NCBI GenBank assembly: GCA_910575265.1
Contig: CAJTEA010000002.1
Span: 187,503 to 251,502 of the forward strand
Direction of reading: 5' to 3'
Length of the DNA: 64,000 bases
Origin: Oscillospiraceae bacterium
Lineage (GTDB): Bacteria; Bacillota; Clostridia; Oscillospirales; Oscillospiraceae
A program made the translations under genes and the position numbers. Within the stretch, counting starts at the first letter, position 1; each line of letters opens with the position of its first letter. This document shows positions 1 through 64,000 of the stretch, piece after piece. The notes under the pieces were generated by a model. The model worked only from the letters and a program-made list of their open reading frames with translations, did not search any database and was not told the DNA's origin.

Positions 1-996
1 GTAGTCGGTGAGCTTCACCAGCGTGTTCCCCACCTTCACATGGTAATTCTGATAGGATCCCATAAAACAGGACAGGGTCACCTGGCAGGGCAGGCCACCC
101 TGGTCGGCCAAAACGGCGGACTCGGGCCGCAGGACCACGGTGTACTCCTTCCCCTGGGTCATCCCCGCCTTGGCCGGAACCCGGGCGGAGGAGCCCTCCA
201 CATTCAGAACCGCGTGGTCGCCGTCCATCTGATCCAGCCTTCCCTTGAGGAAGTTGGCCTCCCCGATGAAGTCGGCCACAAACTCGCTGTTGGGGTGGTA
301 GTAGATGTCCTGAGGGGAACCCATTTGGGCCACCACGCCCTTGTTCATGATGATAATGTTGTCTGACAGGGCCATAGCCTCGCTCTGGTCGTGGGTGACG
401 TAGATGGCGGTGATGCCCACCTCCTGCTGGATGCGGCGAATTTCGGTGCGCATGGAAACCCGGAGCTTGGCGTCCAGGTTGGACAGGGGCTCGTCAAAGA
501 GCAGCACGCTGGGCTCGATGACCAGGGCCCGGGCCAGGGCCACCCGCTGCTGCTGGCCACCGGACAGCTGGTTGGTCATGCGGCCCTCCATACCGGTGAG
601 CTCCACCAGGTCCAGAATGCGCATAACCCGGTTTTTAATCTCGTCCTTGGGCACCTTGCGCAGCTTCAGGCCATAAGCCACGTTGTCAAAGACATTGTAG
701 TGGGGCAGCAGGGCGTAGCTCTGGAACACCATAGCGGTATCCCGCTTGTTGGGGGTGAGGGCGTTGATGGCCTCCTCCCCCAGGTAGATTTCCCCCTCGT
801 CCGGGCTTTCAAAGCCGGCGATCATCCGCAAAGTGGTGGTCTTGCCGCAGCCGGAGGGACCCAGCAGCGTAACGAAGGAGCCCGGCTCGATGGTCAGGGA
901 GGTGTCCTTCACCGCGTAGAAGTCCTTGCCGGTCTTGGGGTCCTGATAGATTTTGGAGATGTGGTCCAGACGGACCCCTTTTTTCTCTTTGGACAT
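1..996 (-). CDS. ABC transporter ATP-binding protein (Fe3+/AEP/hexose-phosphate importer type), 3' end outside window
   Basis: Energises the importer encoded by the next two genes. The visible 332 residues begin MSKEKKGVRLDHIS and carry Walker A (GPSGCGKTT), the ABC signature LSGGQQQR, Walker B with LLFDEP, and the H-loop THDQ. They continue into the C-terminal TOBE-like region, which is cut by the window edge. The ATG at 996 lies 3 bp after the permease stop, and its ribosome site (GGAGGGC) sits inside the permease end, so the two are translationally coupled. Family knowledge: FbpC/PotA/AfuC-type ATPases of iron, 2-aminoethylphosphonate or hexose-phosphate importers. The substrate cannot be told from sequence alone. 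Confidence 0.9.
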   Translation of the reverse strand, partial: MSKEKKGVRLDHISKIYQDPKTGKDFYAVKDTSLTIEPGSFVTLLGPSGCGKTTTLRMIAGFESPDEGEIYLGEEAINALTPNKRDTAMVFQSYALLPHYNVFDNVAYGLKLRKVPKDEIKNRVMRILDLVELTGMEGRMTNQLSGGQQQRVALARALVIEPSVLLFDEPLSNLDAKLRVSMRTEIRRIQQEVGITAIYVTHDQSEAMALSDNIIIMNKGVVAQMGSPQDIYYHPNSEFVADFIGEANFLKGRLDQMDGDHAVLNVEGSSARVPAKAGMTQGKEYTVVLRPESAVLADQGGLPCQVTLSCFMGSYQNYHVKVGNTLVKLTDY

Positions 997-999
997 GGC

Positions 1000-2850
1000 T
1001 TAGCCCTCCTTGATGACTTGGATGTTGATTCGCTTGGTTTTTGCCTTTTTCACCTTTTCTGGCTTCAGCTTCCGGCTGGTGCCGAAGTATTTGATAAACA
1101 GGTTCATCAGCAGCACCGAGCCGTAGGTAATGAGGATCAGTATGGTGGCGAAGGCGCAGGCGATGGAGTAGGCGCCCTTCTCGGCGAACTCGTTGATCTG
1201 CACCGTGATGAGGTAGACGCTGGGGGTGACCAGCAGGATGATGGCGGAAATGGCGGTGATGGACCGGACGAAGGCAGTCACCAGTCCGGAGAGGAAGGAG
1301 TCCTTAATCAGCGGGAGGGTCACCGTCATGAACACCTTGAAGCTGTCCGCCCCCATGTCGTAGGCCGACTCCTCGATAGACTTGTCGATCTGCCGCAGGG
1401 CGGAGATGCCGCTCCTTGTTCCCGTGGGCAGGGAACGCACCACAAAGACAATAATCAGAATGGCCGCGCTGCCGTAGATGCCCCCCAGCAGACCGTTGGG
1501 AAACAGACCATGCAGAGCGCCGGCCTCCTGGATCACCTTGCCGTTTTCCACAACTGCGTCGGCAAAAATTGACCAGTTGGCACTGTGGAACAGGCCGCCC
1601 GAGTAGCCCCGGATGTACCCCACGCCCAGTACCGTGCCGGGCACGGCCATGGCCAGCATGGACACCGCCTCGATAAAGCCCTTGGACTTAAATTTCCGCT
1701 TTACCACCAGATAGGAGATAATCATGGACAGCAGGGCGGTGATGGGGGCGGCGATGAGGGACAGGACAAAGGAGTCCCGGAAGGCCTGGAGGCCGTGGTA
1801 CCGGGTGAACACCTGGCCGAACCATTTGAAGGTCAGGGGGGTGAACTTATAACCCCAGGTGGGGAACAGGGCCCCGATGGGCACGCAGGCGTACATCATG
1901 ATGACGAAGATGGTAGCCAGAGAGCACAGGAGGGTCAGCGGGACAGTGACGCTCCGGTCATCAATAAGCATTCGGCCCCGGCTGGCCTTGCCGGTGAGGG
2001 TGGCGGCGGTTTTCGCCTCCAGATAGTATTTTTGAACAATGAACATACCCAAGGTAATGCACAGCAGCACCACGGCCATGGCCGCCGCCCCCTGCTTGTC
2101 ATAGGCCCCGGTGATTTGCAGGTAGATGGTGGTAGCTAAGGTGTCGTAAGAGCCGCCGATAATCATGGGGTTGGCGAAGTCAGCGATGGATTCGATAAAG
2201 GTGACCAAAAAGGCGTTGCCCAGGCCGGGGAGGAGGAGGGGCAGGGTGACGGTCAAGAACACCTTGGACCGGCTGGCCCCCATGTCCCGGGCGGCCTCCT
2301 CCAGGGAGGGGTCTATGTTTTTCAGCAGACCCTTGAGCATCATGTAGCACACGGGGAAGAAGGTGAGGGTCTGCACGATGACGATGCCCCAGAAGCCATA
2401 GACGCTGTTGTCTTCCATGCCCAGCAGAAAGTAGGTGATAATGCCCGCCTTGCCGAAAAGCATAATCATGGACAGGGAGAGCACAAAGGGGGGCGACACC
2501 ACGGGCAGCATGGATACCACCTTGAACAGTCCGCCCACGAATTTCCACATCTTGACGTAGACCTCTACATAGGCGAAGAGCAGACCCACTATGGTGGACA
2601 GAATGCCCACCAGGAAGCCCACCTTCAGGGTGTTGCCGATGGCGGTTCGGAAGGTAGGCATGGCCATCACCTTCTGGAAGGTGGCCAGGGTGAAGCCCTC
2701 CCCGCCGTAGAAGCTGTCTACCAGCAGGATGGCCAGAGGATAGAGGATAAACAGGGTCAAAAATGTAATCAGAACGACGATGGTTCCCACCATAACGGGG
2801 TCGGCCATCAGCTTTTTCCGGTCCAGGGCCGCGCTCTGGCTTTTTGCCAT
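1000..2850 (-). CDS. ABC transporter permease with two fused permease domains
   Basis: Membrane channel of the importer. The 616-residue protein contains two copies of the binding-protein-dependent permease domain in one chain. Each has the EAA-type cytoplasmic loop: EEAARDMGAS near residue 186 and EESAYDMGAD near residue 490. About twelve hydrophobic segments are visible. This fused FbpB/AfuB architecture is usual for Fe3+ and 2-aminoethylphosphonate-type importers. The ATG at 2850 is preceded by GGAGGTCTCC. It lies between the binding-protein gene and the ATPase gene, so all three form one operon. Confidence 0.92.
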   Translation of the reverse strand: MAKSQSAALDRKKLMADPVMVGTIVVLITFLTLFILYPLAILLVDSFYGGEGFTLATFQKVMAMPTFRTAIGNTLKVGFLVGILSTIVGLLFAYVEVYVKMWKFVGGLFKVVSMLPVVSPPFVLSLSMIMLFGKAGIITYFLLGMEDNSVYGFWGIVIVQTLTFFPVCYMMLKGLLKNIDPSLEEAARDMGASRSKVFLTVTLPLLLPGLGNAFLVTFIESIADFANPMIIGGSYDTLATTIYLQITGAYDKQGAAAMAVVLLCITLGMFIVQKYYLEAKTAATLTGKASRGRMLIDDRSVTVPLTLLCSLATIFVIMMYACVPIGALFPTWGYKFTPLTFKWFGQVFTRYHGLQAFRDSFVLSLIAAPITALLSMIISYLVVKRKFKSKGFIEAVSMLAMAVPGTVLGVGYIRGYSGGLFHSANWSIFADAVVENGKVIQEAGALHGLFPNGLLGGIYGSAAILIIVFVVRSLPTGTRSGISALRQIDKSIEESAYDMGADSFKVFMTVTLPLIKDSFLSGLVTAFVRSITAISAIILLVTPSVYLITVQINEFAEKGAYSIACAFATILILITYGSVLLMNLFIKYFGTSRKLKPEKVKKAKTKRINIQVIKEG

Positions 2851-2920
2851 GGAGGAGACCTCCTTTCACTTTTCAGGGCGGGCCGCCCCTCTGAGCGGCC
2901 CATTCCAAATGGGGTAATGA

Positions 2921-2952
2921 AAAACGGGGGACGGCAGCTGCGCCGTCCCCCG
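2921..2952 (-). terminator. Intercistronic hairpin between binding protein and permease
   Basis: Positions 2925-2952 form an 11-bp G/C-only stem (CGGGGGACGGC with GCCGTCCCCCG). Read leftward it is followed by four T's. It probably terminates or attenuates part of the transcription, so the binding protein is made in excess over the permease and ATPase. Confidence 0.6.
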
Positions 2953-2966
2953 CTGGCTGCGGTATG

Positions 2967-4145
2967 TTACTCAGTCTGGAACCGTCCGGTGTCGCCGGTG
3001 TTGGCGCCGGCGTTAGCCAGGGCGTTCATAACTTCCTCAATGTAGGTGCTGATGTTCTTGGTGGCGTCGTCAAAGTCGTAGTCCATCACGTTGTTGGGGT
3101 CCAGACCGAAGTCGTAAGCGGCCTGGGGCTGCTCGGCGTTGTCCAGAACCAGGAACTGGTAGGAGCCTACCTCGTCGGCCTGGTTGACGCAGTCGGGGGA
3201 CAGGGCGTACTCAATCCACAGCTTGGCGGCGTTGGGGTGCTTGGCGCCCTTGAAGATGGCGGTGGCGCCGATCTCGCAGGAGGTGCCGCTGGAGGGGATA
3301 ATCAGCTCGATGTTGTCGTAGCCGTTGTCCAGGATCTGAGTGATGCCGTCATGCAGGAAGCCGATGCCGATGGTGCACTCGCCGGTACCCACGTTTTTGG
3401 AGGGGCCGGAGCCGGACTTGGTGTAGACCTCAATATTCTTATCCAGGTCTACCAGATACTGAATACCGTCGTCGTGGCCGTACTTCTGGATCATGGTGTT
3501 GATGACCAGCTTGGCGGTGCCGGCGGTGTTGTAGTTGGACAGCCAGATCAGGCCCTCATACTCGGGCTTGAGCAGGTCGGGCCAGTCCTTGGGGGCCTCG
3601 AGACCCTTGCTCTCCAGACGGTCCTTGTTGACCATAAAGCCCAGGATGCCGGTGTAGATGCCATACCACATGTTGTCGGAGTGCTTATACACGTCCTTGG
3701 TGATGTGGGAGGCGTTCATTGCCTCGTAGGGCTCCAGCAGGCCCTCAGCCGCCACCACGTTGTAGGGGTCGGTGGTGCCGCCGAACCAGACGTCGGCGGA
3801 GGGGTTGCCGTTCTCCTCCTCGATCTTGGCCTGAACCTCACCGGTGGACAGGCGCTGGAAGGTGGTCTTAATGCCGTACAGCTGCTCAAACTTCTGGCAG
3901 GCGGCGGCCAGGTACTCCTCCTCACAGGAGCCGTAGACCACCAGCTCGCCCTCGGCCTTGGCGGCGTCAATCAGCTCGGCCATGGGATCGGCCGGGACGC
4001 TGGCGTCGCCGCCCTGAGAGGTGCCGCTCTGATTGCCGGCGCTGGACTGACCGCCCTGATTGCTCTGGGCGCCGTTTCCCCCGCCGCAGGCGGCCAGGGA
4101 CAGGAGCATCGCGGAGGCCAGCAGCATGGATAAAAGTTTTTTCAC
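2967..4145 (-). CDS. ABC transporter substrate-binding lipoprotein
   Basis: Extracellular receptor of the importer. The N-terminus is a lipoprotein signal: MKKLL, a hydrophobic stretch, then the lipobox LAAC with acylated Cys near residue 20, followed by a Gly/Ser/Gln-rich linker. The mature domain (from about residue 60, GELVVYGSCEEEYLAA) resembles the AfuA/FbpA type II binding-protein family. The start is GTG at 4145, after GGAGGAATGAAAC. The ATG six bases upstream is in another frame. First gene of the operon with the permease and ATPase. Iron, phosphonate or a phosphorylated sugar are all possible ligands. Confidence 0.88.
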   Translation of the reverse strand: MKKLLSMLLASAMLLSLAACGGGNGAQSNQGGQSSAGNQSGTSQGGDASVPADPMAELIDAAKAEGELVVYGSCEEEYLAAACQKFEQLYGIKTTFQRLSTGEVQAKIEEENGNPSADVWFGGTTDPYNVVAAEGLLEPYEAMNASHITKDVYKHSDNMWYGIYTGILGFMVNKDRLESKGLEAPKDWPDLLKPEYEGLIWLSNYNTAGTAKLVINTMIQKYGHDDGIQYLVDLDKNIEVYTKSGSGPSKNVGTGECTIGIGFLHDGITQILDNGYDNIELIIPSSGTSCEIGATAIFKGAKHPNAAKLWIEYALSPDCVNQADEVGSYQFLVLDNAEQPQAAYDFGLDPNNVMDYDFDDATKNISTYIEEVMNALANAGANTGDTGRFQTE

Positions 4146-4215
4146 GTTTCATTCCTCCATTTCTGTTTTGTCCGCCTGGCAGGACGGCTGCCCCGCCTCT
4201 TTTCCGGACTACCTT

Positions 4216-4244
4216 ATTGTAAAACTTCAGGGAGAAAAAGTCAA
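4216..4244 (-). promoter_or_regulatory. Sigma-A promoter of the ABC importer operon
   Basis: Leftward TTGACT (4239-4244), 17-bp spacer, TACAAT (4216-4221), about 70 bp before the GTG start of the binding-protein gene. Confidence 0.7.
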
Positions 4245-4331
4245 TATATCCAAACCATCTTTTTTACTTTCCAAAAAACTAGTCAATTTATACGAGAATT
4301 GACCAATAAGCTGAAAAACATGGACCAGATA

Positions 4332-4340
4332 TGTTATACT
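4332..4340 (+). promoter_or_regulatory. Extended -10 promoter of recQ
   Basis: TGTTATACT is an extended -10 (TG-N-TATACT) 40 bp before the recQ ATG. No good -35 lies at 16-18 bp, which is usual for extended -10 promoters. Confidence 0.5.
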
Positions 4341-4379
4341 GGGGAAAAACGCCTTAATTGACGGCAGTTGGTGATACAG

Positions 4380-6218
4380 ATGGATAAATATGCAGCCTTA
4401 AAGCAATATTTCGGGCACAGCGAATTTCGCCGGGGTCAGGAACAGCTGGTGGACGCCATCCTCTCGGGCCGGGACGTGCTGGGGGTCATGCCTACCGGCG
4501 GCGGAAAGTCGATGTGTTATCAGATCCCGGCGCTGCTGCTGCCGGGGGTGACGCTGGTCGTCTCCCCCCTGATCTCCCTGATGAAGGACCAGGTGGCCGC
4601 TCTGACCGCCGCCGGGGTGCCAGCCGCCTTTCTCAACAGCTCCCTGAGCGGGGAGGAGCTGCGGGCCGTATACAGTCAGGCCCACCGGGGGAGCTACAAG
4701 CTGCTGTACATCGCCCCGGAGCGGCTGGAGGGGGAGGGCTTCGCCGCCCTGACCCGTCAGGTATCCATCTCCCTGCTCGCGGTGGATGAGGCCCACTGCA
4801 TCTCCCAGTGGGGACAGGACTTCCGCCCCAGCTACCGGAAGATCGCCGGCTTTGTGGCGCGGCTGCCCCGGCGGCCGGTGGTGGCCGCCTTTACCGCCAC
4901 CGCCACCGGACAGGTGCAGGAGGACATCATCCGCCTTCTGGAGCTGCGGGACCCAGTACGGGAGGTCACCGGCTTTGACCGGCCCAATCTGTTTTTCGAC
5001 GTGCGGCGTCCCAAAAACAAAATGAACGCCCTGTCCCAGCTGATTCGGGAGCGGACAGGCCGGAGCGGCATTGTCTACTGCGCCACCCGGTCGGCGGTGG
5101 AGCGGGTCTGCGCCGCCCTCCAGGAGCAGGGCGTCCCCGCCGCGCGCTACCACGCGGGGCTGGAGGACGGAGAGCGGCGTCAGAATCAGGACGACTTCCA
5201 GTTTGACCGTAAAACCGTTATGGTGGCCACCAACGCCTTCGGGATGGGCATCGACAAATCCAACGTGAGCTTTGTTATCCACTACAATATGCCCAAAAGC
5301 CTGGAGGCCTACTATCAGGAGGCGGGGAGGGCCGGCCGGGACGGGGAAGAGGCGGACTGTATCCTCCTCTACTCGGCGGGGGATATCACCACCGCCAGGT
5401 TTCTCATCGAGAACGGCGGCAGCGAGGAGCTGAGCCCGGAGGAACAGGCGGTGGTCCGCCGCCGGGACTATGAGCGGCTCAACGTCATGACGGGCTACTG
5501 CAAGACCACCGGCTGTCTGCGGGGGTATCTTCTGGACTACTTCGGGCAGGAGCACGGGGCTCGCTGCCGCAATTGCGGCAACTGCCAGGGGGAATATGTG
5601 ACGGAGGACATCACGGTTCCCGCCCAGATGATCCTCTCCTGCGTGGTCCGCGTCCGGGAACGGCTCGGCTACTCTGTGGGCAAAACGCTGATCGTTCAGG
5701 TCCTCCGGGGCAGCCGGGAGCAGCGGGTGCTGGACCTGAAGCTGGACGGGCTGTCCACCTATGGCCTGATGCACAGGCTGTCCGCCGCCCGGGTCCGGGA
5801 GCTGATGGACTTTCTGGAGCTGGAGGGCTATCTGCGGGTCAACCCCGCCCACTCCACGCTGGAGCCCACAGGCCGAGCCGGCGAGGCGCTTTTTCACGGA
5901 GAAAAGGTCCTTATGCCCATGCGGGCGGACCGCGTCCCGCCGCCGGAGGAGGAGCGGGCGCGGCCGGCGGCCGGTCCCGTCGGGCAGTCCGGGCTGCTCG
6001 CTGTCCTTCGGGATGTCCGGGCCCGCCTGGCCCAGAAGGAAAATGTTCCGGCTTATATCGTGTTTTCCAACGCCGCCCTGGCGGATATGGCGGCGAAAGC
6101 CCCCCGCACCCTGGAGGAATTTCTGGAGGTCTCCGGGGTGGGCCGGGTCAAGGCCGCCCGGTACGGAGGCATATTCCTAAAGGCCATCGCGGACTACGAG
6201 GCGAAATCCGTCCGGTAA
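4380..6218 (+). CDS. recQ: ATP-dependent DNA helicase RecQ
   Basis: 3'-5' DNA helicase for recombination and replication repair. The SF2 motifs are present: GVMPTGGGKSMCYQ (Walker A), DEAHCISQWGQDFRP (DEAH plus the RecQ aromatic loop), FTATAT, and ATNAFGMGIDK with QEAGRAGRDG (motifs V and VI). A zinc-binding and winged-helix RQC region follows (cysteines in CRNCGNC). A C-terminal HRDC domain covers the last ~80 residues (FLEVSGVGRVKAARYG). The start MDKYAALKQYFG at 4380 fits the family. TTG 4368 and GTG 4371 are in-frame alternatives, and no strong ribosome site distinguishes them. Single-gene unit. Confidence 0.95.
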   Translation: MDKYAALKQYFGHSEFRRGQEQLVDAILSGRDVLGVMPTGGGKSMCYQIPALLLPGVTLVVSPLISLMKDQVAALTAAGVPAAFLNSSLSGEELRAVYSQAHRGSYKLLYIAPERLEGEGFAALTRQVSISLLAVDEAHCISQWGQDFRPSYRKIAGFVARLPRRPVVAAFTATATGQVQEDIIRLLELRDPVREVTGFDRPNLFFDVRRPKNKMNALSQLIRERTGRSGIVYCATRSAVERVCAALQEQGVPAARYHAGLEDGERRQNQDDFQFDRKTVMVATNAFGMGIDKSNVSFVIHYNMPKSLEAYYQEAGRAGRDGEEADCILLYSAGDITTARFLIENGGSEELSPEEQAVVRRRDYERLNVMTGYCKTTGCLRGYLLDYFGQEHGARCRNCGNCQGEYVTEDITVPAQMILSCVVRVRERLGYSVGKTLIVQVLRGSREQRVLDLKLDGLSTYGLMHRLSAARVRELMDFLELEGYLRVNPAHSTLEPTGRAGEALFHGEKVLMPMRADRVPPPEEERARPAAGPVGQSGLLAVLRDVRARLAQKENVPAYIVFSNAALADMAAKAPRTLEEFLEVSGVGRVKAARYGGIFLKAIADYEAKSVR

Positions 6219-6224
6219 AAGCAG

Positions 6225-6253
6225 CGGCCCGGAGAGCGATCCTCTCCGGGCCG
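6225..6253. terminator. Convergent terminator of recQ and the bactofilin gene
   Basis: Perfect 12-bp stem CGGCCCGGAGAG / CTCTCCGGGCCG with a 5-base loop. On the minus strand it is followed by a short T run, so it can serve both convergent genes. Confidence 0.7.
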
Positions 6254-6271
6254 AATGTTTGCCGGGTTGTT

Positions 6272-6769
6272 TTACTTCTCGTCCAGCTCCAGATCGTAGT
6301 CCGCGCCGAACTGGAGGTCCTGCACGGAAATCTCGGGCTCGCGGACAGACTGCGGAGGCGGCTTGAGCATGCTGCTGCTGCCCTCCAGGCGGCCGTTCTC
6401 CACAATCAGGGAGGCGGTCGCCACATCACCATGGATGCCGCCGGTGCGCTCCAGGCACAGGTGCTCCCGGGCGGTAATATTGCCCTGGACGTCTCCGGCC
6501 ACACGCACCGCGTCGGCGGTGATGGGGCCGACCACAGTGCCGCCGGCGGCGATGGTCACGCCGCCTTTCATGTCAATTTCGCCCTCCAGACGGCCCTCCA
6601 CCAGAACGGTGCCATCTCCCCGGATAGTGCCGTTGATGGTAATGCCCTGGGCAATGATGGTGCTTTGAGCTTTGGGCAGGGGGGGAAGCTCGTCAAAGAC
6701 CTCTTCCTCCTCAAAAGCGGAGGGGGCGGAAATCGGCTCCTGCTTGGGCGCTGGTCCAAATAAACCCAT
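6272..6769 (-). CDS. Bactofilin-family cytoskeletal protein
   Basis: The 165-residue protein has a flexible acidic N-terminus (about 38 residues, FEEEEVFDELPPLP) and a central right-handed beta-helix of repeating short strands (ITINGTIRGDGTVLVEGRLEGEI and onward). It matches the polymer-forming bactofilin family (DUF583). Bactofilins polymerise without nucleotide and scaffold cell-shape or envelope enzymes. The ATG at 6769 has AAGGAGTG upstream. No M23 peptidase, a frequent bactofilin partner, is adjacent. Confidence 0.88.
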   Translation of the reverse strand: MGLFGPAPKQEPISAPSAFEEEEVFDELPPLPKAQSTIIAQGITINGTIRGDGTVLVEGRLEGEIDMKGGVTIAAGGTVVGPITADAVRVAGDVQGNITAREHLCLERTGGIHGDVATASLIVENGRLEGSSSMLKPPPQSVREPEISVQDLQFGADYDLELDEK

Positions 6770-6832
6770 AATTCAACACTCCTTATCATTGGGCCGGCTG
6801 AACTCCGGCTCGGGAATCCGAAATGCACATAA

Positions 6833-6861
6833 ATTATAGCAAACTTTCCCCGCCGGCGCAA
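6833..6861 (-). promoter_or_regulatory. Sigma-A promoter of the bactofilin gene
   Basis: Leftward TTGCGC (6856-6861), 17 bp, TATAAT (6833-6838), about 60 bp before the ATG. Confidence 0.7.
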
Positions 6862-6953
6862 GTAGGAAAATCCAGAAAACCCTGAGACATACCCATAAAT
6901 TTTTTGGTGGTTTCATCTTCCGTTCCAAAATGGGCCGGACCTTCAAAAAGGAA

Positions 6954-6982
6954 ATGACAAATCCGGCAAACAGGGGTATAAT
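6954..6982 (+). promoter_or_regulatory. Sigma-A promoter of the debranching-enzyme gene
   Basis: ATGACA (6954-6959), 17 bp, TATAAT (6977-6982), then AAAGGAGGAA at 7001 just before the ATG at 7017. It also shows that the in-frame ATG at 6930 is not the start, because that ATG lies upstream of the promoter. Confidence 0.8.
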
Positions 6983-7016
6983 GAAATATCATCGTTTGCC
7001 AAAGGAGGAATCGCCC

Positions 7017-9123
<2,107 letters not shown>

Positions 9124-9125
<2 letters not shown>

Positions 9126-9160
9126 AATATATCCGCCGGCGATGCCGGCGGATATATTTT
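9124..9160. terminator. Bidirectional terminator, debranching enzyme / spoVAC
   Basis: Perfect 17-bp stem (AAAATATATCCGCCGGC and its complement) with a 3-base loop, ending in T's on both strands. It overlaps the stop codons of the two convergent genes. Confidence 0.85.
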
Positions 9161-9602
9161 AAAGCGCCTTCAGCAGGCACAGAATCAGGCCGTAGATCAC
9201 GCTGGCGCTGATGCCGAACACCAGCACCGGCCCGGCTACGGTGAACAGCTTGGCCGCCGTTCCAGTGACAAAGCCCTCGCTTTTGAACTCCAGGGCCGGG
9301 GACACCATGGCGTTGGCAAACCCGGTGATGGGCACCAGGGTGCCCGCCCCCGCCCGCTTGGCCAGCTTGTCGAACACCCCCAGGCCGGTGAGCAGCGCGG
9401 CGGCAAAGATCAGGGTGACCGAGGTGGCGGTTCCGGCCCGCTCCTTGTCCAGGCCATAACTCTGATACAGGTTCATCAGACCCTGGCCGGCGGCGCAGAT
9501 GGCGCCCCCCACCAGAAAGGCCCAGACAATGTTCTTCCCCATTGGGGAGGGCCGCGACCGCTCGTTGACCAGCTTGCCGTAGTCCTGATTGGTCATGCTC
9601 AT
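9159..9602 (-). CDS. spoVAC: Stage V sporulation protein AC (SpoVAC)
   Basis: Inner-spore-membrane protein of the dipicolinic-acid channel complex. In Bacillus SpoVAC is a mechanosensitive channel. The 147 residues contain four to five hydrophobic segments and the family block TLVPITGFANAMVSPALEFK, followed by SEGFVTG. Length matches the usual ~150. Start ATG 9602 has GGAGAG six bases upstream. A longer open frame to 9989 has no ribosome site and runs under the divergent gene. The usual spoVAD and spoVAE partners are not next to it, which is unusual. A forespore sigma-G promoter was sought but not found with confidence. Confidence 0.88.
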   Translation of the reverse strand: MSMTNQDYGKLVNERSRPSPMGKNIVWAFLVGGAICAAGQGLMNLYQSYGLDKERAGTATSVTLIFAAALLTGLGVFDKLAKRAGAGTLVPITGFANAMVSPALEFKSEGFVTGTAAKLFTVAGPVLVFGISASVIYGLILCLLKAL

Positions 9603-9713
9603 GCTTTTCTCTCCTTCCATGTTTTCACTAGGGTTTCCCCGATACAAAAAATTATGCGGCGCCGTATGAATCGGCCTGTCTCCGCATAAATTGTACCGGA
9701 AGGAGTGAGAGAC

Positions 9714-10229
9714 TTGATCTATCCCAAGCGACAGCTGATTGTAACCTGGCTCGCCGCCCTGCTGGCGGGGTGCGTCCTCCATTTTGTGTATGAGTGGTGG
9801 CCCAACGCCGTCACCGCCCTGTTCTCCCCGGTGAACGAGAGTCTGTGGGAGCACATCAAGCTGGTGTTCTGGCCCTTCCTGGGGGCGGCGCTGGTGCTGA
9901 ACCGGGACCGTCCCGGCGGGGCGCGTCCCTGGCTGCTGGTGCTGCCGCCGCTGTGCGTCCTTCTGCTCGGCCTGGGCTGGATATACCATGTCACCCTGGG
10001 CGGCGAGGCTATGTGGGTGGATATTCTTCTTTTCGTCCTCATCATGACCCTCGGCTTCTGGCTGGCCACCCGGTTCTCCGGGCCCTTCCAGGGGGTCAAA
10101 TGGATACTGCCGGTTCTGATTACCATCGCCCTGGCTCTGCTCATCGGCTGGTTCACCCTCTATCCCCCGGAGGGACTGCTGTTCCGGGACCTGGCCGCCG
10201 TCGGCTCCTGGCTCCCCCTGCCCTGTTAA
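9714..10229 (+). CDS. DUF6512-type integral membrane protein
   Basis: Unknown function. The 171 residues form about five hydrophobic helices separated by short loops, with a conserved-looking stretch FSPVNESLWEHIKL between helices 1 and 2. This resembles the DUF6512 family of small Clostridia membrane proteins. TTG at 9714 is preferred, since AGGAG lies eight bases upstream. A GTG at 9705 overlaps that ribosome site and is unlikely. Divergent from spoVAC. Confidence 0.65.
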   Translation: MIYPKRQLIVTWLAALLAGCVLHFVYEWWPNAVTALFSPVNESLWEHIKLVFWPFLGAALVLNRDRPGGARPWLLVLPPLCVLLLGLGWIYHVTLGGEAMWVDILLFVLIMTLGFWLATRFSGPFQGVKWILPVLITIALALLIGWFTLYPPEGLLFRDLAAVGSWLPLPC

Positions 10230-10235
10230 AAAACA

Positions 10236-10264
10236 TTGTTTCTCCCCCCTCCTTCTGCTATACT
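10236..10264 (+). promoter_or_regulatory. Sigma-A promoter of the phosphopantetheinyl transferase gene
   Basis: TTGTTT (10236-10241), 17 bp, TATACT (10259-10264), 23 bp before the TTG start. Confidence 0.75.
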
Positions 10265-10287
10265 GAACCCGGAAGGAGGGGATTTTT

Positions 10288-10836
10288 TTGGTTCTTTACC
10301 GCGCAGAGGGCCTTACCGCCCGCGCGCAGGCCCGTGACCTGCTGTCTCTGGCGGTCCAGGAGGTCTGGGGGCTGTCCCCCCTGCCGGACATCGCCCGGCG
10401 GGAAGGTGGAAAGCCCTTTTTCCCCGCGTATGAGAGCCTTCACTTCAACCTGTCCCACAGCGGAGATTTGGCCCTGTGCGCCCTGGACGGCGCGCCGGTG
10501 GGAGTGGATATCCAAATCGTAAAGGGGTGGCGGCCCGGTCTGCCCAAGCGTGTTTGTTCCCCGGCGGAGCTGGACTGGCTGGAGCGGCAGCCAAGCCTCT
10601 GGCCCGCCTTCACCCTGCTGTGGGCTCTGAAGGAGGCCCGGGCCAAGGAGAGCGGCCGGGGGCTGACCTCCTCCATCCGGGATATCCGGATCCCCCTCCC
10701 GGCGGACAGACCCGTACAGCTGGACGGGCTGTGGTTTGGAACCTGGACGGGTCAAGGCTGGGCGGCGGCGGTGTGCGGGCATTCGGAGCCACCGGAAAAA
10801 ATTTTTGAAAAATCCCTTGACATTCCCACTGTGTGA
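10288..10836 (+). CDS. 4'-phosphopantetheinyl transferase superfamily protein (Sfp-like)
   Basis: Transfers phosphopantetheine from CoA to a carrier-protein serine. The 182 residues show the Sfp-type signatures: LHFNLSHSGDLALCAL near residue 50, GVDIQ near residue 71 (Mg2+-binding Asp), and LLWALKEARAKESGRGL near residue 110 (the W-x-x-KEA-x-x-K motif). Length is short for Sfp (about 220) but typical of Clostridia members. Starts at TTG 10288 after GGAAGGAGGGG. No polyketide or peptide synthetase is in the window, so its target is unknown. Its 3' end overlaps the promoter of the next gene. Confidence 0.85.
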   Translation: MVLYRAEGLTARAQARDLLSLAVQEVWGLSPLPDIARREGGKPFFPAYESLHFNLSHSGDLALCALDGAPVGVDIQIVKGWRPGLPKRVCSPAELDWLERQPSLWPAFTLLWALKEARAKESGRGLTSSIRDIRIPLPADRPVQLDGLWFGTWTGQGWAAAVCGHSEPPEKIFEKSLDIPTV

Positions 10837-10847
10837 GGGTTTATCCT
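10817..10847 (+). promoter_or_regulatory. MerR-type promoter with 19-bp spacer and imperfect dyad
   Basis: TTGACA (10817-10822) and TATCCT (10842-10847) are 19 bp apart, the over-long spacing typical of MerR-controlled promoters. An imperfect dyad (ATTCCCAC ... GTGAGGGT) fills the spacer. It lies inside the 3' end of the transferase gene and drives the MerR regulator at 10891. Confidence 0.7.
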
Positions 10848-10890
10848 GTGTTCAGGAACCGGTTCCCACAATAAATTCAGGAGGAATGTC

Positions 10891-11679
10891 ATGCTGACCA
10901 TCGGTGATTTTTCCCGGCTGAGCCGGATCACACCCCGGATGCTGCGCCACTACGACGCGCTGGGATTGCTGCGCCCCGAGGAGGTGAGGGACAACGGCTA
11001 CCGCTACTACCGGCAGGAGCAGCTGTCCGACCTGATGCGCATTCAGTGGCTCAAGGGCTACGGCTTTTCCCTGGGAGAGATCGGGGCGCTGCTGGCCCTG
11101 GACAACGCCCAGCTGCTTCTCCGTCTGCGGCAGCGGCGGCTGGCGCTCTATCAGGAGCTGAACCGGCAGCAGGGGCTGATTCACCAGATCGAGGCGGACA
11201 TACTCCGTATGGAGGGAACAAGCATGATTGAAACACCTTATCACGTTGTCCTGATCGAGGACCCGGAGCAGAAGGTATTCTCCATCCGGGATACCATCGG
11301 CGTGGACCAGTTCCACGACTTTTTTGAGCGGCTGTATCAGGAGGCCGGGGCCCGGGGGCTGACCCAGGCGGGACCTATCCAGATGCTCTACCACGACGAG
11401 GAGTTCAACCCCAAACGCTCCGATGTGGAGGCCCAGATGGTGGTGGCCCAGGACGGTCCCGATGTCACAATCAAGCCCGCCTGTACCTGCGCGGCGGTAC
11501 AGCACAGGGGAGCCTACGAAAACCTGCATCAGGCCTATGACGCCCTGTGCGCCTGGCTGGGGGAGCACACCGAGTACCGGATGTGCGGCCCCGCTATGGA
11601 CCGCTACTTTGGCGACCCCGACAACACTCCGGTTGACCAGCTGGAGACCGGGGTGCTCTTCCCGGTAGAAAAGGTATAA
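10891..11679 (+). CDS. MerR-family regulator with GyrI-like effector domain
   Basis: Transcription activator of the BmrR/TipA type. Residues 1-70 are a MerR winged helix (LTIGDFSRLSRITPRMLRHY). A coiled-coil dimer helix runs to about residue 110. Residues 113-262 form a GyrI-like ligand-binding domain with the catalytic-type Glu-rich C-terminus. Start ATG 10891 follows AGGAGGAATGTC. It probably binds its own 19-bp-spacer promoter. No efflux gene is adjacent on the same strand, although two MATE genes lie 1-4 kb downstream. Confidence 0.88.
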   Translation: MLTIGDFSRLSRITPRMLRHYDALGLLRPEEVRDNGYRYYRQEQLSDLMRIQWLKGYGFSLGEIGALLALDNAQLLLRLRQRRLALYQELNRQQGLIHQIEADILRMEGTSMIETPYHVVLIEDPEQKVFSIRDTIGVDQFHDFFERLYQEAGARGLTQAGPIQMLYHDEEFNPKRSDVEAQMVVAQDGPDVTIKPACTCAAVQHRGAYENLHQAYDALCAWLGEHTEYRMCGPAMDRYFGDPDNTPVDQLETGVLFPVEKV

Positions 11680-11682
11680 GTG

Positions 11683-11716
11683 AAGGGACGGCCCCGGAGG
11701 CCGTCCCTTTCTTTTT
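11683..11716 (+). terminator. Terminator after the MerR gene
   Basis: 11-bp stem AAGGGACGGCC / GGCCGTCCCTT with a 5-base loop, followed by TCTTTTT. It precedes the convergent degV stop. Confidence 0.85.
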
Positions 11717-11717
11717 G

Positions 11718-12560
11718 TCAACGCTTCTGGAAAAACGCCACGGCAATCGCTCCGGGACCCACATGGGTGCCGATGGTGCCGCCCACGGTGCCCAGGGGCA
11801 GATGGTCGGCGTGCTCCGTCCAAAGGGCGGCGCTGTCGGCGATGTATTTTTTCAGGAGGCCGTCGTCCAGGCCGGCGTAGCCCAGGCGGTAGGGGCGGGA
11901 AAAGTCCACCCCGGTCTTTTGAATCTCCTGAACCAGCAGGTTGTTGCCATTCTTAGAGCCCCGGGCCTTGCCCAGCACTACCACCTCGCCGTCCTGGACG
12001 GCCACCACCGGCTTGATGGCCAGCAGGCCGCCCACCAGGGCCACCGAGGCGGACACCCGGCCCCCCCGCTTTAAGTACTCCAGCGTGTCCAGCAGGGCCA
12101 CCAGGCGGATGTCCCGCTTCTCCTCCTCCAGCCGTTCGGCGATGGCGGCGGCCTCCAAACCGGCGTCCATCAGCTCCACCGCCCGTTCTACCAGAATCCG
12201 CTCCCCAATGGTGGCGTTGGCGCTGTCCACCACAAAGACTTTCCCAGGAAATTCTTCGGCGGCGATGCAGGCGCTCTGGTAGGTGCCGGACAGCTTGGCG
12301 GACAGGACGATGGCTACCACCGTCTCTCCGGCCTCCGCCGCCTGACGGAAGGCCTCCTCAAACCGAGCGGGGGAAATCTGGCTGGTGGTGGGCAGGTCGT
12401 CCCCCTCGATGAGCTTCTCATAGAACTGGTGGTGGGTCAGGTTTACGCCGTCTTGGTAGGTCTCCGCCCCAAAGGTGATGTCCATGGGCAGAACGGTCAC
12501 CTCAGGCCGGCAGGGCGGCAAGAGATCGCAGGCGGAATCGGTGATGATCCGAATTTTCAT
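11718..12560 (-). CDS. DegV family fatty-acid-binding protein
   Basis: DegV/FakB proteins bind a fatty acid and present it to the FakA kinase for phosphorylation. The 280 residues have the N-terminal IITDSACDLLP motif, the TSQISPARFEEAF region, SAKLSGTYQSA and the LEYLKRGGRVS block of this family. ATG 12560 has GAGGAACGACT upstream. No fakA-like gene is in the window. It has its own promoter inside the end of the upstream MATE gene. Confidence 0.88.
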   Translation of the reverse strand: MKIRIITDSACDLLPPCRPEVTVLPMDITFGAETYQDGVNLTHHQFYEKLIEGDDLPTTSQISPARFEEAFRQAAEAGETVVAIVLSAKLSGTYQSACIAAEEFPGKVFVVDSANATIGERILVERAVELMDAGLEAAAIAERLEEEKRDIRLVALLDTLEYLKRGGRVSASVALVGGLLAIKPVVAVQDGEVVVLGKARGSKNGNNLLVQEIQKTGVDFSRPYRLGYAGLDDGLLKKYIADSAALWTEHADHLPLGTVGGTIGTHVGPGAIAVAFFQKR

Positions 12561-12600
12561 AGTCGTTCCTCATTTCTTATGTTGTCAGCAAGGTTGGTCG

Positions 12601-12629
12601 ATTCTATCACGGCCCGCGCCGGAATACAA
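12601..12629 (-). promoter_or_regulatory. Promoter of degV within the 3' end of the MATE gene
   Basis: Leftward TTGTAT (12624-12629), 17 bp, TAGAAT (12601-12606), directly abutting the MATE stop codon at 12607. Confidence 0.6.
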
Positions 12630-13914
12630 GGGCAAAAATGACGAAGAACGCGGCCAGCGTGTCAGCGGCGGACTGGCAAACCCACACCGCCTCCCGGCCC
12701 AAAAGGGCGGGCAGCGTCAAAATCAGGACGGGCGGCAGAAGCACACTGCGCAGCAGAGCCGCCGCCAGCGCCCGCCCGGTCCGCTGGGTAGCCTGCCAGT
12801 AGGAGATCATCAGAATGTTGAGGCCGGTGAGGAAAAAGCCGCAGAAATAGGGAATCGACTTGCTGGCGGCAAAGGCTGTCAGCTCAGGGTCCCCCGGCGA
12901 AAACAGGCGGTAGAACCACTGAGCGCCCAGGAAAATCAGCGCGCAGCTGACTACCCCGACCCCCATAAAGACTTTGGCGGAGAAACGGCGCGTAGCCAGG
13001 TTTCGCGCCTCTTCCCCGGATGCCATAAAGTGGCTGAACACCGGCTGAAGCCCCTCCGCCATCCCCAGAAACAGGGTAAGGAGGATGAGCATCAGATACC
13101 CCATGAGAAGATAGGCGGCCAGCCCCATCTCCCCATAGCCATGGCGGCGGATGGCCAGATTGTAGAGAAAGGTCACAATCCCGATGGAAAACTCCATGAC
13201 GAAGGAGGGAACGCCGCACACCAGGATGCCTTTTCCCTCCGACAAACGGGGACGGCACGGCTGAAAGTACAGCACCCCCCGCCTCCGCAGAAAGTGGGGC
13301 AGGAGAATCAGCACACTGAACACCGGGCCCAGAGCGGTAGCCATCGCCGCGCCCCGGATTCCCATGCTCAGGGGATACATAAACACATAATCCAGCGCGA
13401 TGTTGGACGCCGCGCCCGCGATCATAGCCGTCATAGCCAGCCGAGGCCGGCCGTCGTTGCGGATCATCCCTCCCAACAGAAAGCTGAACAGCTGAAAGGG
13501 GGCGAAGGTGACAATATACCACAGATAGTCCATGGCCTGGGGCAGCACCTCGGGCGTCGCTCCCAGCAGCCGTGCCAACGGTTCCAGGAAGCAATTCCCC
13601 ATCAGAGCCACCGCCAGCCCCGCCGCTCCCATCATCCAGGCGGCGGTGTTGAACAGCCGCCTGGCCTGGTCCTCCTCTCCGCTCCCCAGCCGGGCGGCGA
13701 TGAGCACTCCCGCCCCGGCGGCCACCGCGATGGCTACTGAGATCAAAATCTCAATCAGCGGCACCGCCACCGCCGCCGCCGCCATGGCCTCCCGGCCCAG
13801 GCGGTGGCCGATGAACACGCCGTCCACTATGGTATAGACCGAGTTGAACAGCAGGCCGATCATCTGCGGAATGGCAAAGCGGACGAATACGGCTCCGGGC
13901 TTGCCCTCAAACAT
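12607..13914 (-). CDS. MATE family multidrug efflux transporter (first copy)
   Basis: Na+- or H+-coupled exporter. The 435-residue protein has twelve hydrophobic segments in two MatE repeats. FAIPQMIGLLFNSVYTIVDG opens the first, and the second begins near residue 225. MepA-like. ATG 13914 is chosen because GGAGGGG lies six bases upstream. The TTG at 13929 overlaps that site. A ~100-nt structured leader with an intrinsic terminator precedes it (13928-14026), and an almost identically organised leader precedes the neighbouring MATE gene. Confidence 0.9.
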   Translation of the reverse strand: MFEGKPGAVFVRFAIPQMIGLLFNSVYTIVDGVFIGHRLGREAMAAAAVAVPLIEILISVAIAVAAGAGVLIAARLGSGEEDQARRLFNTAAWMMGAAGLAVALMGNCFLEPLARLLGATPEVLPQAMDYLWYIVTFAPFQLFSFLLGGMIRNDGRPRLAMTAMIAGAASNIALDYVFMYPLSMGIRGAAMATALGPVFSVLILLPHFLRRRGVLYFQPCRPRLSEGKGILVCGVPSFVMEFSIGIVTFLYNLAIRRHGYGEMGLAAYLLMGYLMLILLTLFLGMAEGLQPVFSHFMASGEEARNLATRRFSAKVFMGVGVVSCALIFLGAQWFYRLFSPGDPELTAFAASKSIPYFCGFFLTGLNILMISYWQATQRTGRALAAALLRSVLLPPVLILTLPALLGREAVWVCQSAADTLAAFFVIFALVFRRGP

Positions 13915-13927
13915 AGCGAACCCCTCC

Positions 13928-14026
13928 AAGCAAAAAATAAAACGCCCCCGACCGCTCCTTCTACGGCCTATAGAGCGGCAAAGACGTTAACCAGGTTACC
14001 CGGCGGTAACGATTCAATTTTTCATT
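13928..14026 (-). promoter_or_regulatory. Structured 5' leader with transcription terminator (candidate riboswitch/attenuator)
   Basis: Read leftward, the RNA begins with a short hairpin (GUUACC / GGUAAC, 13995-14010). It then forms a long stem in which 13973-13988 pairs with 13941-13957 (10 bp, one bulge, 6 bp), directly followed by UUUUAUUUUUU (13932-13942) and the ribosome site. It shares a 12-nt 5' block and a 15-nt 3' block with the leader of the second MATE gene. The guanidine-IV (mepA) riboswitch class regulates MATE genes of this kind by antitermination. Assignment to that class is inference. Confidence 0.65.
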
Positions 14027-14055
14027 ACTATAGCAGGGATTGGTTAAAAAGTCAA
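14027..14055 (-). promoter_or_regulatory. Sigma-A promoter of first MATE gene
   Basis: Leftward TTGACT (14050-14055), 17 bp, TATAGT (14027-14032). Confidence 0.8.
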
Positions 14056-14066
14056 CCGGATTTTGG

Positions 14067-14100
14067 AAAAACGGGACGCCCGCAAAGGGCATCCCGTTTT
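14067..14100 (-). terminator. Terminator after second MATE gene
   Basis: Stem AAAACGGGATGCCC / GGGCGTCCCGTTTTT with one mismatch and a 5-base loop, T-rich on the minus strand, just downstream of the stop at 14108. Confidence 0.8.
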
Positions 14101-14107
14101 GACTCTC

Positions 14108-15439
14108 TCACCGTTCGCTCCGGACGCTCCGCTTCCAGCCCAGCCGGAGGAGGCACAGCCCCAGCAGGACCGCCCAGGAGAACATCTCAGCGTAAGCGAT
14201 GGTCGTCCTCCCGGTCCATCTCACAAAGGCATAGGAGAACAGAATCCGCGTCATCAGCGACAGAATGCTGGCCAAGCCGGAGAACACCATATCCCCCGTC
14301 CCCTCCAGATAACCCTTCACCGTCATAGCCAGCCCGTAAACAAGATAGCATGTTGACACGGTACGGAAAAACTCCTTCCCAATCGCCACCGATTCCGGCG
14401 TCAGACCAAATATGGCAATCACATACTCGCCCGCGAAAAAAATTAGGACGGACAGACACAGCGATATCACAGCGACCATATACGAGCCGGTTTTCAGCAC
14501 CCTTTTCGCCCGTTCCAGGTTGCCCGCCCCAATGTTCTGCGCGGTCACGGTGGCCACGCCGGAGCTGAAATTGATGATGGGAAGCAGCAGGACAGAGTCC
14601 ACCCGGTAGGCTGTGGTGACGGCGGCCACCGTCTGATCTCCAAACCCGTTCATAAAACGCTGGAGGAGGATGCTTCCCGCGGAGCTCACCCCGGACTGGA
14701 TCGCCGGCGGAAGGCCGAACCGGCTCCCTTCGGCCGTTTCCTCCCGCCCAGCCCGGGTTTCCCGGAGGCGGAAGCGCAGAGTCGGATACTTTTTTACAGT
14801 GTAGAGCAGGATAAAAACCGTCATGGCCCCCTGTGAGATAGCTGTCGCCGCCGCCGCGCCCGCCGCGCCGTACCGCAGCCCCGCCACAAGCACAATGTCC
14901 AGCCCAGCGTTCATGACCGAACACACCAGGACGGACAGAAAAGGAGCCCGACTGTCCCCCAGCCCCCGCAATATGGCGGAGTATGTATTGTAGACCGCCA
15001 GAAACGGTACTCCCACCAGGATCAGCCGCAGATAGCCGGCGGAGATGTCAAGCATATTTTCGGGGGTATCCAGCAGCTTCAGAATGGGCCGGGTAAAGAT
15101 GATCCCCAGCACCGCGATCACCAGAAATACGCCCCCCAGCAGCAGGACAAAGGTGAACAGCAGCTTGTTCAGCTTTTTCTCCTCGCCCATCCCGCACCGC
15201 TGGGCCGCCAAAACGGACAGTCCGGAGGTGAAGCCGGTAATCACCAGCACGAACAGGTTGTAAAGCGCCGTGGTCGCCCCAATTCCACCCAGGGCAAGCT
15301 CTCCCTCCACATTCCCCACGATGAAGGCGTCCACCCAGTTGAAGATCTGCTGAAGCATCCCGCTGAGCACCAGCGGCACCGTAAACAAAACCAGCGCCCG
15401 GGCAATGCTTCCCCGTGTCATGTCACGTCCCATTTTCAT
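14108..15439 (-). CDS. MATE family multidrug efflux transporter (second copy)
   Basis: 443 residues with twelve predicted membrane segments. It opens MGRDMTRGSIARALVLFTVP with a MatE first-repeat signature (LQQIFNWVDAFIVGN). It differs clearly in sequence from the neighbouring MATE protein, so this is not a recent duplication of the coding region. ATG 15439 is eight bases after GGAGG. The next in-frame ATG is at 15433. It has its own promoter and structured leader. Confidence 0.9.
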   Translation of the reverse strand: MKMGRDMTRGSIARALVLFTVPLVLSGMLQQIFNWVDAFIVGNVEGELALGGIGATTALYNLFVLVITGFTSGLSVLAAQRCGMGEEKKLNKLLFTFVLLLGGVFLVIAVLGIIFTRPILKLLDTPENMLDISAGYLRLILVGVPFLAVYNTYSAILRGLGDSRAPFLSVLVCSVMNAGLDIVLVAGLRYGAAGAAAATAISQGAMTVFILLYTVKKYPTLRFRLRETRAGREETAEGSRFGLPPAIQSGVSSAGSILLQRFMNGFGDQTVAAVTTAYRVDSVLLLPIINFSSGVATVTAQNIGAGNLERAKRVLKTGSYMVAVISLCLSVLIFFAGEYVIAIFGLTPESVAIGKEFFRTVSTCYLVYGLAMTVKGYLEGTGDMVFSGLASILSLMTRILFSYAFVRWTGRTTIAYAEMFSWAVLLGLCLLRLGWKRSVRSER

Positions 15440-15454
15440 CCTCTCTACCTCCAA

Positions 15455-15565
15455 AAGCAAAAAATAAAAAGGCGCTCTGTTAAGCTACCTTTCTTACCAC
15501 CAGACTCGTCGGGCAAAAGGGCTAACTTACGAACTCCTCATTGACGCACGATTCAATTTAAGCCT
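15455..15565 (-). promoter_or_regulatory. Structured 5' leader of second MATE gene (candidate riboswitch/attenuator)
   Basis: Read leftward, bases from 15537 inward pair with bases from 15471 inward in a long, slightly bulged stem (GGAGUUC / GAGCGCC outer arm, UAAGUUAG / UAGCUUA and CCUUU / AAAGG inner arms). It is followed at once by UUUUUAUUUUUU and then the ribosome site. Blocks ACGATTCAATTT (15548-15559) and AAGCAAAAAATAAAA (15455-15469) are shared with the leader at 13928-14026. Confidence 0.65.
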
Positions 15566-15594
15566 ATTATAGCAAAGCGACACGGTCAAGTCAA
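15566..15594 (-). promoter_or_regulatory. Sigma-A promoter of second MATE gene
   Basis: Leftward TTGACT (15589-15594), 17 bp, TATAAT (15566-15571). Confidence 0.85.
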
Positions 15595-15614
15595 TCTGCA
15601 ACATCGTTTTTCTC

Positions 15615-15646
15615 AAAAGGAAGCCCGGACATTCGTCCGGGCTTCC
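15615..15646 (-). terminator. Terminator of groESL
   Basis: Perfect 12-bp stem GGAAGCCCGGAC / GTCCGGGCTTCC with a 4-base loop and TTTT on the minus strand, ten bases after the groL stop. Confidence 0.85.
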
Positions 15647-15655
15647 TGCGCTTTT

Positions 15656-17287
<1,632 letters not shown>

Positions 17288-17316
17288 TTACCTCCAATAT
17301 AATTCAGATAAATTGT

Positions 17317-17601
17317 TTACTCTACGATGGCCAGAATGTCGTTCTGACGGACGATGGTGACTTCCTCACCGTCCAGCTTGACCTGGGTGCCGGAATACTT
17401 GCTGGTGATGACCTTGTCGCCCACCTTCACGGTCATGACGACCTCCTTGCCATCCACCATGCCGCCGGGGCCGACAGCAATCACTTCGGCCACCTCGGGC
17501 TTCTCCTTTGCGGCGCCGGTGAGGATGATGCCGCCCTTGGTGGTCTCCTCAGCCTCCACCAGTTTTACAATGACACGGTCAGCCAGGGGTTTGAGTTTCA
17601 T
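17317..17601 (-). CDS. groS: Co-chaperonin GroES (Hsp10)
   Basis: Heptameric lid of GroEL. The 94 residues start MKLKPLADRVIVKLVEAEE. The mobile-loop region EETTKGGIILTGAAKEKP contacts GroEL, and YSGTQVKLDGEE closes the protein. Usual length. ATG 17601 is preceded by AAGGAGGAACC. First gene of the CIRCE-controlled operon. Confidence 0.98.
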   Translation of the reverse strand: MKLKPLADRVIVKLVEAEETTKGGIILTGAAKEKPEVAEVIAVGPGGMVDGKEVVMTVKVGDKVITSKYSGTQVKLDGEEVTIVRQNDILAIVE

Positions 17602-17652
17602 AACAGGTTCCTCCTTATATGATAGAATTTTTTAGGATTAACAGGTTCGGAT

Positions 17653-17679
17653 TTAGCACTTAAAACTTTCGAGTGCTAA
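17653..17679 (-). promoter_or_regulatory. CIRCE operator (HrcA site)
   Basis: TTAGCACTT-N9-GAGTGCTAA, one mismatch from the consensus TTAGCACTC-N9-GAGTGCTAA. It lies between the groES promoter and its ribosome site, so HrcA binding would block groESL transcription except under heat shock. Confidence 0.95.
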
Positions 17680-17690
17680 GTTCATCTAAG

Positions 17691-17719
17691 ATAATAACCG
17701 CTTCTGGCAAAAAAATCAA
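17691..17719 (-). promoter_or_regulatory. Sigma-A promoter of groESL
   Basis: Leftward TTGATT (17714-17719), 17 bp, TATTAT (17691-17696), directly upstream of CIRCE. Confidence 0.8.
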
Positions 17720-17750
17720 CCCCTAATTTTAAAAAATTCGGGGTTGATTT
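17713..17750. repeat. Inverted repeat overlapping the groESL -35 region
   Basis: Perfect 11-bp arms AAATCAACCCC (17713-17723) and GGGGTTGATTT (17740-17750), T-rich on the minus strand like an intrinsic terminator. The -35 box sits inside one arm. It may insulate groESL from read-through. No gene upstream needs it today except the XRE relic region. Confidence 0.6.
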
Positions 17751-17786
17751 GGAAGGATTTACATTTCGTTCACAAACAAGCCCTTC

Positions 17787-17795
17787 GAGTGCTAA
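17787..17795. promoter_or_regulatory. Isolated CIRCE half-site
   Basis: GAGTGCTAA preceded by TTC, the same context as the right arm of the CIRCE 116 bp away. No partner arm lies nine bases upstream, so it is a duplicated half-site of doubtful function. Confidence 0.45.
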
Positions 17796-17858
17796 AAGTT
17801 CTCCTTTGTACCGCCCGCCAAAATGCGCGATCAGAAATAACCGCCTCCAGCCGCTTTG

Positions 17859-18020
17859 TCAAGCCGTCCCGTCCGGGGCGGTTTTGTTCATTTCCCAGCA
17901 GTCCGTCCGGCCCAGAAGGTAATCTGTGCTGACATCGAAATAGTCCGCCAGGAATATCAGGCGGAGCAACAGGCGCTGGGGGACCAGTTGGGGTATGAGG
18001 CGCTCAAGCGCTTTGACGCG
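17859..18020 (-). pseudogene. Remnant of an XRE-family helix-turn-helix regulator
   Basis: One minus-strand frame ending at the TGA at 17859-17861 reads LADYFDVSTDYLLGRTD, the hallmark C-terminal half of many Clostridia Xre-type repressor domains. Upstream of this the frame gives LKALERLIPQLVPQRLLLRLIF, which no longer resembles the DNA-recognition helices. No start codon, ribosome site or N-terminal helix is visible. This fills most of the ~480 bp without an intact gene between groS and the lipid-kinase gene. The rest of that gap shows only the CIRCE, promoter and inverted repeat. Confidence 0.55.
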
Positions 18021-18081
18021 GCCCAGTCCCCTACATCGTCCGGCTGGTCCACGCCTATTATCTCTTTGGCCTGGGGCCGCG

Positions 18082-19011
18082 TCATGAGGTTTTATCGGCG
18101 CTGACAGGCTGATATCCGGCCCCGGCGGGGTAGAAGAAATTCACTTTTTTCTCCGACATCCGGACAGTAAACGCCGTATCCCTCATCACCTCGCCGTCCA
18201 CCACCACCGTGATGGGCTCCTGGGCGGAGAAGGTCACCAACTGCCCATGATACTCGAAAATCAACTCTGGATACCTCTTGTACTGCCCCTTGGCATACTT
18301 CCCCACCAGCCGCAGGAAGGTGGGCAGACTGACCTGCCTCACCAGCAGCATGTCCAGCACGCCGTCGTCCGGCATGGCCTCCCCCACCGGCATAAAGCCC
18401 CCGCCGTAGTGCCGCCCATTGCACACGCACAGCAGAGAGGCGGGCTTGTCCGTCCAGTGAAGGTCCCCCATTTGTACCGTCATCGGCCGGGCAATTCCCT
18501 TGAACAGGATGTGTTCCAGCATGGACATGATGTACGCCCCGATCCCGGAAACAAACCGCCAGTCCTTATACCGGTGGACATCGGCGGCGATCCGGGCGTC
18601 CACCCCAGCGCACACCACGTCAATACCCAGATGGCCGTTGCAGTCGATCAGGTCGAAGGGGACCTCCGGCCCAGCGGCCAAGCCCTCCAGATCATAGAAC
18701 AGCGTCCGGTACTCCGGCCCGAAAATTTTCAGGAAGTCGTTTCCCGTCCCCTTGGGGACGTTGGTAATGGCGACGTGGGCCTGTCCCGCCGCGCCGTTGA
18801 CCACCTCGTTCAGGGTGCCGTCGCCGCCGCAGGCGTAGATCCGCACCGGCTCCCCCGGTCTGGCCGCCTCCTCGGTAAAGCGGCGGGCATCCCCCTCCAC
18901 TTTGGTGTAAACCACCTCATGGGGGACGGACAGCTTGTCCAGCAGCGCTTCCAGCTGCCGTGTGGTCCCTTTTTTCCCGGCCGCTGGGTTGATGATAAAC
19001 AGATGCCTCAT
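18082..19011 (-). CDS. Diacylglycerol/lipid kinase family protein (YegS/DgkB-like)
   Basis: ATP-dependent kinase of diacylglycerol or a related lipid, recycling it to phosphatidate. The 309 residues contain the family motifs IINPAAGKK (residue 6 on), YACGGDGTLNEVVNG (ATP-binding GGDGT) and NVPKGTGNDFLKIFG, then a beta-rich C-terminal domain. ATG 19011 overlaps the stop of the upstream methyltransferase gene (ATGA), so translation is coupled. Last gene of the long Nudix-wal-murI run. Confidence 0.9.
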   Translation of the reverse strand: MRHLFIINPAAGKKGTTRQLEALLDKLSVPHEVVYTKVEGDARRFTEEAARPGEPVRIYACGGDGTLNEVVNGAAGQAHVAITNVPKGTGNDFLKIFGPEYRTLFYDLEGLAAGPEVPFDLIDCNGHLGIDVVCAGVDARIAADVHRYKDWRFVSGIGAYIMSMLEHILFKGIARPMTVQMGDLHWTDKPASLLCVCNGRHYGGGFMPVGEAMPDDGVLDMLLVRQVSLPTFLRLVGKYAKGQYKRYPELIFEYHGQLVTFSAQEPITVVVDGEVMRDTAFTVRMSEKKVNFFYPAGAGYQPVSADKTS

Positions 19012-20123
19012 AGGTACATAAACAGGTCACATTTGAGCATACCGTTGTACAGCTTGCGCTTTTTGTCCGCTTTTTTGCCAAAAGCGCGCTCAAACTCGGT
19101 GTGAGAGGACAGCAAATAGAGCTTCCAGCCCTCCGGAAGCTTGTCCCATGCCTTTCCGAAGGCCCGGTACAGCTCCTCCGCCTCCTTCCGCTCCATCACC
19201 CGCTCGCCGTAGGGCGGATTGGTCACCACCCGGCCATAGAGCCCGCCCCAGTGGAAGCGGGTGGCGTCGTCCACGTCGAAGCGGACAATGTCCTCCACCT
19301 CGGCCAGCTGGGCGTTATGTCGGGCCAGGGCCACCGCCTCCGGGTCGATGTCGCCGCCCCAGATCTCGTAATCGCCTTCAAATTCCCGGTCCATGGCCTC
19401 CTCAGCGGCGTCCATCCACAGCTTTTTGTCCAGCCAGCTCCACCTTTGCGCGGAGAAGGAGCGATTCAGGCCGGGGGCCCGGTTTTTGGCGATGAGGGCG
19501 GCCTCAATGGGGATGGTCCCCGAGCCGCAGAAGGGGTCGCACAGGGGATCCCGGCCCCTGTACCGGGAAAGCAGCACCAGCCCGGCGGCCAGCGTCTCCC
19601 GCAGAGGAGCGGCCACCCCCTGGGCCCGGTAGCCCCGCTTGTGGAGGCCGGGACCGGAGGTGTCCAGAAACAGCGCCGCCTCGTCGTTCAGAATGGAAAA
19701 CTGCACCTGATACAGCGCCCCGGTCTCGGGGAGGGTATTCAGGCCATACTCGCCGCCCAGCCGGGCGGCAATCGCTTTTTTCACGATGGACTGACAGGCG
19801 GGCACCGAGTGAAGGGCGGAGTTAAGACAGTGGCCTTTCACCGGGAACTGGCCGGTCTTGGGGATCCACCGCTCCCAGGGCAGGGCCTTCGTCCCCTCAA
19901 ACAGGGCGTTGAAATCCCGGGCCGGGAAGGTCCCGGCCACCAGCAGCACCCGCTCCCCGGTGCGGATATTCAGGTTGAGCCGGGGCAGGTCTTTCTCCTC
20001 CCCGGCACACAGCACCCGGCCGTTTTCCGCCCGGACCTGGGGCAGGTCCAGCCGGCGCAGCTCATCGGCGCAGATACCCTCCAGCCCAAACAGGGTGGGG
20101 ATGGCAAATTGAAGCTCTGACAT
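19008..20123 (-). CDS. THUMP-domain class I SAM-dependent RNA methyltransferase (RlmL/YpsC-like)
   Basis: Probable 23S rRNA guanine-N2 methyltransferase. The N-terminus is a ferredoxin-like plus THUMP region (residues 1-155). The C-terminal Rossmann methyltransferase has DPFCGSGTIPIEAA (SAM loop) and the catalytic NPPYGER motif near residue 295. 371 residues match Firmicutes YpsC. ATG 20123 is preferred: GAGGA lies about seven bases upstream, while ATG 20129 is too close to it. Overlaps the lipid-kinase gene and follows murI by 9 bp. Confidence 0.92.
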   Translation of the reverse strand: MSELQFAIPTLFGLEGICADELRRLDLPQVRAENGRVLCAGEEKDLPRLNLNIRTGERVLLVAGTFPARDFNALFEGTKALPWERWIPKTGQFPVKGHCLNSALHSVPACQSIVKKAIAARLGGEYGLNTLPETGALYQVQFSILNDEAALFLDTSGPGLHKRGYRAQGVAAPLRETLAAGLVLLSRYRGRDPLCDPFCGSGTIPIEAALIAKNRAPGLNRSFSAQRWSWLDKKLWMDAAEEAMDREFEGDYEIWGGDIDPEAVALARHNAQLAEVEDIVRFDVDDATRFHWGGLYGRVVTNPPYGERVMERKEAEELYRAFGKAWDKLPEGWKLYLLSSHTEFERAFGKKADKKRKLYNGMLKCDLFMYL

Positions 20124-20132
20124 ATTCATTCC

Positions 20133-20951
20133 TCATAGTATCATGGGCGGATAATATTCCACCTTGTTGATCCGCTCCAGCCCCACTTGCTGGGCCCGGA
20201 GAGCATACTCGGCCACGTCGCCGGTGGTGTATACAGTCAGCTTGCCAGGGGACGTTTGGGGATTGGCCAGGCCCTCCCGGTCCAGGTAAGCCTTCAGCGC
20301 CCGGGCCATCTCCTCCGCCGGGTCGATCAGGGGCAGGCCGGGATACAGCCGGCGAATTCGGTCCGCCACCAGCGGATAGTGGGTGCAGCCCAGAACGCAG
20401 CAGTCCACCTTGTCCTCCAGCACCATCCGGTCCAGCTCCCGGCGCAGGTTCTCATCCACCTGAGCCATCCCCTCCGGGCGTCCCAGGTTGTGCTCCACCA
20501 GCCGGGCCAGGTCGGGACAGCCGCAGCTGAGCACCACCGCCGTTCGCGGACTTCGGGCCAGAATCTTCTGTGGATAGATCCGGGAATTGTGAGTAAAGAC
20601 GGTGGAGATCACCCCCACCTTGCCCGCCTCCAGCCGGGACACCGCGTCCGCTCCCGCCTGAACGGCGTTGAAGGCGGGACAGGATACCCCGTCCGCGCAC
20701 CGGTCCAATACACAGGAGATGGTGTTGCAGGCCACCAGCAGTGCCTTGACCTCATGCTCCTCCATAAAGCGGAACATATACCGGGCCAAAGCCACAATGG
20801 TATCCTGATCGTGGTTGCCATAGGGAATGTGGGCGCCGTCGCCGAAGTAGAGCAGATTTTCTCCCGGCAGCAGCCGCCGCGCCTGCCGGGCCACGCTGAA
20901 GCCCCCGATCCCGGAATCCAGAATTCCGACGGGGCTGTGTTGATCTGACAT
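20133..20951 (-). CDS. murI: Glutamate racemase
   Basis: Makes D-glutamate for peptidoglycan. The 272 residues contain ILDSGIGGFSVA, the first catalytic Cys in LLVACNTISC, and the second in CVLGCTHYPLV. The DGAHIPYG block matches the substrate loop. ATG 20951 has AAGGAGGAAATTC upstream. It follows yycI by 52 bp in the wal operon, at the place where many Firmicutes have the yycJ metallo-hydrolase. A cell-wall precursor enzyme under the same transcription unit as WalRK is biologically coherent. Confidence 0.95.
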   Translation of the reverse strand: MSDQHSPVGILDSGIGGFSVARQARRLLPGENLLYFGDGAHIPYGNHDQDTIVALARYMFRFMEEHEVKALLVACNTISCVLDRCADGVSCPAFNAVQAGADAVSRLEAGKVGVISTVFTHNSRIYPQKILARSPRTAVVLSCGCPDLARLVEHNLGRPEGMAQVDENLRRELDRMVLEDKVDCCVLGCTHYPLVADRIRRLYPGLPLIDPAEEMARALKAYLDREGLANPQTSPGKLTVYTTGDVAEYALRAQQVGLERINKVEYYPPMIL

Positions 20952-21003
20952 GAATTTCCTCCTTGAGGTCAGGATACCACCATTTTATGCCGGTTTTCCA
21001 AAA

Positions 21004-21819
21004 TCAGGACACCCGGCTTACCGCTCCGGTGACGGCGTCCAGCTGGTAGAAGCCGGTGTCGGTGGTCACCCGCCACACCGGAGTCAGGCTGGCGGGGCCG
21101 GACAGAGTGAACACCGCCACATAGCCCGGCTCAATGGCGTCGATCCGGCTGCACACGTCGCCCAGAGCGTTCACGCCGTTAAGGAAATCAATGAGAGCGG
21201 TGGCCACCGATATGGTCGTTCGGCTGGAATCCTCCTGGGGCCGGCCCACCAGCTGCCGCCCGGTAACAATGGCGGACAGGCAGCCGTCCCGACACACCAG
21301 GGTCACCTGTTGGGTGAACAGGGGCCAGCCCTCCCACTCCTGACGAAAGATCAGCTCCCCATTCGTTTCTTCCACAATGCTCCCACGAACGCCCAGTTTT
21401 TCCATCAGGGCCGCGCAGCCGGCCGCCGCGTCCTCCCCCAGAGGGAACCGCCCCTCCTTCAGCTGGGCGGACAGAGTGCCGTCACTGTGAAACTGGAGAT
21501 ATCCGTTTTCGTTAAAATAGCGGTACACCTCGCCGCCCCGGGCCTCGACGGACACCGGACCGTCCAGAAGGGCGGCGGCGGCCCGCTCCTCCACGGTCAG
21601 GTCCCGCTCCACCGTCCGGGGCGGCAGGGCCACCGTCTCGGGGACGATATTCTCCTCCACCTGAACCCCCCGGCTTCGGAGAAGCAGGATCGCGTCCGCT
21701 CTGGCCCGACTGACCACCCGACGGTTCCGGACCGCCGGACCGGCCACCAAACCCAGCAGGGCCAGGTTGGTAATGACGAGGATGATAAGGATGATATTTT
21801 TCAGCTTGGTCCACGGCAT
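21004..21819 (-). CDS. yycI: YycI-like WalK regulatory protein
   Basis: Membrane-anchored extracytoplasmic protein that in Bacillus acts with YycH on the WalK kinase. The 271 residues have a short cytoplasmic start (MPWTKLKN), one transmembrane helix (residues ~9-28), and an extracytoplasmic region with two PepSY/YycI-like modules (GGEVYRYFNENGYLQF; PVWRVTTDTGFYQLD). ATG 21819 follows GGGAGGGATGACGCC. A TTG further upstream overlaps yycH. Assignment rests on weak similarity plus position after yycH. Confidence 0.72.
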   Translation of the reverse strand: MPWTKLKNIILIILVITNLALLGLVAGPAVRNRRVVSRARADAILLLRSRGVQVEENIVPETVALPPRTVERDLTVEERAAAALLDGPVSVEARGGEVYRYFNENGYLQFHSDGTLSAQLKEGRFPLGEDAAAGCAALMEKLGVRGSIVEETNGELIFRQEWEGWPLFTQQVTLVCRDGCLSAIVTGRQLVGRPQEDSSRTTISVATALIDFLNGVNALGDVCSRIDAIEPGYVAVFTLSGPASLTPVWRVTTDTGFYQLDAVTGAVSRVS

Positions 21820-21823
21820 GGCG

Positions 21824-23146
21824 TCATCCCTCCCGGTTGTCAATGGCTGACCAGCCGGCGGTCAGGGTGTCCCCGCCGCTGTCGACATAGGTGAGCAGCA
21901 GCTCCTCTCCCGCCAATCCCTGGGCCGCCAGCGCCGCCGCGCCCTGCCGGGGCGGCAGCACCAGAGAGCTGTCCCCAGCGGCGGTATAGCCGCGCAGGTA
22001 CAGGGAGAACTGGGTAATCCGCTCCCCCTCCACCAGGAAGCGGGCGGCATAGCCCAGGTCGGTCAGGACCGGGATGCCGTTCAGGCTGTACCCGAAGCTG
22101 ATCTCCCAGCCCTCGGGCGTCTCTTCCACCGAGACGAGGTAAAGCCGCGCCTCGCCGCACCGGGGTCCCAAAGCGGACAGAGCCAGCTGACGGCAGGTCT
22201 CCACCCGGTCGAACAGCTCCCCCGCGCCTCCCTGGCGCAAAACAGGGAACAGGGTTTCCCCCTCATACTGGGCCACCCCCCGGTCGGACAGGCGCACGCT
22301 GTCGTCCCCGCTGCGGGCCACCTGCTCATCGGTGGAATAAAAGCTGGTGGAATTGAGCGAGAAGCCTAAATCCCGAACCAGCTCCTCCAGCGCTCCCTGT
22401 GTCCCGCTCATCGGATTGGTGGCGGTATAGACCGCCGGAGCCGGAACGTCAGGCAGGAGCAGGGTATCCGGGTCCAGCTCCTGATACAGCTCAGACTCAA
22501 AGGCGAAAAAGGCCCCGTTGCCTGTCAGGCCGGACAGGGCCTCGACCAGGGAGAAGGAGTCGGCTACCTGGGAACGGCAGCGGTAGTAGACGCCGCTGCG
22601 CTCGTCCCGGTAGGACACGTCCAGCCCGTCCTCCCACACCGTAAGGGCCAGACGGCGGACCACGGCGTCCAGCCCGGTCCGCTCCCCGGACAGCCAGCCC
22701 ACCAGCACGGGCAGGGGAACCTCCCCCTGAAAATCCAGACAGACGCCCAGGTCGGAGGTGAGCGCCGCCTCCCACTGGCTCCGGCTGATGCGCTCCGGCG
22801 CTCCGGCGCTGGACAGGGTTTCCATCAGCGGTCCCGCCACCCGCTGAAACAGCTCCTGGCAGGCCGCCTGGTCATATCGCAGGCCGCAGCGCACTCCCTC
22901 AGTCCCCTCCGGCAGGTGTTCGGAGCCGGGTACGTTGGCCGCTATGGCCATAGGCAGCGCGCCCGAACCCAGATCGCTCTCCTGTCCGGTCCCGGGAGCG
23001 GACAAGGTCCCCTCCTCCCGAAACAGGCCCCGCAGCGGAGCGGACAGCGGGGTCTGGAAGGACAGCCAGATGGCGGAGCAGCTGAGCAGAAGGATCAACC
23101 CATCCTTCACCAGCTCAACGGCACGGCGTTTTTTATCCATTCCCAT
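21824..23146 (-). CDS. yycH: YycH-like WalK regulatory protein
   Basis: 440 residues: a short basic cytoplasmic start (MDKKRRAVELVKDG), one transmembrane helix (residues ~15-35) and a long extracytoplasmic domain. Position directly after walK and before yycI, the topology and the length match YycH, a negative modulator of WalK. Start ATG 23146 has GAGGGG seven bases upstream. ATG 23140 is an alternative. The start overlaps the walK end by 14 bases, indicating coupling. Confidence 0.78.
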   Translation of the reverse strand: MGMDKKRRAVELVKDGLILLLSCSAIWLSFQTPLSAPLRGLFREEGTLSAPGTGQESDLGSGALPMAIAANVPGSEHLPEGTEGVRCGLRYDQAACQELFQRVAGPLMETLSSAGAPERISRSQWEAALTSDLGVCLDFQGEVPLPVLVGWLSGERTGLDAVVRRLALTVWEDGLDVSYRDERSGVYYRCRSQVADSFSLVEALSGLTGNGAFFAFESELYQELDPDTLLLPDVPAPAVYTATNPMSGTQGALEELVRDLGFSLNSTSFYSTDEQVARSGDDSVRLSDRGVAQYEGETLFPVLRQGGAGELFDRVETCRQLALSALGPRCGEARLYLVSVEETPEGWEISFGYSLNGIPVLTDLGYAARFLVEGERITQFSLYLRGYTAAGDSSLVLPPRQGAAALAAQGLAGEELLLTYVDSGGDTLTAGWSAIDNREG

Positions 23147-24914
23147 CACCCGGCCCCTCGATATTCAGCTCCAGGCGGATGGTCAGGCCGGGCCCCTCCT
23201 TGCGCATCAGGGTAATCCGCCCCTGGTGGCGCTCCACAATCTCCTTGGCGATGGACAGCCCCAGGCCGGTGCCGCCGGACTGGCGTGAGCGGGCCTTGTC
23301 CACCCGGTAGAAGCGCTCGAAAATCCGGGGGCGGTCCTCCTCCGGGATGCCGATGCCGTCGTCGTCCACAATCATCCACACCCGGTCCCGCTTGCGGCCG
23401 GCGTAAATGTCGATATGACCTCCGTCAGGGGTGTATTTGATGGAGTTGGACACAATATTCATCATCACCTGGAGAACGCGCTCCCGGTCGGCCAGAATTT
23501 CAGGCATACCGGGCTCCAACTCCAGCGTGAGAGTGTGGCTGTGCTTCTGGGCCTCCATATAGACAGCGTTGTACATATCCTGCACCGCGTCCTCAAAGGA
23601 AAAGCGGGTCAGCTTCAGCTCGCCCCGCTCCGAGTCGAACCGGGACAGGGTGAGCAGGTCCTGGACAATGTGGGTCATGCGGTCGCTCTCGTTGAGGATT
23701 ACGCCCAAAAATTTTTTCTCCATATCCGGAGGCATATCCCCGGCGTTGTCGGTGAGTGTCTCGGCGTAGGAGCGGATGTTGGTCAGGGGGGTGCGCAGCT
23801 CATGGGATACGTTGGCCACAAACTCCCGGCGCAGCTCCTCGTTCTTGCGCTGCTCGGTGACATCGTGGAGGACCACCAGGGCGCCGCCTCCCTCCCGACC
23901 CCGGTCGAAGGGGGCCATGAGCAGCTCCAGATAGCGGTCCCGGACCTGCAGATCCCCCTCCACATGGTCGGGGGCGTTGAGCACCTGCTCCAGAGCGGCG
24001 GCGGAGCCAAACAGCTCCTCATAGGTGCTCTCTCCCCCGATCCGCCTGCGGAGCATCCGGGCGGCGGCGGGGTTGGAGTGGATCACCCGGCCCTCCCGAG
24101 AAAAGGCCACCACGCCATCGGTCATGTGGAGGAACAGGGTGTCCAGCTTGTTGCGCTCGTTCTCTACCTGGCGCAGGGTGTCCTGAAGCTGGCGGGCCAT
24201 GTCGTTAAAGGTGTCGGTCAGTACGCCGATCTCGTCCTGGGAGTACACCGCTATCTTTCGGGAAAAGTCCCGCTCCGCCACCCGCATGGCCCCCTCGGTC
24301 AGACTCTGGATGGGGGTGATCATTGTCTTGGACAGCAAAAAGGACAGGAGGATGGAGATAATCAGGCCGAACACCAGCGCCTCGATAATCAGGATCAGCA
24401 TCTGATTGGTCAGATCGTTGGAGGTGGCCTTGTTATCCAGAATATAGATGATGTAATCCTGCCCGCCCCGGTGAATGGGGATGGCCACGTCCATATAGTC
24501 CAGAGCCATGTTGCTCTCGTCCCCCGCCTCGTTGGTCTCCAGGCCGGTGGTCATAGCGAACACCAGATTTTCCGTGTACTCCAGACGCACGTCTTCCCCA
24601 TCGGGGGAGACGCGGCACACGCCATTGCCGTCCAGGATGTACAGCTTGCGGTTGCGGTTGTCCACGCCCAGCTCGCCGGCGTAGGCGTCCAGCACCAGAG
24701 ACAGCTGCTCCGCCCCGTTCTCCTCCTCCCCCGCGGGGGTGGTCAGGTCGTGGTAGAGCAGCGGATCGGCAAACACATCGGCCATCTGGCTGTAAAAATC
24801 GTCCAGATAGAAGGCGGTCACCGAGTTAATCAGAAAGGCCCCCACCACCATCATCAGCGACAGGATGAGCAGAACCATAATCATGACCAGCTTCATATGC
24901 AGACCGCGGAGCAT
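23133..24914 (-). CDS. walK: WalK (YycG/VicK) sensor histidine kinase
   Basis: Essential cell-wall homeostasis sensor. 593 residues: transmembrane helix 1 (about 8-28), an extracytoplasmic sensor domain to ~170, transmembrane helix 2, HAMP (~195-245), PAS (~255-355), and HisKA with the phospho-acceptor in ANVSHELRTPLTNI. The HATPase has NIVSNSIKYTPDGG, DDDGIGIPEEDRP and GGTGLGLSIAKEI. ATG 24914. Follows walR by 21 bp. Domain order matches the canonical HAMP-PAS WalK. Confidence 0.95.
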   Translation of the reverse strand: MLRGLHMKLVMIMVLLILSLMMVVGAFLINSVTAFYLDDFYSQMADVFADPLLYHDLTTPAGEEENGAEQLSLVLDAYAGELGVDNRNRKLYILDGNGVCRVSPDGEDVRLEYTENLVFAMTTGLETNEAGDESNMALDYMDVAIPIHRGGQDYIIYILDNKATSNDLTNQMLILIIEALVFGLIISILLSFLLSKTMITPIQSLTEGAMRVAERDFSRKIAVYSQDEIGVLTDTFNDMARQLQDTLRQVENERNKLDTLFLHMTDGVVAFSREGRVIHSNPAAARMLRRRIGGESTYEELFGSAAALEQVLNAPDHVEGDLQVRDRYLELLMAPFDRGREGGGALVVLHDVTEQRKNEELRREFVANVSHELRTPLTNIRSYAETLTDNAGDMPPDMEKKFLGVILNESDRMTHIVQDLLTLSRFDSERGELKLTRFSFEDAVQDMYNAVYMEAQKHSHTLTLELEPGMPEILADRERVLQVMMNIVSNSIKYTPDGGHIDIYAGRKRDRVWMIVDDDGIGIPEEDRPRIFERFYRVDKARSRQSGGTGLGLSIAKEIVERHQGRITLMRKEGPGLTIRLELNIEGPGDGNG

Positions 24915-24935
24915 GGACAGGCCCCCTCTCTTGTG

Positions 24936-25643
24936 TTACTCCCCGAAATAATACCCCATCCCCCGCTTGGTCTTGATAAACACGGGGGAGGCGGGGTCGT
25001 CCTCCAGCTTTTCCCGCAGACGGCGCACCGCCACATCCACCGCCCGGACATCGCCCACATAGCCCTCATAGTTCCACACGTGCTCCATCAGGGCCTCCCG
25101 GGAGAAAATCTTCCCCGGGCGGGCGGCCAGAAACCGGATCAGGTCATACTCCCGCTGGGTCAGCTCCAGGGGCACGCCGTCCTTGAAGATGGTGGCCCGC
25201 TCCTCGTCCACCCGCACCCGCCGGCCCAGCGGAACCTCCGCCGGCCGCTCCGCCGGGAGCGGGACGGTGGGAGCCATGGCCACCCGGCGGATATTGGCCT
25301 TGACCCGGGCCATCAGCTCCCGGTTTTTAAAGGGCTTGGTGATGTAGTCGTCCGCCCCCAGCTCCAGGCCCAACACCTTGTCGTCCTCCTCCTCCCGGGC
25401 GGTGAGCATGACAATGGGGACGGAGCTGCCCGCCGCCCGGATCTGTTCGCACACGTCAAACCCGCTCATGCCGGGCAGCATCAGGTCCAGCAGCACCAGA
25501 TCCGGGTTCTGCTCCAGAGCCAGCTGCAGGCCAGTAGGACCGTCCAGGGCCTCCAGAGTATCATAACCCTCCCTGGTCAGATTGAAGGACAGGATGTCCA
25601 CAATGCTCTGCTCGTCCTCTACAATTAAAACGGTCTTTCCCAT
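24936..25643 (-). CDS. walR: WalR (YycF/VicR) response regulator
   Basis: OmpR-type DNA-binding regulator phosphorylated by WalK. 235 residues: receiver domain with IVEDEQSIVDIL, phospho-acceptor Asp in LVLLDLMLPGMSG (about residue 53) and TAREEEDDKVLGLELGADDY; then a winged-helix effector (LTQREYDLIRFLAARPG, VRRLREKLEDDP, KTKRGMGYYF). Start ATG 25643 is chosen because GGAGG lies seven bases upstream and MGKTVLIVEDE is the conserved N-terminus. Confidence 0.95.
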   Translation of the reverse strand: MGKTVLIVEDEQSIVDILSFNLTREGYDTLEALDGPTGLQLALEQNPDLVLLDLMLPGMSGFDVCEQIRAAGSSVPIVMLTAREEEDDKVLGLELGADDYITKPFKNRELMARVKANIRRVAMAPTVPLPAERPAEVPLGRRVRVDEERATIFKDGVPLELTQREYDLIRFLAARPGKIFSREALMEHVWNYEGYVGDVRAVDVAVRRLREKLEDDPASPVFIKTKRGMGYYFGE

Positions 25644-25660
25644 TCCTTGACCTCCGTTTC

Positions 25661-26203
25661 TCACAATCCCAATAAAACCTTTGTCTTTAAAGTGGCGGAC
25701 ACCGTTTTTCCATCGGTAATGGTGCCGTCCATCACCTGCCTGACCAGCTCGTCAAAGGGCATGGTGACCACATCCAGAAATTCGTCCTCGTCCAGGTGCT
25801 GTTTCTTCCGGGTCAGGCCCTGGGCCAGATACATGTGCAGCACCTCATCGCAGAAGCCGGGTGAGGCCAGGGTGCAGCCCAGATAGGTCCACTCCGCCGC
25901 CTCCAGGCCGGTCTCCTCGCTCAGCTCCCGCCGTGCGCCCAGGATGGCGTCCTCCTCCGTCCCGTGGTCCAGCTTGCCCGCGGGCAGCTCCAGCAGCAGC
26001 TTCTGAATAGGATAGCGATATTGCCGCACCAGATACACCGTGTTGTCCTCATCCAAAGCCAGCACCGCCACTCCGCCGGGGTGATAGACCACCTCCCGGC
26101 TGGCCAGCGAGCCGTCGGGCAGCCGGGCCTGGTCCAGGGTCACTTTGATGATCTTTCCCTCAAAAATCGTCTGGCTGCTTACCATTTTCTCGCTCAAATC
26201 CAT
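25661..26203 (-). CDS. Nudix hydrolase, ADP-ribose pyrophosphatase type
   Basis: Likely hydrolyses ADP-ribose to AMP and ribose-5-phosphate. 180 residues with the NudF-like N-terminus and the full Nudix box GTEEDAILGARRELSEETGL, preceded by the ELPAGKLD strand characteristic of ADP-ribose enzymes. Located 17 bp upstream of walR, so it heads the wal operon with its own promoter. ATG 26203. Confidence 0.9.
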   Translation of the reverse strand: MDLSEKMVSSQTIFEGKIIKVTLDQARLPDGSLASREVVYHPGGVAVLALDEDNTVYLVRQYRYPIQKLLLELPAGKLDHGTEEDAILGARRELSEETGLEAAEWTYLGCTLASPGFCDEVLHMYLAQGLTRKKQHLDEDEFLDVVTMPFDELVRQVMDGTITDGKTVSATLKTKVLLGL

Positions 26204-26238
26204 AATTGGTCCTCCCAGTTTCGAACTTAATTGGAGTT

Positions 26239-26267
26239 AGTATACCACAAAGGGGCGGCGGGGTAAA
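26239..26267 (-). promoter_or_regulatory. Promoter of the Nudix-wal operon
   Basis: Leftward TTTACC (26262-26267), 17 bp, TATACT (26239-26244) with an extended TG-G. No further strong promoter was seen between the Nudix gene and the lipid kinase, so it may drive eight genes. Confidence 0.7.
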
Positions 26268-26283
26268 GACACGCCGCGGGATT

Positions 26284-27384
26284 TTATGTCAAATCCTCCG
26301 AAAGCCGCCCGAAATACCAGCCAGTAACCCCATCTTTTTTGCAGAGAGCGCCGTTTTTGATCCGGCGCGCCACCGTCAGGACGTCTCCCGCTTCCACGGG
26401 CAGACGGTAGTCGGTGGAGTCCTCGCACCACAGGCCCTTCGACCGGTCCCGGCGCAGGTAGCAGTTGAGAATATACATCTCCCGCCCGGTCTCCAGGTGG
26501 CGGCACAGGGACAGCTCCTCCCCCTCCTCCAGCAGCTCCAGGGCGGACCGGCCCCAACGGATGTTAAGGGGGTGTTCGCTGGCCGGCTGGGGGTCCAGCG
26601 CCCGGGCGGAGGGCAGGCCGTCCCAGGCGGTCCAGGTAAAGTCCTCCGACGCCTCTGAGGGGAGCATCAGGGCGTTGAGCTGGCCGTCCACCTTCAGCAC
26701 ACAGGCGCCGTCGATGGAAACAATTTTCCGGTCCCGCAGAATCATCGGGGCGGAGGAGGGGATATCCTCGTGGTAGAGGGTGACCGGCCAGTGGCCCACA
26801 ATGACCCACTTGTCAAAGGAGTGCCCCTGGCCCAAAAAGTCGTCGTTTTTCATGCAGCCCCAGCGGTCCAGCTCCTCCATCCCCTCCAGGGACGGGACGC
26901 CGCCGTGGACAAAGACCAGATGCTCCGTCTCCACGATGGTGGGCATGGTCCGCAGCCAGGCCCACTCCTCCGGGAAGGCCGCCCGCAGCTCCCGGCGCAG
27001 CCTGGGCAGGTCCTCCACCTGGTCAAAGCCGCCCTCCCGGGCCATCTGGCGCAGGGTGGACTCCGGGTGCCAGCGCAGATAGGAGGCGAAAAAGCGGCGG
27101 TCCAGCTCGTCCGTCTCAAAAAACCGGAGCACCAGCCCATCGCAGTTGCCGCAAACGGGGTAGACAGTGTGGGTTTGGGACAGCTCCATAACATGGCGCA
27201 GAAGAGCCAGACTGTCCCGTCCCTTTTCCACCATATCGCCCAGCAGAATGAGAATATCATCCGGCGTCAGCCGGATTTTGTCCATCAGCGCCTGGAAAAA
27301 GGGGAGGTTGCCGTGAATATCACTGACAGCGATGATCCGCCGCCCTGGCGAAAAAGCAGGGCGAATTACAACAGCCTTATCCAT
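26284..27384 (-). CDS. Metallophosphoesterase (PPP/Ap4A-hydrolase-like) with C-terminal SH3-like tail
   Basis: 366 residues. Residues 15-260 hold the calcineurin-like phosphoesterase motifs: AVSDIHGN (D-x-H), LLGDMVEKG (GD-x-x), VCGNCD (GN-x-D in place of GNHE), IVGHWPV (GH) and FVHGG. This pattern suits serine/threonine protein phosphatases or bis(5'-nucleosyl)-tetraphosphatase. The last ~90 residues (VLTVARRIKNGALCKKDG) look like an SH3-type beta module. ATG 27384 has GAGGAATTGCC upstream. Monocistronic. Confidence 0.8.
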   Translation of the reverse strand: MDKAVVIRPAFSPGRRIIAVSDIHGNLPFFQALMDKIRLTPDDILILLGDMVEKGRDSLALLRHVMELSQTHTVYPVCGNCDGLVLRFFETDELDRRFFASYLRWHPESTLRQMAREGGFDQVEDLPRLRRELRAAFPEEWAWLRTMPTIVETEHLVFVHGGVPSLEGMEELDRWGCMKNDDFLGQGHSFDKWVIVGHWPVTLYHEDIPSSAPMILRDRKIVSIDGACVLKVDGQLNALMLPSEASEDFTWTAWDGLPSARALDPQPASEHPLNIRWGRSALELLEEGEELSLCRHLETGREMYILNCYLRRDRSKGLWCEDSTDYRLPVEAGDVLTVARRIKNGALCKKDGVTGWYFGRLSEDLT

Positions 27385-27428
27385 GGCAATTCCTCCTCAC
27401 GGCAATATTTGGGACCGCTTACTCTATC

Positions 27429-27458
27429 AGCATACCACAAACGGGACGCGAAATTCAA
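27429..27458 (-). promoter_or_regulatory. Promoter of the metallophosphoesterase gene
   Basis: Leftward TTGAAT (27453-27458), 18 bp, TATGCT (27429-27434) with an extended TG-G. Confidence 0.55.
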
Positions 27459-27502
27459 GCCAAAGTGCGGGAAGAATCGGCGTTCCGGCAGCGGCAAAAG
27501 GG

Positions 27503-27531
27503 TTGCATTTCCCGGCGGTATGGTCTATACT
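27503..27531 (+). promoter_or_regulatory. Sigma-A promoter of the P-loop kinase-like gene
   Basis: TTGCAT (27503-27508), 17 bp, TATACT (27526-27531). Confidence 0.75.
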
Positions 27532-27565
27532 GTTTTTATTACCAGCATTCAGAGGGGGAGCCGCA

Positions 27566-28138
27566 ATGGAGCATTTTGAGGCCGGATGCCGCAAACGCCG
27601 CAGGCTCAGGAGCAAGCTTGTTATCGTCATCAACGGCAAGGGCGGCGTGGGAAAGGACACCATCTGCGAGCTTACCGGCCAGCTGTTTTATGTCAAAACC
27701 ATATCCTCCATCACGCCGATTAAGGAGATTGCCGTCCAGTGCGGCTGGAAGGGGGAAAAGGATATCCGGGCCCGCAGATTTCTTGCCGACCTGAAGCAGC
27801 TCCTCATTGCCTACAACGACTTTCCCAACCAGTATCTGGTCCGGGAGGTACAGTCGTTTCAAACAGACCCCGGAGCGGACATCCTGTTCGTACACATCCG
27901 GGAGGCGGACCAGATCCGGGAATTTCTCCGCCTCGCCGGCGGAAAAACCGTGGCCCTGCTCATCCGCTCCAGCCGCCCCGGCCTGTCCGCCGCGGTATAC
28001 GGCAACTCCGCCGACGATGATGTGGAGCGGTACGACTATGACTACGTCTTTGACAACGACTGCGGCCAGACCGTCCTGTTTCAGGAGGTCGAGCGTTTTA
28101 TGACCAATCTCCTGCGGAAGGAGCAGCTGCTGGACTGA
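27566..28138 (+). CDS. P-loop NTPase resembling a deoxynucleoside-monophosphate kinase
   Basis: 190 residues. The N-terminal Walker A is VIVINGKGGVGKDT (about residues 19-32). Aspartate after GK, as in GKDT, is typical of dNMP kinase-like and phage-type nucleotide kinases. A DLKQLLIAYNDFPNQY helix and LFVHIREADQIREF strand follow, also as in that group. The exact substrate is not recognisable. ATG 27566 follows AGAGGGGGAGCCGC. A longer in-frame reading to 27332 crosses the promoter and is rejected. Monocistronic, convergent with the BMC operon. Confidence 0.7.
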   Translation: MEHFEAGCRKRRRLRSKLVIVINGKGGVGKDTICELTGQLFYVKTISSITPIKEIAVQCGWKGEKDIRARRFLADLKQLLIAYNDFPNQYLVREVQSFQTDPGADILFVHIREADQIREFLRLAGGKTVALLIRSSRPGLSAAVYGNSADDDVERYDYDYVFDNDCGQTVLFQEVERFMTNLLRKEQLLD

Positions 28139-28146
28139 ACAAACAA

Positions 28147-28173
28147 ACGGCCCCCGGCGCGTCTCGCGCCGGG
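28147..28173. terminator. Convergent terminator, kinase-like gene / BMC operon
   Basis: Perfect 12-bp stem GCCCCCGGCGCG / CGCGCCGGGGGC with a 3-base loop. On the minus strand it is followed by a T-rich stretch, so it most likely ends the long microcompartment operon. Confidence 0.7.
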
Positions 28174-28182
28174 GGCGTTGCG

Positions 28183-28830
28183 TTACCTCTGTCCGTAGCT
28201 GGTTTTTACAAACGCCTGCATAAAGGCGATATTCTCCGGGGAGATGGGCTGGAACTGCCCGCCCATGGAGCGGATGACGCTGTAAATCTGGGCGGTGGCC
28301 TCCAGCACGGTGGAGTTGCCAAAGGCCTGTTCCAGGTCCTTGCCCAGGCACACCGCGCCGTGGGATTTCAGCAGGCAGGCCATGGCCCTGTCCCCCAGGG
28401 CCTTGACACACTCGTCCGCCAGTTCCTGGGAGCCGGGCAGGGCGTAGGCTGTGGTGCGCGCTGTGTCGCCCAGCACCTGGGCCGCCTCGTCCAGCAGCAG
28501 TGGGATGTCCTCCCCCATGGCGGAGAAGGCGGTGGAGTAGATGGGGTGGGTGTGAATCACCGCGTTGCACTCCGGACGGGCCCGGTAAATAGCCAGATGC
28601 ATCTCCGTCTCAATGGTGGGCTTGCGCTCCCCCTCCACCCGCGTGCCGTCCAGGCGGACCACCACGATGTCGTCCTCCACCAGCGTCCTGTAGGGCATGC
28701 CGCTGGGGCTGAGGTAGACGTACCCCGTCTCCGGGTCCCGGACAGTGACGTTGCCCCAGGTGCCGATGGTTATGCCCTCGCTGAGCATGCGGATACCGGC
28801 GTCAATGACTTCTCGTTTCCAGTTTTTCAT
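28183..28830 (-). CDS. Class II aldolase (L-fuculose-1-phosphate aldolase-like), last gene of BMC operon
   Basis: Zinc enzyme cleaving a ketose-1-phosphate to DHAP plus an aldehyde. 215 residues: GNVTVRDPE near residue 27 (phosphate site), catalytic Glu in PTIETEMHLAIY, zinc ligands in VIHTHPIY and LLKSHGAVCLG. Length matches FucA. Unlike the aldolase at 34998-35816 it has no long C-terminal extension. It is the second aldolase in this operon, so the two may act on different sugars or at different places (cytosol and lumen). ATG 28830. Confidence 0.88.
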   Translation of the reverse strand: MKNWKREVIDAGIRMLSEGITIGTWGNVTVRDPETGYVYLSPSGMPYRTLVEDDIVVVRLDGTRVEGERKPTIETEMHLAIYRARPECNAVIHTHPIYSTAFSAMGEDIPLLLDEAAQVLGDTARTTAYALPGSQELADECVKALGDRAMACLLKSHGAVCLGKDLEQAFGNSTVLEATAQIYSVIRSMGGQFQPISPENIAFMQAFVKTSYGQR

Positions 28831-28855
28831 TCACAGACCTCCTGATTTGAAATTT

Positions 28856-28890
28856 GGATCATTCCCGCCCCAAAGGGGCGGGAATGATCC
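28856..28890 (-). other. Intercistronic hairpin in BMC operon
   Basis: Perfect 16-bp stem GGATCATTCCCGCCCC / GGGGCGGGAATGATCC with a 3-base loop between the fucU-like and aldolase genes. No T run follows leftward, so it looks like an RNA-stability or processing element rather than a terminator. Confidence 0.6.
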
Positions 28891-28903
28891 AGCTGTTCAA
28901 ACG

Positions 28904-29347
28904 TTACAGACAGCCCTTCTGGATGATAACGCAGGCATAGGGCGCGGTCTCGGTGGTGGACACCACCGCGTAGGCGTTCTGGGCCGCCGTGTAGAAGGGG
29001 AAGCGGTCCATAAAGTCCACCGCGTCCGCCCCCCGGGGGTCGTATCTGGCTACGATGGCCTTGAACTCGTCCCAGACGGTACACTCCAGATCCTTGTGCC
29101 GCTCGGTCTTGTTCATGATGGTCACCGGTTTTTCCACAAAGTCGTCCAGGGGCATAAGCCGCAAAATGGCGTCCAAAATCTCGGTGGCCCGGTGGCCGTC
29201 GCAGCGGATGTTGACGTGCCCCTTGGCCGCCGCGATGGAGGCGGCGGCGAAATTGGAGTCGCCGATGACCAGGGTGTCGCCGTGGCCCATCTCGTGCAGA
29301 ACCTTCAGCAGCTCAGGACTGATGCAGTTGGGGATTCCTCTCAGCAT
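28904..29347 (-). CDS. RbsD/FucU-family sugar mutarotase
   Basis: Interconverts anomers or ring forms of a deoxy or pentose sugar. 147 residues: MLRGIPNCISPELLKVLHEM and GHGDTLVIGDSNF are the family N-terminus with the catalytic His. A C-terminal YAVVSTTETAPYACVIIQKG closes the fold. Closest by eye to FucU. Inside a microcompartment operon that also has fuculose-type aldolases, it probably supplies the correct anomer of a 5-deoxy- or 5-thio-pentose or 6-deoxyhexose for phosphorylation. Confidence 0.9.
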   Translation of the reverse strand: MLRGIPNCISPELLKVLHEMGHGDTLVIGDSNFAAASIAAAKGHVNIRCDGHRATEILDAILRLMPLDDFVEKPVTIMNKTERHKDLECTVWDEFKAIVARYDPRGADAVDFMDRFPFYTAAQNAYAVVSTTETAPYACVIIQKGCL

Positions 29348-29365
29348 AAGTCGTTCCCTTCTTCC

Positions 29366-29674
29366 TTAGTAGTATTCGCCGTGGCGGGTGACGGTCTTTT
29401 GTCCATGGCAGGTAAAGCTGTCGATGATGGCGCAGCAGATCCGGTCGGTCATGACGTTGTTGTCCCCGTGGAGCATGTTGCCCGCGCCGCCGTCGGTGTC
29501 CACCACCACGATGTCCCCCACTCCGGCGCACACGCAGTCGGTGGCGATCTCCCGCTCCCCCTCCGGCTCCATGGTCATGGGGTTGAGATACTCCACCAGC
29601 AGCAGCTTGTAGGGTGGAAGGGCATCATCCTTTACAGTGGACACCAGATTGCCCACCACTCTTCCAATTCGCAT
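29366..29674 (-). CDS. BMC vertex protein, EutN/CcmL family (copy 1)
   Basis: Pentamer capping the vertices of the polyhedral shell. 102 residues beginning MRIGRVVGNLVSTVKDDALP, with the family core (PYKLLLVEYLNP, VGDIVVVDTDGGAGNML). Follows the next EutN gene by 12 bp. A C-terminal GEYY tail extends the usual ~90 residues. Confidence 0.93.
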   Translation of the reverse strand: MRIGRVVGNLVSTVKDDALPPYKLLLVEYLNPMTMEPEGEREIATDCVCAGVGDIVVVDTDGGAGNMLHGDNNVMTDRICCAIIDSFTCHGQKTVTRHGEYY

Positions 29675-29686
29675 TCCCCTACCCCC

Positions 29687-29953
29687 CTACAGCTCTTCGT
29701 TGTACCTGTCGATAAAGCCCACCACCGCCATGTCATAAGGGCCCTGATTGTCCCGGAAAATCCGGGAGGCCTCCTTCTTGGGGATGAGGAACACAAAGTC
29801 CCCCGGCCCGGCCTGGCGGGTGTGGTCGGCGGCGACCACAGTCTCGGCGTCCTTCCCGTTGACGATAAGCTTCACCGTCAGCAGGGGCACCCCCTCCATA
29901 GAGGGGTCCTTCACCGTGGCCACCACTGTACCGGTGATTCGACCGGTAATCAT
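29687..29953 (-). CDS. BMC vertex protein, EutN/CcmL family (copy 2)
   Basis: 88 residues, [20 protein letters not shown], then VPLLTVKLIVNGK and GDFVFLIPKKEASRIF. Standard length. ATG overlaps the stop of the upstream BMC-H gene (TAATG), so translation is coupled. Confidence 0.93.
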   Translation of the reverse strand: MITGRITGTVVATVKDPSMEGVPLLTVKLIVNGKDAETVVAADHTRQAGPGDFVFLIPKKEASRIFRDNQGPYDMAVVGFIDRYNEEL

Positions 29954-30237
29954 TACTCCGCCTTGTCCAGGGAGGGCAGGATGTACTCCACGTCGGAGTG
30001 GGGCCGGGGGATCACATGGGCTCCAAAGAGCTCGCCCACCCGCTTGGCGGCGGCGGCTCCGGCGTCCACGGCGGCCTTAACCGCGCCCACATCGCCCCGC
30101 ACCATAACGGTGACCAGGCCGCTGCCGATCTGGACCTTTCCGATGAGGGATACGTTAGCCGCCTTGACCATGGAGTCCGCCGCCTCGATGGCGCCGATCA
30201 GGCCTCTGGTTTCGATCATTCCAAGAGCTTCTTTCAT
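29953..30237 (-). CDS. BMC-H hexameric shell protein (PduA/CcmK type)
   Basis: Main facet-forming shell protein. 94 residues: [39 protein letters not shown] with the pore loop at IGSGL, and [20 protein letters not shown] 30237 has GGAGGTTATCAAC upstream. It is the only BMC-H in the window, so either it forms all facets or other shell genes lie elsewhere. Confidence 0.95.
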
Positions 30238-30310
30238 GTTGATAACCTCCGTTTATAATTTGAATGGAATATTACTTATTGTTTTCCGCCAGCGGCGGTG
30301 GGTTCACAAA

Positions 30311-30859
30311 TTACTGCATACTCCGCAGCAAATCGGGGTGGGGCGCGGGGATGACCACGCTCTTCCCCATCAGGCCCTGGGTTTCCTCCAAAGCCTCAGC
30401 CGCCTCCACGGCGGCGGTGACCGCCGCCACCTCGCCGGTGAGCAGGACGAAGGACTTTCCGCCCAGTCCCCGGCCCAGCCGCACCTCCAGCAGGCGGATG
30501 TCCGCCGCTTTGGCGGCGGCGTCGGCGGCGTGGATGGCTGCGCACAGGGAGTAGGTCTCCATCACGCCCACCGACTTCAGGTGTTCGGTATCCGTACAGG
30601 CCATAATGGCCGGGGCCACGCTTTTTTCGATGTTGGCGATGACCAGCGAGTCCACCAGAACGCCGGAGGCCGCCTCCCGGCCCGCCTCCACAGCGGCTCG
30701 GACCGCCGCCACCTCGCCGGACACCACAGTGTAGTGCTTTCCGGCGCAGACGCAGCCGGAGGAGACCAGCGTTACCTCCGCCGCCTTGAGCATCGTGTCG
30801 CACACCAGAAATCCGGTGGGGATGCTCATGACCTCGTTCATACCCAGCGCGTCCATCAT
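30311..30859 (-). CDS. BMC-T trimeric shell protein, PduT-like with pore cysteines
   Basis: Tandem BMC-domain protein forming pseudohexameric trimers. 182 residues: domain 1 (residues 1-90) and domain 2 (95-182, VGVMETYSLCAAIHAADAAA). The pore loop of domain 1 reads SSGCVCAGKHYT, with cysteines where PduT coordinates a [4Fe-4S] cluster. Next to a PduS gene this supports electron passage across the shell. Its start overlaps the PduS stop (ATGATG). ATG 30859. Confidence 0.9.
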   Translation of the reverse strand: MMDALGMNEVMSIPTGFLVCDTMLKAAEVTLVSSGCVCAGKHYTVVSGEVAAVRAAVEAGREAASGVLVDSLVIANIEKSVAPAIMACTDTEHLKSVGVMETYSLCAAIHAADAAAKAADIRLLEVRLGRGLGGKSFVLLTGEVAAVTAAVEAAEALEETQGLMGKSVVIPAPHPDLLRSMQ

Positions 30860-32160
30860 GTCACCGTCCTTATCTCAATCCATTCCCCGGTCACCTGGGT
30901 GACAGTCCCGGAAATGGAGGCGTGTATTCTGGCCCCCAGGCCCTCCGGCTCGGCGATGAGCTGGCCCTTCTGGACTGCCATACCGGCTGCCACCACCGGC
31001 TTGTCAGGCCCTCCAACATGCATTTTCAGGGGGGTGCGCACCGCCTGGACCTCCACCGTACCGGCGAAGGGGGCGTCGGCGTCGTATTTTTCCAAATCCA
31101 GCCGGCTGAGCAGCCGTGCCGTGGGCAGGCGCTTGGTGTCAAAGCCCTGGGGCTGGTACTTGACCTCCTTGACGGGCTTAACTCCCTCTTTCCGCATCCG
31201 GTCCTTGTAGGCCTGCATCATTTTGGAGGGGTGCAGGCCGAAGTTACAGGCGTAGTAGGTGCAGATGCCGCAGTCGCAGCAGGACCAGACGCCGTTGGTG
31301 TCCCCGCCGATGAGGCCGCAGTTCCCCGCGGCCAGGGCCCGCATGACCTTGTGGGGTTGTACGTTCAGCCCCATGGCATTCCGGGGGCACATCTGGGTAC
31401 ACATGGAGCACTGGCAGCACACCGCCCGGGCCATCCGGGCTTCTCTTTGGAGATCGCCGTCCTTCTGGCTCAGAATGGCCGCGTCCCGGGGGAAGGCCAG
31501 CAGGCCGCCGGTGGTCTTGGTGACGACTTCCCCCTCCAGGGATTCCACCACCCGGCCCATGAGGGGCCCGCCAATGATGTACACGCAGTCGCCCACAGGG
31601 CCGCCCGCCAGGTCGGGTAAGAGGCTGAGAGGGGTGCCGATAGGAGCGGAAACCGTCATGGGATTTTGCGCCGCGCCGCCGATGGTAAGCACCTTGTCGG
31701 TGACGGGCCGGCCCTGGAGGGCCTCGTACACCTGATACACAGTGGCGGCGTTGGACACCACGCACCCCACGTCCAGAGGCAGGCCCCCGGTGGGCACCAC
31801 CCGACCGGTGACGCAGTGGATCAGGTTCTGCTCGTCTCCCGCCGGGTAGACCGAGGGGGAGAGATACAGCTCAATGGCCTTGCCCTCCACCGCCCGGCGC
31901 AGGGCGTCCACCATGCCGGCGTTGTGCTCCTTCACGGCGATTACCGCCCGCTCCGCCCCCAGGTGGGCCTTGACACGCAGAGCAGCCGCCGCGATCTCCG
32001 GGGCGAAGGTCTCCACGATGTACCGGTCGGTGCGCAGCAGGGGCTCGCACTCAATGGCGTTGACAATAAAGACTTCGGCCTTTGCCTTGTACTTCACATG
32101 GGTGGGAAAGCCCGCGCCGCCAGCCCCCACCACGCCGGCTTGAAAAATCATGTCCAGCAT
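30856..32160 (-). CDS. PduS-like / RnfC-like flavo-iron-sulfur protein
   Basis: 434 residues. The N-terminal half is the RnfC/NuoF-like flavin and NAD(P)H-binding core (GVVGAGGAGFPTHVKYKA; VYIIGGPLMGR). An SLBB-like region follows. Two [4Fe-4S] motifs are CCQCSMCTQMCPRN and CCDCGICTYYACNFG. The C-terminus is a hybrid-motif-like domain (AGMAVQKGQLIAEPE). PduS is a corrin reductase in B12-dependent compartments, but no B12 enzyme is encoded here, so it may oxidise NADH and pass electrons to the PduT-like pore. Ribosome site is weak. Confidence 0.9.
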   Translation of the reverse strand: MLDMIFQAGVVGAGGAGFPTHVKYKAKAEVFIVNAIECEPLLRTDRYIVETFAPEIAAAALRVKAHLGAERAVIAVKEHNAGMVDALRRAVEGKAIELYLSPSVYPAGDEQNLIHCVTGRVVPTGGLPLDVGCVVSNAATVYQVYEALQGRPVTDKVLTIGGAAQNPMTVSAPIGTPLSLLPDLAGGPVGDCVYIIGGPLMGRVVESLEGEVVTKTTGGLLAFPRDAAILSQKDGDLQREARMARAVCCQCSMCTQMCPRNAMGLNVQPHKVMRALAAGNCGLIGGDTNGVWSCCDCGICTYYACNFGLHPSKMMQAYKDRMRKEGVKPVKEVKYQPQGFDTKRLPTARLLSRLDLEKYDADAPFAGTVEVQAVRTPLKMHVGGPDKPVVAAGMAVQKGQLIAEPEGLGARIHASISGTVTQVTGEWIEIRTVT

Positions 32161-32163
32161 AGG

Positions 32164-33630
32164 CTAAATGATCCGGAAGTCGTCGTGGAGGACGCACCGC
32201 CTTGCCCGGGTGAAGGTCCGGGCGGAGGTCAGCCCCTCACCGGTGGGGGTGGCGATGGTGAGGGTGGCGTGGCCCTCGGCCTCCATTCCCAACCCGGAGT
32301 AGGAGGGGGCGTTCTTCACAAAGATGGTGGTGTTCAGGGCCTTGGCCGCCCGGCTCATGTTCCGCACGTTGGTGGAGTGCATGATGGCCGAGTGCCAGCA
32401 GCCGTTCTCCGCCCGTACCGCCTCCCGGATGGCCTCGTCCACGTCGGACACCCGGACGCAGGCCAGCACCGGCATGAGCATTTCTGTCACGACAAAGGGG
32501 TGATGACCGTCCACCTCGCAGATGATGAGCCGGGGCTTGCCGGTGTAGGAGATGCCGCACTGGTCCAGAATATAGGAGGCGTCCCGGCCCACAAACTTCC
32601 GGCTGGGGGTGTATTTGCCGTTATTCTCCACCAGAACGGCGCGCAGCACCTTGTCGATGTCCCCCCCGCGAATCTGGAACGCCCCGTTGCGCTCCAGCTC
32701 GGACAGAAAGCGGTCAAAAACGGTGCTGACACAGAACACCTCTTTCTCCGCCACACACAGGATGTTGTTCTCATAGGACGCCCCGTCCACCGTGCGCTTG
32801 CCCGCCTTGTCCAGCTCGGCGGTCTCATCCACAATCACCGGGGGATTGCCCGGTCCGGCGCAGACCGCCTTCTTGCCGCTGTTCATAGCCACCTTTACAA
32901 TGGCCTCGCCCCCGGTAACGGACAGCAGCCGCACCTTGGGGTGCTTCATCACCGCCTGGGAGTTCTCCAGACTGGGCTCCGCCGGGGTGGTAATGATGCC
33001 GGAGGGCGCTCCATGGGCCACAAGGGCCTCATGGAGGACCCGGATGGCCTCCTGAGAGGACCGCTTCGCCGCCGGGTGGGGGCTGAACACCACCGTGTTT
33101 CCGGCGGAGATCATGCTGATGGCGTTGTTAATCACCGTAGCCGTGGGATTGGTGGAGGGGATCACCGAGGCGATCACCCCAAAGGGGGCGTGTTCCACCA
33201 GGGTAAAGCCGCCGTCGCCGGTATAGGCCTCGGTGGGGATGTCCTCCGGGCCGGGGGTCTTGTCGGCGGCCAGAAGATTCTTGACCACCTTGTCCTCCAC
33301 ATGGCCGTAGCCCGTCTCCTCATGGGCCATTTCCGCCAGATGCCGGGCGTTGTCCCGGGCGGCCTGACGCATAGCCTCCACCAGCTCCCGCCGCTTTTCC
33401 AGGGAAAGCTGGGTGAACCGCTGGAAGGCCGTCCAGGCCGCTTCCACCGCCGCGTTGGCGTCCTGATACATCCAGCCCCCCACGTTAACCGGGGCCTGGG
33501 CGGACGCCGCCGGACGCAGCACCGCCTGGGGCGCCGCCGGGACGCTCTGGACCGGGGCGGGGGAGGTCCCGCCGCCCATCTGGGCGATGGTCAGGCGTAC
33601 AATCTCCTCCACCTGTTCTTTGGAGAGCAT
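32164..33630 (-). CDS. CoA-acylating aldehyde dehydrogenase, PduP/EutE type
   Basis: Oxidises the compartment aldehyde to acyl-CoA with NAD+. 488 residues. Residues 1-18 (LSKEQVEEIVRLTIAQMG) form the amphipathic encapsulation peptide, followed by a Pro/Ala linker to ~residue 55. The core has NPTATVINNAISMI, VSVTGG-type cofactor loop (LLSVTGGEAIV), GPGNPPVIVDE and the catalytic Cys in ENNILCVAEKEVF. ATG overlaps the EutN stop upstream (TAATG). The acyl-CoA is presumably passed to PduL. Confidence 0.95.
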   Translation of the reverse strand: MLSKEQVEEIVRLTIAQMGGGTSPAPVQSVPAAPQAVLRPAASAQAPVNVGGWMYQDANAAVEAAWTAFQRFTQLSLEKRRELVEAMRQAARDNARHLAEMAHEETGYGHVEDKVVKNLLAADKTPGPEDIPTEAYTGDGGFTLVEHAPFGVIASVIPSTNPTATVINNAISMISAGNTVVFSPHPAAKRSSQEAIRVLHEALVAHGAPSGIITTPAEPSLENSQAVMKHPKVRLLSVTGGEAIVKVAMNSGKKAVCAGPGNPPVIVDETAELDKAGKRTVDGASYENNILCVAEKEVFCVSTVFDRFLSELERNGAFQIRGGDIDKVLRAVLVENNGKYTPSRKFVGRDASYILDQCGISYTGKPRLIICEVDGHHPFVVTEMLMPVLACVRVSDVDEAIREAVRAENGCWHSAIMHSTNVRNMSRAAKALNTTIFVKNAPSYSGLGMEAEGHATLTIATPTGEGLTSARTFTRARRCVLHDDFRII

Positions 33631-33941
33631 TACCGCTCACCTCCTTCTTGGTGCTTGTCAAAGACCCGCTTGTGGTCGATGTCGATGTAGTCAATGATGG
33701 CCGTGATGGTGCAGTCCGCCGGCTTGTCCTTGGTGGTCTCGGTCATCCGGGAGGAGGACCCGGCGCACAGCATAACCACCTCGCCCTCCCCCGCCCCCAC
33801 CGCGTCGATGGCGATGATGGGGGAGCCCTTCTCCTCCATGGTGTCCAGGTCGATGTTCCGGACCACCAGCAGCTTCAGGCCGGTCAGCCGGTCGGACTTG
33901 GAGGTGCTCACCACTGAGCCGATTACTCTTGCAATTTGCAT
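33630..33941 (-). CDS. BMC vertex protein, EutN/CcmL family (copy 3)
   Basis: 103 residues, MQIARVIGSVVSTSKSDRLT, then LLVVRNIDLD and GEGEVVMLCAGSSSRM. Starts at ATG 33941 (GAAGG upstream). The frame continues to 34025 but with no ribosome site and across a repeat element. Three different pentamer genes in one operon are typical of BMCs that tune vertex composition. Confidence 0.93.
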   Translation of the reverse strand: MQIARVIGSVVSTSKSDRLTGLKLLVVRNIDLDTMEEKGSPIIAIDAVGAGEGEVVMLCAGSSSRMTETTKDKPADCTITAIIDYIDIDHKRVFDKHQEGGER

Positions 33942-33958
33942 AGCTTCACCTTCCTTAT

Positions 33959-34110
33959 CTTCCTTTCTTTTGAAAAAGAAAGGAAGCGAAAGAAAACTTT
34001 CCGGAAAAACCATGTTTTTCCTCACGCTTCTGACAGACAGTTGGAAGCAAAACGAAGTTTTGCGCCGAAGTTTCTTTTTGGTTCCTTTTTCTTTTCAAAG
34101 AAAAAGGAAC
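33959..34110. repeat. MITE-like element with ~41-bp terminal inverted repeats
   Basis: 33959-33999 (CTTCCTTTCTTTTGAAAAAG and onward) and 34068-34110 are imperfect inverted copies of each other. Each end is itself a strong hairpin (CTTCCTTTCTTTT / AAGAAAGGAAG; TTCCTTTTTCTTT / AAAGAAAAAGGAA). The element is AT-rich in a GC-rich operon, has no coding capacity, and starts 5 bp after the PduL stop. Confidence 0.65.
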
Positions 34111-34115
34111 ACAGC

Positions 34116-34994
34116 TTAGCGTTTGATTTCAATCTCCAGGCTCATGGCCCGCTCCCGGGCGGCGTCGGTGACAATGCACCGGGGCAGACAGCGGATCACG
34201 GGGATGCCCCGCTTCCAGGCCTCCTCCACATCCCGCTCGGTAACCAAGTCCATGGGCTCAGTTTCCCTGGGCTTTTCCGGGGGCGGGGCGGCTTCCGTTT
34301 TGTGTCCGCCGCAGGAGCCGCCGCACTTGCAGCCTCCGCCGCAGGAACAGCCGGCGCTCCGCTCCGGCTCGGGGCATACCAGCTCCAACAAGTCTCCGTC
34401 AGTAACACACAGGGCGTTGGCCTCGTCGGTGTCCAGATGGACCTCCAGGTCGTGGCCCTCCCCCACCCGGCAGATCACCTGGTCCAGCATACCGCCACGC
34501 TGCCCACTCATGCGCAGGGACACCGCCTGGCCGTCTTTCAGGCCGAAGCAGGCCGCCTGCTGGGGGGACAGGTGCAGGTGCCGGGCCGGTACGATCACCC
34601 CTTGGGGGATGGCCAGCTGGCCCGCCGGACCCCTCAGGGTGCAGCCCGGGGTGCCGTCCACGTCGCCGGACATACGCACCTGGCCGGGAACGCCTAGCTT
34701 CTTGGCCTCGGAGAAGGTCAGCTCCACCTGGGTTTTCCCCCGGACGGGGCCCAGCACCCGGACGTTGGCAAGCTCCCCCCTGGGGCCGGCCACCGCCACC
34801 TTCTCCGCCGCGGCGAACTGTCCCGGCTGGGACAGGGCCTTGCAGGGGTGGAGGGCATAGCCTGGGCCAAAGAGCCGGTCCAGGTCCTCCCGGCTCAGGT
34901 GGACGTGGCGGGCGCTCACCCCGGCGGGGACAAATCTGGTCCCCATGGCGGCCAAGTGGGAGAGCACCGCGTTGCGAATATCCTTCCTCTCCAT
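34116..34994 (-). CDS. pduL: PduL-type phosphotransacylase with Cys-rich linker and C-terminal extension
   Basis: Converts acyl-CoA plus phosphate to acyl-phosphate and CoA, recycling CoA in the lumen. Residues 1-190 hold two PduL beta-barrel halves, with zinc-binding SARHVHLSREDL and PARHLHLSPQQA. Normal PduL ends near 210-220. Here residues ~212-230 are a cysteine-rich run (CSCGGGCKCGGSCGG) and ~245-292 form an extra domain (LVTERDVEEAWKRG, then CLPRCIVTDAARERA). The usual N-terminal encapsulation helix is short (MERKDIRNAVLSHLAAMG). ATG 34994 lies 3 bp after the aldolase stop. Confidence 0.92.
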   Translation of the reverse strand: MERKDIRNAVLSHLAAMGTRFVPAGVSARHVHLSREDLDRLFGPGYALHPCKALSQPGQFAAAEKVAVAGPRGELANVRVLGPVRGKTQVELTFSEAKKLGVPGQVRMSGDVDGTPGCTLRGPAGQLAIPQGVIVPARHLHLSPQQAACFGLKDGQAVSLRMSGQRGGMLDQVICRVGEGHDLEVHLDTDEANALCVTDGDLLELVCPEPERSAGCSCGGGCKCGGSCGGHKTEAAPPPEKPRETEPMDLVTERDVEEAWKRGIPVIRCLPRCIVTDAARERAMSLEIEIKR

Positions 34995-34997
34995 AAA

Positions 34998-35816
34998 CTA
35001 CCGCCCCTGGATGCTGGCCATGACACCGCGCACCACACTGGCCACCTCGCCGTTCTCACAGGGGGTACCGCCGGGGCAGCTCTGCCCCTGTGAACAGGGG
35101 GAGGGCTGTCCGGACGCCGCAAAGCGGCAGACGGGACGTCCGCCGGTGGTGATGCCCAGCCTGGTCCTGGTCTCCACCAGCCGGTCCACCTGCTCGCAGG
35201 ACAGCTCGTTGGCCCGGCCGATGATGTTGCCGGTATACATGGTGACCAGGGCGTAATACTCCAGCGACTCCATACGCATATAGGCCTGCATGGGGCTCAT
35301 GCCCCAGGTCAGCGCCCCATGGTTGGCCAGCAGCACCCCGTTGTGGGTGCGGCAGTAGGGGGCGATGGAGTCGGGGACCTCCTGGGTGCCGGGGGTGGCG
35401 TAGGGGGCCACCGGCACCACGCCCAGCTGGACCACCCCCTCGGGCAGGATGGGCCGGTCCAGGGCGATGCCCGCGATGGCGAAGGAGGTCGCCACCGGCG
35501 GGTGGGCGTGGACGCAGGCGATGAGGTCTGGGTTCTCCTGATACACCCGCAGATGCATCTTCAGCTCGCTGGAGGGCTTCCGGGTCCCCTGGAGCACATG
35601 GCCCTCCAGATCCACCTTAATCAGCATCTCGTCGGTCATATACCCCTTGCTCACCCCGGTGGGGGTGGTCCAGAGGGTGGTGGGAGAGACCTTGCAGGTG
35701 ATGTTTCCGTCGTTGGACACCACATAGTTTTTGGCGTACATCCGCCGCCCCACCTCCAGAATTTCCGCTTTCGCGTCCCGGTCGGAGAGGTAGCGGTCCC
35801 GCTCTTCACCGTACAT
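34998..35816 (-). CDS. BMC-associated class II aldolase with C-terminal encapsulation-type helix
   Basis: Probable signature enzyme of the compartment: retro-aldol cleavage of a ketose-1-phosphate to DHAP plus an aldehyde. 272 residues: SNDGNITCKVS (phosphate site), Glu in SSELKMHLRVY, zinc ligands in CVHAHPPVA and LLANHGALTWG. After residue 215 comes a Ser/Gly/Cys/Pro-rich linker and a short amphipathic C-terminal helix (GEVASVVRGVMASIQG) of the kind that targets enzymes to BMC interiors. Related to aldolases of the fucose/rhamnose (GRM5-like) compartments. ATG 35816. Confidence 0.9.
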   Translation of the reverse strand: MYGEERDRYLSDRDAKAEILEVGRRMYAKNYVVSNDGNITCKVSPTTLWTTPTGVSKGYMTDEMLIKVDLEGHVLQGTRKPSSELKMHLRVYQENPDLIACVHAHPPVATSFAIAGIALDRPILPEGVVQLGVVPVAPYATPGTQEVPDSIAPYCRTHNGVLLANHGALTWGMSPMQAYMRMESLEYYALVTMYTGNIIGRANELSCEQVDRLVETRTRLGITTGGRPVCRFAASGQPSPCSQGQSCPGGTPCENGEVASVVRGVMASIQGR

Positions 35817-35834
35817 GGCTGGTCTCCTCCTTTC

Positions 35835-36983
35835 TTATTGTAATTCGTGTAAAAATCGCTGGCAGTTCTCTGTCAGGGTACCGGGGGCGGTGAACAGCCC
35901 GCCGCCCATGAGCAGGGCGGTGTCGTTTCCGTAAAACTCCCGCGTAGGCCCAACCTTCTCGAAGGTCATCCCCCCGGCGGGGCTGGGCAGGATGGGTCGG
36001 ATGGCTCCCTGGTCCTCCGAGGCCATATCCCGGATGCCGGCGCACTGCTCCTCGCTGAGGGAGAAGCGGCCCCCGAAGTTGGGGAACACGGTGATATCCG
36101 CCCCCGCCAGCCGGGGGAGCTGGCCCAGCAGACAGGCGCAGTCCACGCCGCCCCGGCCCCGGTCCAGCATGCCGCCCAGAAAGGCCGGGTGGCACACCAC
36201 CGGCAGACTGGTTTTCTCCGCCGCGTAGCCAATCAGGTCAAAGCCCGCCAGTCCCGGGGCTACCATCACACCGCCGCAGCCGCAGTCAACAGCCAGCCGG
36301 AGGCGGTCGTCCATGCGGCGGAAGGAACCGGACACATTGGGGATGTAGGCGGTATGACCGCCTGTCTCCTCATTGGCCCGGCGGACAGCGGCGGCGGCCC
36401 GCTCCACCCGCTCCCGGAAGGGGGCGAAGGGCTGGTCCATCAGACCGTGGTCGTCCTTAATCAGGTCGATACCGCCCAGGGCGCACCGGTAGGCCTCCTC
36501 CGCCAGGGCCTCCGGGGGCAGGCCCATGGGCTTGAGGGCGGTGAAGGTGAAGGGCCGGTCATAGACCCCCAGCCGTTCCCGCATCCCCTGAACCCCGAAT
36601 TTGGGGCCGGGGAAGGTCTTTTTCATGGAATCGGGCAGACAAATCCGCTCCAGCGTCACATCCGGAAAGATGCTGCTGTTTCCAAAGGCCACGTTGAGCA
36701 GCTGGGGAAAGTCCGCCCCCGCCGTCCCGGCGGTGTAGACGATGTCCACCCGGTGCCAGCCGTTTTTCAGGTCCTGGGTGTAGTCGATGTGACCCAAAAC
36801 GCCATCCAAAATGGCGGGGCATTCAATGTGCTGAGCGGGAAACTCCACCGTCTGCTCCACGCACATACTTTTGGCGGTCTCCAGAGCCTCCTGTTCCGTG
36901 CCCCGGATACGATAAATCACGGTAAAGCCGTCTCCGGCAAGCTGGCGGCGCAGGGCGCCGTCATCGTAATATTTGAATTTCAT
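35835..36983 (-). CDS. RuBisCO-like protein (form IV large-chain family)
   Basis: 382 residues: an alpha/beta N-terminal domain (1-130) and the RuBisCO TIM barrel. The Lys of the first catalytic loop is kept in TALKPMGL. The metal/carbamate motif reads GGIDLIKDDH, with His in place of the Glu of true RuBisCO (KDDE). CHPAFLGG follows. The loop-6 region reads FPNFGGRFS, without the catalytic Lys, and the last phosphate loop is MGGGLF. So it is not a carboxylase but an enolase, isomerase or decarboxylase-type RLP. Known RLP roles include methylthioribulose-1-phosphate isomerase, the MtnW enolase and apiose-pathway OiaX/OiaT. ATG 36983. Confidence 0.9.
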   Translation of the reverse strand: MKFKYYDDGALRRQLAGDGFTVIYRIRGTEQEALETAKSMCVEQTVEFPAQHIECPAILDGVLGHIDYTQDLKNGWHRVDIVYTAGTAGADFPQLLNVAFGNSSIFPDVTLERICLPDSMKKTFPGPKFGVQGMRERLGVYDRPFTFTALKPMGLPPEALAEEAYRCALGGIDLIKDDHGLMDQPFAPFRERVERAAAAVRRANEETGGHTAYIPNVSGSFRRMDDRLRLAVDCGCGGVMVAPGLAGFDLIGYAAEKTSLPVVCHPAFLGGMLDRGRGGVDCACLLGQLPRLAGADITVFPNFGGRFSLSEEQCAGIRDMASEDQGAIRPILPSPAGGMTFEKVGPTREFYGNDTALLMGGGLFTAPGTLTENCQRFLHELQ

Positions 36984-36992
36984 CCGGTTACC

Positions 36993-37994
36993 TCACAGCG
37001 CCTCGGGCTTTGCGTCGCTGAGGGCGGCGGGGAGGAACACCTGCCCCACGTCCTCCTCCCGGATCAAGAGGGGCTTGCCCACCGCCCGCTCCACGGCGGA
37101 CAGCAGGGCGGTCACGTCCATGCCGTACTCCCTCATCAGGTAGCCGCGGCTGGCCCCGTGGAGGAACTGGTCCTGAATCCCCAGGCGGATGAGCTTTTTG
37201 CCCACGCCCGCCTCCGCCATGGCCTCGGCCAGACAGGTGCCCAGGCCGCCCACCACGGTGTGGTTCTCCAGGGAGATAACCCCATATCGGCTGTGGGCGA
37301 TGTGGTCGATGATTTCCGGGTACTGGAAGGGTTTCAGGGTGGAAATATGATAAATTGCCGCCTGAATTCCGTTGGTCTCCAGCACCTTCACCGCCCGCAG
37401 GCACTCCTCGGCGCACAGGCCGGAGGACACAATCACCAGATCGTCCCCCTCCGTCAGCTTCCGGGCCTTGCCCAGCTCCATGGGGGTGTGGAACAGCCGG
37501 GGCACCTCCCCCCGGAGCATACGGACATACACCGGACCGGGGATGTCGTAGGCGATTTGCAGGACGTTTTCCACCTCGGTGGCGTCCCCCACCTCCAGCA
37601 CCGTCATGTTGGGCAGGGCTCGCATGACGGCGGTGTCCTCAATGGCCTGATGGGTGGCCCCGCCGGGGGTGGTCACCCCGGGGAGGAAGCCAATCATCTT
37701 CACCGGCAGGTTGGGGTAGGCCACCGACATGGCGATCTGATCCAGGGCCCGGCGGTAGATGAACACCGCGAAGGTGTGGACGAAGGGGACAAAGCCCTCC
37801 CGGGCCAGCCCCCCGGCGAAGCCCAGCATATTCTGCTCGGCGATGCCCATGGAGAAGAAGCGGCCGGGATAGGTGTCCCGGAAGGAATCCGCCTCACAGG
37901 AACTGGTCAGGTCGGCGGAGAGCACCAGCACCTCCGGCTTGTTTTTGGCCCATTGGACCAGGTTTTGGGCGTGGACCCGTTTACGGATCTCCAT
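36993..37994 (-). CDS. Transketolase, C-terminal subunit
   Basis: 333 residues comprising the pyrimidine-binding and C-terminal domains of transketolase: VLSADLTSSCEADSFRD, FSMGIAEQNMLGFAGGLA (catalytic Glu in GIAEQ), GGATHQAIEDTAVMRALPN and the C-terminal domain from ~residue 185. ATG 37994 overlaps the stop of the N-terminal subunit (TAATG), so the two are made together as a heteromer. Split transketolases are common in Firmicutes and archaea, and a split pair (AptAB) serves apulose-4-phosphate in apiose catabolism. Confidence 0.93.
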   Translation of the reverse strand: MEIRKRVHAQNLVQWAKNKPEVLVLSADLTSSCEADSFRDTYPGRFFSMGIAEQNMLGFAGGLAREGFVPFVHTFAVFIYRRALDQIAMSVAYPNLPVKMIGFLPGVTTPGGATHQAIEDTAVMRALPNMTVLEVGDATEVENVLQIAYDIPGPVYVRMLRGEVPRLFHTPMELGKARKLTEGDDLVIVSSGLCAEECLRAVKVLETNGIQAAIYHISTLKPFQYPEIIDHIAHSRYGVISLENHTVVGGLGTCLAEAMAEAGVGKKLIRLGIQDQFLHGASRGYLMREYGMDVTALLSAVERAVGKPLLIREEDVGQVFLPAALSDAKPEAL

Positions 37995-38920
37995 TACTGT
38001 CCCGCCTCCTTTGCCATAGCCGCGCAGCGGTCCCGGTAGTCCTCCCACTGCCCCGGCTGGGTGAAGCGGATGTAGTGGAATTTGGGATGCCGCTCCCGGA
38101 GAAACTCCATCTGATAACAGGGGTCGGTGTCACAGACCACCACCAGGGGCTTCCCCTCGTGGGGGGTGTCCAGCGCCGCGGCCAGGGCCAGAGGGTCGTG
38201 GCCGGGGATACGGACGCACGCGCAGCCGAAGGCCCGGAACCGGTCGTCAAAGGGCTCGATGTTCATCACCGGGTCCATCACCCCATCGCACTGACAGCCG
38301 TTGCGGTCCACCACCAGGATCAGGTTGTCCTGCCTGTGGAAGCTGGCCGCCTGAAGGGCCTCCCAGAACTCTCCGGACTGGCACTCGCCGTCGGAGAGAA
38401 AGACAAACACCCGGCCCGTCTCCCCCTTGAGGCGCAGGCCCATGGCGGCGCCGCTGGCCTGGCTGATCCCCTGGCCCAGGGAGCCGGTGGTGACCTCCAT
38501 ACCGGGGGAGTGCTCCGCGCCGATCATCTCCACGCTGCTGCCGTCCCGGTTGTAGTCCTTCATCCCGCGTTCGTCCATCCGGCCCGTCTCAATGAGGACA
38601 GCGTAGAGCACCAGGGCGTACTGGGCCGGGGAGAGAACAAAGCGGTCATAGCCGGGCTGTCCGTTGGAATTGAACTTGATGCCCGTCCGGGCGGGATGTC
38701 CGGGGCCGGGCACCCCGGTCCAGCTATCGGGCAGAAGGGGCTTGTCCAGCGCGGGCAGATTCATCAGCCCGTGGTACAGCGCCCCCAGAATCTGTCCGGA
38801 GGAACAGGCCTGGGACAGGTATCCTCCCCGCTGCTCCACCGTGTGCTGAAAGACCCGGAGGCGGACGTTTTTGGCGATCCGGTCCACCTCTCCGGCCCAC
38901 AGCCGGTCAAATTCACTCAT
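37994..38920 (-). CDS. Transketolase, N-terminal (TPP-binding) subunit
   Basis: 308 residues with the TPP pyrophosphate-binding domain: GYLSQACSSGQILGALYHG, TTGSLGQGISQASGAAMGL and the TPP motif SDGECQSGEFWEA ... VVDRNGCQCDG. First gene of the BMC operon, with ATG 38920 after GAGGG. Divergent from the DeoR regulator. No encapsulation peptide is evident, so it may act outside the shell. Confidence 0.93.
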   Translation of the reverse strand: MSEFDRLWAGEVDRIAKNVRLRVFQHTVEQRGGYLSQACSSGQILGALYHGLMNLPALDKPLLPDSWTGVPGPGHPARTGIKFNSNGQPGYDRFVLSPAQYALVLYAVLIETGRMDERGMKDYNRDGSSVEMIGAEHSPGMEVTTGSLGQGISQASGAAMGLRLKGETGRVFVFLSDGECQSGEFWEALQAASFHRQDNLILVVDRNGCQCDGVMDPVMNIEPFDDRFRAFGCACVRIPGHDPLALAAALDTPHEGKPLVVVCDTDPCYQMEFLRERHPKFHYIRFTQPGQWEDYRDRCAAMAKEAGQ

Positions 38921-38931
38921 ATAAATCCCTC

Positions 38932-38967
38932 ATTTTGTTTGCACTCTGTCCACGAATGTGGTAAAAT
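38932..38967 (+). promoter_or_regulatory. DeoR-gene promoter with internal palindrome; divergent BMC control region
   Basis: Rightward TTGCAC (38939-38944), 17 bp, TAAAAT (38962-38967). The spacer contains the palindrome CCACGAATGTGG (38950-38961), a likely operator. ATTTTGTTTG (38932-38941) nearly matches a site downstream of the binding-protein promoter (46101-46110). No good sigma-A promoter is visible leftward, suggesting the BMC operon needs activation. Confidence 0.6.
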
Positions 38968-38993
38968 TGAACCAATAGAAAGGAGGGAGCGGT

Positions 38994-39746
38994 ATGCTTG
39001 CCATCGCCCGGCGCAGCACCATTCTGGAGATACTGCGGGAACAGCAGAGCGTCAATGTCACTCAGCTGGCCGCCGCCCTGGGAGTGGCCACCGAGACCAT
39101 CCGCCGGGACCTGAAGGAGCTGGAGGCCTCCGGGCAGCTCATCCGCACCCACGGCGGGGCCTACATCACCGACGGAGTTCTGAACGACATCAACGTCTCC
39201 GCCCGGTCAGTGATCCGCAAGCAGGAAAAGAAGGAGATCGCCCGCAAGTGCGCCCAGCTCATCAACACCGGGGACTCCATCTTTCTGGACGCCTCCACCA
39301 CCGACTGGTGCGTCGCCCAGGCGCTGCTGGAGAAGAACATCACTGTGGTCACCAACTCCCTGAAGGTGGCGGACATTCTCTCCGCCTCCGCCAGCGTCAA
39401 GCTGATTCTGGCCGGCGGGAACTACGCCCCCCGCACCATGTCCTTCTACGGAGAGCAGACTGTGGAGGACCTGAGCCGGTATTACGCGGACAAGGCATTT
39501 ATCTCCTGCCGCACTGTCCACATGGAGTTCGGGGCTACCGACTCCAACGAGGGGGAGGCCCTGGCCCGGCGGACCATGCTGCGCCGCAGCCACAGCACCT
39601 ATCTGGCGGTGGACCACAGCAAGCTGGACGGCATTTCCTTCCTGAATGTCTGCCCCCTGGAGGACCTGACGGGGATTATCTGCGACCGCCCCCTGTCCCC
39701 TGTATGGCAGAATCACCTGAAAAGCATCGGCGTGGCGTGCTGGTGA
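38994..39746 (+). CDS. DeoR/GlpR-family transcriptional regulator
   Basis: Sugar-phosphate-responsive regulator, probably of the BMC and sugar-import operons that flank it. 250 residues: DeoR HTH (RRSTILEILREQQSVNVTQL, then ATETIRRDLKELEASG), then the DeoRC sensor domain with GDSIFLDASTTDWCVA and FISCRTVHMEFGATDSNEGE, which binds phosphosugars in this family. ATG 38994 has AAAGGAGGGAGCG upstream. Own promoter and terminator. Confidence 0.9.
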   Translation: MLAIARRSTILEILREQQSVNVTQLAAALGVATETIRRDLKELEASGQLIRTHGGAYITDGVLNDINVSARSVIRKQEKKEIARKCAQLINTGDSIFLDASTTDWCVAQALLEKNITVVTNSLKVADILSASASVKLILAGGNYAPRTMSFYGEQTVEDLSRYYADKAFISCRTVHMEFGATDSNEGEALARRTMLRRSHSTYLAVDHSKLDGISFLNVCPLEDLTGIICDRPLSPVWQNHLKSIGVACW

Positions 39747-39757
39747 TATACGGTGGA

Positions 39758-39789
39758 AAAGCCGGCGGCGGCTCAGCCGCCGGCTTTTT
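39758..39789. terminator. Convergent terminator, deoR-type gene / mtnA operon
   Basis: 13-bp stem AAAAGCCGGCGGC / GCCGCCGGCTTTT with a 6-base loop; T run rightward and A run leftward, so it can act in both directions. Confidence 0.85.
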
Positions 39790-39800
39790 ATACCGCGGCT

Positions 39801-40865
39801 TTATTTGCCGATGCCCAGCTCCTCAAAGGCCTTGTCGAAGGGCGCCTTGCACAGGCCTTTTTCGGTGATGATGCCGGTAATCAGGGAGTGATCGGTAACA
39901 TCGAAGGCGGGGTTGCACACCTTCACGCCCTCGGGAGCCATGCGCTCGGAGTACCACATCTCGGTGACCTCCTCGGGGGCGCGCTCCTCGATGGGGATCT
40001 GGTCCCCTGTCTCCAGGGACATGTCGATGGTGGAGCTGGGGGCGCAGACGTAGAAGGGGATGCCGTAGTGCTTGGCCAGAATCGCCACCCCGGAGGTGCC
40101 GATCTTGTTGGCGGCGTCGCCGTTGCGGGTCACCCGGTCGCAGCCCACAAAGACGATGTTCACCAGCCCCCGCTTCATGGTGATGGAGGCCATGTTGTCG
40201 CAGATCAGGGTGGTGTCGATGCCGGCGTTGTGCAGCTCGAAGGCGGTAAGCCGGGCTCCCTGGAGCAGAGGACGGGTTTCGTCGCAGTACACCCGGAAAT
40301 CGGTCCAGCCGTGTTCCTGGGCCACATACATAGGGGCGGTGGCGGTGCCGTATTTGGCGGTGGCCAGGGTACCGGCGTTGCAGTGGGTGAGGATGCCGTC
40401 CCCGTGCTTGAGCAAGCCGAAGCCGATTTCGCCGATGCTCCGGCTGATGGCCACGTCCTCGTCCCGGATGGCCTGGGCCTCGGTGAAGAGGATCTCCTTG
40501 ATCTCCGCCACGGGGCGGGTCAGGCTGGCCCGCATGGTACGCTCCATCCGGTCCAGGGCCCAGAACAGGTTCACCGCCGTGGGACGGGAGGAGGCCAGAT
40601 ACTCCTTCTGCTTCATAAACTCCTCGCAGAACTTCATCTGGTCGGCGGTGTCGATGCGGGAGGCGGTGAGGGCGATGGCGTATCCGGCGCACACGCCGAT
40701 GGCCGGGGCCCCCCGAACCCGCAGGAGCTTGATGGCCTCCCAGATGTCCTCAATTTCGCTGACGTTGAGCACCTTCACGGTGCCGGGCAGCAGAGTCTGG
40801 TCCAAAATTTCCAGACAGGTCCGGTCCGCCGACAGGCGGACGGTATCCAGCTGTAACGCATTCAT
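39801..40865 (-). CDS. mtnA: S-methyl-5-thioribose-1-phosphate isomerase (MtnA)
   Basis: Isomerises 5-methylthioribose-1-phosphate (and 5-deoxyribose-1-phosphate) to the ribulose-1-phosphate. 354 residues: RVRGAPAIGVCAGY, the catalytic Cys in LTHCNAGTLATAKYGTA, and the catalytic Asp in VGCDRVTRNGDAANKIGT, with STIDMSLETGDQIPIEER. Full length. Follows mtnK by 18 bp. It is placed with a transporter and kinase rather than with the aerobic methionine-salvage genes mtnB, mtnC and mtnD, which fits an anaerobic DHAP-shunt role. Confidence 0.95.
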   Translation of the reverse strand: MNALQLDTVRLSADRTCLEILDQTLLPGTVKVLNVSEIEDIWEAIKLLRVRGAPAIGVCAGYAIALTASRIDTADQMKFCEEFMKQKEYLASSRPTAVNLFWALDRMERTMRASLTRPVAEIKEILFTEAQAIRDEDVAISRSIGEIGFGLLKHGDGILTHCNAGTLATAKYGTATAPMYVAQEHGWTDFRVYCDETRPLLQGARLTAFELHNAGIDTTLICDNMASITMKRGLVNIVFVGCDRVTRNGDAANKIGTSGVAILAKHYGIPFYVCAPSSTIDMSLETGDQIPIEERAPEEVTEMWYSERMAPEGVKVCNPAFDVTDHSLITGIITEKGLCKAPFDKAFEELGIGK

Positions 40866-40883
40866 ATACAGAACTCCCTCCTC

Positions 40884-42095
40884 TTACTTCGCCGCTTCCT
40901 GGGCCTTCTTCACCGCGGCCACAAAGTCGGCGCCGGCGCGGAATTTGGTCTGATTCATGATGTAGTCCTTGCCGCACAGGATGTTCAGCCGCTCCACCCA
41001 GGCCCGCTTGGCCTCGTCGGCGATGGTGGTCACGTCCTTCACGTTGGCCATGCCCACCGTGCGGCGGTGCAGCTCGGTGCCGGCGTAGCCGGCGGTGTCA
41101 TTGAGGATGCCCTCCAGATACCACTGCTTGAAGCCGGGGACCTTGGCCATGGGCTCGGTAACCGCCTCGTCAAATTTCTTATTGAACTTGGCGATGAACA
41201 GGTCCATGGTCTCCTCAATGGCTTTCAGGCACCAGTCACAGAAAGCGGTATCCCCGGCGGCCAGGCCGTTGTCATAGGCGAAGATCAGGTTGGCCACCAC
41301 GTTGCCGATGTCGTAGCCCATGGGGGCGTAGGTGGCGAACTCAGGGTCAAAGACCTTGGTGGAGTCCGGCTTGACGAAGATGGAGCCGGTGTGCAGGTCG
41401 CCGTGCATCAGGGCCTGGGCGTCGGTCATAAATTTGAATTTCAGCTTGGAGACCTCCAGGTGCAGGGCCTCGTCCTCATACAGCTCCCGCTTCACGAAGT
41501 CGGCGTTGGGGGGGAACACGTTGTTCTCATGGTTGATGTCGTTGTAGGGCTCCATCAGCACCAGATCCTCGGTGATCTTGCATAGCTCGGGGGAGATAAA
41601 GCTCTTTACCAGGTTCTTTTTCTCCTGATGCTCCATCACCACGTCGCTGGTCATAAGCAGGGTGTTCACCATGAAGGTGGAGATGTCATCCGCGAAGCGG
41701 GGGAAGGTCTTGTGCTCCATCAGGGCGTAGCGCATGAGCTGGTAGTCGGACAGGTCCTCCATGCCGCAGGCGCTCATAACGGTGTCATAGAAGAAAATTT
41801 TGGGCACCATGCCGGGAGCGTACTTGTCGTTGAGCTGGAGGATCTCCGACTCGATGCGGTTGCGGTCGGTGGACACCTTCATATCCTCGGAGATGCGCAG
41901 AGACACGCCGGCGTGCTTGATGATGACCGAGTGGCCCTTCTCGTCCCACACCCGGAACACATAGTTCAGGTTGCCGTCGCCGATCTCCTTGGCCCGCATG
42001 GTGGCCTTGTCCCAGCCGATGTCCGGCAGCTTCTCCAGGGTGTACTCCAGGATGTCGTCGATGCCCATCAGAAAGTACTTGTCAAACTTACCCAT
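40884..42095 (-). CDS. mtnK: S-methyl-5-thioribose kinase (MtnK)
   Basis: Phosphorylates the anomeric oxygen of 5-methylthioribose or 5-deoxyribose. 403 residues of the choline-kinase-like fold: EIGDGNLNYVFRVWDEKG (glycine-rich loop), VIIKHAG (ATP Lys), LMHGDLHTGSIFVK (catalytic loop Asp) and VFDPEFATYAPMGYDIGN (metal Asp, and Glu of the DPE motif). Typical length. Sits between the sugar permease and mtnA, so transport, kinase and isomerase are one operon. Confidence 0.95.
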   Translation of the reverse strand: MGKFDKYFLMGIDDILEYTLEKLPDIGWDKATMRAKEIGDGNLNYVFRVWDEKGHSVIIKHAGVSLRISEDMKVSTDRNRIESEILQLNDKYAPGMVPKIFFYDTVMSACGMEDLSDYQLMRYALMEHKTFPRFADDISTFMVNTLLMTSDVVMEHQEKKNLVKSFISPELCKITEDLVLMEPYNDINHENNVFPPNADFVKRELYEDEALHLEVSKLKFKFMTDAQALMHGDLHTGSIFVKPDSTKVFDPEFATYAPMGYDIGNVVANLIFAYDNGLAAGDTAFCDWCLKAIEETMDLFIAKFNKKFDEAVTEPMAKVPGFKQWYLEGILNDTAGYAGTELHRRTVGMANVKDVTTIADEAKRAWVERLNILCGKDYIMNQTKFRAGADFVAAVKKAQEAAK

Positions 42096-42158
42096 AGTCG
42101 ATTCCTTCCTTCTAAAATGTAGTTAGGGAAGGCCGTCGCTGGCGGCGGCCTTTTTTGC

Positions 42159-43154
42159 TTACTGCTCCTTCTTGCCGGCGTAAGCGGCCATCAGGGCCAG
42201 AGCCAGAACGGCGCCCTTCACGGCGGGCAGGATGTAGTAGGGCACGGCGCAGATGGTCAGGCCGTTCTCCAGGGTGGACACCAGCATGGCGCCCACCAGG
42301 GTGCCCAGGGCGTTGGGCTTCTCCGCGCCGCCCACCGAGCGGCCCACGAACACGGCGGCCAGGGCCTGCATCAGGTAGTTGTCGCAGCAGCCCACCTGGG
42401 CGGAGCTGCCCCGGGCGGCCACCATGATGCCGCCGATGGCGATGAACACGGCGGTAATCATGCCGGCCAGATAGCGGTACTTCTTCACGTTGATACCAGA
42501 CAGCTTGGCGGCCTGCTTATTGCCGCCCATGGCATAGAGGAAGCGGCCGTGCTTGGTGTAGTTCAGGAAGATGAACGCCGCCAGCACGCATGCCAGCATG
42601 ATAATGATAATGTAGGGGGAGCGACCGATGTTGCTGAACGCCTCGCTCAGAGCGGTGCGGGCGGGGGCGGCCCCGGTGTGGGGCACCCGCATGCCGGTGG
42701 ACACCGCGCCGCCGCCGATGTACCACTGACCCAAGCCCTGGTGGACGAACATCAGCGCGCAGGTGGCCAGCATGTCGGGAATCTTGCACACCAGAATCAG
42801 GAACATAGTGAGCTGATACATGATGAGGGTGACCACGATGCACATCACAATGGACATAAACAGGGACAGGCCGTACCACAGGTACATGGACACGAAGACG
42901 TAGGCCGAGCAGCTCGCCAGGGTGCAGGCCGACATGTCGAAGCCGTCGGGGGCCATGGTCACGGTGGCGGCGATGCCGAACACGGTGGTGATGGACATGG
43001 CCAGCAGGATGTTAACCATGTTGCCGGGGGACATGAAGAACGAGCCCTTCAAAGCCGTGAACACCACAAAACAAAGCACCAGCGCGATGACGGCGGCCCA
43101 GTCCAATAGGAAGTGCAGGACCTTTTGGGTACTATTCTTTTCAAGCGTTTGCAT
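42159..43154 (-). CDS. Sugar ABC transporter permease (RbsC-like)
   Basis: 331 residues with about nine hydrophobic segments and the BPD_transp_2 pattern: LLAMSITTVFGIAATVTMAP, DGFDMS, and GGNKQAAKLSGINVKKYRY near residue 220. Carries the pentose or nucleoside-type substrate through the membrane. ATG 43154 has CAGGAGGAACCAGAT upstream; 21 bp after the ATPase gene. Confidence 0.9.
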   Translation of the reverse strand: MQTLEKNSTQKVLHFLLDWAAVIALVLCFVVFTALKGSFFMSPGNMVNILLAMSITTVFGIAATVTMAPDGFDMSACTLASCSAYVFVSMYLWYGLSLFMSIVMCIVVTLIMYQLTMFLILVCKIPDMLATCALMFVHQGLGQWYIGGGAVSTGMRVPHTGAAPARTALSEAFSNIGRSPYIIIIMLACVLAAFIFLNYTKHGRFLYAMGGNKQAAKLSGINVKKYRYLAGMITAVFIAIGGIMVAARGSSAQVGCCDNYLMQALAAVFVGRSVGGAEKPNALGTLVGAMLVSTLENGLTICAVPYYILPAVKGAVLALALMAAYAGKKEQ

Positions 43155-43175
43155 ATCTGGTTCCTCCTGTTGTTT

Positions 43176-44708
43176 TTACGCCTTGACATAGGCGGTGGTG
43201 CCGCCCACCGAGTAGTGCATGATCTCGTCCTCCGAAGTGTCGGCGGTGACCAGCTCAGCCATGATCCTGCCATCGTACATGACATAGACCCGGTCGGTGA
43301 TGGACAGCAGCTCGGAGTTCTCGCAGGATGCGTAGATCACGCCGTTGCCCGCCTTGGCGATGTCGTAAATCAGGCGAAAAATGTCCTGCTTGGCGCCCAC
43401 GTCCACGCCCTTGGTGGGCTCGTCAAAGATGTACACGTCGCAGTCCGCCGCCAGCCACTTGCCCACGGCCACCTTCTGCTGGTTGCCGCCGGACAGGTTG
43501 CGGACCCACTGCCGGATGGAGGGGGTCTTGATGCCCAGCTGCTCCACATATTTTCTGGCGTTGGCGTCGGTTTTAGCCTTGTTGACGAAGGAGGCCACGC
43601 AAAACTTGCCCAGGCTGGCCGCGGAGAGGTTGAAGCTCACATCCTCGTTGACCAGCACGCCCTCCTTCCGCCGCTCCTCAGGCACCAAGGCGATACGCTC
43701 CCGCACCGCGTCGGAGGGGGTCTTGATTTTCAGGCGCTTGCCGTTCAGGATGATCTCGCCGCCGGTCTGCTTATAGCCTCCGAACAGGGTCTTGCAGAAC
43801 TCGCTCTTGCCCGCGCCTACCAGGCCCGCGATGCCGATGATCTCACCCCGCTTCATGTGGATGGACACGCCGTTCACCTTGCCGTCGCCGCCGGCCAGGT
43901 CCTTCACCTCGAAGAACTCCTCGCCCAGCTTGACCTGCTCCTTGGGGAAGTTCTCCTCAAAGGTCCGGCCCAGCATCATCTCCACGATCTCCTTGGAGGT
44001 GGTCTCAGCTGTCACGTCCCGGGTGCCCACGATCTCGCCGTTGCGCATGACGGTGTACTGGTGGCAGATCTGGATGATCTCGTGGATGCGGTGGGAGATG
44101 AAGATAACGCCGATGTTCTCTGTGTCCCGCAGGTGCCGCACGATCCGGAACAGCTCCACCGTCTCGGTATCGCTGAGGGGAGCGGTGGGCTCGTCCAGGA
44201 TAAGGAAGCTGCACTGGCTCTGGATTGCCCGGGCAATGAGCACCATCTGCTTCTGGGCCAGGGACAGGTCCTGGACCAAGGTGCGCGCGTTGATGTTTTT
44301 AATATTCAGCCGGCCCAGGACCTCCCGGGCCTCCTGCCGCATTTTGGACCAGTTGATTACAGGCCGGCCCCTTGTATTCATAACCGTATCGTTGAGCATG
44401 ACGTTTTCCGCCACGGACAGGGTAGGGATCAGGGCCGTGTCCACTTCCTGATACACGATCTGGATGCCCAGCTTCTTGGCCGCGGACGGATCACGGAGCT
44501 CTACAACCTCTCCGTTCAGGAGGACCTCCCCCTGATAGCTGGGGTTCGCGCCGGCCAGCACCTTCATCAGGGTGGACTTGCCGGCTCCGTTCGCGCCCAC
44601 GAGGGCGCGGATTTCTCCGGTGGAGACCTGAAAGTCCACATCGGACAGCGCTTTCACACCGGGAAATTCAATGGAAACTTTTCTGGTTTCAAGTGTGATT
44701 TGATCCAT
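43176..44708 (-). CDS. Sugar ABC transporter ATP-binding protein (RbsA-like, two ABC domains)
   Basis: 510 residues, two ATPase cassettes. Domain 1: GANGAGKSTLMKVLAG, signature LSLAQKQMVLIA, LILDEPTAPLS. Domain 2: GLVGAGKSEFCKTLFGG, signature LSGGNQQKVAVGKWL, IFDEPTKGVDVGAK. The degenerate Walker A of domain 2 (AGKSE) is normal in this family. ATG 44708 with GAGGGAATCCC upstream. Confidence 0.93.
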   Translation of the reverse strand: MDQITLETRKVSIEFPGVKALSDVDFQVSTGEIRALVGANGAGKSTLMKVLAGANPSYQGEVLLNGEVVELRDPSAAKKLGIQIVYQEVDTALIPTLSVAENVMLNDTVMNTRGRPVINWSKMRQEAREVLGRLNIKNINARTLVQDLSLAQKQMVLIARAIQSQCSFLILDEPTAPLSDTETVELFRIVRHLRDTENIGVIFISHRIHEIIQICHQYTVMRNGEIVGTRDVTAETTSKEIVEMMLGRTFEENFPKEQVKLGEEFFEVKDLAGGDGKVNGVSIHMKRGEIIGIAGLVGAGKSEFCKTLFGGYKQTGGEIILNGKRLKIKTPSDAVRERIALVPEERRKEGVLVNEDVSFNLSAASLGKFCVASFVNKAKTDANARKYVEQLGIKTPSIRQWVRNLSGGNQQKVAVGKWLAADCDVYIFDEPTKGVDVGAKQDIFRLIYDIAKAGNGVIYASCENSELLSITDRVYVMYDGRIMAELVTADTSEDEIMHYSVGGTTAYVKA

Positions 44709-44787
44709 GGGATTCCCTCTTTTCTACCGCGAAGGTAATACTTCTAACACAGGAGCTTTGCTCCCCTTTACAAAGACGCACATAAGG

Positions 44788-44815
44788 GAGGGGCCGGAGA
44801 ATACTCCGGCCCCTC
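44788..44815 (-). other. Intercistronic hairpin after the sugar-binding-protein gene
   Basis: Perfect 12-bp stem GAGGGGCCGGAG / CTCCGGCCCCTC with a 4-base loop and no T run leftward. Probably stabilises the binding-protein mRNA segment over the downstream ATPase and permease part. Confidence 0.6.
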
Positions 44816-44854
44816 CTCCGTCTATCGTGCCTGATTCGGTTGTTTCAGCTTAAT

Positions 44855-46060
44855 TTAGTGGATCAGGTCGGCGGGCATCCAGTCGGCCACGGACAGGTAG
44901 CTCAGGTTGCCGTAGGTCTCGTCGGCCACCTCGGACAGGTTCTCCACGGTGGAGTCAGACTTCAGCGCGGAGGCCAGAATGGCGGAGCCGGGGACCTCGA
45001 CCACGTCCACGCCGGACTGGCCGCTGGCGGGATCATAAATCTTGTCATACTCGCCGGCGATCTCCAGCATCAGGATACGCATGCCGATCTCACCGTTCAG
45101 GGTCCAGTCAGTGGTGCCGGCGGCGGTCCAGATGTCGGGGCGGGTAAGCATGTTGGTGACATCGACGGGGTCGATGTCCACACTGCCCATAGGCAGCGCG
45201 TCGCCGTTCTCACCGTTGAAGTTGGCGTTCTCCACGATGGCCTGATACACGCCCTGGCCGTAGCAGTCGTAGTACACCACAACGCCGTCCACGTCGGCCC
45301 GGTTCACGCCCTGGAGGTAGGCGGCGAACACGGTGTTGGCGGAGTCAACGGTGTCCTGGAGGGGCTGGACCTCGCCCACGGTGGTGATCTTGCCGGCCTG
45401 CTCATACTCCTGCCAGCCCACCTCCCGGCGGTCGAAGGGGGAGTTGTAGTTGGGGCCGCGCCAGACCTTGATCAGGCGGACGCCCTCGCCGAAGTTCTTG
45501 ATCATGTCATCAAGCAGAACGGTAACCAGAGAGGCGTCCTGCTGGAACATCTGGGTAACGCCGGGGATCTTCTGATACTCGCCGTCGGCGTAGAACTGGG
45601 TGTCGAAGCAGGTGATCTTCAGGTTGGGGTACTGCTCGGTGATCTCCTTCAGGAAGACGTAGGAGCCATCCTGGTTGCCGTGGGAGACCAGCAGGCCGTC
45701 GTAGCCGCCGGCGGCGCAGGTGCGGATGGTGTCCTGCCACTTGTTGAAGTCGCCGTCGCAGAAGAACACATCGCAGGTGGCGCCCAGGGCCTTGGCCAGG
45801 TCCTGGCAGGAGTTGGCCCACATCTGGAAGATGGTGGCGGAGGGCATAATCATGATATACGCGACCTTCTTGCCGGCCACGGGGCTGGCCGTGGTGTCGC
45901 CGCCGGTCTGGGGGGTGCTCTGGGTGGCGCTGGAACCGCCGGTGGGCTGCTGGGCGCTGCTGCCGCCGCCGGTGCTGCCGTTTCCGCTGTTGCCGCCGCA
46001 GGCAGCCAGAGCGAGCATCATAGACGCGGCAAGGATCATAGACAATACTCTTCTTTTCAT
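44855..46060 (-). CDS. Sugar-binding lipoprotein (Peripla_BP_4 / RbsB-like)
   Basis: Extracellular receptor of the importer. 401 residues: lipoprotein signal MKRRVLS with lipobox LAAC, a Gly/Ser/Thr/Gln linker of about 45 residues, then a two-lobed periplasmic-binding fold (KVAYIMIMPSATIFQMWANS, LLVSHGNQDGSYVF, VDGVVVYYDCYGQG). ATG 46060 follows AAGGAGGACCAAA. First gene of the transporter-mtnK-mtnA operon, which makes a modified ribose (methylthioribose, 5-deoxyribose) or a nucleoside the likely ligand. Confidence 0.88.
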   Translation of the reverse strand: MKRRVLSMILAASMMLALAACGGNSGNGSTGGGSSAQQPTGGSSATQSTPQTGGDTTASPVAGKKVAYIMIMPSATIFQMWANSCQDLAKALGATCDVFFCDGDFNKWQDTIRTCAAGGYDGLLVSHGNQDGSYVFLKEITEQYPNLKITCFDTQFYADGEYQKIPGVTQMFQQDASLVTVLLDDMIKNFGEGVRLIKVWRGPNYNSPFDRREVGWQEYEQAGKITTVGEVQPLQDTVDSANTVFAAYLQGVNRADVDGVVVYYDCYGQGVYQAIVENANFNGENGDALPMGSVDIDPVDVTNMLTRPDIWTAAGTTDWTLNGEIGMRILMLEIAGEYDKIYDPASGQSGVDVVEVPGSAILASALKSDSTVENLSEVADETYGNLSYLSVADWMPADLIH

Positions 46061-46085
46061 TTTGGTCCTCCTTAGAATTTTTTTC

Positions 46086-46144
46086 ACAAAAGCGAACCGG
46101 CTTTTGTTTGGTTGAATTATACAACATGCCCAGACAAATAGCAA
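46086..46144 (-). promoter_or_regulatory. Sigma-A promoter and leader palindrome of the sugar importer operon
   Basis: Leftward TTGCTA (46139-46144), 17 bp, TATAAT (46116-46121). Just downstream is the inverted repeat ACAAAAGC-gaaccg-GCTTTTGT (46086-46107), positioned like a repressor operator. Confidence 0.75.
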
Positions 46145-46473
46145 GGGCTGCCCATGGTTTTTTGTTGCAAAATGTTAATTTTCGTCCATTCACACAAATT
46201 GTGAAGAGGACTTTTGTTCAATTTTTCCCGTCCCCTTTGACCGATGGTTTTGGGCGTTTATGAGTCGGATCCATTGCCATTATTTCAGCCATTTCCTGGA
46301 ATATCGCCCCTGTTTCTGTCTATTTTAAATAATTATCCCTCTGTTGGCATTAAAAAAACCTTCGCTCCGCTCTTTGATCTGGACGCGGCCGAAAAGTTGG
46401 GGGTATTCTCCCGATTGATTTTCCCGCTTTGATTTTCCCACAGCTCCAACAAAAAACCACATTTATTCTACCA
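46145..46473. promoter_or_regulatory. AT-rich divergent regulatory region with 17-bp palindrome
   Basis: About 330 bp without a credible gene between the importer operon and the PfkB kinase. It holds TTCACA-N5-TGTGAA (46189-46205), upstream of the importer promoter and placed like an activator site. It is much richer in A+T than its surroundings. A 62-codon open frame (46244-46432) has no ribosome site. Confidence 0.5.
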
Positions 46474-46502
46474 TTGCGTTCCAGCCCCGTTTCTGATATC
46501 TT
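46474..46502 (+). promoter_or_regulatory. Sigma-A promoter of the PfkB kinase gene
   Basis: TTGCGT (46474-46479), 17 bp, TATCTT (46497-46502), about 40 bp before the ATG. Confidence 0.65.
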
Positions 46503-46540
46503 AAAGGCAGTACTTTATAAAACAGGAGGCTGCCGCGCAT

Positions 46541-47464
46541 ATGAAAATTTTGAATCTAGGCTCGATGAACGTGGACAATGTATATAAGGTAGACGAGTTT
46601 CTCCTGCCGGGAGAGACCAAGCTCTCCCAGGGGCTGAACCTGTTCTGCGGCGGGAAGGGGCTGAACCAGTCCATCGCCGCGGCGCGGGCGGGCAACGAGG
46701 TGTGGCACGCCGGACTTGTGGGCGAGGACGGCGGAATGCTGCTGGACAAGCTGGCGGAAAACGGCGTAAACACCAGCCTGATCCGTCAAGTCCCCGGCAA
46801 AGGGGGGCACACAGTCATTCAGGTGAACCGCCAGGGACAGAACTGCATCCTGCTCTACGGCGGCACCAACCGGATGCTCACCCGGGAGATCATCGACGAC
46901 ATCTTCGATACCTTCGGCCCGGAGGGAGCGGTCCTGCTGCAAAATGAGATCAATCTGCTCCCCTACGTCATGGAGACCGCCCACAGGCGGGGGCTGCCCA
47001 TTTTCTTCAACGCCGCCCCCATGGACGAGCAGGTCCACCAGTGCGACCTGTCCCTGGTGGACTGGCTCATCGTCAACGAGGTGGAGGGCCAGCAGCTGGC
47101 CGGGGACTGCCCGGAGGAGGATATTTTGCCTGTCCTCTCCCAAAAATACCCCGGCATGAGCATCCTCCTCACCCTGGGCAGCCGGGGGGCCGCCTGTCTC
47201 CACAGAGGAGAGAAGCACACCATCGGCGTATGCTCCGTCAAGCCGGTGGACACCACCGCCGCCGGGGATACCTTCAGCGGCTATTTTATGTACGGTGTTC
47301 TCAAGGGTCTGGCCATTCCCGACTGCCTTCGTCTGGCCACGGCGGCCAGCGCTCTGTGTGTGGGCCGGGCCGGCGCGGCGGACTCCGTCCCCTTGAAAGC
47401 CGAGGTGGACCAGGTTCTGGCCCAGGGGACGCTGGAGGTCCCCCAGGCGCGCGAAGAGGGCTGA
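46541..47464 (+). CDS. PfkB-family carbohydrate kinase (ribokinase-like)
   Basis: ATP-dependent sugar kinase. 307 residues: FCGGKGLNQSIAAARAG near residue 36 (substrate-binding GG), VNEVEGQQLAG, LTLGSRGAA and the anion-hole/catalytic motif VDTTAAGDTFSGYF. Closest by eye to ribokinase. Divergent from the ribose-type importer, so it may phosphorylate ribose or another pentose brought in by it, in parallel with MtnK. ATG 46541, AACAGGAGGC upstream. Confidence 0.9.
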   Translation: MKILNLGSMNVDNVYKVDEFLLPGETKLSQGLNLFCGGKGLNQSIAAARAGNEVWHAGLVGEDGGMLLDKLAENGVNTSLIRQVPGKGGHTVIQVNRQGQNCILLYGGTNRMLTREIIDDIFDTFGPEGAVLLQNEINLLPYVMETAHRRGLPIFFNAAPMDEQVHQCDLSLVDWLIVNEVEGQQLAGDCPEEDILPVLSQKYPGMSILLTLGSRGAACLHRGEKHTIGVCSVKPVDTTAAGDTFSGYFMYGVLKGLAIPDCLRLATAASALCVGRAGAADSVPLKAEVDQVLAQGTLEVPQAREEG

Positions 47465-47522
47465 ATGTTTTTCTTTTTTTGGTTATACTAAAAAAAACGA
47501 TCAGGAAAGGGCGTGACGCGAC

Positions 47523-49526
47523 GTGTCCGAACCCAAACCCAGGCGCTCCCGTTCCCCTCTGTCCCAGGCGTGGAACGGGGTGAAAAAGGACCGCTCCGCC
47601 TCCTGGCTCCTGGCGGGACACTACCACAGCGCCATTTTGGGCCGGATGTCCCCCGACGCCAGAAACAAGATGCCCCGCCCCTCTCAGGCCACCGCCTGGA
47701 CCCGGGAATTTCTCGCCCTGGAGCGGCGGCGCGACAGCACCCGCCTGCCGGAGGTTCTGCGCAACTTCACCCGCGTCGGCCCCTGGCTGAATACATGCCC
47801 GGACCAGCCTCTGGCCCAGGAGGTTCTGGCCCGCTACCCCCATGTGCTGCTCGCCGCGGCAAAGCAGGTTCTCGCGGATTTCACCTCCGCCCAGCCGGAG
47901 GCCGATCCGGACCGTCTGCTGCGGGCCAAGGGTTTTCCCGCCGCGATGCTGTTCAAGCAGGGGCTGTCCACCGTCTGGTCGGTGTGGTATGTCCCTCAGG
48001 CCATCCGCACAAGCCTGTCCCTGCTGATCGCCCTGAACCCCAAAGACGAGTATCCCGAGGCCCGCGCCACGCGCCGCCGGTTTATCCTCCATCTGGGCGG
48101 CACCAACACCGGCAAGACCTATTCCGGCTTCCAGCGGCTGCGGCGGGCCAAAACCGGGGTCTATCTGGCCCCGTTGCGGCTGCTGGCCCTGGAGGCCCAG
48201 GAAACCTTGACCGACCTGGGGGTGGACTGCTCCCTGTCCACCGGCGAGGAGGAGGACTTTCGGGAGGGGGACACCCATGTAGCCGCCACCGCCGAAAAGC
48301 TGGATTTGAAAGCCCGCTACGAGGTGGCGGTAATCGACGAGTGCCAGATGATCGCCGACCGCCAGCGGGGCTACGCCTGGACCCGGGCCATCCTGGGAGT
48401 TCTGGCTCCGGAGATTCACCTGTGCGCCGCGCCGGAGGCCAAAGAGCTGCTCATCCGGCTGATCGACAGCTGCGGCGACAGCTATGAGGTGGAGATCCAC
48501 CAGCGCGCCACGCCGCTGATCTGTATGTCCCATCCTGTGGATTATCAGCGGGTCCAGCCGGGGGACGCTCTCATCACCTTCTCCAAGGTGGGGGTGCTCA
48601 GCGTGGCGGAGGACCTGCGCCAGAGCGGAAAGGAGCCGGCCATCATCTATGGGGCCCTGCCCTACTCCACCCGCCGCAAGCAGATGGAGGGCTTTTTAGA
48701 GGGAAGGATGGAATATATCGTCTCCACCGACGCCATCGGAATGGGGCTGAACCTGCCCATCCGGCGGATTATCTTTATGGAGACGGAGAAGTTTGACGGC
48801 GTGGAGCGCCGGGAGCTGAAGCCGGAGGAGATCAAGCAGATCGCCGGCCGGGCGGGACGGTTTGGGATGTACAACAAGGGCTTTGTGGGCGCCACCCAGA
48901 ACCTGGGAGCCATCCGGGCGGGGCTGGAGGCGGTGGTGCCGCCGCTGGAATACGCGGTGGCCGGTTTCTCCGAGCTGGTCCTTCAGGTGGACTTCGACCT
49001 GCTGGAGGTGCTGACCCAGTGGAACCAGATGCCCACAGCGGAGCCCTACCGCAAGCTGGATATCTCCCGGTATATCACCATCATCTCCAAAATGCGGGAG
49101 ATGGGCTTTGTCCTCACCCGGGAGCAGGAGCTGCGCGCGGCCAACATCCCCTTTGACGAGACGGACGAGGCCCTGCGGGACCTGTTTTTCCAGCTTCTGC
49201 ACCGCTGGCAGGAGGGGGAGCCTGTGGAGCAGCCCGGTCTGCCCGCGGAGGACGCCACCCTCCCGGAGCTGGAGCTGTATTACCGGAAGCTGGACCTCTA
49301 CTTCTCCTTCGCCAAGACCTTCGCCTGCCCGGTGGACGAGGACCGGCTTTATGACAGCCGGGAGCGGGTGGCCGAGGAGATCAACGAAATTCTGCTCCAC
49401 CGGCTGCGCAACAACATCCGTTTCTGCGCCCGCTGCCAGAAGGCGCTGCCCCTGCGCCACCGGGGACGGCTGTGCGACGACTGCTATCACAAAAGCCGAA
49501 GAACGCCTTCCTGGAAACAAAACTGA
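47523..49526 (+). CDS. Suv3-like DExH-box RNA helicase
   Basis: 667 residues. The N-terminal ~180 residues are helical and unassigned. The helicase core has FILHLGGTNTGKTYSGF (Walker A), APLRLLALEAQE, AVIDECQMIAD (DExH as DECQ), VSTDAIGMGLNLPI and QIAGRAGRFG (motif VI). This combination is that of mitochondrial and bacterial Suv3/SUPV3L1 helicases. The end carries a four-cysteine zinc motif (FCARCQKA ... LCDDCYHKS). GTG 47523 follows AGGAAAGGG at a long spacing. RNA substrate is unknown; no PNPase or RNase partner is nearby. Confidence 0.85.
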   Translation: MSEPKPRRSRSPLSQAWNGVKKDRSASWLLAGHYHSAILGRMSPDARNKMPRPSQATAWTREFLALERRRDSTRLPEVLRNFTRVGPWLNTCPDQPLAQEVLARYPHVLLAAAKQVLADFTSAQPEADPDRLLRAKGFPAAMLFKQGLSTVWSVWYVPQAIRTSLSLLIALNPKDEYPEARATRRRFILHLGGTNTGKTYSGFQRLRRAKTGVYLAPLRLLALEAQETLTDLGVDCSLSTGEEEDFREGDTHVAATAEKLDLKARYEVAVIDECQMIADRQRGYAWTRAILGVLAPEIHLCAAPEAKELLIRLIDSCGDSYEVEIHQRATPLICMSHPVDYQRVQPGDALITFSKVGVLSVAEDLRQSGKEPAIIYGALPYSTRRKQMEGFLEGRMEYIVSTDAIGMGLNLPIRRIIFMETEKFDGVERRELKPEEIKQIAGRAGRFGMYNKGFVGATQNLGAIRAGLEAVVPPLEYAVAGFSELVLQVDFDLLEVLTQWNQMPTAEPYRKLDISRYITIISKMREMGFVLTREQELRAANIPFDETDEALRDLFFQLLHRWQEGEPVEQPGLPAEDATLPELELYYRKLDLYFSFAKTFACPVDEDRLYDSRERVAEEINEILLHRLRNNIRFCARCQKALPLRHRGRLCDDCYHKSRRTPSWKQN

Positions 49527-49560
49527 AAACGGACAGCAGCCCGATCCGCTGTCCGTTTTT
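49526..49560. terminator. Convergent terminator, helicase / ldh
   Basis: Stem AAAACGGACAGC / GCTGTCCGTTTT (49526-49537 with 49548-49559), ending in TTTTT, overlapping the helicase stop and just beyond the ldh stop. Confidence 0.85.
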
Positions 49561-49566
49561 CCGTCC

Positions 49567-50514
49567 TCACAGGTCCAGACCGGCGATGACCTCCCTCAGC
49601 TGTCTGGCGGAGCTGTCCAGGGCCGTCCGCTCCTTCTCCCCCAGCGGAATCTCCAGTATCTTCTCCAACCCGTTTTTGCCCACAATGGACGGGATGCTCA
49701 GGGCTATGTGGTCCAGGCCGTACTCCCCCTCCAGCACCACCGAGATGGGCAGCACCGCGTGCTCTCCCTTCACGACGCACTCCGCGATCCTCCCCACCGC
49801 CATGGCAATGCCGTAGTAGGTGGCCCCCTTGCGCTTGATGATCTCGTTGGCGCTGTCCCGGATTTCCCGGTAAATCCGCTCCATATTCTCCGCGTGGAGC
49901 TCCAGCCCCCGGAGGCGGCAGAAGTCGTCCAGGTTCAGCCCGGACACGTTGGCGCAGCTCCACACCGGCAGCTCGCTGTCCCCGTGCTCCCCCACAATAA
50001 AGGCGTGGACATTCCGGCTGTCCACCCCCAGCTCCTCCCCCAGCAGCTGCTTCAGCCGGCCGGTGTCCAGCACCGTTCCGGACCCTATCACCCGCTCCCT
50101 GGGGTAGCCTGACAGCTTCCAGGCCGTGTAAGTCAACACGTCCACCGGGTTGGATACGATCAGGAGGATGCCCTCGAAATTCCGGGCGGTGATCTGCTCT
50201 ATGATACTTTTCATAATCACCTTGTTTCTCCCGATCAGCTCCAGACGCGTCTCTCCTGGCTTCTGGTTCACCCCGGCGGTGATTACCACCAGGCCGCAGT
50301 CAGCGATGTCGTCATAGGTGCCAGCGGTGATCTCCATGGCCGCGCCGTAGGGCAGACCATCGCTCAGGTCCATGGCCTCCCCCTCCGCCTTGGCCTGGTT
50401 CGCGTCCAGCAGCACCAGGTGAGAAAACAGTCCCTGCTGCAAAAACCGAAACGCGATGGAAGCCCCTACAAAGCCGCAGCCCACAATGGCCGCCTTTCTG
50501 TGATTGATCGCCAT
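49567..50514 (-). CDS. ldh: L-lactate dehydrogenase
   Basis: Reduces pyruvate to L-lactate with NADH. 315 residues: AAIVGCGFVGASIAFR (NAD-binding glycine loop), GVNQKPGETRLELIGRN (substrate Arg in GETR), VSNPVDVLTY, SGTVLDTGRLK (Arg of DxxR) and catalytic His in IVGEHGDSELPVW. ATG 50514 is favoured over 50520, because AAGGGG lies nine bases before it. Monocistronic; no clear promoter could be set. Confidence 0.93.
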   Translation of the reverse strand: MAINHRKAAIVGCGFVGASIAFRFLQQGLFSHLVLLDANQAKAEGEAMDLSDGLPYGAAMEITAGTYDDIADCGLVVITAGVNQKPGETRLELIGRNKVIMKSIIEQITARNFEGILLIVSNPVDVLTYTAWKLSGYPRERVIGSGTVLDTGRLKQLLGEELGVDSRNVHAFIVGEHGDSELPVWSCANVSGLNLDDFCRLRGLELHAENMERIYREIRDSANEIIKRKGATYYGIAMAVGRIAECVVKGEHAVLPISVVLEGEYGLDHIALSIPSIVGKNGLEKILEIPLGEKERTALDSSARQLREVIAGLDL

Positions 50515-50632
50515 ACACATCCGCCCCTTTTGCTTATAGTCGGCCTGTCAGACCGCAACGGCCTTAGCGTGGCTGATTTTCGGCCCAATTATGCGGGTGT
50601 AAATGTCGCCGCCAGTTTTTTGAGGGAACCCC

Positions 50633-50661
50633 TTGCGCAGGAAAAATTTTTCGATTATAAT
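50633..50661 (+). promoter_or_regulatory. Sigma-A promoter of the putative metalloprotease gene
   Basis: TTGCGC (50633-50638), 17 bp, TATAAT (50656-50661), 36 bp before the ATG. Confidence 0.8.
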
Positions 50662-50697
50662 AAGCTTATCTATGTATCAGAAAAGGGGGTGTCCGCA

Positions 50698-51405
50698 ATG
50701 TCAGCCATTGGAGCGGTTGGAGGCTATGGCAGCATCGGCGGTTACTATTCCATCTATCAAAATAAGAATCTCTTTCAAAATCGGAACGCCAATCCCTCCG
50801 GAACGGAGCCGGTCAGTCCCGTTTCCCGGGCCATGACCACCCCGATACCCCCGGTCAACGGGGTATCCGCCGTCCACCGGGGGGCCTCTCAGGCCGTCCC
50901 CGAGGCGGAGGAGCGCCAATCCCAGCCGCCAACTCCGCGCGAGGGGGCCGATCCCGCCGAGATGGCGGTCCGCGCCCGAATCCAGTACGTTAACGGCGAA
51001 GCGGAGGAGCCTCTGTCGGAGGAACAGATCAACGAACAAACCAAGAGCCCCCGGGAGGTTGTGGAGGAGTCCGAGTGCCAGACCTGCAAGAACCGCAAGT
51101 ATCAGGACGGCTCCGACGACCCAGGCGTGTCTTTTAAAACCGCCACCAACGTAGCTCCCGAACAGGCCGCCGCCGCCGTCCGGGGCCACGAGCAGGAGCA
51201 CGTGGTCCGGGAACAGGCCAAGGCCCAGCGGGAGGACCGGCATGTAGTCAGCCAGTCGGTGACCATTCACACCGAGATCTGTCCCGAGTGTGGCGACGCG
51301 TATGTCTCCGGCGGCACCACCCGCACCGTCACCAAGGCTAACCCTGTGGAGGAGCCCCAGCAGGTTGAGAACGCGAAGAAGTCCGGCTTTGAGGCAATCG
51401 CCTGA
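50698..51405 (+). CDS. Putative metalloprotease, CJM1_0395/SprA-related family
   Basis: 235 residues. The N-terminal ~100 are low-complexity (Gly/Tyr, then Pro/Glu/Gln-rich). The conserved part starts at ECQTCKNRKYQDGSDDPGVS and includes AAVRGHEQEHVVREQAKA, where HEQEH is a zinc-peptidase-like HExxH motif. Two further cysteine pairs follow in CPECGDAYVSGG. No signal peptide or membrane helix. ATG 50698 is preferred; GTG 50689 is in frame but overlaps the ribosome site. Followed after 24 bp by a coiled-coil gene. Confidence 0.7.
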   Translation: MSAIGAVGGYGSIGGYYSIYQNKNLFQNRNANPSGTEPVSPVSRAMTTPIPPVNGVSAVHRGASQAVPEAEERQSQPPTPREGADPAEMAVRARIQYVNGEAEEPLSEEQINEQTKSPREVVEESECQTCKNRKYQDGSDDPGVSFKTATNVAPEQAAAAVRGHEQEHVVREQAKAQREDRHVVSQSVTIHTEICPECGDAYVSGGTTRTVTKANPVEEPQQVENAKKSGFEAIA

Positions 51406-51429
51406 CAGGATTGAGAGGAGAGAACCGCC

Positions 51430-51741
51430 ATGACAGATTTGGAACTGCTGCAAGCAATTGATCAAATGCTTGAAAAAAGACTGGATCAGGTACTTGAGAA
51501 AAAACTGGACCAAGTGCTTGACGCGAAATTTGACCAGAAGCTTACGCCTGTTTACCAGCGGTTGGATATGATCGACCAGCGGCTGGACAAAGTAGAACAG
51601 CGTCTGGACAAACTGGAAGAGGATGTGGCCGAGGTAAAGGAAAACCTTGGGGAAGTCCGAACCGGGGTAAATACGCTTCTGGAGTGGGCGGAGGAGACCG
51701 GAGACGCGATCTCATTCCCGCTCCCAAAAATAAATTTATAA
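51430..51741 (+). CDS. Small coiled-coil protein of unknown function
   Basis: 103 residues, almost entirely heptad repeats: LDQVLEKKLDQVLDAKFDQK and then QRLDMIDQRLDKVEQRLDKL. An 11-residue unit (LDxVxxRLDK) recurs. A non-coiled tail is SFPLPKINL. No transmembrane segment. ATG 51430 with GAGGAGAGAACCGCC upstream; probably cotranscribed with the metalloprotease-like gene. Function is not recognised; the repeats resemble tether or microtubule-like oligomerisation rods. Confidence 0.75.
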   Translation: MTDLELLQAIDQMLEKRLDQVLEKKLDQVLDAKFDQKLTPVYQRLDMIDQRLDKVEQRLDKLEEDVAEVKENLGEVRTGVNTLLEWAEETGDAISFPLPKINL

Positions 51742-51743
51742 TG

Positions 51744-51773
51744 ACAACCGGCCCGTTGGGCCGGTTGTTTTTG
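51744..51773 (+). terminator. Terminator after the coiled-coil gene
   Basis: 11-bp stem ACAACCGGCCC / GGGCCGGTTGT with a 3-base loop, followed by TTTT. Confidence 0.9.
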
Positions 51774-51783
51774 CTGTAACCTC

Positions 51784-51812
51784 TTGCAATTACGGGCACA
51801 TTCCGCTATAAT
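51784..51812 (+). promoter_or_regulatory. Sigma-A promoter of leuS
   Basis: TTGCAA (51784-51789), 17 bp, TATAAT (51807-51812). Only ~60 bp separate it from the start, too short for a T-box leader. Confidence 0.8.
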
Positions 51813-51872
51813 AGCATGGAATTATGGTCAATTCGGCCCATGGGTCAAACGATACAGGAGAGTGTGATAGCT

Positions 51873-54374
51873 TTGAAGTACGATTTTACCGCTATTGAAC
51901 AGAAGTGGCAGACCAGGTGGAAGGATGAGAAGACCTTCGCCTGTGTCAACGGCGACACCAGCAGGCCCAAGTTCTACGGGCTGGTGGAGTTCCCCTACCC
52001 CTCCGCCGCCGGCCTGCATGTGGGCCATCCCCGGCCCTACACCGCTATGGACGTAATCGCCCGGAAGAAGCGGATGGACGGTTATAACGTCCTGTTCCCC
52101 ATCGGCTATGACGCCTTTGGCCTGCCTACCGAGAACTTCGCCATCAAGAACCACATCCACCCCGCCGTGATTACCAAACAGAACATTGAGAACTTCACCC
52201 GGCAGCTCCACATGCTGGGCTACTCCTTCGATTGGGACCGGGTGGTGGACACCACTGACCCCAGCTACTACAAGTGGACCCAGTGGATTTTCCTCCAGCT
52301 CTACAAGCACGGTCTGGCCTACAAGACCACCATGCCAGTGAACTGGTGCACCTCCTGCAAGTGCGTGCTGGCCAACGAGGAGGTGGTGGAGGGCGTCTGC
52401 GAGCGGTGCGGCGCTCCGGTGGTCCGAAAGGAGAAGTCCCAGTGGATGCTGAAGATTACCGCCTACGCCCAAAAGCTTATCGACGGGCTGGACACCGTGG
52501 ACTTCATCGACCGGGTGAAGACCCAGCAGCGCAACTGGATCGGCCGGTCCACCGGCGCGGAAGTCACCTTCCAGGCCACCACCGGAGACGACATCGTGGT
52601 CTTCACCACCCGGGCTGACACCATCTTCGGCGTGACCTATATGGTCATCTCCCCGGAGCACCACTTTGTTCAGGACTGGAAGGACAGGCTGATCAACTGG
52701 GATGAGGTGGCCGCCTACGTGGAGGAGGCCGGAAGGAAGTCCGACTTCGAGCGCACCGAGCTGGCCGCCGACAAGGAGAAGACCGGCGTGATGCTCCAGG
52801 GCGTGAAGGCGATTAACCCCGTCAACGGGAAAGAGGTGCCCATCTTCATCTCCGATTACGTGCTGGCCTCCTACGGCACCGGCTGCGTCATGGGCGTGCC
52901 TGGCCACGACGGCCGTGACTGGGCCTTCGCCAAGAAGTTTGGCCTGCCTATCATTGAAACCGCCGCCGGCGGCGACGTGCAGAAGGAGGTCTACACCACC
53001 TCCGACACCGACCTGATTGTCAACTCCGCCCAATTCAACGGCATGACCGTGGCCCAGGCCAAGGAGGCCATTGTGGACTGGCTGGAGGAGAAGGGCATCG
53101 GCCACCGTCAGGTGAACTACAAGCTCCGGGACTGGGTGTTCTCCCGCCAGCGGTACTGGGGCGAGCCCATCCCTATGGTGTGGTGCGACAAATGCGGCTG
53201 GGTCCCCCTGCCCGAGGACCAGCTGCCCCTGCTTCTGCCCGAGGTGGAGTCCTACGAGCCCACCGACAACGGCGAGAGCCCCATCGCCAAAATGACTGAC
53301 TGGGTAAACACCACCTGTCCCTGCTGCGGCGGTCCCGCCAAGCGGGAGACGGACACCATGCCCCAGTGGGCTGGATCCAGCTGGTACTTCCTGCGGTATA
53401 TGGACCCCCACAACGACAAGGCCCTGGCCTCCAAGGAAGCCCTGGACTACTGGGGCCAGGTGGATTGGTACAACGGCGGCATGGAGCACACCACCCTCCA
53501 TTTACTCTACTCCCGGTTCTGGAATAACTTCCTCCACGACATCGGCGTCATTCCCCACGCCGAGCCCTACGCCAAGCGCACCAGCCACGGCATGATTCTG
53601 GGCAAGAACCCCCACTATGTGGGCAGCGTGGAGACCGAGGAGGAGAAGCAGGCCCTCATCGACAAATACGGCAGCCAGGCCATGCGGCCCTCCGTGAAAA
53701 TGTCCAAGTCTCTGGGCAACGTGGTCAACCCTGACGATGTGATCCGGGACTACGGCGCGGACACCATGCGGCTGTATATCATGTTCATCGGCGACTTCGA
53801 GAAAACCGCCACCTGGTCGGATGAATCGGTCCGGGGCTGCAAGAAGTTCCTGGACCGGGTGTGGAACCTGAACGAGAAGCTGAGGGATGGGGACGACTAT
53901 TCCGCCGAGAATGAGCAGGCCATCCACAAGGCCATCAAGAAGGTCTCCGGCGACATTGAGGCTATGAAGTTCAATACCGCCATCGCCGCGCTCATGTCCC
54001 TGGTCAACGACTTCTACGCCAAGGGAGCCACCAGGGGCGACTACAAGGCCCTGCTGCTCATGCTCTCCCCCTTCGCCCCCCACCTGTGCGAGGAGCTGTG
54101 GGAACTGAACGGCTATGGCGGACAGGTATGCCTCCAGTCCTGGCCAGAGTATGACGAGAGTAAGACCGTGGCCGCCACCACCCGGATGGCCGTCCAGGTG
54201 GGCGGCAAGGTGAAGGCCAACATCGTGGTCCCCGCCGACGCCTCCGACGAGGACGTGGTGGCCGCCGCCCTGTCCGAGCCCAAGATCGCCAAACTGGCCG
54301 AGGGGATGCGGCTGGTCAAGTCCATCGTGGTCAAGGGCAAGCTGGTCAGCCTGATTTTCAAGGCACAGGCGTAA
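51873..54374 (+). CDS. leuS: Leucyl-tRNA synthetase
   Basis: Charges tRNA-Leu. 833 residues: class I HIGH motif as HVGHP in SAAGLHVGHPRPYTA, a zinc-type module (CTSCKCVLANEEVVEGVCERC), the CP1 editing domain with TTRADTIFGVTYMV, SRQRYWGEPIPM, KMSKS in SVKMSKSLGN, and an anticodon-binding C-terminus. TTG 51873 (KYDFTAIEQKWQ) gives the conserved N-terminus. GTG 51864 is an alternative. AGGAG lies 12 bases upstream of the TTG and only 3 before the GTG, so the start is uncertain. Confidence 0.96.
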   Translation: MKYDFTAIEQKWQTRWKDEKTFACVNGDTSRPKFYGLVEFPYPSAAGLHVGHPRPYTAMDVIARKKRMDGYNVLFPIGYDAFGLPTENFAIKNHIHPAVITKQNIENFTRQLHMLGYSFDWDRVVDTTDPSYYKWTQWIFLQLYKHGLAYKTTMPVNWCTSCKCVLANEEVVEGVCERCGAPVVRKEKSQWMLKITAYAQKLIDGLDTVDFIDRVKTQQRNWIGRSTGAEVTFQATTGDDIVVFTTRADTIFGVTYMVISPEHHFVQDWKDRLINWDEVAAYVEEAGRKSDFERTELAADKEKTGVMLQGVKAINPVNGKEVPIFISDYVLASYGTGCVMGVPGHDGRDWAFAKKFGLPIIETAAGGDVQKEVYTTSDTDLIVNSAQFNGMTVAQAKEAIVDWLEEKGIGHRQVNYKLRDWVFSRQRYWGEPIPMVWCDKCGWVPLPEDQLPLLLPEVESYEPTDNGESPIAKMTDWVNTTCPCCGGPAKRETDTMPQWAGSSWYFLRYMDPHNDKALASKEALDYWGQVDWYNGGMEHTTLHLLYSRFWNNFLHDIGVIPHAEPYAKRTSHGMILGKNPHYVGSVETEEEKQALIDKYGSQAMRPSVKMSKSLGNVVNPDDVIRDYGADTMRLYIMFIGDFEKTATWSDESVRGCKKFLDRVWNLNEKLRDGDDYSAENEQAIHKAIKKVSGDIEAMKFNTAIAALMSLVNDFYAKGATRGDYKALLLMLSPFAPHLCEELWELNGYGGQVCLQSWPEYDESKTVAATTRMAVQVGGKVKANIVVPADASDEDVVAAALSEPKIAKLAEGMRLVKSIVVKGKLVSLIFKAQA

Positions 54375-54402
54375 CATTCACAGGCTGTTTACAAATCTTC
54401 TC

Positions 54403-54431
54403 TTGACAGATGGCCCAAAAGGCAATATAAT
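54403..54431 (+). promoter_or_regulatory. Consensus sigma-A promoter of rpsU
   Basis: TTGACA (54403-54408), 17 bp, TATAAT (54426-54431): a perfect match to both hexamers. Confidence 0.92.
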
Positions 54432-54509
54432 GGTAATGTTAAAGCCATAAACATGGCCCTACGTGAGCGGGAGATTTACCCCGCCGCGCGCGGAGGGAGG
54501 GAAATATAA

Positions 54510-54692
54510 ATGTCGGAAGTCCGTGTGAGAGAAAACGAGTCTCTGGAGAGCGCCCTGAAGCGCTTTAAGCGCAGCTGCGCCAAGTCCGGAGTGCTGGCCG
54601 AGGTTCGCAAGCGTGAGCACTACGAGAGCCCCAGTGTCAAGCGCCGCAAGAAGTCTGAGGCCGCCCGCAAGAACCGCAAGAAGTTCTATTGA
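54510..54692 (+). CDS. rpsU: 30S ribosomal protein S21
   Basis: Small-subunit protein near the mRNA exit path. 60 residues: [20 protein letters not shown], then [20 protein letters not shown] and a Lys/Arg-rich tail. Full length. ATG 54510 after GGGAGGGAAATATAA. Confidence 0.97.
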
Positions 54693-54757
54693 TTTTATCC
54701 GAACACGCCGAAGCGTTGGGTTCTCCCTGACAGGGGTATCTACGATTTGGGGAAATT

Positions 54758-54802
54758 CCCTGGCAGGAATCGCGCTTAGATTTCCTGCTGGGGCTTTCTT
54801 TG
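54758..54802 (+). terminator. Terminator after rpsU
   Basis: Stem CCCTGGCAGGAA (54758-54769) with TTCCTGCTGGGG (54782-54793, G-U pairs allowed), followed by CTTTCTTTG. Confidence 0.6.
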
Positions 54803-54849
54803 TCCGGCCAAGTCTCCTATTTTGATTCATCCCGAAGGAGTGGTTCTCC

Positions 54850-56070
54850 ATGGTAAACGTAAATGAAAACTTCTTGAAGCTGCCCGGCAGCTATCTCTTT
54901 TCCGAGGTGGCCCGGCGCGTCAGCGCGTACACCGCCGCCCATCCCGAGGCAAAGATCATCAAGCTGTCCATCGGCGACGTGACCCGTCCCCTGGTCCCCG
55001 AGGTCATCAGAGCTATGCGCGGCGCGGTGGACGAAATGGGCACGGTGGAGGGCTTCCGCGGCTACGGCCCGGAACAGGGCTATGAGTTCCTGCGCCAGGC
55101 CATCGCCCAGGGCGATTACACCGCCCGGGGTGTGGACATCCAGCCGGGAGAAATTTTCGTCTCCGACGGCGCCAAGAGTGACTGCGGCAACATCGGCGAT
55201 ATTTTCGGCGTGGACAACGTGGTCGCCGTGTGCGACCCGGTTTACCCCGTCTATGTGGACACCAACGCCATGGCCGGCCGCGCGGGGGAATATCAGGAGG
55301 AGCTGGGCAAATGGAACCGTCTGATTTATATGCCCTGCGTGGAGGCCAACGGCTTTTCCCCTGAGCCTCCCCAGAAGATCCCGGATATCATCTATCTCTG
55401 CTCCCCCAACAACCCCACCGGCGCGGTCATCAGCCGGGAACAGCTGAAGGTGTGGGTGGACTACGCCAACACCCACGGCTCGGTGATCCTCTATGACTCC
55501 GCTTATGAGGCCTTTATCACCAGCGAGGATGTGCCCCATACCATTTTTGAGATCGAAGGAGCCCGCACCTGCGCCATTGAGTTCCGGTCTTTTTCCAAAA
55601 CCGCGGGCTTCACCGGCAACCGCTGCGCCTACACGGTGGTGCCTATGGAGCTGGAACGGGGCGGGGTGAAGCTGAACACCCTGTGGAACCGCCGCCAGAC
55701 CACCAAGTTCAACGGCGTGCCCTATGTGGTCCAGCGGGGAGCCGCCGCCATCTACACCCCGGAGGGCCGGGCCCAGGTGACGGCGAATATCGACTACTAC
55801 CGGGCCAACGCCCGGGTAATCCGGGAGGGCCTGACCTCCGCCGGTCTGACCTGCTTCGGCGGGGTGGACGCCCCCTACATCTGGCTCAAGACCCCCGGCG
55901 GCGCGGGCTCCTGGGACTTCTTCGACCGGGTGCTGGCCGAGGCCAACGTGGCAACCACCCCCGGCGCCGGCTTCGGCCCCAGCGGAGAGGGCTATATCCG
56001 CCTCACCGCCTTCGGCGACGCGGAGGCCACCAAAACCGCGGTGGAGCGGGTTAAGGATATGTTCCGGTAA
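54850..56070 (+). CDS. dapL: LL-diaminopimelate aminotransferase
   Basis: Converts tetrahydrodipicolinate to LL-diaminopimelate in one step for lysine and peptidoglycan. 406 residues: [51 protein letters not shown], and the PLP lysine in [14 protein letters not shown]. The GDVTRPL and FSKTAGFTG blocks distinguish DapL from general aminotransferases. ATG 54850, AAGGAG upstream. Confidence 0.95.
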
Positions 56071-56094
56071 AACGCCGCTTTTTGAAAAAAAGAC

Positions 56095-56123
56095 TTGCAT
56101 TTCCACAAAGTATCTGGTATGAT
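56095..56123 (+). promoter_or_regulatory. Sigma-A promoter of rpmB
   Basis: TTGCAT (56095-56100), 17 bp, TATGAT (56118-56123). Confidence 0.8.
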
Positions 56124-56195
56124 ATCAGTCGAAGCTTTTTTGAAAGGCGATTTTCCACGGATTTTACAGATTCTCATAGCGAGGAGGTTAGCAAC

Positions 56196-56384
56196 ATGGC
56201 CAAATGCGAATTTTGCGACAAGGGCGTGACCTTCGGCATCAAGGTTTCCCACTCCCACCGCCGCTCCAACCGCACCTGGAAGCCCAACGTGAAGCGGGTG
56301 AAGGCGATCGTGGACGGCACTCCCACCCACGTTTACGTCTGCACCAGATGCCTCCGTTCCGGTAAGGTCACCCGCGCTGTGTAA
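56196..56384 (+). CDS. rpmB: 50S ribosomal protein L28
   Basis: 62 residues: CEFCDKGVTFGIKVSHSHRR, then RTWKPNVKRVKAIVDGT and CTRCLRSGKV. The two CxxC pairs make the zinc-binding (C+) form of L28. ATG 56196 with GAGGAGGTTAGCAAC upstream. Confidence 0.97.
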   Translation: MAKCEFCDKGVTFGIKVSHSHRRSNRTWKPNVKRVKAIVDGTPTHVYVCTRCLRSGKVTRAV

Positions 56385-56398
56385 TGGAACATAAAAAG

Positions 56399-56429
56399 TC
56401 TCTCGTGTATTATGCACGGGGGATTTTTT
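56399..56429 (+). terminator. Terminator after rpmB
   Basis: 9-bp stem TCTCTCGTG / CACGGGGGA (with G-U pairs), 7-base loop, then TTTTTT. Confidence 0.8.
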
Positions 56430-56463
56430 ATGTTCTCAGAACCCTGGAATCTGGGATAACCGA

Positions 56464-56493
56464 TTGACAGAAAACCCCTCTTTCGATTATACT
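56464..56493 (+). promoter_or_regulatory. Sigma-A promoter of the hprK operon
   Basis: TTGACA (56464-56469), 18 bp, TATACT (56488-56493). Confidence 0.8.
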
Positions 56494-56565
56494 AAAAGAA
56501 GGAAAATACCGGGAGCAGAGCGGTCGCTGGCGGTATGTACCACATGGACGAGAGGAGATTGATTC

Positions 56566-57519
56566 ATGGAAGAGCAGCAAAAGAGCGTAAAGCTGGGAGA
56601 AATCATTCAGGAGTTTAACCTGGAAATTCTGCGCACGGCCCCTGATTATGAAAACGTGCCCCTGCGGGCGCTGGACATCAACCGGCCTGGCCTGCCCCTG
56701 ACAGGATTTTTTGAGCACTTCGACACGGAGCGGCTGCTGCTCATCGGCCTGACGGAGAACACCTATCTGGCCGGCCTGACCTCCGAGCGGCGGCGGGAGA
56801 GCTTTGACCGTCTGCTGTCCTACCCGGTGCCCGCGCTGATCCTCACCCGGGGGCTGGAGCCCTTCCCGGAGTGCTTGGAGATGGCGGAAAAGCACCACCG
56901 GACGGTGCTGCGCAGTACGCTCCAGACCTCCATTTTTATGAGCGCCCTGATAAGCACCATGTACAACCACCTGGCCCCCCAGATCACCCGGTCCGGCGTA
57001 ATGCTGGAGGTCTACGGCGAGGGCGTCCTCATCCAGGGCGAGTCCGGCGTGGGCAAGAGCGAGGTAGCCATTGAGCTGCTCAAGCGGGGCCACCGGCTGG
57101 TGGCGGACGACGCGGTAGAAATCAAGGAGACCAGCCGGCACACCCTTCTGGCCACCTCGCCCGAGCTGATCCGGGGCTATATGGAACTGCGGGGCATCGG
57201 CGTCATCGACATCGGTCGCCTGCTGGGTATGGGCGCTATCAAGCCCTTCCAGGAGATCGACCTGGTCATCAACCTGGAGCCTTGGAATGACAAGGCGGTG
57301 TATGACCGCTTTGGCCTGGAGTCCCACTTCACCGAGATCATGAGCGTTCAGGTCCCCTGTACCACCATCCCGGTGAAGCCGGGACGAAACCTGGCCAGCA
57401 TCGTGGAGGTGGCCGCTATGAACAACCGCAACCGCAAGATGGGCCACAACGCGGCCCAGGAGCTGACCGAGCGGATGGATAAGCTGTTTCAGGAGCAAAT
57501 GGAAGGAGGAACAAACTGA
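56566..57519 (+). CDS. hprK: HPr kinase/phosphorylase
   Basis: Phosphorylates HPr on Ser46, controlling carbon catabolite repression. 317 residues: an N-terminal regulatory domain (1-130), catalytic core with P-loop GESGVGKSEVAIELLKRG, DDAVEI, RGIGVIDIGRLLGMGAI, and the C-terminal HPrK signature VPVKPGRN-like TTIPVKPGRNLASIVEVAAM. ATG 56566. Stop overlaps the next ATG (TGATG). Confidence 0.96.
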   Translation: MEEQQKSVKLGEIIQEFNLEILRTAPDYENVPLRALDINRPGLPLTGFFEHFDTERLLLIGLTENTYLAGLTSERRRESFDRLLSYPVPALILTRGLEPFPECLEMAEKHHRTVLRSTLQTSIFMSALISTMYNHLAPQITRSGVMLEVYGEGVLIQGESGVGKSEVAIELLKRGHRLVADDAVEIKETSRHTLLATSPELIRGYMELRGIGVIDIGRLLGMGAIKPFQEIDLVINLEPWNDKAVYDRFGLESHFTEIMSVQVPCTTIPVKPGRNLASIVEVAAMNNRNRKMGHNAAQELTERMDKLFQEQMEGGTN

Positions 57520-58475
57520 TGGACTACATCGGAATTGACGTAGGCGGCACCAATCTGGTGGCCGGCCTGGTGAACGAGCTGGGACATATCTTCAACAAGG
57601 TGAGCACACCCGTGCCCAAGGATATGACGGCGGAGCAGTTTGCCGCGGAGCTGGTTCGGATGGCCCGCCGGCTGTGCGAGGTGGGGGAGGTTGACCCGGC
57701 CAAGCTCAAATCGGTGGGCATCGGCCTGCCCGGCGTGGTGGACAACAAGGCCGGACTGTTTGTTCAAAACCCCAACATGCCCTTCCGGGACAAGAATGTG
57801 CCCCTGCGGGAGCTGTTCCAAAAGGAGTGGGACATTCCCGTCTTTCTGGGCAACGACGCCAACTGCGCCGCCGTGGGCGAGTACTGGGCGGGCGCGGCCA
57901 AGGGCTGCGACCCGGCGGTGATGGTCACCCTTGGCACCGGCATCGGCGGCGGCATGATTATCGACGGCAAGCTGTTCACCGGCTTCGCCAACTCCGGCAT
58001 GGAGATCGGTCACATGATTATCCAGCCCAACGGCATCCTGTGCGGCTGCGGCGGCCGGGGCTGCTGGGAGAAATACGGCTCCGCCAGCGCCCTGATTCAG
58101 CTGGCCCGGCTGGAGATGGAGCGGGACCGGAGCAGCGAGATGTGGACGATTACAGACGGCGACAGCTTTAAGGTGAGCGGCCGCACCCCCTTCCAGGCCG
58201 CCCGCCTGGGAGACGCCGCCGCCAAGCGGGTGCTGGCCAACTACCTCCAGGGGCTTTCCATCGGTATGATCAACCTGGTGAATATCATCCAGCCGGAGAT
58301 CATCTGTCTGGGCGGCGGTGTAAGCAACGCCGAGGACGACCTGCTTCTGGACCCCCTGCGCGAGCTGGTCTGGCGGGGCAGCTTCGACAAAAGCCACCAC
58401 ACCCGCATCGAAAAGGCCTCCCTGGGCAACGACGCCGGCGTGGTCGGCGCGGCGCTGCTGTGCAATCTGGTATAA
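57519..58475 (+). CDS. glcK: ROK-family glucokinase
   Basis: Phosphorylates glucose with ATP. 318 residues: GIDVGGTNLVAGLVNELG (ATP loop), IGLPGVVDNKAG, the sugar-contacting Glu/His in MEIGHMIIQPNG, and the zinc motif CGCGGRGCWEKYGSASAL. Coupled to hprK by stop-start overlap, so glucose phosphorylation and catabolite control are co-expressed. Confidence 0.93.
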   Translation: MDYIGIDVGGTNLVAGLVNELGHIFNKVSTPVPKDMTAEQFAAELVRMARRLCEVGEVDPAKLKSVGIGLPGVVDNKAGLFVQNPNMPFRDKNVPLRELFQKEWDIPVFLGNDANCAAVGEYWAGAAKGCDPAVMVTLGTGIGGGMIIDGKLFTGFANSGMEIGHMIIQPNGILCGCGGRGCWEKYGSASALIQLARLEMERDRSSEMWTITDGDSFKVSGRTPFQAARLGDAAAKRVLANYLQGLSIGMINLVNIIQPEIICLGGGVSNAEDDLLLDPLRELVWRGSFDKSHHTRIEKASLGNDAGVVGAALLCNLV

Positions 58476-58500
58476 AAGAGCATACAAAATTCCCAAAAAG

Positions 58501-58527
58501 CCCGGATCCTCGGCGAGGGGATCCGGG
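58501..58527 (+). other. Intercistronic hairpin between glcK and the DUF4317 gene
   Basis: CCCGGATCC ... GGATCCGGG with an inner CCTC / GAGG extension; no T run follows, so more likely a processing or partial-termination element. Confidence 0.5.
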
Positions 58528-58556
58528 TCTATCATTCAAACGAAGTGAGGTACTCC

Positions 58557-59693
58557 ATGAATCTGAAAGAAGTCAGTGAGCTGCGCCGCCGGTGGCGGCC
58601 GGAGAAAAACGCGGTCAGCCGGATTTACGGCTGCCTGGTCAACGCCAACAAAGAGATTGTCGCCGATCTGGACGAATCCCTGGGCATCATGTCCCAGGAG
58701 GAGACGGAAAAATATTTGGGCTTTTTGAAAAAGGCGCTGTCCGGGACGCTGGGCAAAAACCTGATCGACATTATCTTTTCCACCCAGCAGGTGATGGACA
58801 GCGAGGAGCACCGCCTCCTCATGGAGCTGCGCTCCAGCCAGCTGAAGGACGGTCCGGTCCGGCAGGCCTTTTACCAGAAGGTAATCGAGAGCCTGGACAT
58901 GGGCGGCGGCAGCTATCTGCTCCTGCTGGCCCACGATACATATGATGTGCCCCACCAGGACAGAGACGGCGAGGAGCGGGAGGACGCCTCGGAGGAGGTG
59001 TTTTCCTATGTTCTGTGCTGCGTCTGCCCGCTGAAGCTGAGCAAGCCGGAGCTGAACTACTACCCCGGAGACAACGAATTCCACTGCGCCGTCAGCCAGA
59101 CGGTGGCGCCTCCGGAGCTGGGCTTCCTGTTCCCCGCCTTTGATGACCGGACCGCCAACATCTACAACGCCCTGTTCTACTCCCGCAAACCAGACGAGCT
59201 GCACCAGGAGTTCATCGACGCCGTGTTCCACACCGAGCCGCCCATGTCCGCCGCGGAGCAGAAGGAGACCTTTCAAAGCGTGTTGTCAGAGACCCTGGAG
59301 GACGCCTTCAATGTGGAGGTGGCCCAGGCGGTCCATGAGCAGCTCACCGACCGGATCACCCAGCACAGGGAGAGCAAAAACCCGGAACCCCTGGCCCTGA
59401 CCGCCCGGGAGGTGGGCATTATCCTCCAGGACTGCGGGGTGGTTCAGGAGCGGGTAGACAGCTTCCAGGCGCGGTGTGACGAGCAGTTCGGCGCCGGGGC
59501 CGCCTTAAGCCCGGCCAACCTCATCGACGCGGGCCGGTTTGAGCTGAAAACCGCCCAGGCCAAGGTGTCGGTTACCCCGGAGAACAGCTATCTGGTGGAG
59601 ACCCGTGTCATCGACGGCAAAAAGTACATTCTGGTCCCGGCCGAGGAGGCCGTGGAGGTCAACGGTTTGGCTGTCCGCTTCGCGGCGGAATAG
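58557..59693 (+). CDS. DUF4317-family protein
   Basis: Function unknown. 378 residues, soluble, no signal or membrane helix. It starts MNLKEVSELRRRWRPEKNAV, the conserved N-terminus of this Firmicutes family, and has a DDRTANIYNALFYSR block near residue 200. ATG 58557 has GAGG six bases upstream; an in-frame GTG 58545 overlaps that site. Placed between glcK and addB. Confidence 0.82.
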   Translation: MNLKEVSELRRRWRPEKNAVSRIYGCLVNANKEIVADLDESLGIMSQEETEKYLGFLKKALSGTLGKNLIDIIFSTQQVMDSEEHRLLMELRSSQLKDGPVRQAFYQKVIESLDMGGGSYLLLLAHDTYDVPHQDRDGEEREDASEEVFSYVLCCVCPLKLSKPELNYYPGDNEFHCAVSQTVAPPELGFLFPAFDDRTANIYNALFYSRKPDELHQEFIDAVFHTEPPMSAAEQKETFQSVLSETLEDAFNVEVAQAVHEQLTDRITQHRESKNPEPLALTAREVGIILQDCGVVQERVDSFQARCDEQFGAGAALSPANLIDAGRFELKTAQAKVSVTPENSYLVETRVIDGKKYILVPAEEAVEVNGLAVRFAAE

Positions 59694-59717
59694 ACATAAG
59701 ACAGGGAGGGACGCGCT

Positions 59718-62700
59718 TTGTTAACGCTTTTACTGGGCCGCGCCGGCGCGGGAAAGACCACCGTGGTATTGGGCCGCCTGTGCGGGGCGGGACAGGAGCG
59801 CCCCCAGGTGCTGCTGGTGCCGGAGCAGCAGTCCCATGAAACGGAGCGGGCGCTGTGCGGGGTGGGCGGACCCCAGGCCAGTCTGTATGCCGAGGTGCTG
59901 TCCTTCTCCCGTCTGGCCAACCGGATCTTTCAGACCGCCGGCGGTCTGGGAGAGGAGGAGCTGGACGGCGGGGGCCGGCTGCTGCTCATGTACCGGGCGG
60001 TTCGGAGCGCCTCCCACAGCCTGACGGTCTACGCCCGCCCCTCCAAACGGCCCGCCTTTCTCACCTCGCTGCTGTCCACGGCGGACGAGCTGAAAAGCTG
60101 CTGTGTCCCGCCTCAGGCGCTGATTCAGGCGGGGAGCGATTCTCCCGGCCCCGAGGGGGACAAGCTGCGGGACCTGGGGCTGATATTTGGAGAATACGAC
60201 GCCCTCACCGCCCAGACCGCCCTGGACCCCCGGGATCGGCTCACCCGGGCGGCGGACAAGCTGCGCGCCTGCGGCTGGGCCAGAGGCAAGGATATCTGGT
60301 TGGACGGCTTCACCGACTTCACTCCCCAGCAGGGGGAGCTGCTGCGTATCCTGATGGCCCAGGGCAGCTCCATGACCGTCACGCTCACCTGTGACCACCT
60401 GGAGGAGGACGAGGGGGGGACTGGCATTTTTTCCCCCGCCCGCCGGACGGCGAGCATGCTGCTCCGCCTGGCTCAGAAGGAGGGAATCCCCTGTGAGGTT
60501 GAGCACCTGGCGCCCACCGCGGCCGGAAAAGCGGAGCCGCTGATCCATTTGGAGCGGACACTTTTCGCCGCCGGAGAAAATCCCGCCCCCATCCCCGGCG
60601 GGGGAGCGGTGGAGCTGTTCCAGGCCTCCACCCCCCGGGGGGAGGTGGAGTGGGCCGCCGCCCGGATCCTCCAGCTGGCGCGGGAGGGGACCTGCCGCTT
60701 CCGGGACATCGGCGTGGCCGCCCGAAATTATGGCGACTACCGGGATCTGGTGGAGTCGGTGTTCGGACGGTATGGGGTACCGGTGTTCTCCTCCGCTATG
60801 ACGGATATTTTGGAAAAACCGGTGCTGGCCCTGGTCACCGCCGCTCTGGACACCGTGGCGGGGGGCTACCGCTACGACGATGTGTTCCGATACTTAAAAA
60901 CCGGCCTCACCGACCTGTCTCTGGAGGATACCGATCTGCTGGAGAACTATGTCCTGAAATGGGACATCCGGGGCAGCCGCTGGACCCAGAGTAAGGACTG
61001 GTCCTGGCACCCCAAGGGCTACGGCCTGAAATGGACGGAGAAGGACCGGGCGCTCCTGGCCAGGGCGGACGCCACCCGGCGCCAGGTGACCGCTCCGCTG
61101 GAGACACTGCGGAAAAACAGGGACAAAACCGGGCGGGGACAGGCGGCGGCGCTCTACGCCTTTCTGGAGGAAATCGGCCTGCCGGACCGGCTGGAGGACC
61201 GGATGAACGCGCTCCACGACCGGGGCCAGCCCGCGTTGGCGGAGGAATACCGCCAGCTTTGGGACATCCTGTGCGGCGGGCTGGAGCAGTGCGCCCGGCT
61301 GCTGGGGGACGCCCCCATGGAGCTGGAGGAGTTCGCCCTGCTGTTCCGGCTGGTGCTGTCCCAGTACGATGTGGGCACCATTCCCGTCTCTCTGGACCGG
61401 GTGACGGCGGGAGAAACCACCCGGCAGACCGGGCACCGGGTCAAGGTGCTGTTCCTTCTGGGGGCGGACGACAGCTCCCTGCCCCAGGTAGGGACCGCCC
61501 CCGGCCTGCTGTCCGACGACGACCGTTCCCTCCTGGCCGCCTACGGCTTGGAGCTGGCCCAGTCCCAGCGGGATATGCTCTACCGGGAGATGACCACCAT
61601 CTATCAGATTTGTGCCCGGCCCAGCGAAAAGCTGGTGGTCTCCTGGCCTGCCCAGGGGCCGGGCGGGGAGGAACGCCGTCCCAGCTTTCTGGCTGGTCGG
61701 CTGCGGCTGCTGTTTTCGGATGTGGAGCCCATTCGGGAGGAGGCGTTGAACGGCTCCTTCCGCCTGGAGGCTCCCCTGCCCGCCCTGGAGCAGGCGGGGC
61801 GGGACCGGGACGCCCGCCAGGCGCTGGAGCGGCTTCCCGAATTTCAGACACAGGTGGCCCGTCTGGACCGGGCCTCCGCCTGGGAGCGGGGCAGCCTCTC
61901 CCGCCGGGCGGTGGAGCGGCTCTATGGCAGGCGGGTGCCCATGTCCGCCTCCCGGATGGACAAGTATAAATCCTGCCACTTCTCCTACTTTATGCGCTAC
62001 GGCCTGGAGGCGGAGCCCCGTAAGCCCGCCGGCTTTACAGCCCCGGAGTACGGCACCTTTGTCCACTATGTGCTGGAGCATGTGCTCAGGGACGAGATGT
62101 TCACCCAGACCGCCATTTCTGGCATGGAGGCGGAGAACGGGGCGCGGAAAAAGAAGCTGCGCCGCCTGACCCGCGAGGCGGTGAACCGCTACGTGGCGGA
62201 GGAGCTGGGGGGGCTGGAGGATCAGAGCTCCCGGTTTCAATACCTGTTTCGCCGTCTGCTCCGCTCCGTCCAGGCGGTAGTGGACAACGTGGCGGAGGAG
62301 CTACTGAATTCCCAGTTTAAGCCCATCTCCTTCGAGCTGGGCTTCGGCAGGGACAAGGACCTGCCCCCGGTGGAGCTGACCCGCGCCGGGGTGACCATCA
62401 GCGTCACCGGCTTTGTGGACCGGGTGGACGGCTGGGTGGACAATGGCCGGCTGAACCTGCGGGTGGTGGACTACAAAACAGGCCGCAAAACCTTCGACCT
62501 CACTGAGGTGTGGAACGGCCTGGGACTGCAAATGCTGCTCTACCTCTTTACCCTGGAGGAGAAGGGCCAAGCCCTATACGGCCTGCCAGTGGACGGGGCG
62601 GGAGTACTCTACCTCCCCGCCCGGGAGGCGCTGATTCGGGGCAGCCGGTCCATGAGCGACGAGGAGCTGCGGAAAAAGGTGGACAGGGAGCTGACCCGCC

Positions 62701-63068
62701 GGGGCCTGGTGGTGGACAACCCCCGGGTGCTGGACGCTATGGAGCCCCAGGGAGAGGGGGGCTACCGCTTCCTGCCGCTGAAGGTGAGCAAATCCACCGG
62801 ACAAATCACAGGCGAGGCCCTGGCCTCCGCTGAGCAGCTGGGCAAGCTGGGCAGGCACGTCCAGCGGGTGCTGGAGGACATCTGTCAGGAACTGGCCGGG
62901 GGCAACATCGCCGCCGACCCCTTCTGGCGGGGCCCGGAGAAAAACGCCTGCCGCTTCTGTGACTACGCCGCCGCCTGCCACTTTGAGCCGGGCCGGGGCG
63001 GGGACCGCAAACGCTGGCTGGCCAGCGTGGACGCCCAGGAGTTCTGGGAGCAGCTTGACCAAGAGTAG
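59718..63068 (+). CDS. addB: AddB subunit of the AddAB helicase-nuclease
   Basis: Double-strand-break end resection. 1116 residues: an N-terminal inactivated-helicase core with a P-loop (LLGRAGAGKTTVVLG), a long alpha-helical middle, and a C-terminal RecB-type nuclease with LRVVDYKTGRKTF. The Fe-S cluster cysteines of AddB are visible at YKSCHFSYFMRYGL and CRFCDYAAACHFE. TTG start 59718 has GGGAGGG eight bases upstream. The usual partner addA does not follow directly; an alpha/beta hydrolase gene comes next. Confidence 0.92.
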   Translation: MLTLLLGRAGAGKTTVVLGRLCGAGQERPQVLLVPEQQSHETERALCGVGGPQASLYAEVLSFSRLANRIFQTAGGLGEEELDGGGRLLLMYRAVRSASHSLTVYARPSKRPAFLTSLLSTADELKSCCVPPQALIQAGSDSPGPEGDKLRDLGLIFGEYDALTAQTALDPRDRLTRAADKLRACGWARGKDIWLDGFTDFTPQQGELLRILMAQGSSMTVTLTCDHLEEDEGGTGIFSPARRTASMLLRLAQKEGIPCEVEHLAPTAAGKAEPLIHLERTLFAAGENPAPIPGGGAVELFQASTPRGEVEWAAARILQLAREGTCRFRDIGVAARNYGDYRDLVESVFGRYGVPVFSSAMTDILEKPVLALVTAALDTVAGGYRYDDVFRYLKTGLTDLSLEDTDLLENYVLKWDIRGSRWTQSKDWSWHPKGYGLKWTEKDRALLARADATRRQVTAPLETLRKNRDKTGRGQAAALYAFLEEIGLPDRLEDRMNALHDRGQPALAEEYRQLWDILCGGLEQCARLLGDAPMELEEFALLFRLVLSQYDVGTIPVSLDRVTAGETTRQTGHRVKVLFLLGADDSSLPQVGTAPGLLSDDDRSLLAAYGLELAQSQRDMLYREMTTIYQICARPSEKLVVSWPAQGPGGEERRPSFLAGRLRLLFSDVEPIREEALNGSFRLEAPLPALEQAGRDRDARQALERLPEFQTQVARLDRASAWERGSLSRRAVERLYGRRVPMSASRMDKYKSCHFSYFMRYGLEAEPRKPAGFTAPEYGTFVHYVLEHVLRDEMFTQTAISGMEAENGARKKKLRRLTREAVNRYVAEELGGLEDQSSRFQYLFRRLLRSVQAVVDNVAEELLNSQFKPISFELGFGRDKDLPPVELTRAGVTISVTGFVDRVDGWVDNGRLNLRVVDYKTGRKTFDLTEVWNGLGLQMLLYLFTLEEKGQALYGLPVDGAGVLYLPAREALIRGSRSMSDEELRKKVDRELTRRGLVVDNPRVLDAMEPQGEGGYRFLPLKVSKSTGQITGEALASAEQLGKLGRHVQRVLEDICQELAGGNIAADPFWRGPEKNACRFCDYAAACHFEPGRGGDRKRWLASVDAQEFWEQLDQE

Positions 63069-63078
63069 GAGGCGCGCA

Positions 63079-63759
63079 ATGAAGATTCAATTGAATTACA
63101 CGGTAGCCGGACAGGGCTTTCCCCTGATTCTCCTCCACGGAAACGGGGAGGACCACACCTACTTCAAGCACCAGATTGGCCCGTTTTCAGCGCGCTATCA
63201 GGTGCTGGCTCTGGACACCCGGGGCCACGGGCAGTCCCCCCGGGGGACGGCTCCTTTTACACTGGAACAGTTCGCTGAGGACCTGAAAGGGTTTTTGGAC
63301 AGCCGGGAGATCAAACGCTGCCATCTGCTGGGCTTCTCCGACGGGGCCAACATCGCCCTGCTCTTCGCCCTGAAATACCCGGAGTATGTGGAAAAGCTCA
63401 TCCTCAACGGGGCGGACCTGTCCCCCTCCGGGGTAAAGCTGTCCACTCAAGTCCCCATCGTTTTGAGCTGGGGACTGCTCCAGGTTATCCGCCGTCTGGA
63501 CAAAAAGGCCCAGCCCAAGTGGGAGCTGCTGGATCTGATGACCACCCAGCCCCACATCAAGCCGGAGCGGCTGTCCGCCCTGCCCATGCCCACCCTGGTG
63601 GCGGCGGGAGACAGGGACATGATCCGTGAGAGGCACACCCGGCTGATCGCCCGCTCCATCCCCCACAGCCAGCTGGCCATCCTCCCTGGCGACCATTTTG
63701 TGGCCCGGCGGAACTGGCAGGCGTTTAACCCGGTTGTTTTGAAATTTTTAGGTTCGTAA
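63079..63759 (+). CDS. Alpha/beta hydrolase
   Basis: 226 residues: LILLHGNGEDHTYF (oxyanion loop), ALDTRGHGQSPRG, nucleophile elbow LLGFSDGANIALLFAL, acid in VAAGDRDMIRE and His in LPGDHFVARR. Complete catalytic triad. Substrate unknown. ATG 63079 with GTAGGAGGCGCGC upstream, 10 bp after addB. Confidence 0.88.
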   Translation: MKIQLNYTVAGQGFPLILLHGNGEDHTYFKHQIGPFSARYQVLALDTRGHGQSPRGTAPFTLEQFAEDLKGFLDSREIKRCHLLGFSDGANIALLFALKYPEYVEKLILNGADLSPSGVKLSTQVPIVLSWGLLQVIRRLDKKAQPKWELLDLMTTQPHIKPERLSALPMPTLVAAGDRDMIRERHTRLIARSIPHSQLAILPGDHFVARRNWQAFNPVVLKFLGS

Positions 63760-63772
63760 AGAAGGGAGCTTC

Positions 63773-64000
63773 ATGGAAAACAGCAAAAATATTCTCATCA
63801 TCGGCGATATGCCCGGTTACGGCAAGATGGGCCTGGCCGGCATGCTGCCCATTCTGTCCAATATGGGACACAGCGTCTACAATCTGCCTACCGCTCTGGT
63901 GTCCAACAACTTCGACTACGGCCGGTTCTCCGTGCTGGATACCACGGACTATATGCGCCAGACCATCCAGGTGTGGCGGGAGCTGGGCTTCCAGTTTGAC
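63773..64000 (+). CDS. Pyridoxamine kinase-like PfkB protein, 5' part only
   Basis: The first 76 residues are visible: NILIIGDMPGYGKMGLAGML, then NMGHSVYNLPTALVSNNFDY and LDTTDYMRQTIQVW. This matches the N-terminus of Clostridia PdxK/PdxY-like kinases that phosphorylate vitamin B6. ATG 63773 after GAAGGGAGCTTC, 13 bp behind the hydrolase gene. The rest is outside the window. Confidence 0.8.
   Translation, partial: MENSKNILIIGDMPGYGKMGLAGMLPILSNMGHSVYNLPTALVSNNFDYGRFSVLDTTDYMRQTIQVWRELGFQFD

Follow-up and report, generated by a model that had tools for sequence, protein, structure and literature searches.

Which sugar would a bacterial microcompartment (BMC) serve when its shell genes stand beside genes for a RuBisCO-like protein (RLP), a split transketolase, 5-methylthioribose kinase (MtnK) and 5-methylthioribose-1-phosphate isomerase (MtnA)? 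This combination lies in a 64,000-nt stretch of DNA, here called the window, from an Oscillospiraceae bacterium (GCA_910575265.1, contig CAJTEA010000002.1, 187,503-251,502). Positions 28183-46060 of the window hold 20 genes (Table 1): a leftward operon of 14 (in order TktN, TktC, RLP, a class II aldolase, PduL, EutN, PduP, a PduS-like protein, BMC-T, BMC-H, two EutN, a FucU-like protein and another class II aldolase), a DeoR gene transcribed in the opposite direction, and a further operon, again leftward (solute-binding protein (SBP), ATPase, permease, MtnK, MtnA). Within the two operons, 15 of 17 intergenic gaps are shorter than 75 bp. A sequence-only reading had named these genes, the divergent regulator and the second operon, and all were confirmed, as was the boundary at 46060, where the ATG of the SBP is found. 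By translation, EutN1 and TktC start with ATG at 33941 and 37994; family searches of these two and the SBP used ends 3-6 bases off the translation-checked starts. An assembly artefact is excluded because a separate Oscillibacter metagenome-assembled genome (MAG), L056, repeats the gene order, with proteins 72-97% identical. The position of the DeoR gene is kept there and in L034, L035, L037, L038, L059 and L060. In this genome, 96% complete, all three BMC domains are at the locus and the RLP is the sole RuBisCO-domain match. Beyond the 20 genes, a ribokinase-like PfkB is encoded at window positions 46541-47464, divergent from the importer, and in relatives DhaK-DhaL and a ribokinase-like PfkB are conserved beside the system.

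Table 1. Features of the locus, in window positions.
Feature	Position	Strand	Remark
ald2A, class II aldolase	28183..28830	-	no encapsulation tail
FucU/RbsD-type sugar mutarotase	28904..29347	-	PF05025, 134.6 bits
EutN/CcmL vertex protein (BMC-P) 3	29366..29674	-	
EutN/CcmL vertex protein (BMC-P) 2	29687..29953	-	
BMC-H shell hexamer	29953..30237	-	PF00936, 99.3 bits
BMC-T shell protein, PduT-like tandem	30311..30859	-	two BMC domains
PduS/RnfC-like electron-transfer protein	30856..32160	-	
PduP/EutE-type CoA-acylating aldehyde dehydrogenase	32164..33630	-	PRK15398, 634 bits
EutN/CcmL vertex protein (BMC-P) 1	33630..33941	-	
PduL phosphotransacylase	34116..34994	-	conserved N-terminal extension
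ald2B, class II aldolase	34998..35816	-	linker and C-terminal amphipathic tail
RLP	35835..36983	-	KDDH motif; sister clade to RLP1 clade
TktC, C-terminal half of split transketolase	36993..37994	-	donor-site Asp substituted
TktN, N-terminal half of split transketolase	37994..38920	-	donor-site His residues substituted
DeoR-family regulator	38994..39746	+	between both operons
MtnA, 5-methylthioribose-1-phosphate isomerase	39801..40865	-	TIGR00512, 424 bits, cut-off 279
MtnK, 5-methylthioribose kinase	40884..42095	-	TIGR01767, 394 bits, cut-off 275
Sugar ABC permease, ribose type	42159..43154	-	
Sugar ABC ATPase, ribose/xylose type	43176..44708	-	
Solute-binding lipoprotein (SBP)	44855..46060	-	solved relatives 5ULB, 4RY8

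The genes appear to encode a candidate protein-shelled compartment with targeting-like tails on its putative cargo. The locus has both a CoA-acylating aldehyde dehydrogenase and PduL, as expected of a metabolosome; alcohol dehydrogenase, part of the full metabolosome core, is not among the 20 genes, and a PduS-like protein is present. Acetate kinase is encoded outside the locus. Targeting-like tails are confined to ald2B, PduP, with a conserved N-terminal helix of this kind, and PduL; the RLP and the transketolase halves have none. We propose ald2B as the encapsulated signature enzyme. The hydrophobic moment of terminal peptides was dropped as a cargo marker, having failed to tell cargo apart from the remaining proteins.

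We consider it probable, at about three chances in four, that the locus encodes a metabolosome running the dihydroxyacetone phosphate (DHAP) shunt on 5-deoxypentoses, presumably 5-methylthioribose or 5-deoxyribose. The ABC importer would take in one or both sugars, to judge from homology and a structure match, and the FucU-like protein, which scores below the FucU equivalog cut-off, may interconvert their anomers. In the cytosol MtnK would convert the sugar to its 1-phosphate, which MtnA would isomerize to the ketose 1-phosphate; both family assignments are shown, and the substrates are predicted. The ketose 1-phosphate would enter the shell and be cleaved by ald2B to DHAP and acetaldehyde or methylthioacetaldehyde. 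PduP and PduL would convert the aldehyde to an acyl-phosphate, from which acetate kinase encoded elsewhere could make ATP. Because the locus lacks an alcohol dehydrogenase, electrons would leave through PduS with BMC-T. It is plausible, as the sequence-only reading had proposed, that the toxic by-products 5'-deoxyadenosine and methylthioadenosine may yield ATP, with PduL acting here and acetate kinase elsewhere.

The kinase and isomerase assignments are firm at the family level. Both proteins score above their NCBIfam equivalog cut-offs, and MtnK matches PDB 2OLC with an E value of 3e-73. A pentose-bisphosphate route was rejected, MtnA scoring 188 bits as ribose-1,5-bisphosphate isomerase, under that model's cut-off, against 424 as MtnA. 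The known DHAP-shunt and drd clusters (MtnK-MtnA-Ald2, DrdK-DrdI-DrdA) likewise group a kinase, an isomerase and a class II aldolase, in some cases alongside sugar transporters (PMC6079011, PMC10986504), whereas here the aldolase sits with shell genes, PduP and PduL. The word 'microcompartment' does not occur in PMC6079011, PMC10986504 or PMC12632272. The sequence-only reading had invoked this shunt; what stands in its favor is the linkage to MtnK and MtnA, a 5-methylthioribose-binding protein among the nearest solved relatives of the importer, and ald2B, which is 60-62% identical to aldolases of stand-alone MtnK-MtnA-aldolase clusters (L181-L184). Counting against it, ald2B shares just 31% identity with DrdA, and its best model is 3-oxo-tetronate-4-phosphate decarboxylase at 117 bits, far under the cut-off of 250. 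A tail like that of ald2B also occurs in all four Clostridia genomes with stand-alone clusters, which have no BMC domain, a further point against; since a similar tail is found in BMC-free genomes, the encapsulation-peptide-like tail of ald2B may be ancestral. The other aldolase, ald2A, has as its top PDB match DrdA, the 5-deoxyribulose-1-phosphate aldolase (6BTD), and is 35% identical both to it and to FucA (4C24). A 58% identical relative of ald2A in L151 adjoins importer, MtnK and MtnA without this BMC. In G554 the importer, MtnK and MtnA occur together with ald2A but this BMC is missing, which counts against the shunt metabolosome. The two nearest solved structures of the SBP are 5ULB, a sugar ABC protein with unstated ligand, and 4RY8, a 5-methylthioribose binder; identity to 4RY8 is 19% and 5ULB is the better match, which counts against the shunt metabolosome. 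In Colidextribacter sp. OB.20, Enterocloster citroniae and Moryella indoligenes, close homologs of the SBP were found.

The sequence-only reading had staked its case on mtnK and mtnA co-occurring with the BMC operon in relatives, and they do. The core shared by relatives, most of them MAGs, comprises the ribose-type importer, MtnK, MtnA, ald2B, PduP, PduL, PduS and shell proteins, and in one relative all of these are in a single operon. Eight close MtnK genes occur among 400 genomes of the family, and for seven of them the same genome also encodes this compartment (Fisher p 5e-10, uncorrected for phylogeny). MtnK and MtnA accompany another BMC in a Chloroflexota contig. MtnK is not in general tied to the BMC, and members of this MtnK clade are found in its absence too, which counts against the shunt metabolosome. 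In a sample of the class, 10 of 391 genomes have MtnK at E <= 1e-90; this BMC is absent from the fetched stretch beside MtnK in the other nine carriers, and seven of these nine, including G1083 with an MtnK 71% identical, were tested for BMC domains and had none. The MtnK/MtnA DNA had no match in E. coli genomes. A plasmid search with the shell end matched 27 of 72,556 records. No match reached 80% coverage of the query; the top three span 10% of it, and one names EutM.

The RLP and transketolase, which the sequence-only reading had included in its compartment scheme, are present as described, yet they form an optional, separate module outside the compartment core. In this genome and some relatives they would constitute a second, cytosolic branch. 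The RLP, flanked by ald2B and TktC, carries KDDH and not the metal-binding motif KDDE of true RuBisCO, so a role as carboxylase was dropped. Its clade is sister (SH-aLRT 99) to the RLP1/cupin clade of 5-methylthioribulose-1-phosphate 1,3-isomerases; it falls outside the Rhodopseudomonas palustris RLP1 clade (DeepYkr RLP1) but shares KDDH and neighboring motifs. It resembles the RLP of the MTA-isoprenoid shunt (RLP1 and cupin) in these motifs and in its predicted action after MtnA; it differs in that no cupin adjoins it and a split transketolase is found instead. The RLP would isomerize the same ketose 1-phosphate to a 1-substituted xylulose 5-phosphate, which from 5-deoxyribose is 1-deoxyxylulose 5-phosphate (DXP), and the transketolase would consume this product, most likely giving glyceraldehyde 3-phosphate and a two-carbon unit. 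The module was found in many phyla, also without a compartment beside it. Searching the order for RLP returned three of 394 genomes, this one included; the other two RLPs are distant, and no BMC is seen in the DNA retrieved around them, 20 kb in one case and a contig of 4 kb in the other. On one Chloroflexota contig, TktN-TktC-RLP is encoded alongside importer, MtnK, MtnA, aldolase, shell and aldehyde dehydrogenase. There, as in the window, the module accompanies a compartment and a putative DHAP-shunt aldolase; if the module works as suggested below, the same sugar phosphate would be cleaved in two ways. Alkalispirochaeta alkalica (L066) encodes TktN-TktC-RLP, EutN, an ald2B-like aldolase and MtnK, with its BMC-H genes on a different contig beside EutC. 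L069 had looked like an aldolase-free BMC with the module, which would have shown that a shell receives its aldehyde from the module; this argument falls, because an aldolase is encoded with MtnK, MtnA and importer just upstream on the same contig.

Relative to canonical transketolase, donor-site His and Asp residues are substituted: SGHPG is replaced by GGYLS and GEDG by PGG, and the GHPD His is lost; a nearby EHS is conserved, and the catalytic Glu and the THQ His are retained. Tentatively, we suggest that TktN-TktC-RLP is part of a multi-phylum route for 5-deoxypentose by-products through MtnK, MtnA, RLP and ThDP-dependent cleavage, a possibility we consider less likely than not. In it, 1-deoxy- or 1-methylthio-xylulose 5-phosphate would be cleaved to glyceraldehyde 3-phosphate and acetaldehyde or methylthioacetaldehyde, the reverse of a DXS-like reaction. 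With the methylthio substrate, methanethiol might be expelled and an acetyl unit left, an oxygen-free methionine salvage. Such a branch of RLP and split transketolase, recurring in several phyla, is seemingly undescribed, and the literature searched gave no downstream step for this large RLP clade.

A doubtful but possible alternative is that RLP and transketolase play no catabolic part alongside the compartment. The RLP would then supply DXP for isoprenoids or cofactors, as in the MTA-isoprenoid shunt, and the transketolase would be an unrelated house enzyme or one that uses 5-deoxyribose as acceptor. R. palustris RLP1 makes 1-methylthioxylulose 5-phosphate (PMC5893883) and a Synechococcus elongatus transketolase accepts 5-deoxyribose (PMC8102628; compare 7-deoxysedoheptulose formation); moreover, three BMC loci (L037, L038, L059) have RLP without transketolase in the fetched stretch, and the lack of targeting tails fits as well. 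Against this, the transketolase gene is within 3.5 kb of RLP in 38 of 80 loci; transketolase is found in 40 of the 80 and the cupin, consumer of the same product, in 25, with no overlap; and the donor site is altered in every RLP-adjacent copy compared.

For the compartment itself, it is unlikely that the substrate is another pentose, ribose or some other ketose, with MtnK and MtnA retuned, PfkB, FucU and DhaK-DhaL as partners, and glycolaldehyde or another aldehyde handled inside. The ribose-type importer, the FucU/RbsD mutarotase, the divergent PfkB and the conserved DhaK-DhaL would all suit this explanation, and the Dak kinases and PfkB have no place in the DHAP-shunt metabolosome model, which counts against the latter. 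A fuculose- or rhamnulose-phosphate metabolosome with the MtnK/MtnA operon as a chance neighbor is very improbable. The FucU homolog would suit it, as would ald2B, which is 41-42% identical to aldolases of L164 and of L163, a GRM5-type locus that includes a glycyl-radical enzyme. Against it, the annotated genes of the two operons include no fuculokinase, rhamnulokinase or glycyl-radical enzyme, and relatives have MtnK/MtnA tied to this same BMC, in one case inside a single operon. The PVM, PVM-like and GRM5 systems do share a class II aldolase and a DeoR regulator with the locus, and GRM5 also PduS (PMC4207490); they differ in that the locus has MtnK/MtnA and a ribose-type importer in place of the fuculose or rhamnulose kinase. 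The GRM5 glycyl-radical enzyme and activase, present in L163, are absent from the annotated locus genes, as the sequence-only reading had stated for the former.

The DHAP-shunt metabolosome would resemble the SPU metabolosomes, where an aldolase splits a sugar phosphate to acetaldehyde and triose phosphate (PMC8217296); their substrate is 2-deoxyribose 5-phosphate, while here 5-deoxypentose 1-phosphates are proposed. PduP shares 61% identity with its counterpart in a DeoC-type BMC (L048); the SPU markers DeoC (PF01791) and RpiB (PF02502) had no match in searches that covered 9 of the 20 genes for Pfam and all 20 for NCBIfam. MIC types, which have an aldehyde dehydrogenase and an incomplete core, share with the locus that enzyme, a class II aldolase and the lack of an alcohol dehydrogenase, and MIC4 is mentioned in a Lachnospiraceae isolate (PMC8156839); the locus may already belong to a MIC class without assigned substrate. 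This system was not found in the openly licensed literature, a search that lay outside the BMC-catalogue supplements and in part used the whole word 'microcompartment', which misses plurals.

S-adenosylmethionine (SAM) chemistry steadily releases 5'-deoxyadenosine and methylthioadenosine; E. coli lacking the shunt excretes the derived sugars, and a strain with it was unable to ferment 5-deoxyribose (PMC10986504). The presence of a dedicated importer speaks for scavenging of sugars that other organisms excrete at least as much as for self-detoxification. If the shunt metabolosome is correct, aldehyde capture with ATP formation would account for how SAM waste could sustain anaerobic gut bacteria, an orphan BMC type would gain a substrate, and a partner of the large RLP clade would be identified. 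In Acetobacterium woodii, a methylthioribose kinase gene directly adjoins the pdu cluster, but that BMC is for propanediol and the authors deem the kinase unrelated to its function (PMC7593272).

All 20 genes of the sequence-only reading were found as open frames in the window. The leftward operon runs TktN, TktC (the N- and C-terminal halves of a split transketolase), RLP (a RuBisCO-like protein), ald2B (a class II aldolase), PduL, EutN1, PduP, PduS, BMC-T, BMC-H, EutN2, EutN3, FucU, and ald2A (a second class II aldolase), with a DeoR gene in divergent orientation. A second operon, also leftward, codes for the solute-binding lipoprotein, ATPase, and permease, the 5-methylthioribose kinase MtnK, and the 5-methylthioribose-1-phosphate isomerase MtnA. 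A search of the genome found neither BMC domains outside the locus nor a second RuBisCO domain. The whole gene order is repeated in an independent Oscillibacter MAG (L056). The locus is predicted to behave like a DHAP shunt set inside a metabolosome.

Across 400 genomes of the family a PduP search matched 50; for 20 of the matches we inspected the surrounding sequence, up to 20 kb. In five of the 20 (L034-L038) MtnK and/or MtnA adjoin the compartment on one contig, with only the end of MtnA present before the contig edge in L035. One contig (L051) stops too early to judge the linkage, and within the inspected stretches neither gene was found beside the compartment in the other 14. The joint presence of MtnK/MtnA and the BMC operon in relatives thus bears out that part of the combination first proposed; RLP and transketolase, also included in it, are not constant, as L034-L036 lack both. 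L036 also lacks ald2A and carries the importer, MtnK, MtnA, ald2B, core enzymes, and shell in a single operon. RLP without transketolase is encoded in L037 and L038.

MtnK is present in 15 of the 400 genomes. It is at least 59% identical to that of the window in eight, seven of which have a PduP of at least 61% identity, a level reached in 17 genomes overall (Fisher p 4.9e-10, kinship not corrected for). Two of the seven (G677, G488) have MtnK and PduP on separate, broken contigs. The exception among the eight, G554, encodes importer-MtnK-MtnA-DeoR-ald2A (L151) plus other BMC loci. No part of this BMC lies in the stretches fetched around the other seven, more distant MtnK genes (44-47%). In a sample of the class, 10 of 391 genomes encode MtnK at E 1e-90 or better; this BMC is absent from the fetched stretches of the nine besides the window's, and the seven of these tested have no BMC domain. 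One of the seven, G1083, encodes a 71% identical MtnK adjoining the same importer. The kinase-isomerase-importer set therefore exists both with and without the compartment.

Four Clostridia genomes (L181-L184) have compact MtnK-MtnA-aldolase clusters whose aldolase is 60-62% identical to ald2B. The identity of ald2B is 41-42% to the aldolases of two Lachnospiraceae BMC loci, L163 (GRM5-type) and L164, and 31% to the 5-deoxyribulose-1-phosphate aldolase DrdA. The MtnK-MtnA-aldolase arrangement was shown to turn 5-deoxyribose into DHAP and acetaldehyde (PMC6079011). DrdA is the best PDB match of ald2A, yet ald2A is 35% identical to DrdA and FucA alike. In the window's ald2B and nine BMC-linked homologues, a linker is followed by a C-terminal amphipathic tail, with N-terminal counterparts on PduP and PduL; in the same comparison RLP, TktN, TktC, MtnA, MtnK, ald2A, and FucU have no such tail. 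The L181-L184 aldolases carry a similar tail, though those four genomes have no BMC domain, so the ald2B tail by itself is no proof of encapsulation. In these stand-alone clusters it may be a remnant, or it may have arisen early in the family.

PduP, PduL, and acetate kinase (525-bit match) would provide extra ATP, and electrons could be disposed of via PduS with BMC-T. PMC10986504 reports that E. coli lacking the shunt releases 5-methylthioribose and 5-deoxyribose, and that a strain possessing it was unable to ferment 5-deoxyribose. The window's genome encodes a purine nucleoside phosphorylase and an amidohydrolase (Table); 5'-deoxyadenosine deaminase is among several matches of the latter, all below cut-off. 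These genes suggest a putative route by which the cell's own by-products may also enter the pathway.

Of the two parts of the locus, the RLP-transketolase module is both more novel and less certain. The word "transketolase" does not occur in the main texts of the compartment catalogues PMC8217296 and PMC4207490, nor "thioribose" in those of PMC4207490 and PMC8156839. The one BMC paper found to mention methylthioribose describes a kinase gene adjoining a pdu cluster and calls it unrelated (PMC7593272).

A scan with an RLP alignment gave 563 confirmed places, the best 80 of which were kept. Among these 80, a split-transketolase gene lies within 3.5 kb of RLP in 38 and farther off in two more, usually as TktN-TktC-RLP, and MtnA or MtnK is in the fetched stretch in 20. 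The loci cover Bacillota, Spirochaetota, Chloroflexota, Planctomycetota, Pseudomonadota, Actinomycetota, and others. A cupin adjoins RLP in 25 (11 under a stricter first clustering), none of which has a transketolase (hypergeometric P 1.1e-10, kinship not corrected for); 13 lack both and show no other partner. In the RLP tree a cupin side (25 with cupin, two without either, Rhodopseudomonas included) is split from a transketolase side (39 with transketolase, 18 without, no cupin) with an SH-aLRT of 99. Both sides share motifs unlike those of MtnW (KDDH versus KDDE). The R. palustris RLP1 forms 1-methylthioxylulose 5-phosphate, the substrate of the cupin (PMC5893883). The simplest reading is that the module's transketolase consumes the same product type. 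Eight TktN-TktC-RLP loci (L080, L082, L093, L109; L103, L104, L108, L113) have an LsrF-like DeoC/LacD aldolase or a fusion of class II aldolase and short-chain dehydrogenase; MtnK/MtnA is present as well in several of them.

Relative to the Carboxydothermus split transketolase (6YAJ/6YAK), SGHPG is replaced by GGY (34) or GCY (1) in all 35 RLP-adjacent TktN compared. All 35 have also lost the GHPD histidine, with an EHS/DHS motif nearby among the copies listed, and GEDG is PGG or AGG in 36 of 36 TktC. The catalytic glutamate (AEQN) and THQ histidine are retained; in LSKGHA many copies still have the histidine, and others, including the window's, have Gln in its place. The usual motifs are intact in L159, a canonical split transketolase. 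The residues lost normally bind the donor hydroxyls. Their replacement fits a donor that lacks the usual ones, for example a ketose of the 1-deoxy or 1-methylthio kind, and does not indicate the product.

L057 and L074 encode importer-MtnK-MtnA-TktN-TktC-RLP-FucU, with neither aldolase nor shell genes found in the fetched stretch. Their genomes have elsewhere a BMC with an ald2B-like aldolase bearing an encapsulation-peptide-like tail (L163, L164); L163 also shows a glycyl-radical enzyme and activase. Shell genes are near five of the best 80 RLP loci (L056, L059, L060, L066, L069). The most telling is L069, which with L196 forms one Anaerolineaceae (Chloroflexota) contig whose combined gene set spans about 22 kb (Table), yet it does not indicate which route feeds the shell. 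The whole combination is therefore found in a second phylum as well, where both the regulator and the aldolase differ.

Table. Neighbouring genes and the L069 contig.
Locus	Coordinates	Feature	Detail
L188 (contig C1, window's genome)	1501-3573	purine nucleoside phosphorylase, then directly TRZ/ATZ-type amidohydrolase	
Window	46541-47464	ribokinase-like PfkB	
L036	1044-2666	PfkB/DhaK-DhaL neighbours	
L195	9891-12468	PfkB/DhaK-DhaL neighbours	
L057	11604-13536	PfkB/DhaK-DhaL neighbours	
L192	8497-10125	PfkB/DhaK-DhaL neighbours	
L069 contig		class II aldolase	30% to ald2B; N-terminal extension resembling 163-residue shell-operon protein
L069 contig		SorC regulator, MtnA, MtnK, importer genes	MtnA 59%, MtnK 58%
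L069 contig		next, EutN, then acylating acetaldehyde dehydrogenase	560 bits, below 620 cut-off; C-terminal tail
L069 contig		next, BMC-H, CcmP-like protein, further EutN, TktN-TktC-RLP	further EutN: one by search, one by eye

In relatives, genes for a ribokinase-like PfkB and for DhaK-DhaL, a pair that scores below equivalog cut-offs, adjoin the MtnK/MtnA system. The DhaK-DhaL of the window's genome is on a different contig from the locus. All eight tested genomes of the MtnK clade encode a DhaK of at least 70% identity, as against none of six others tested.
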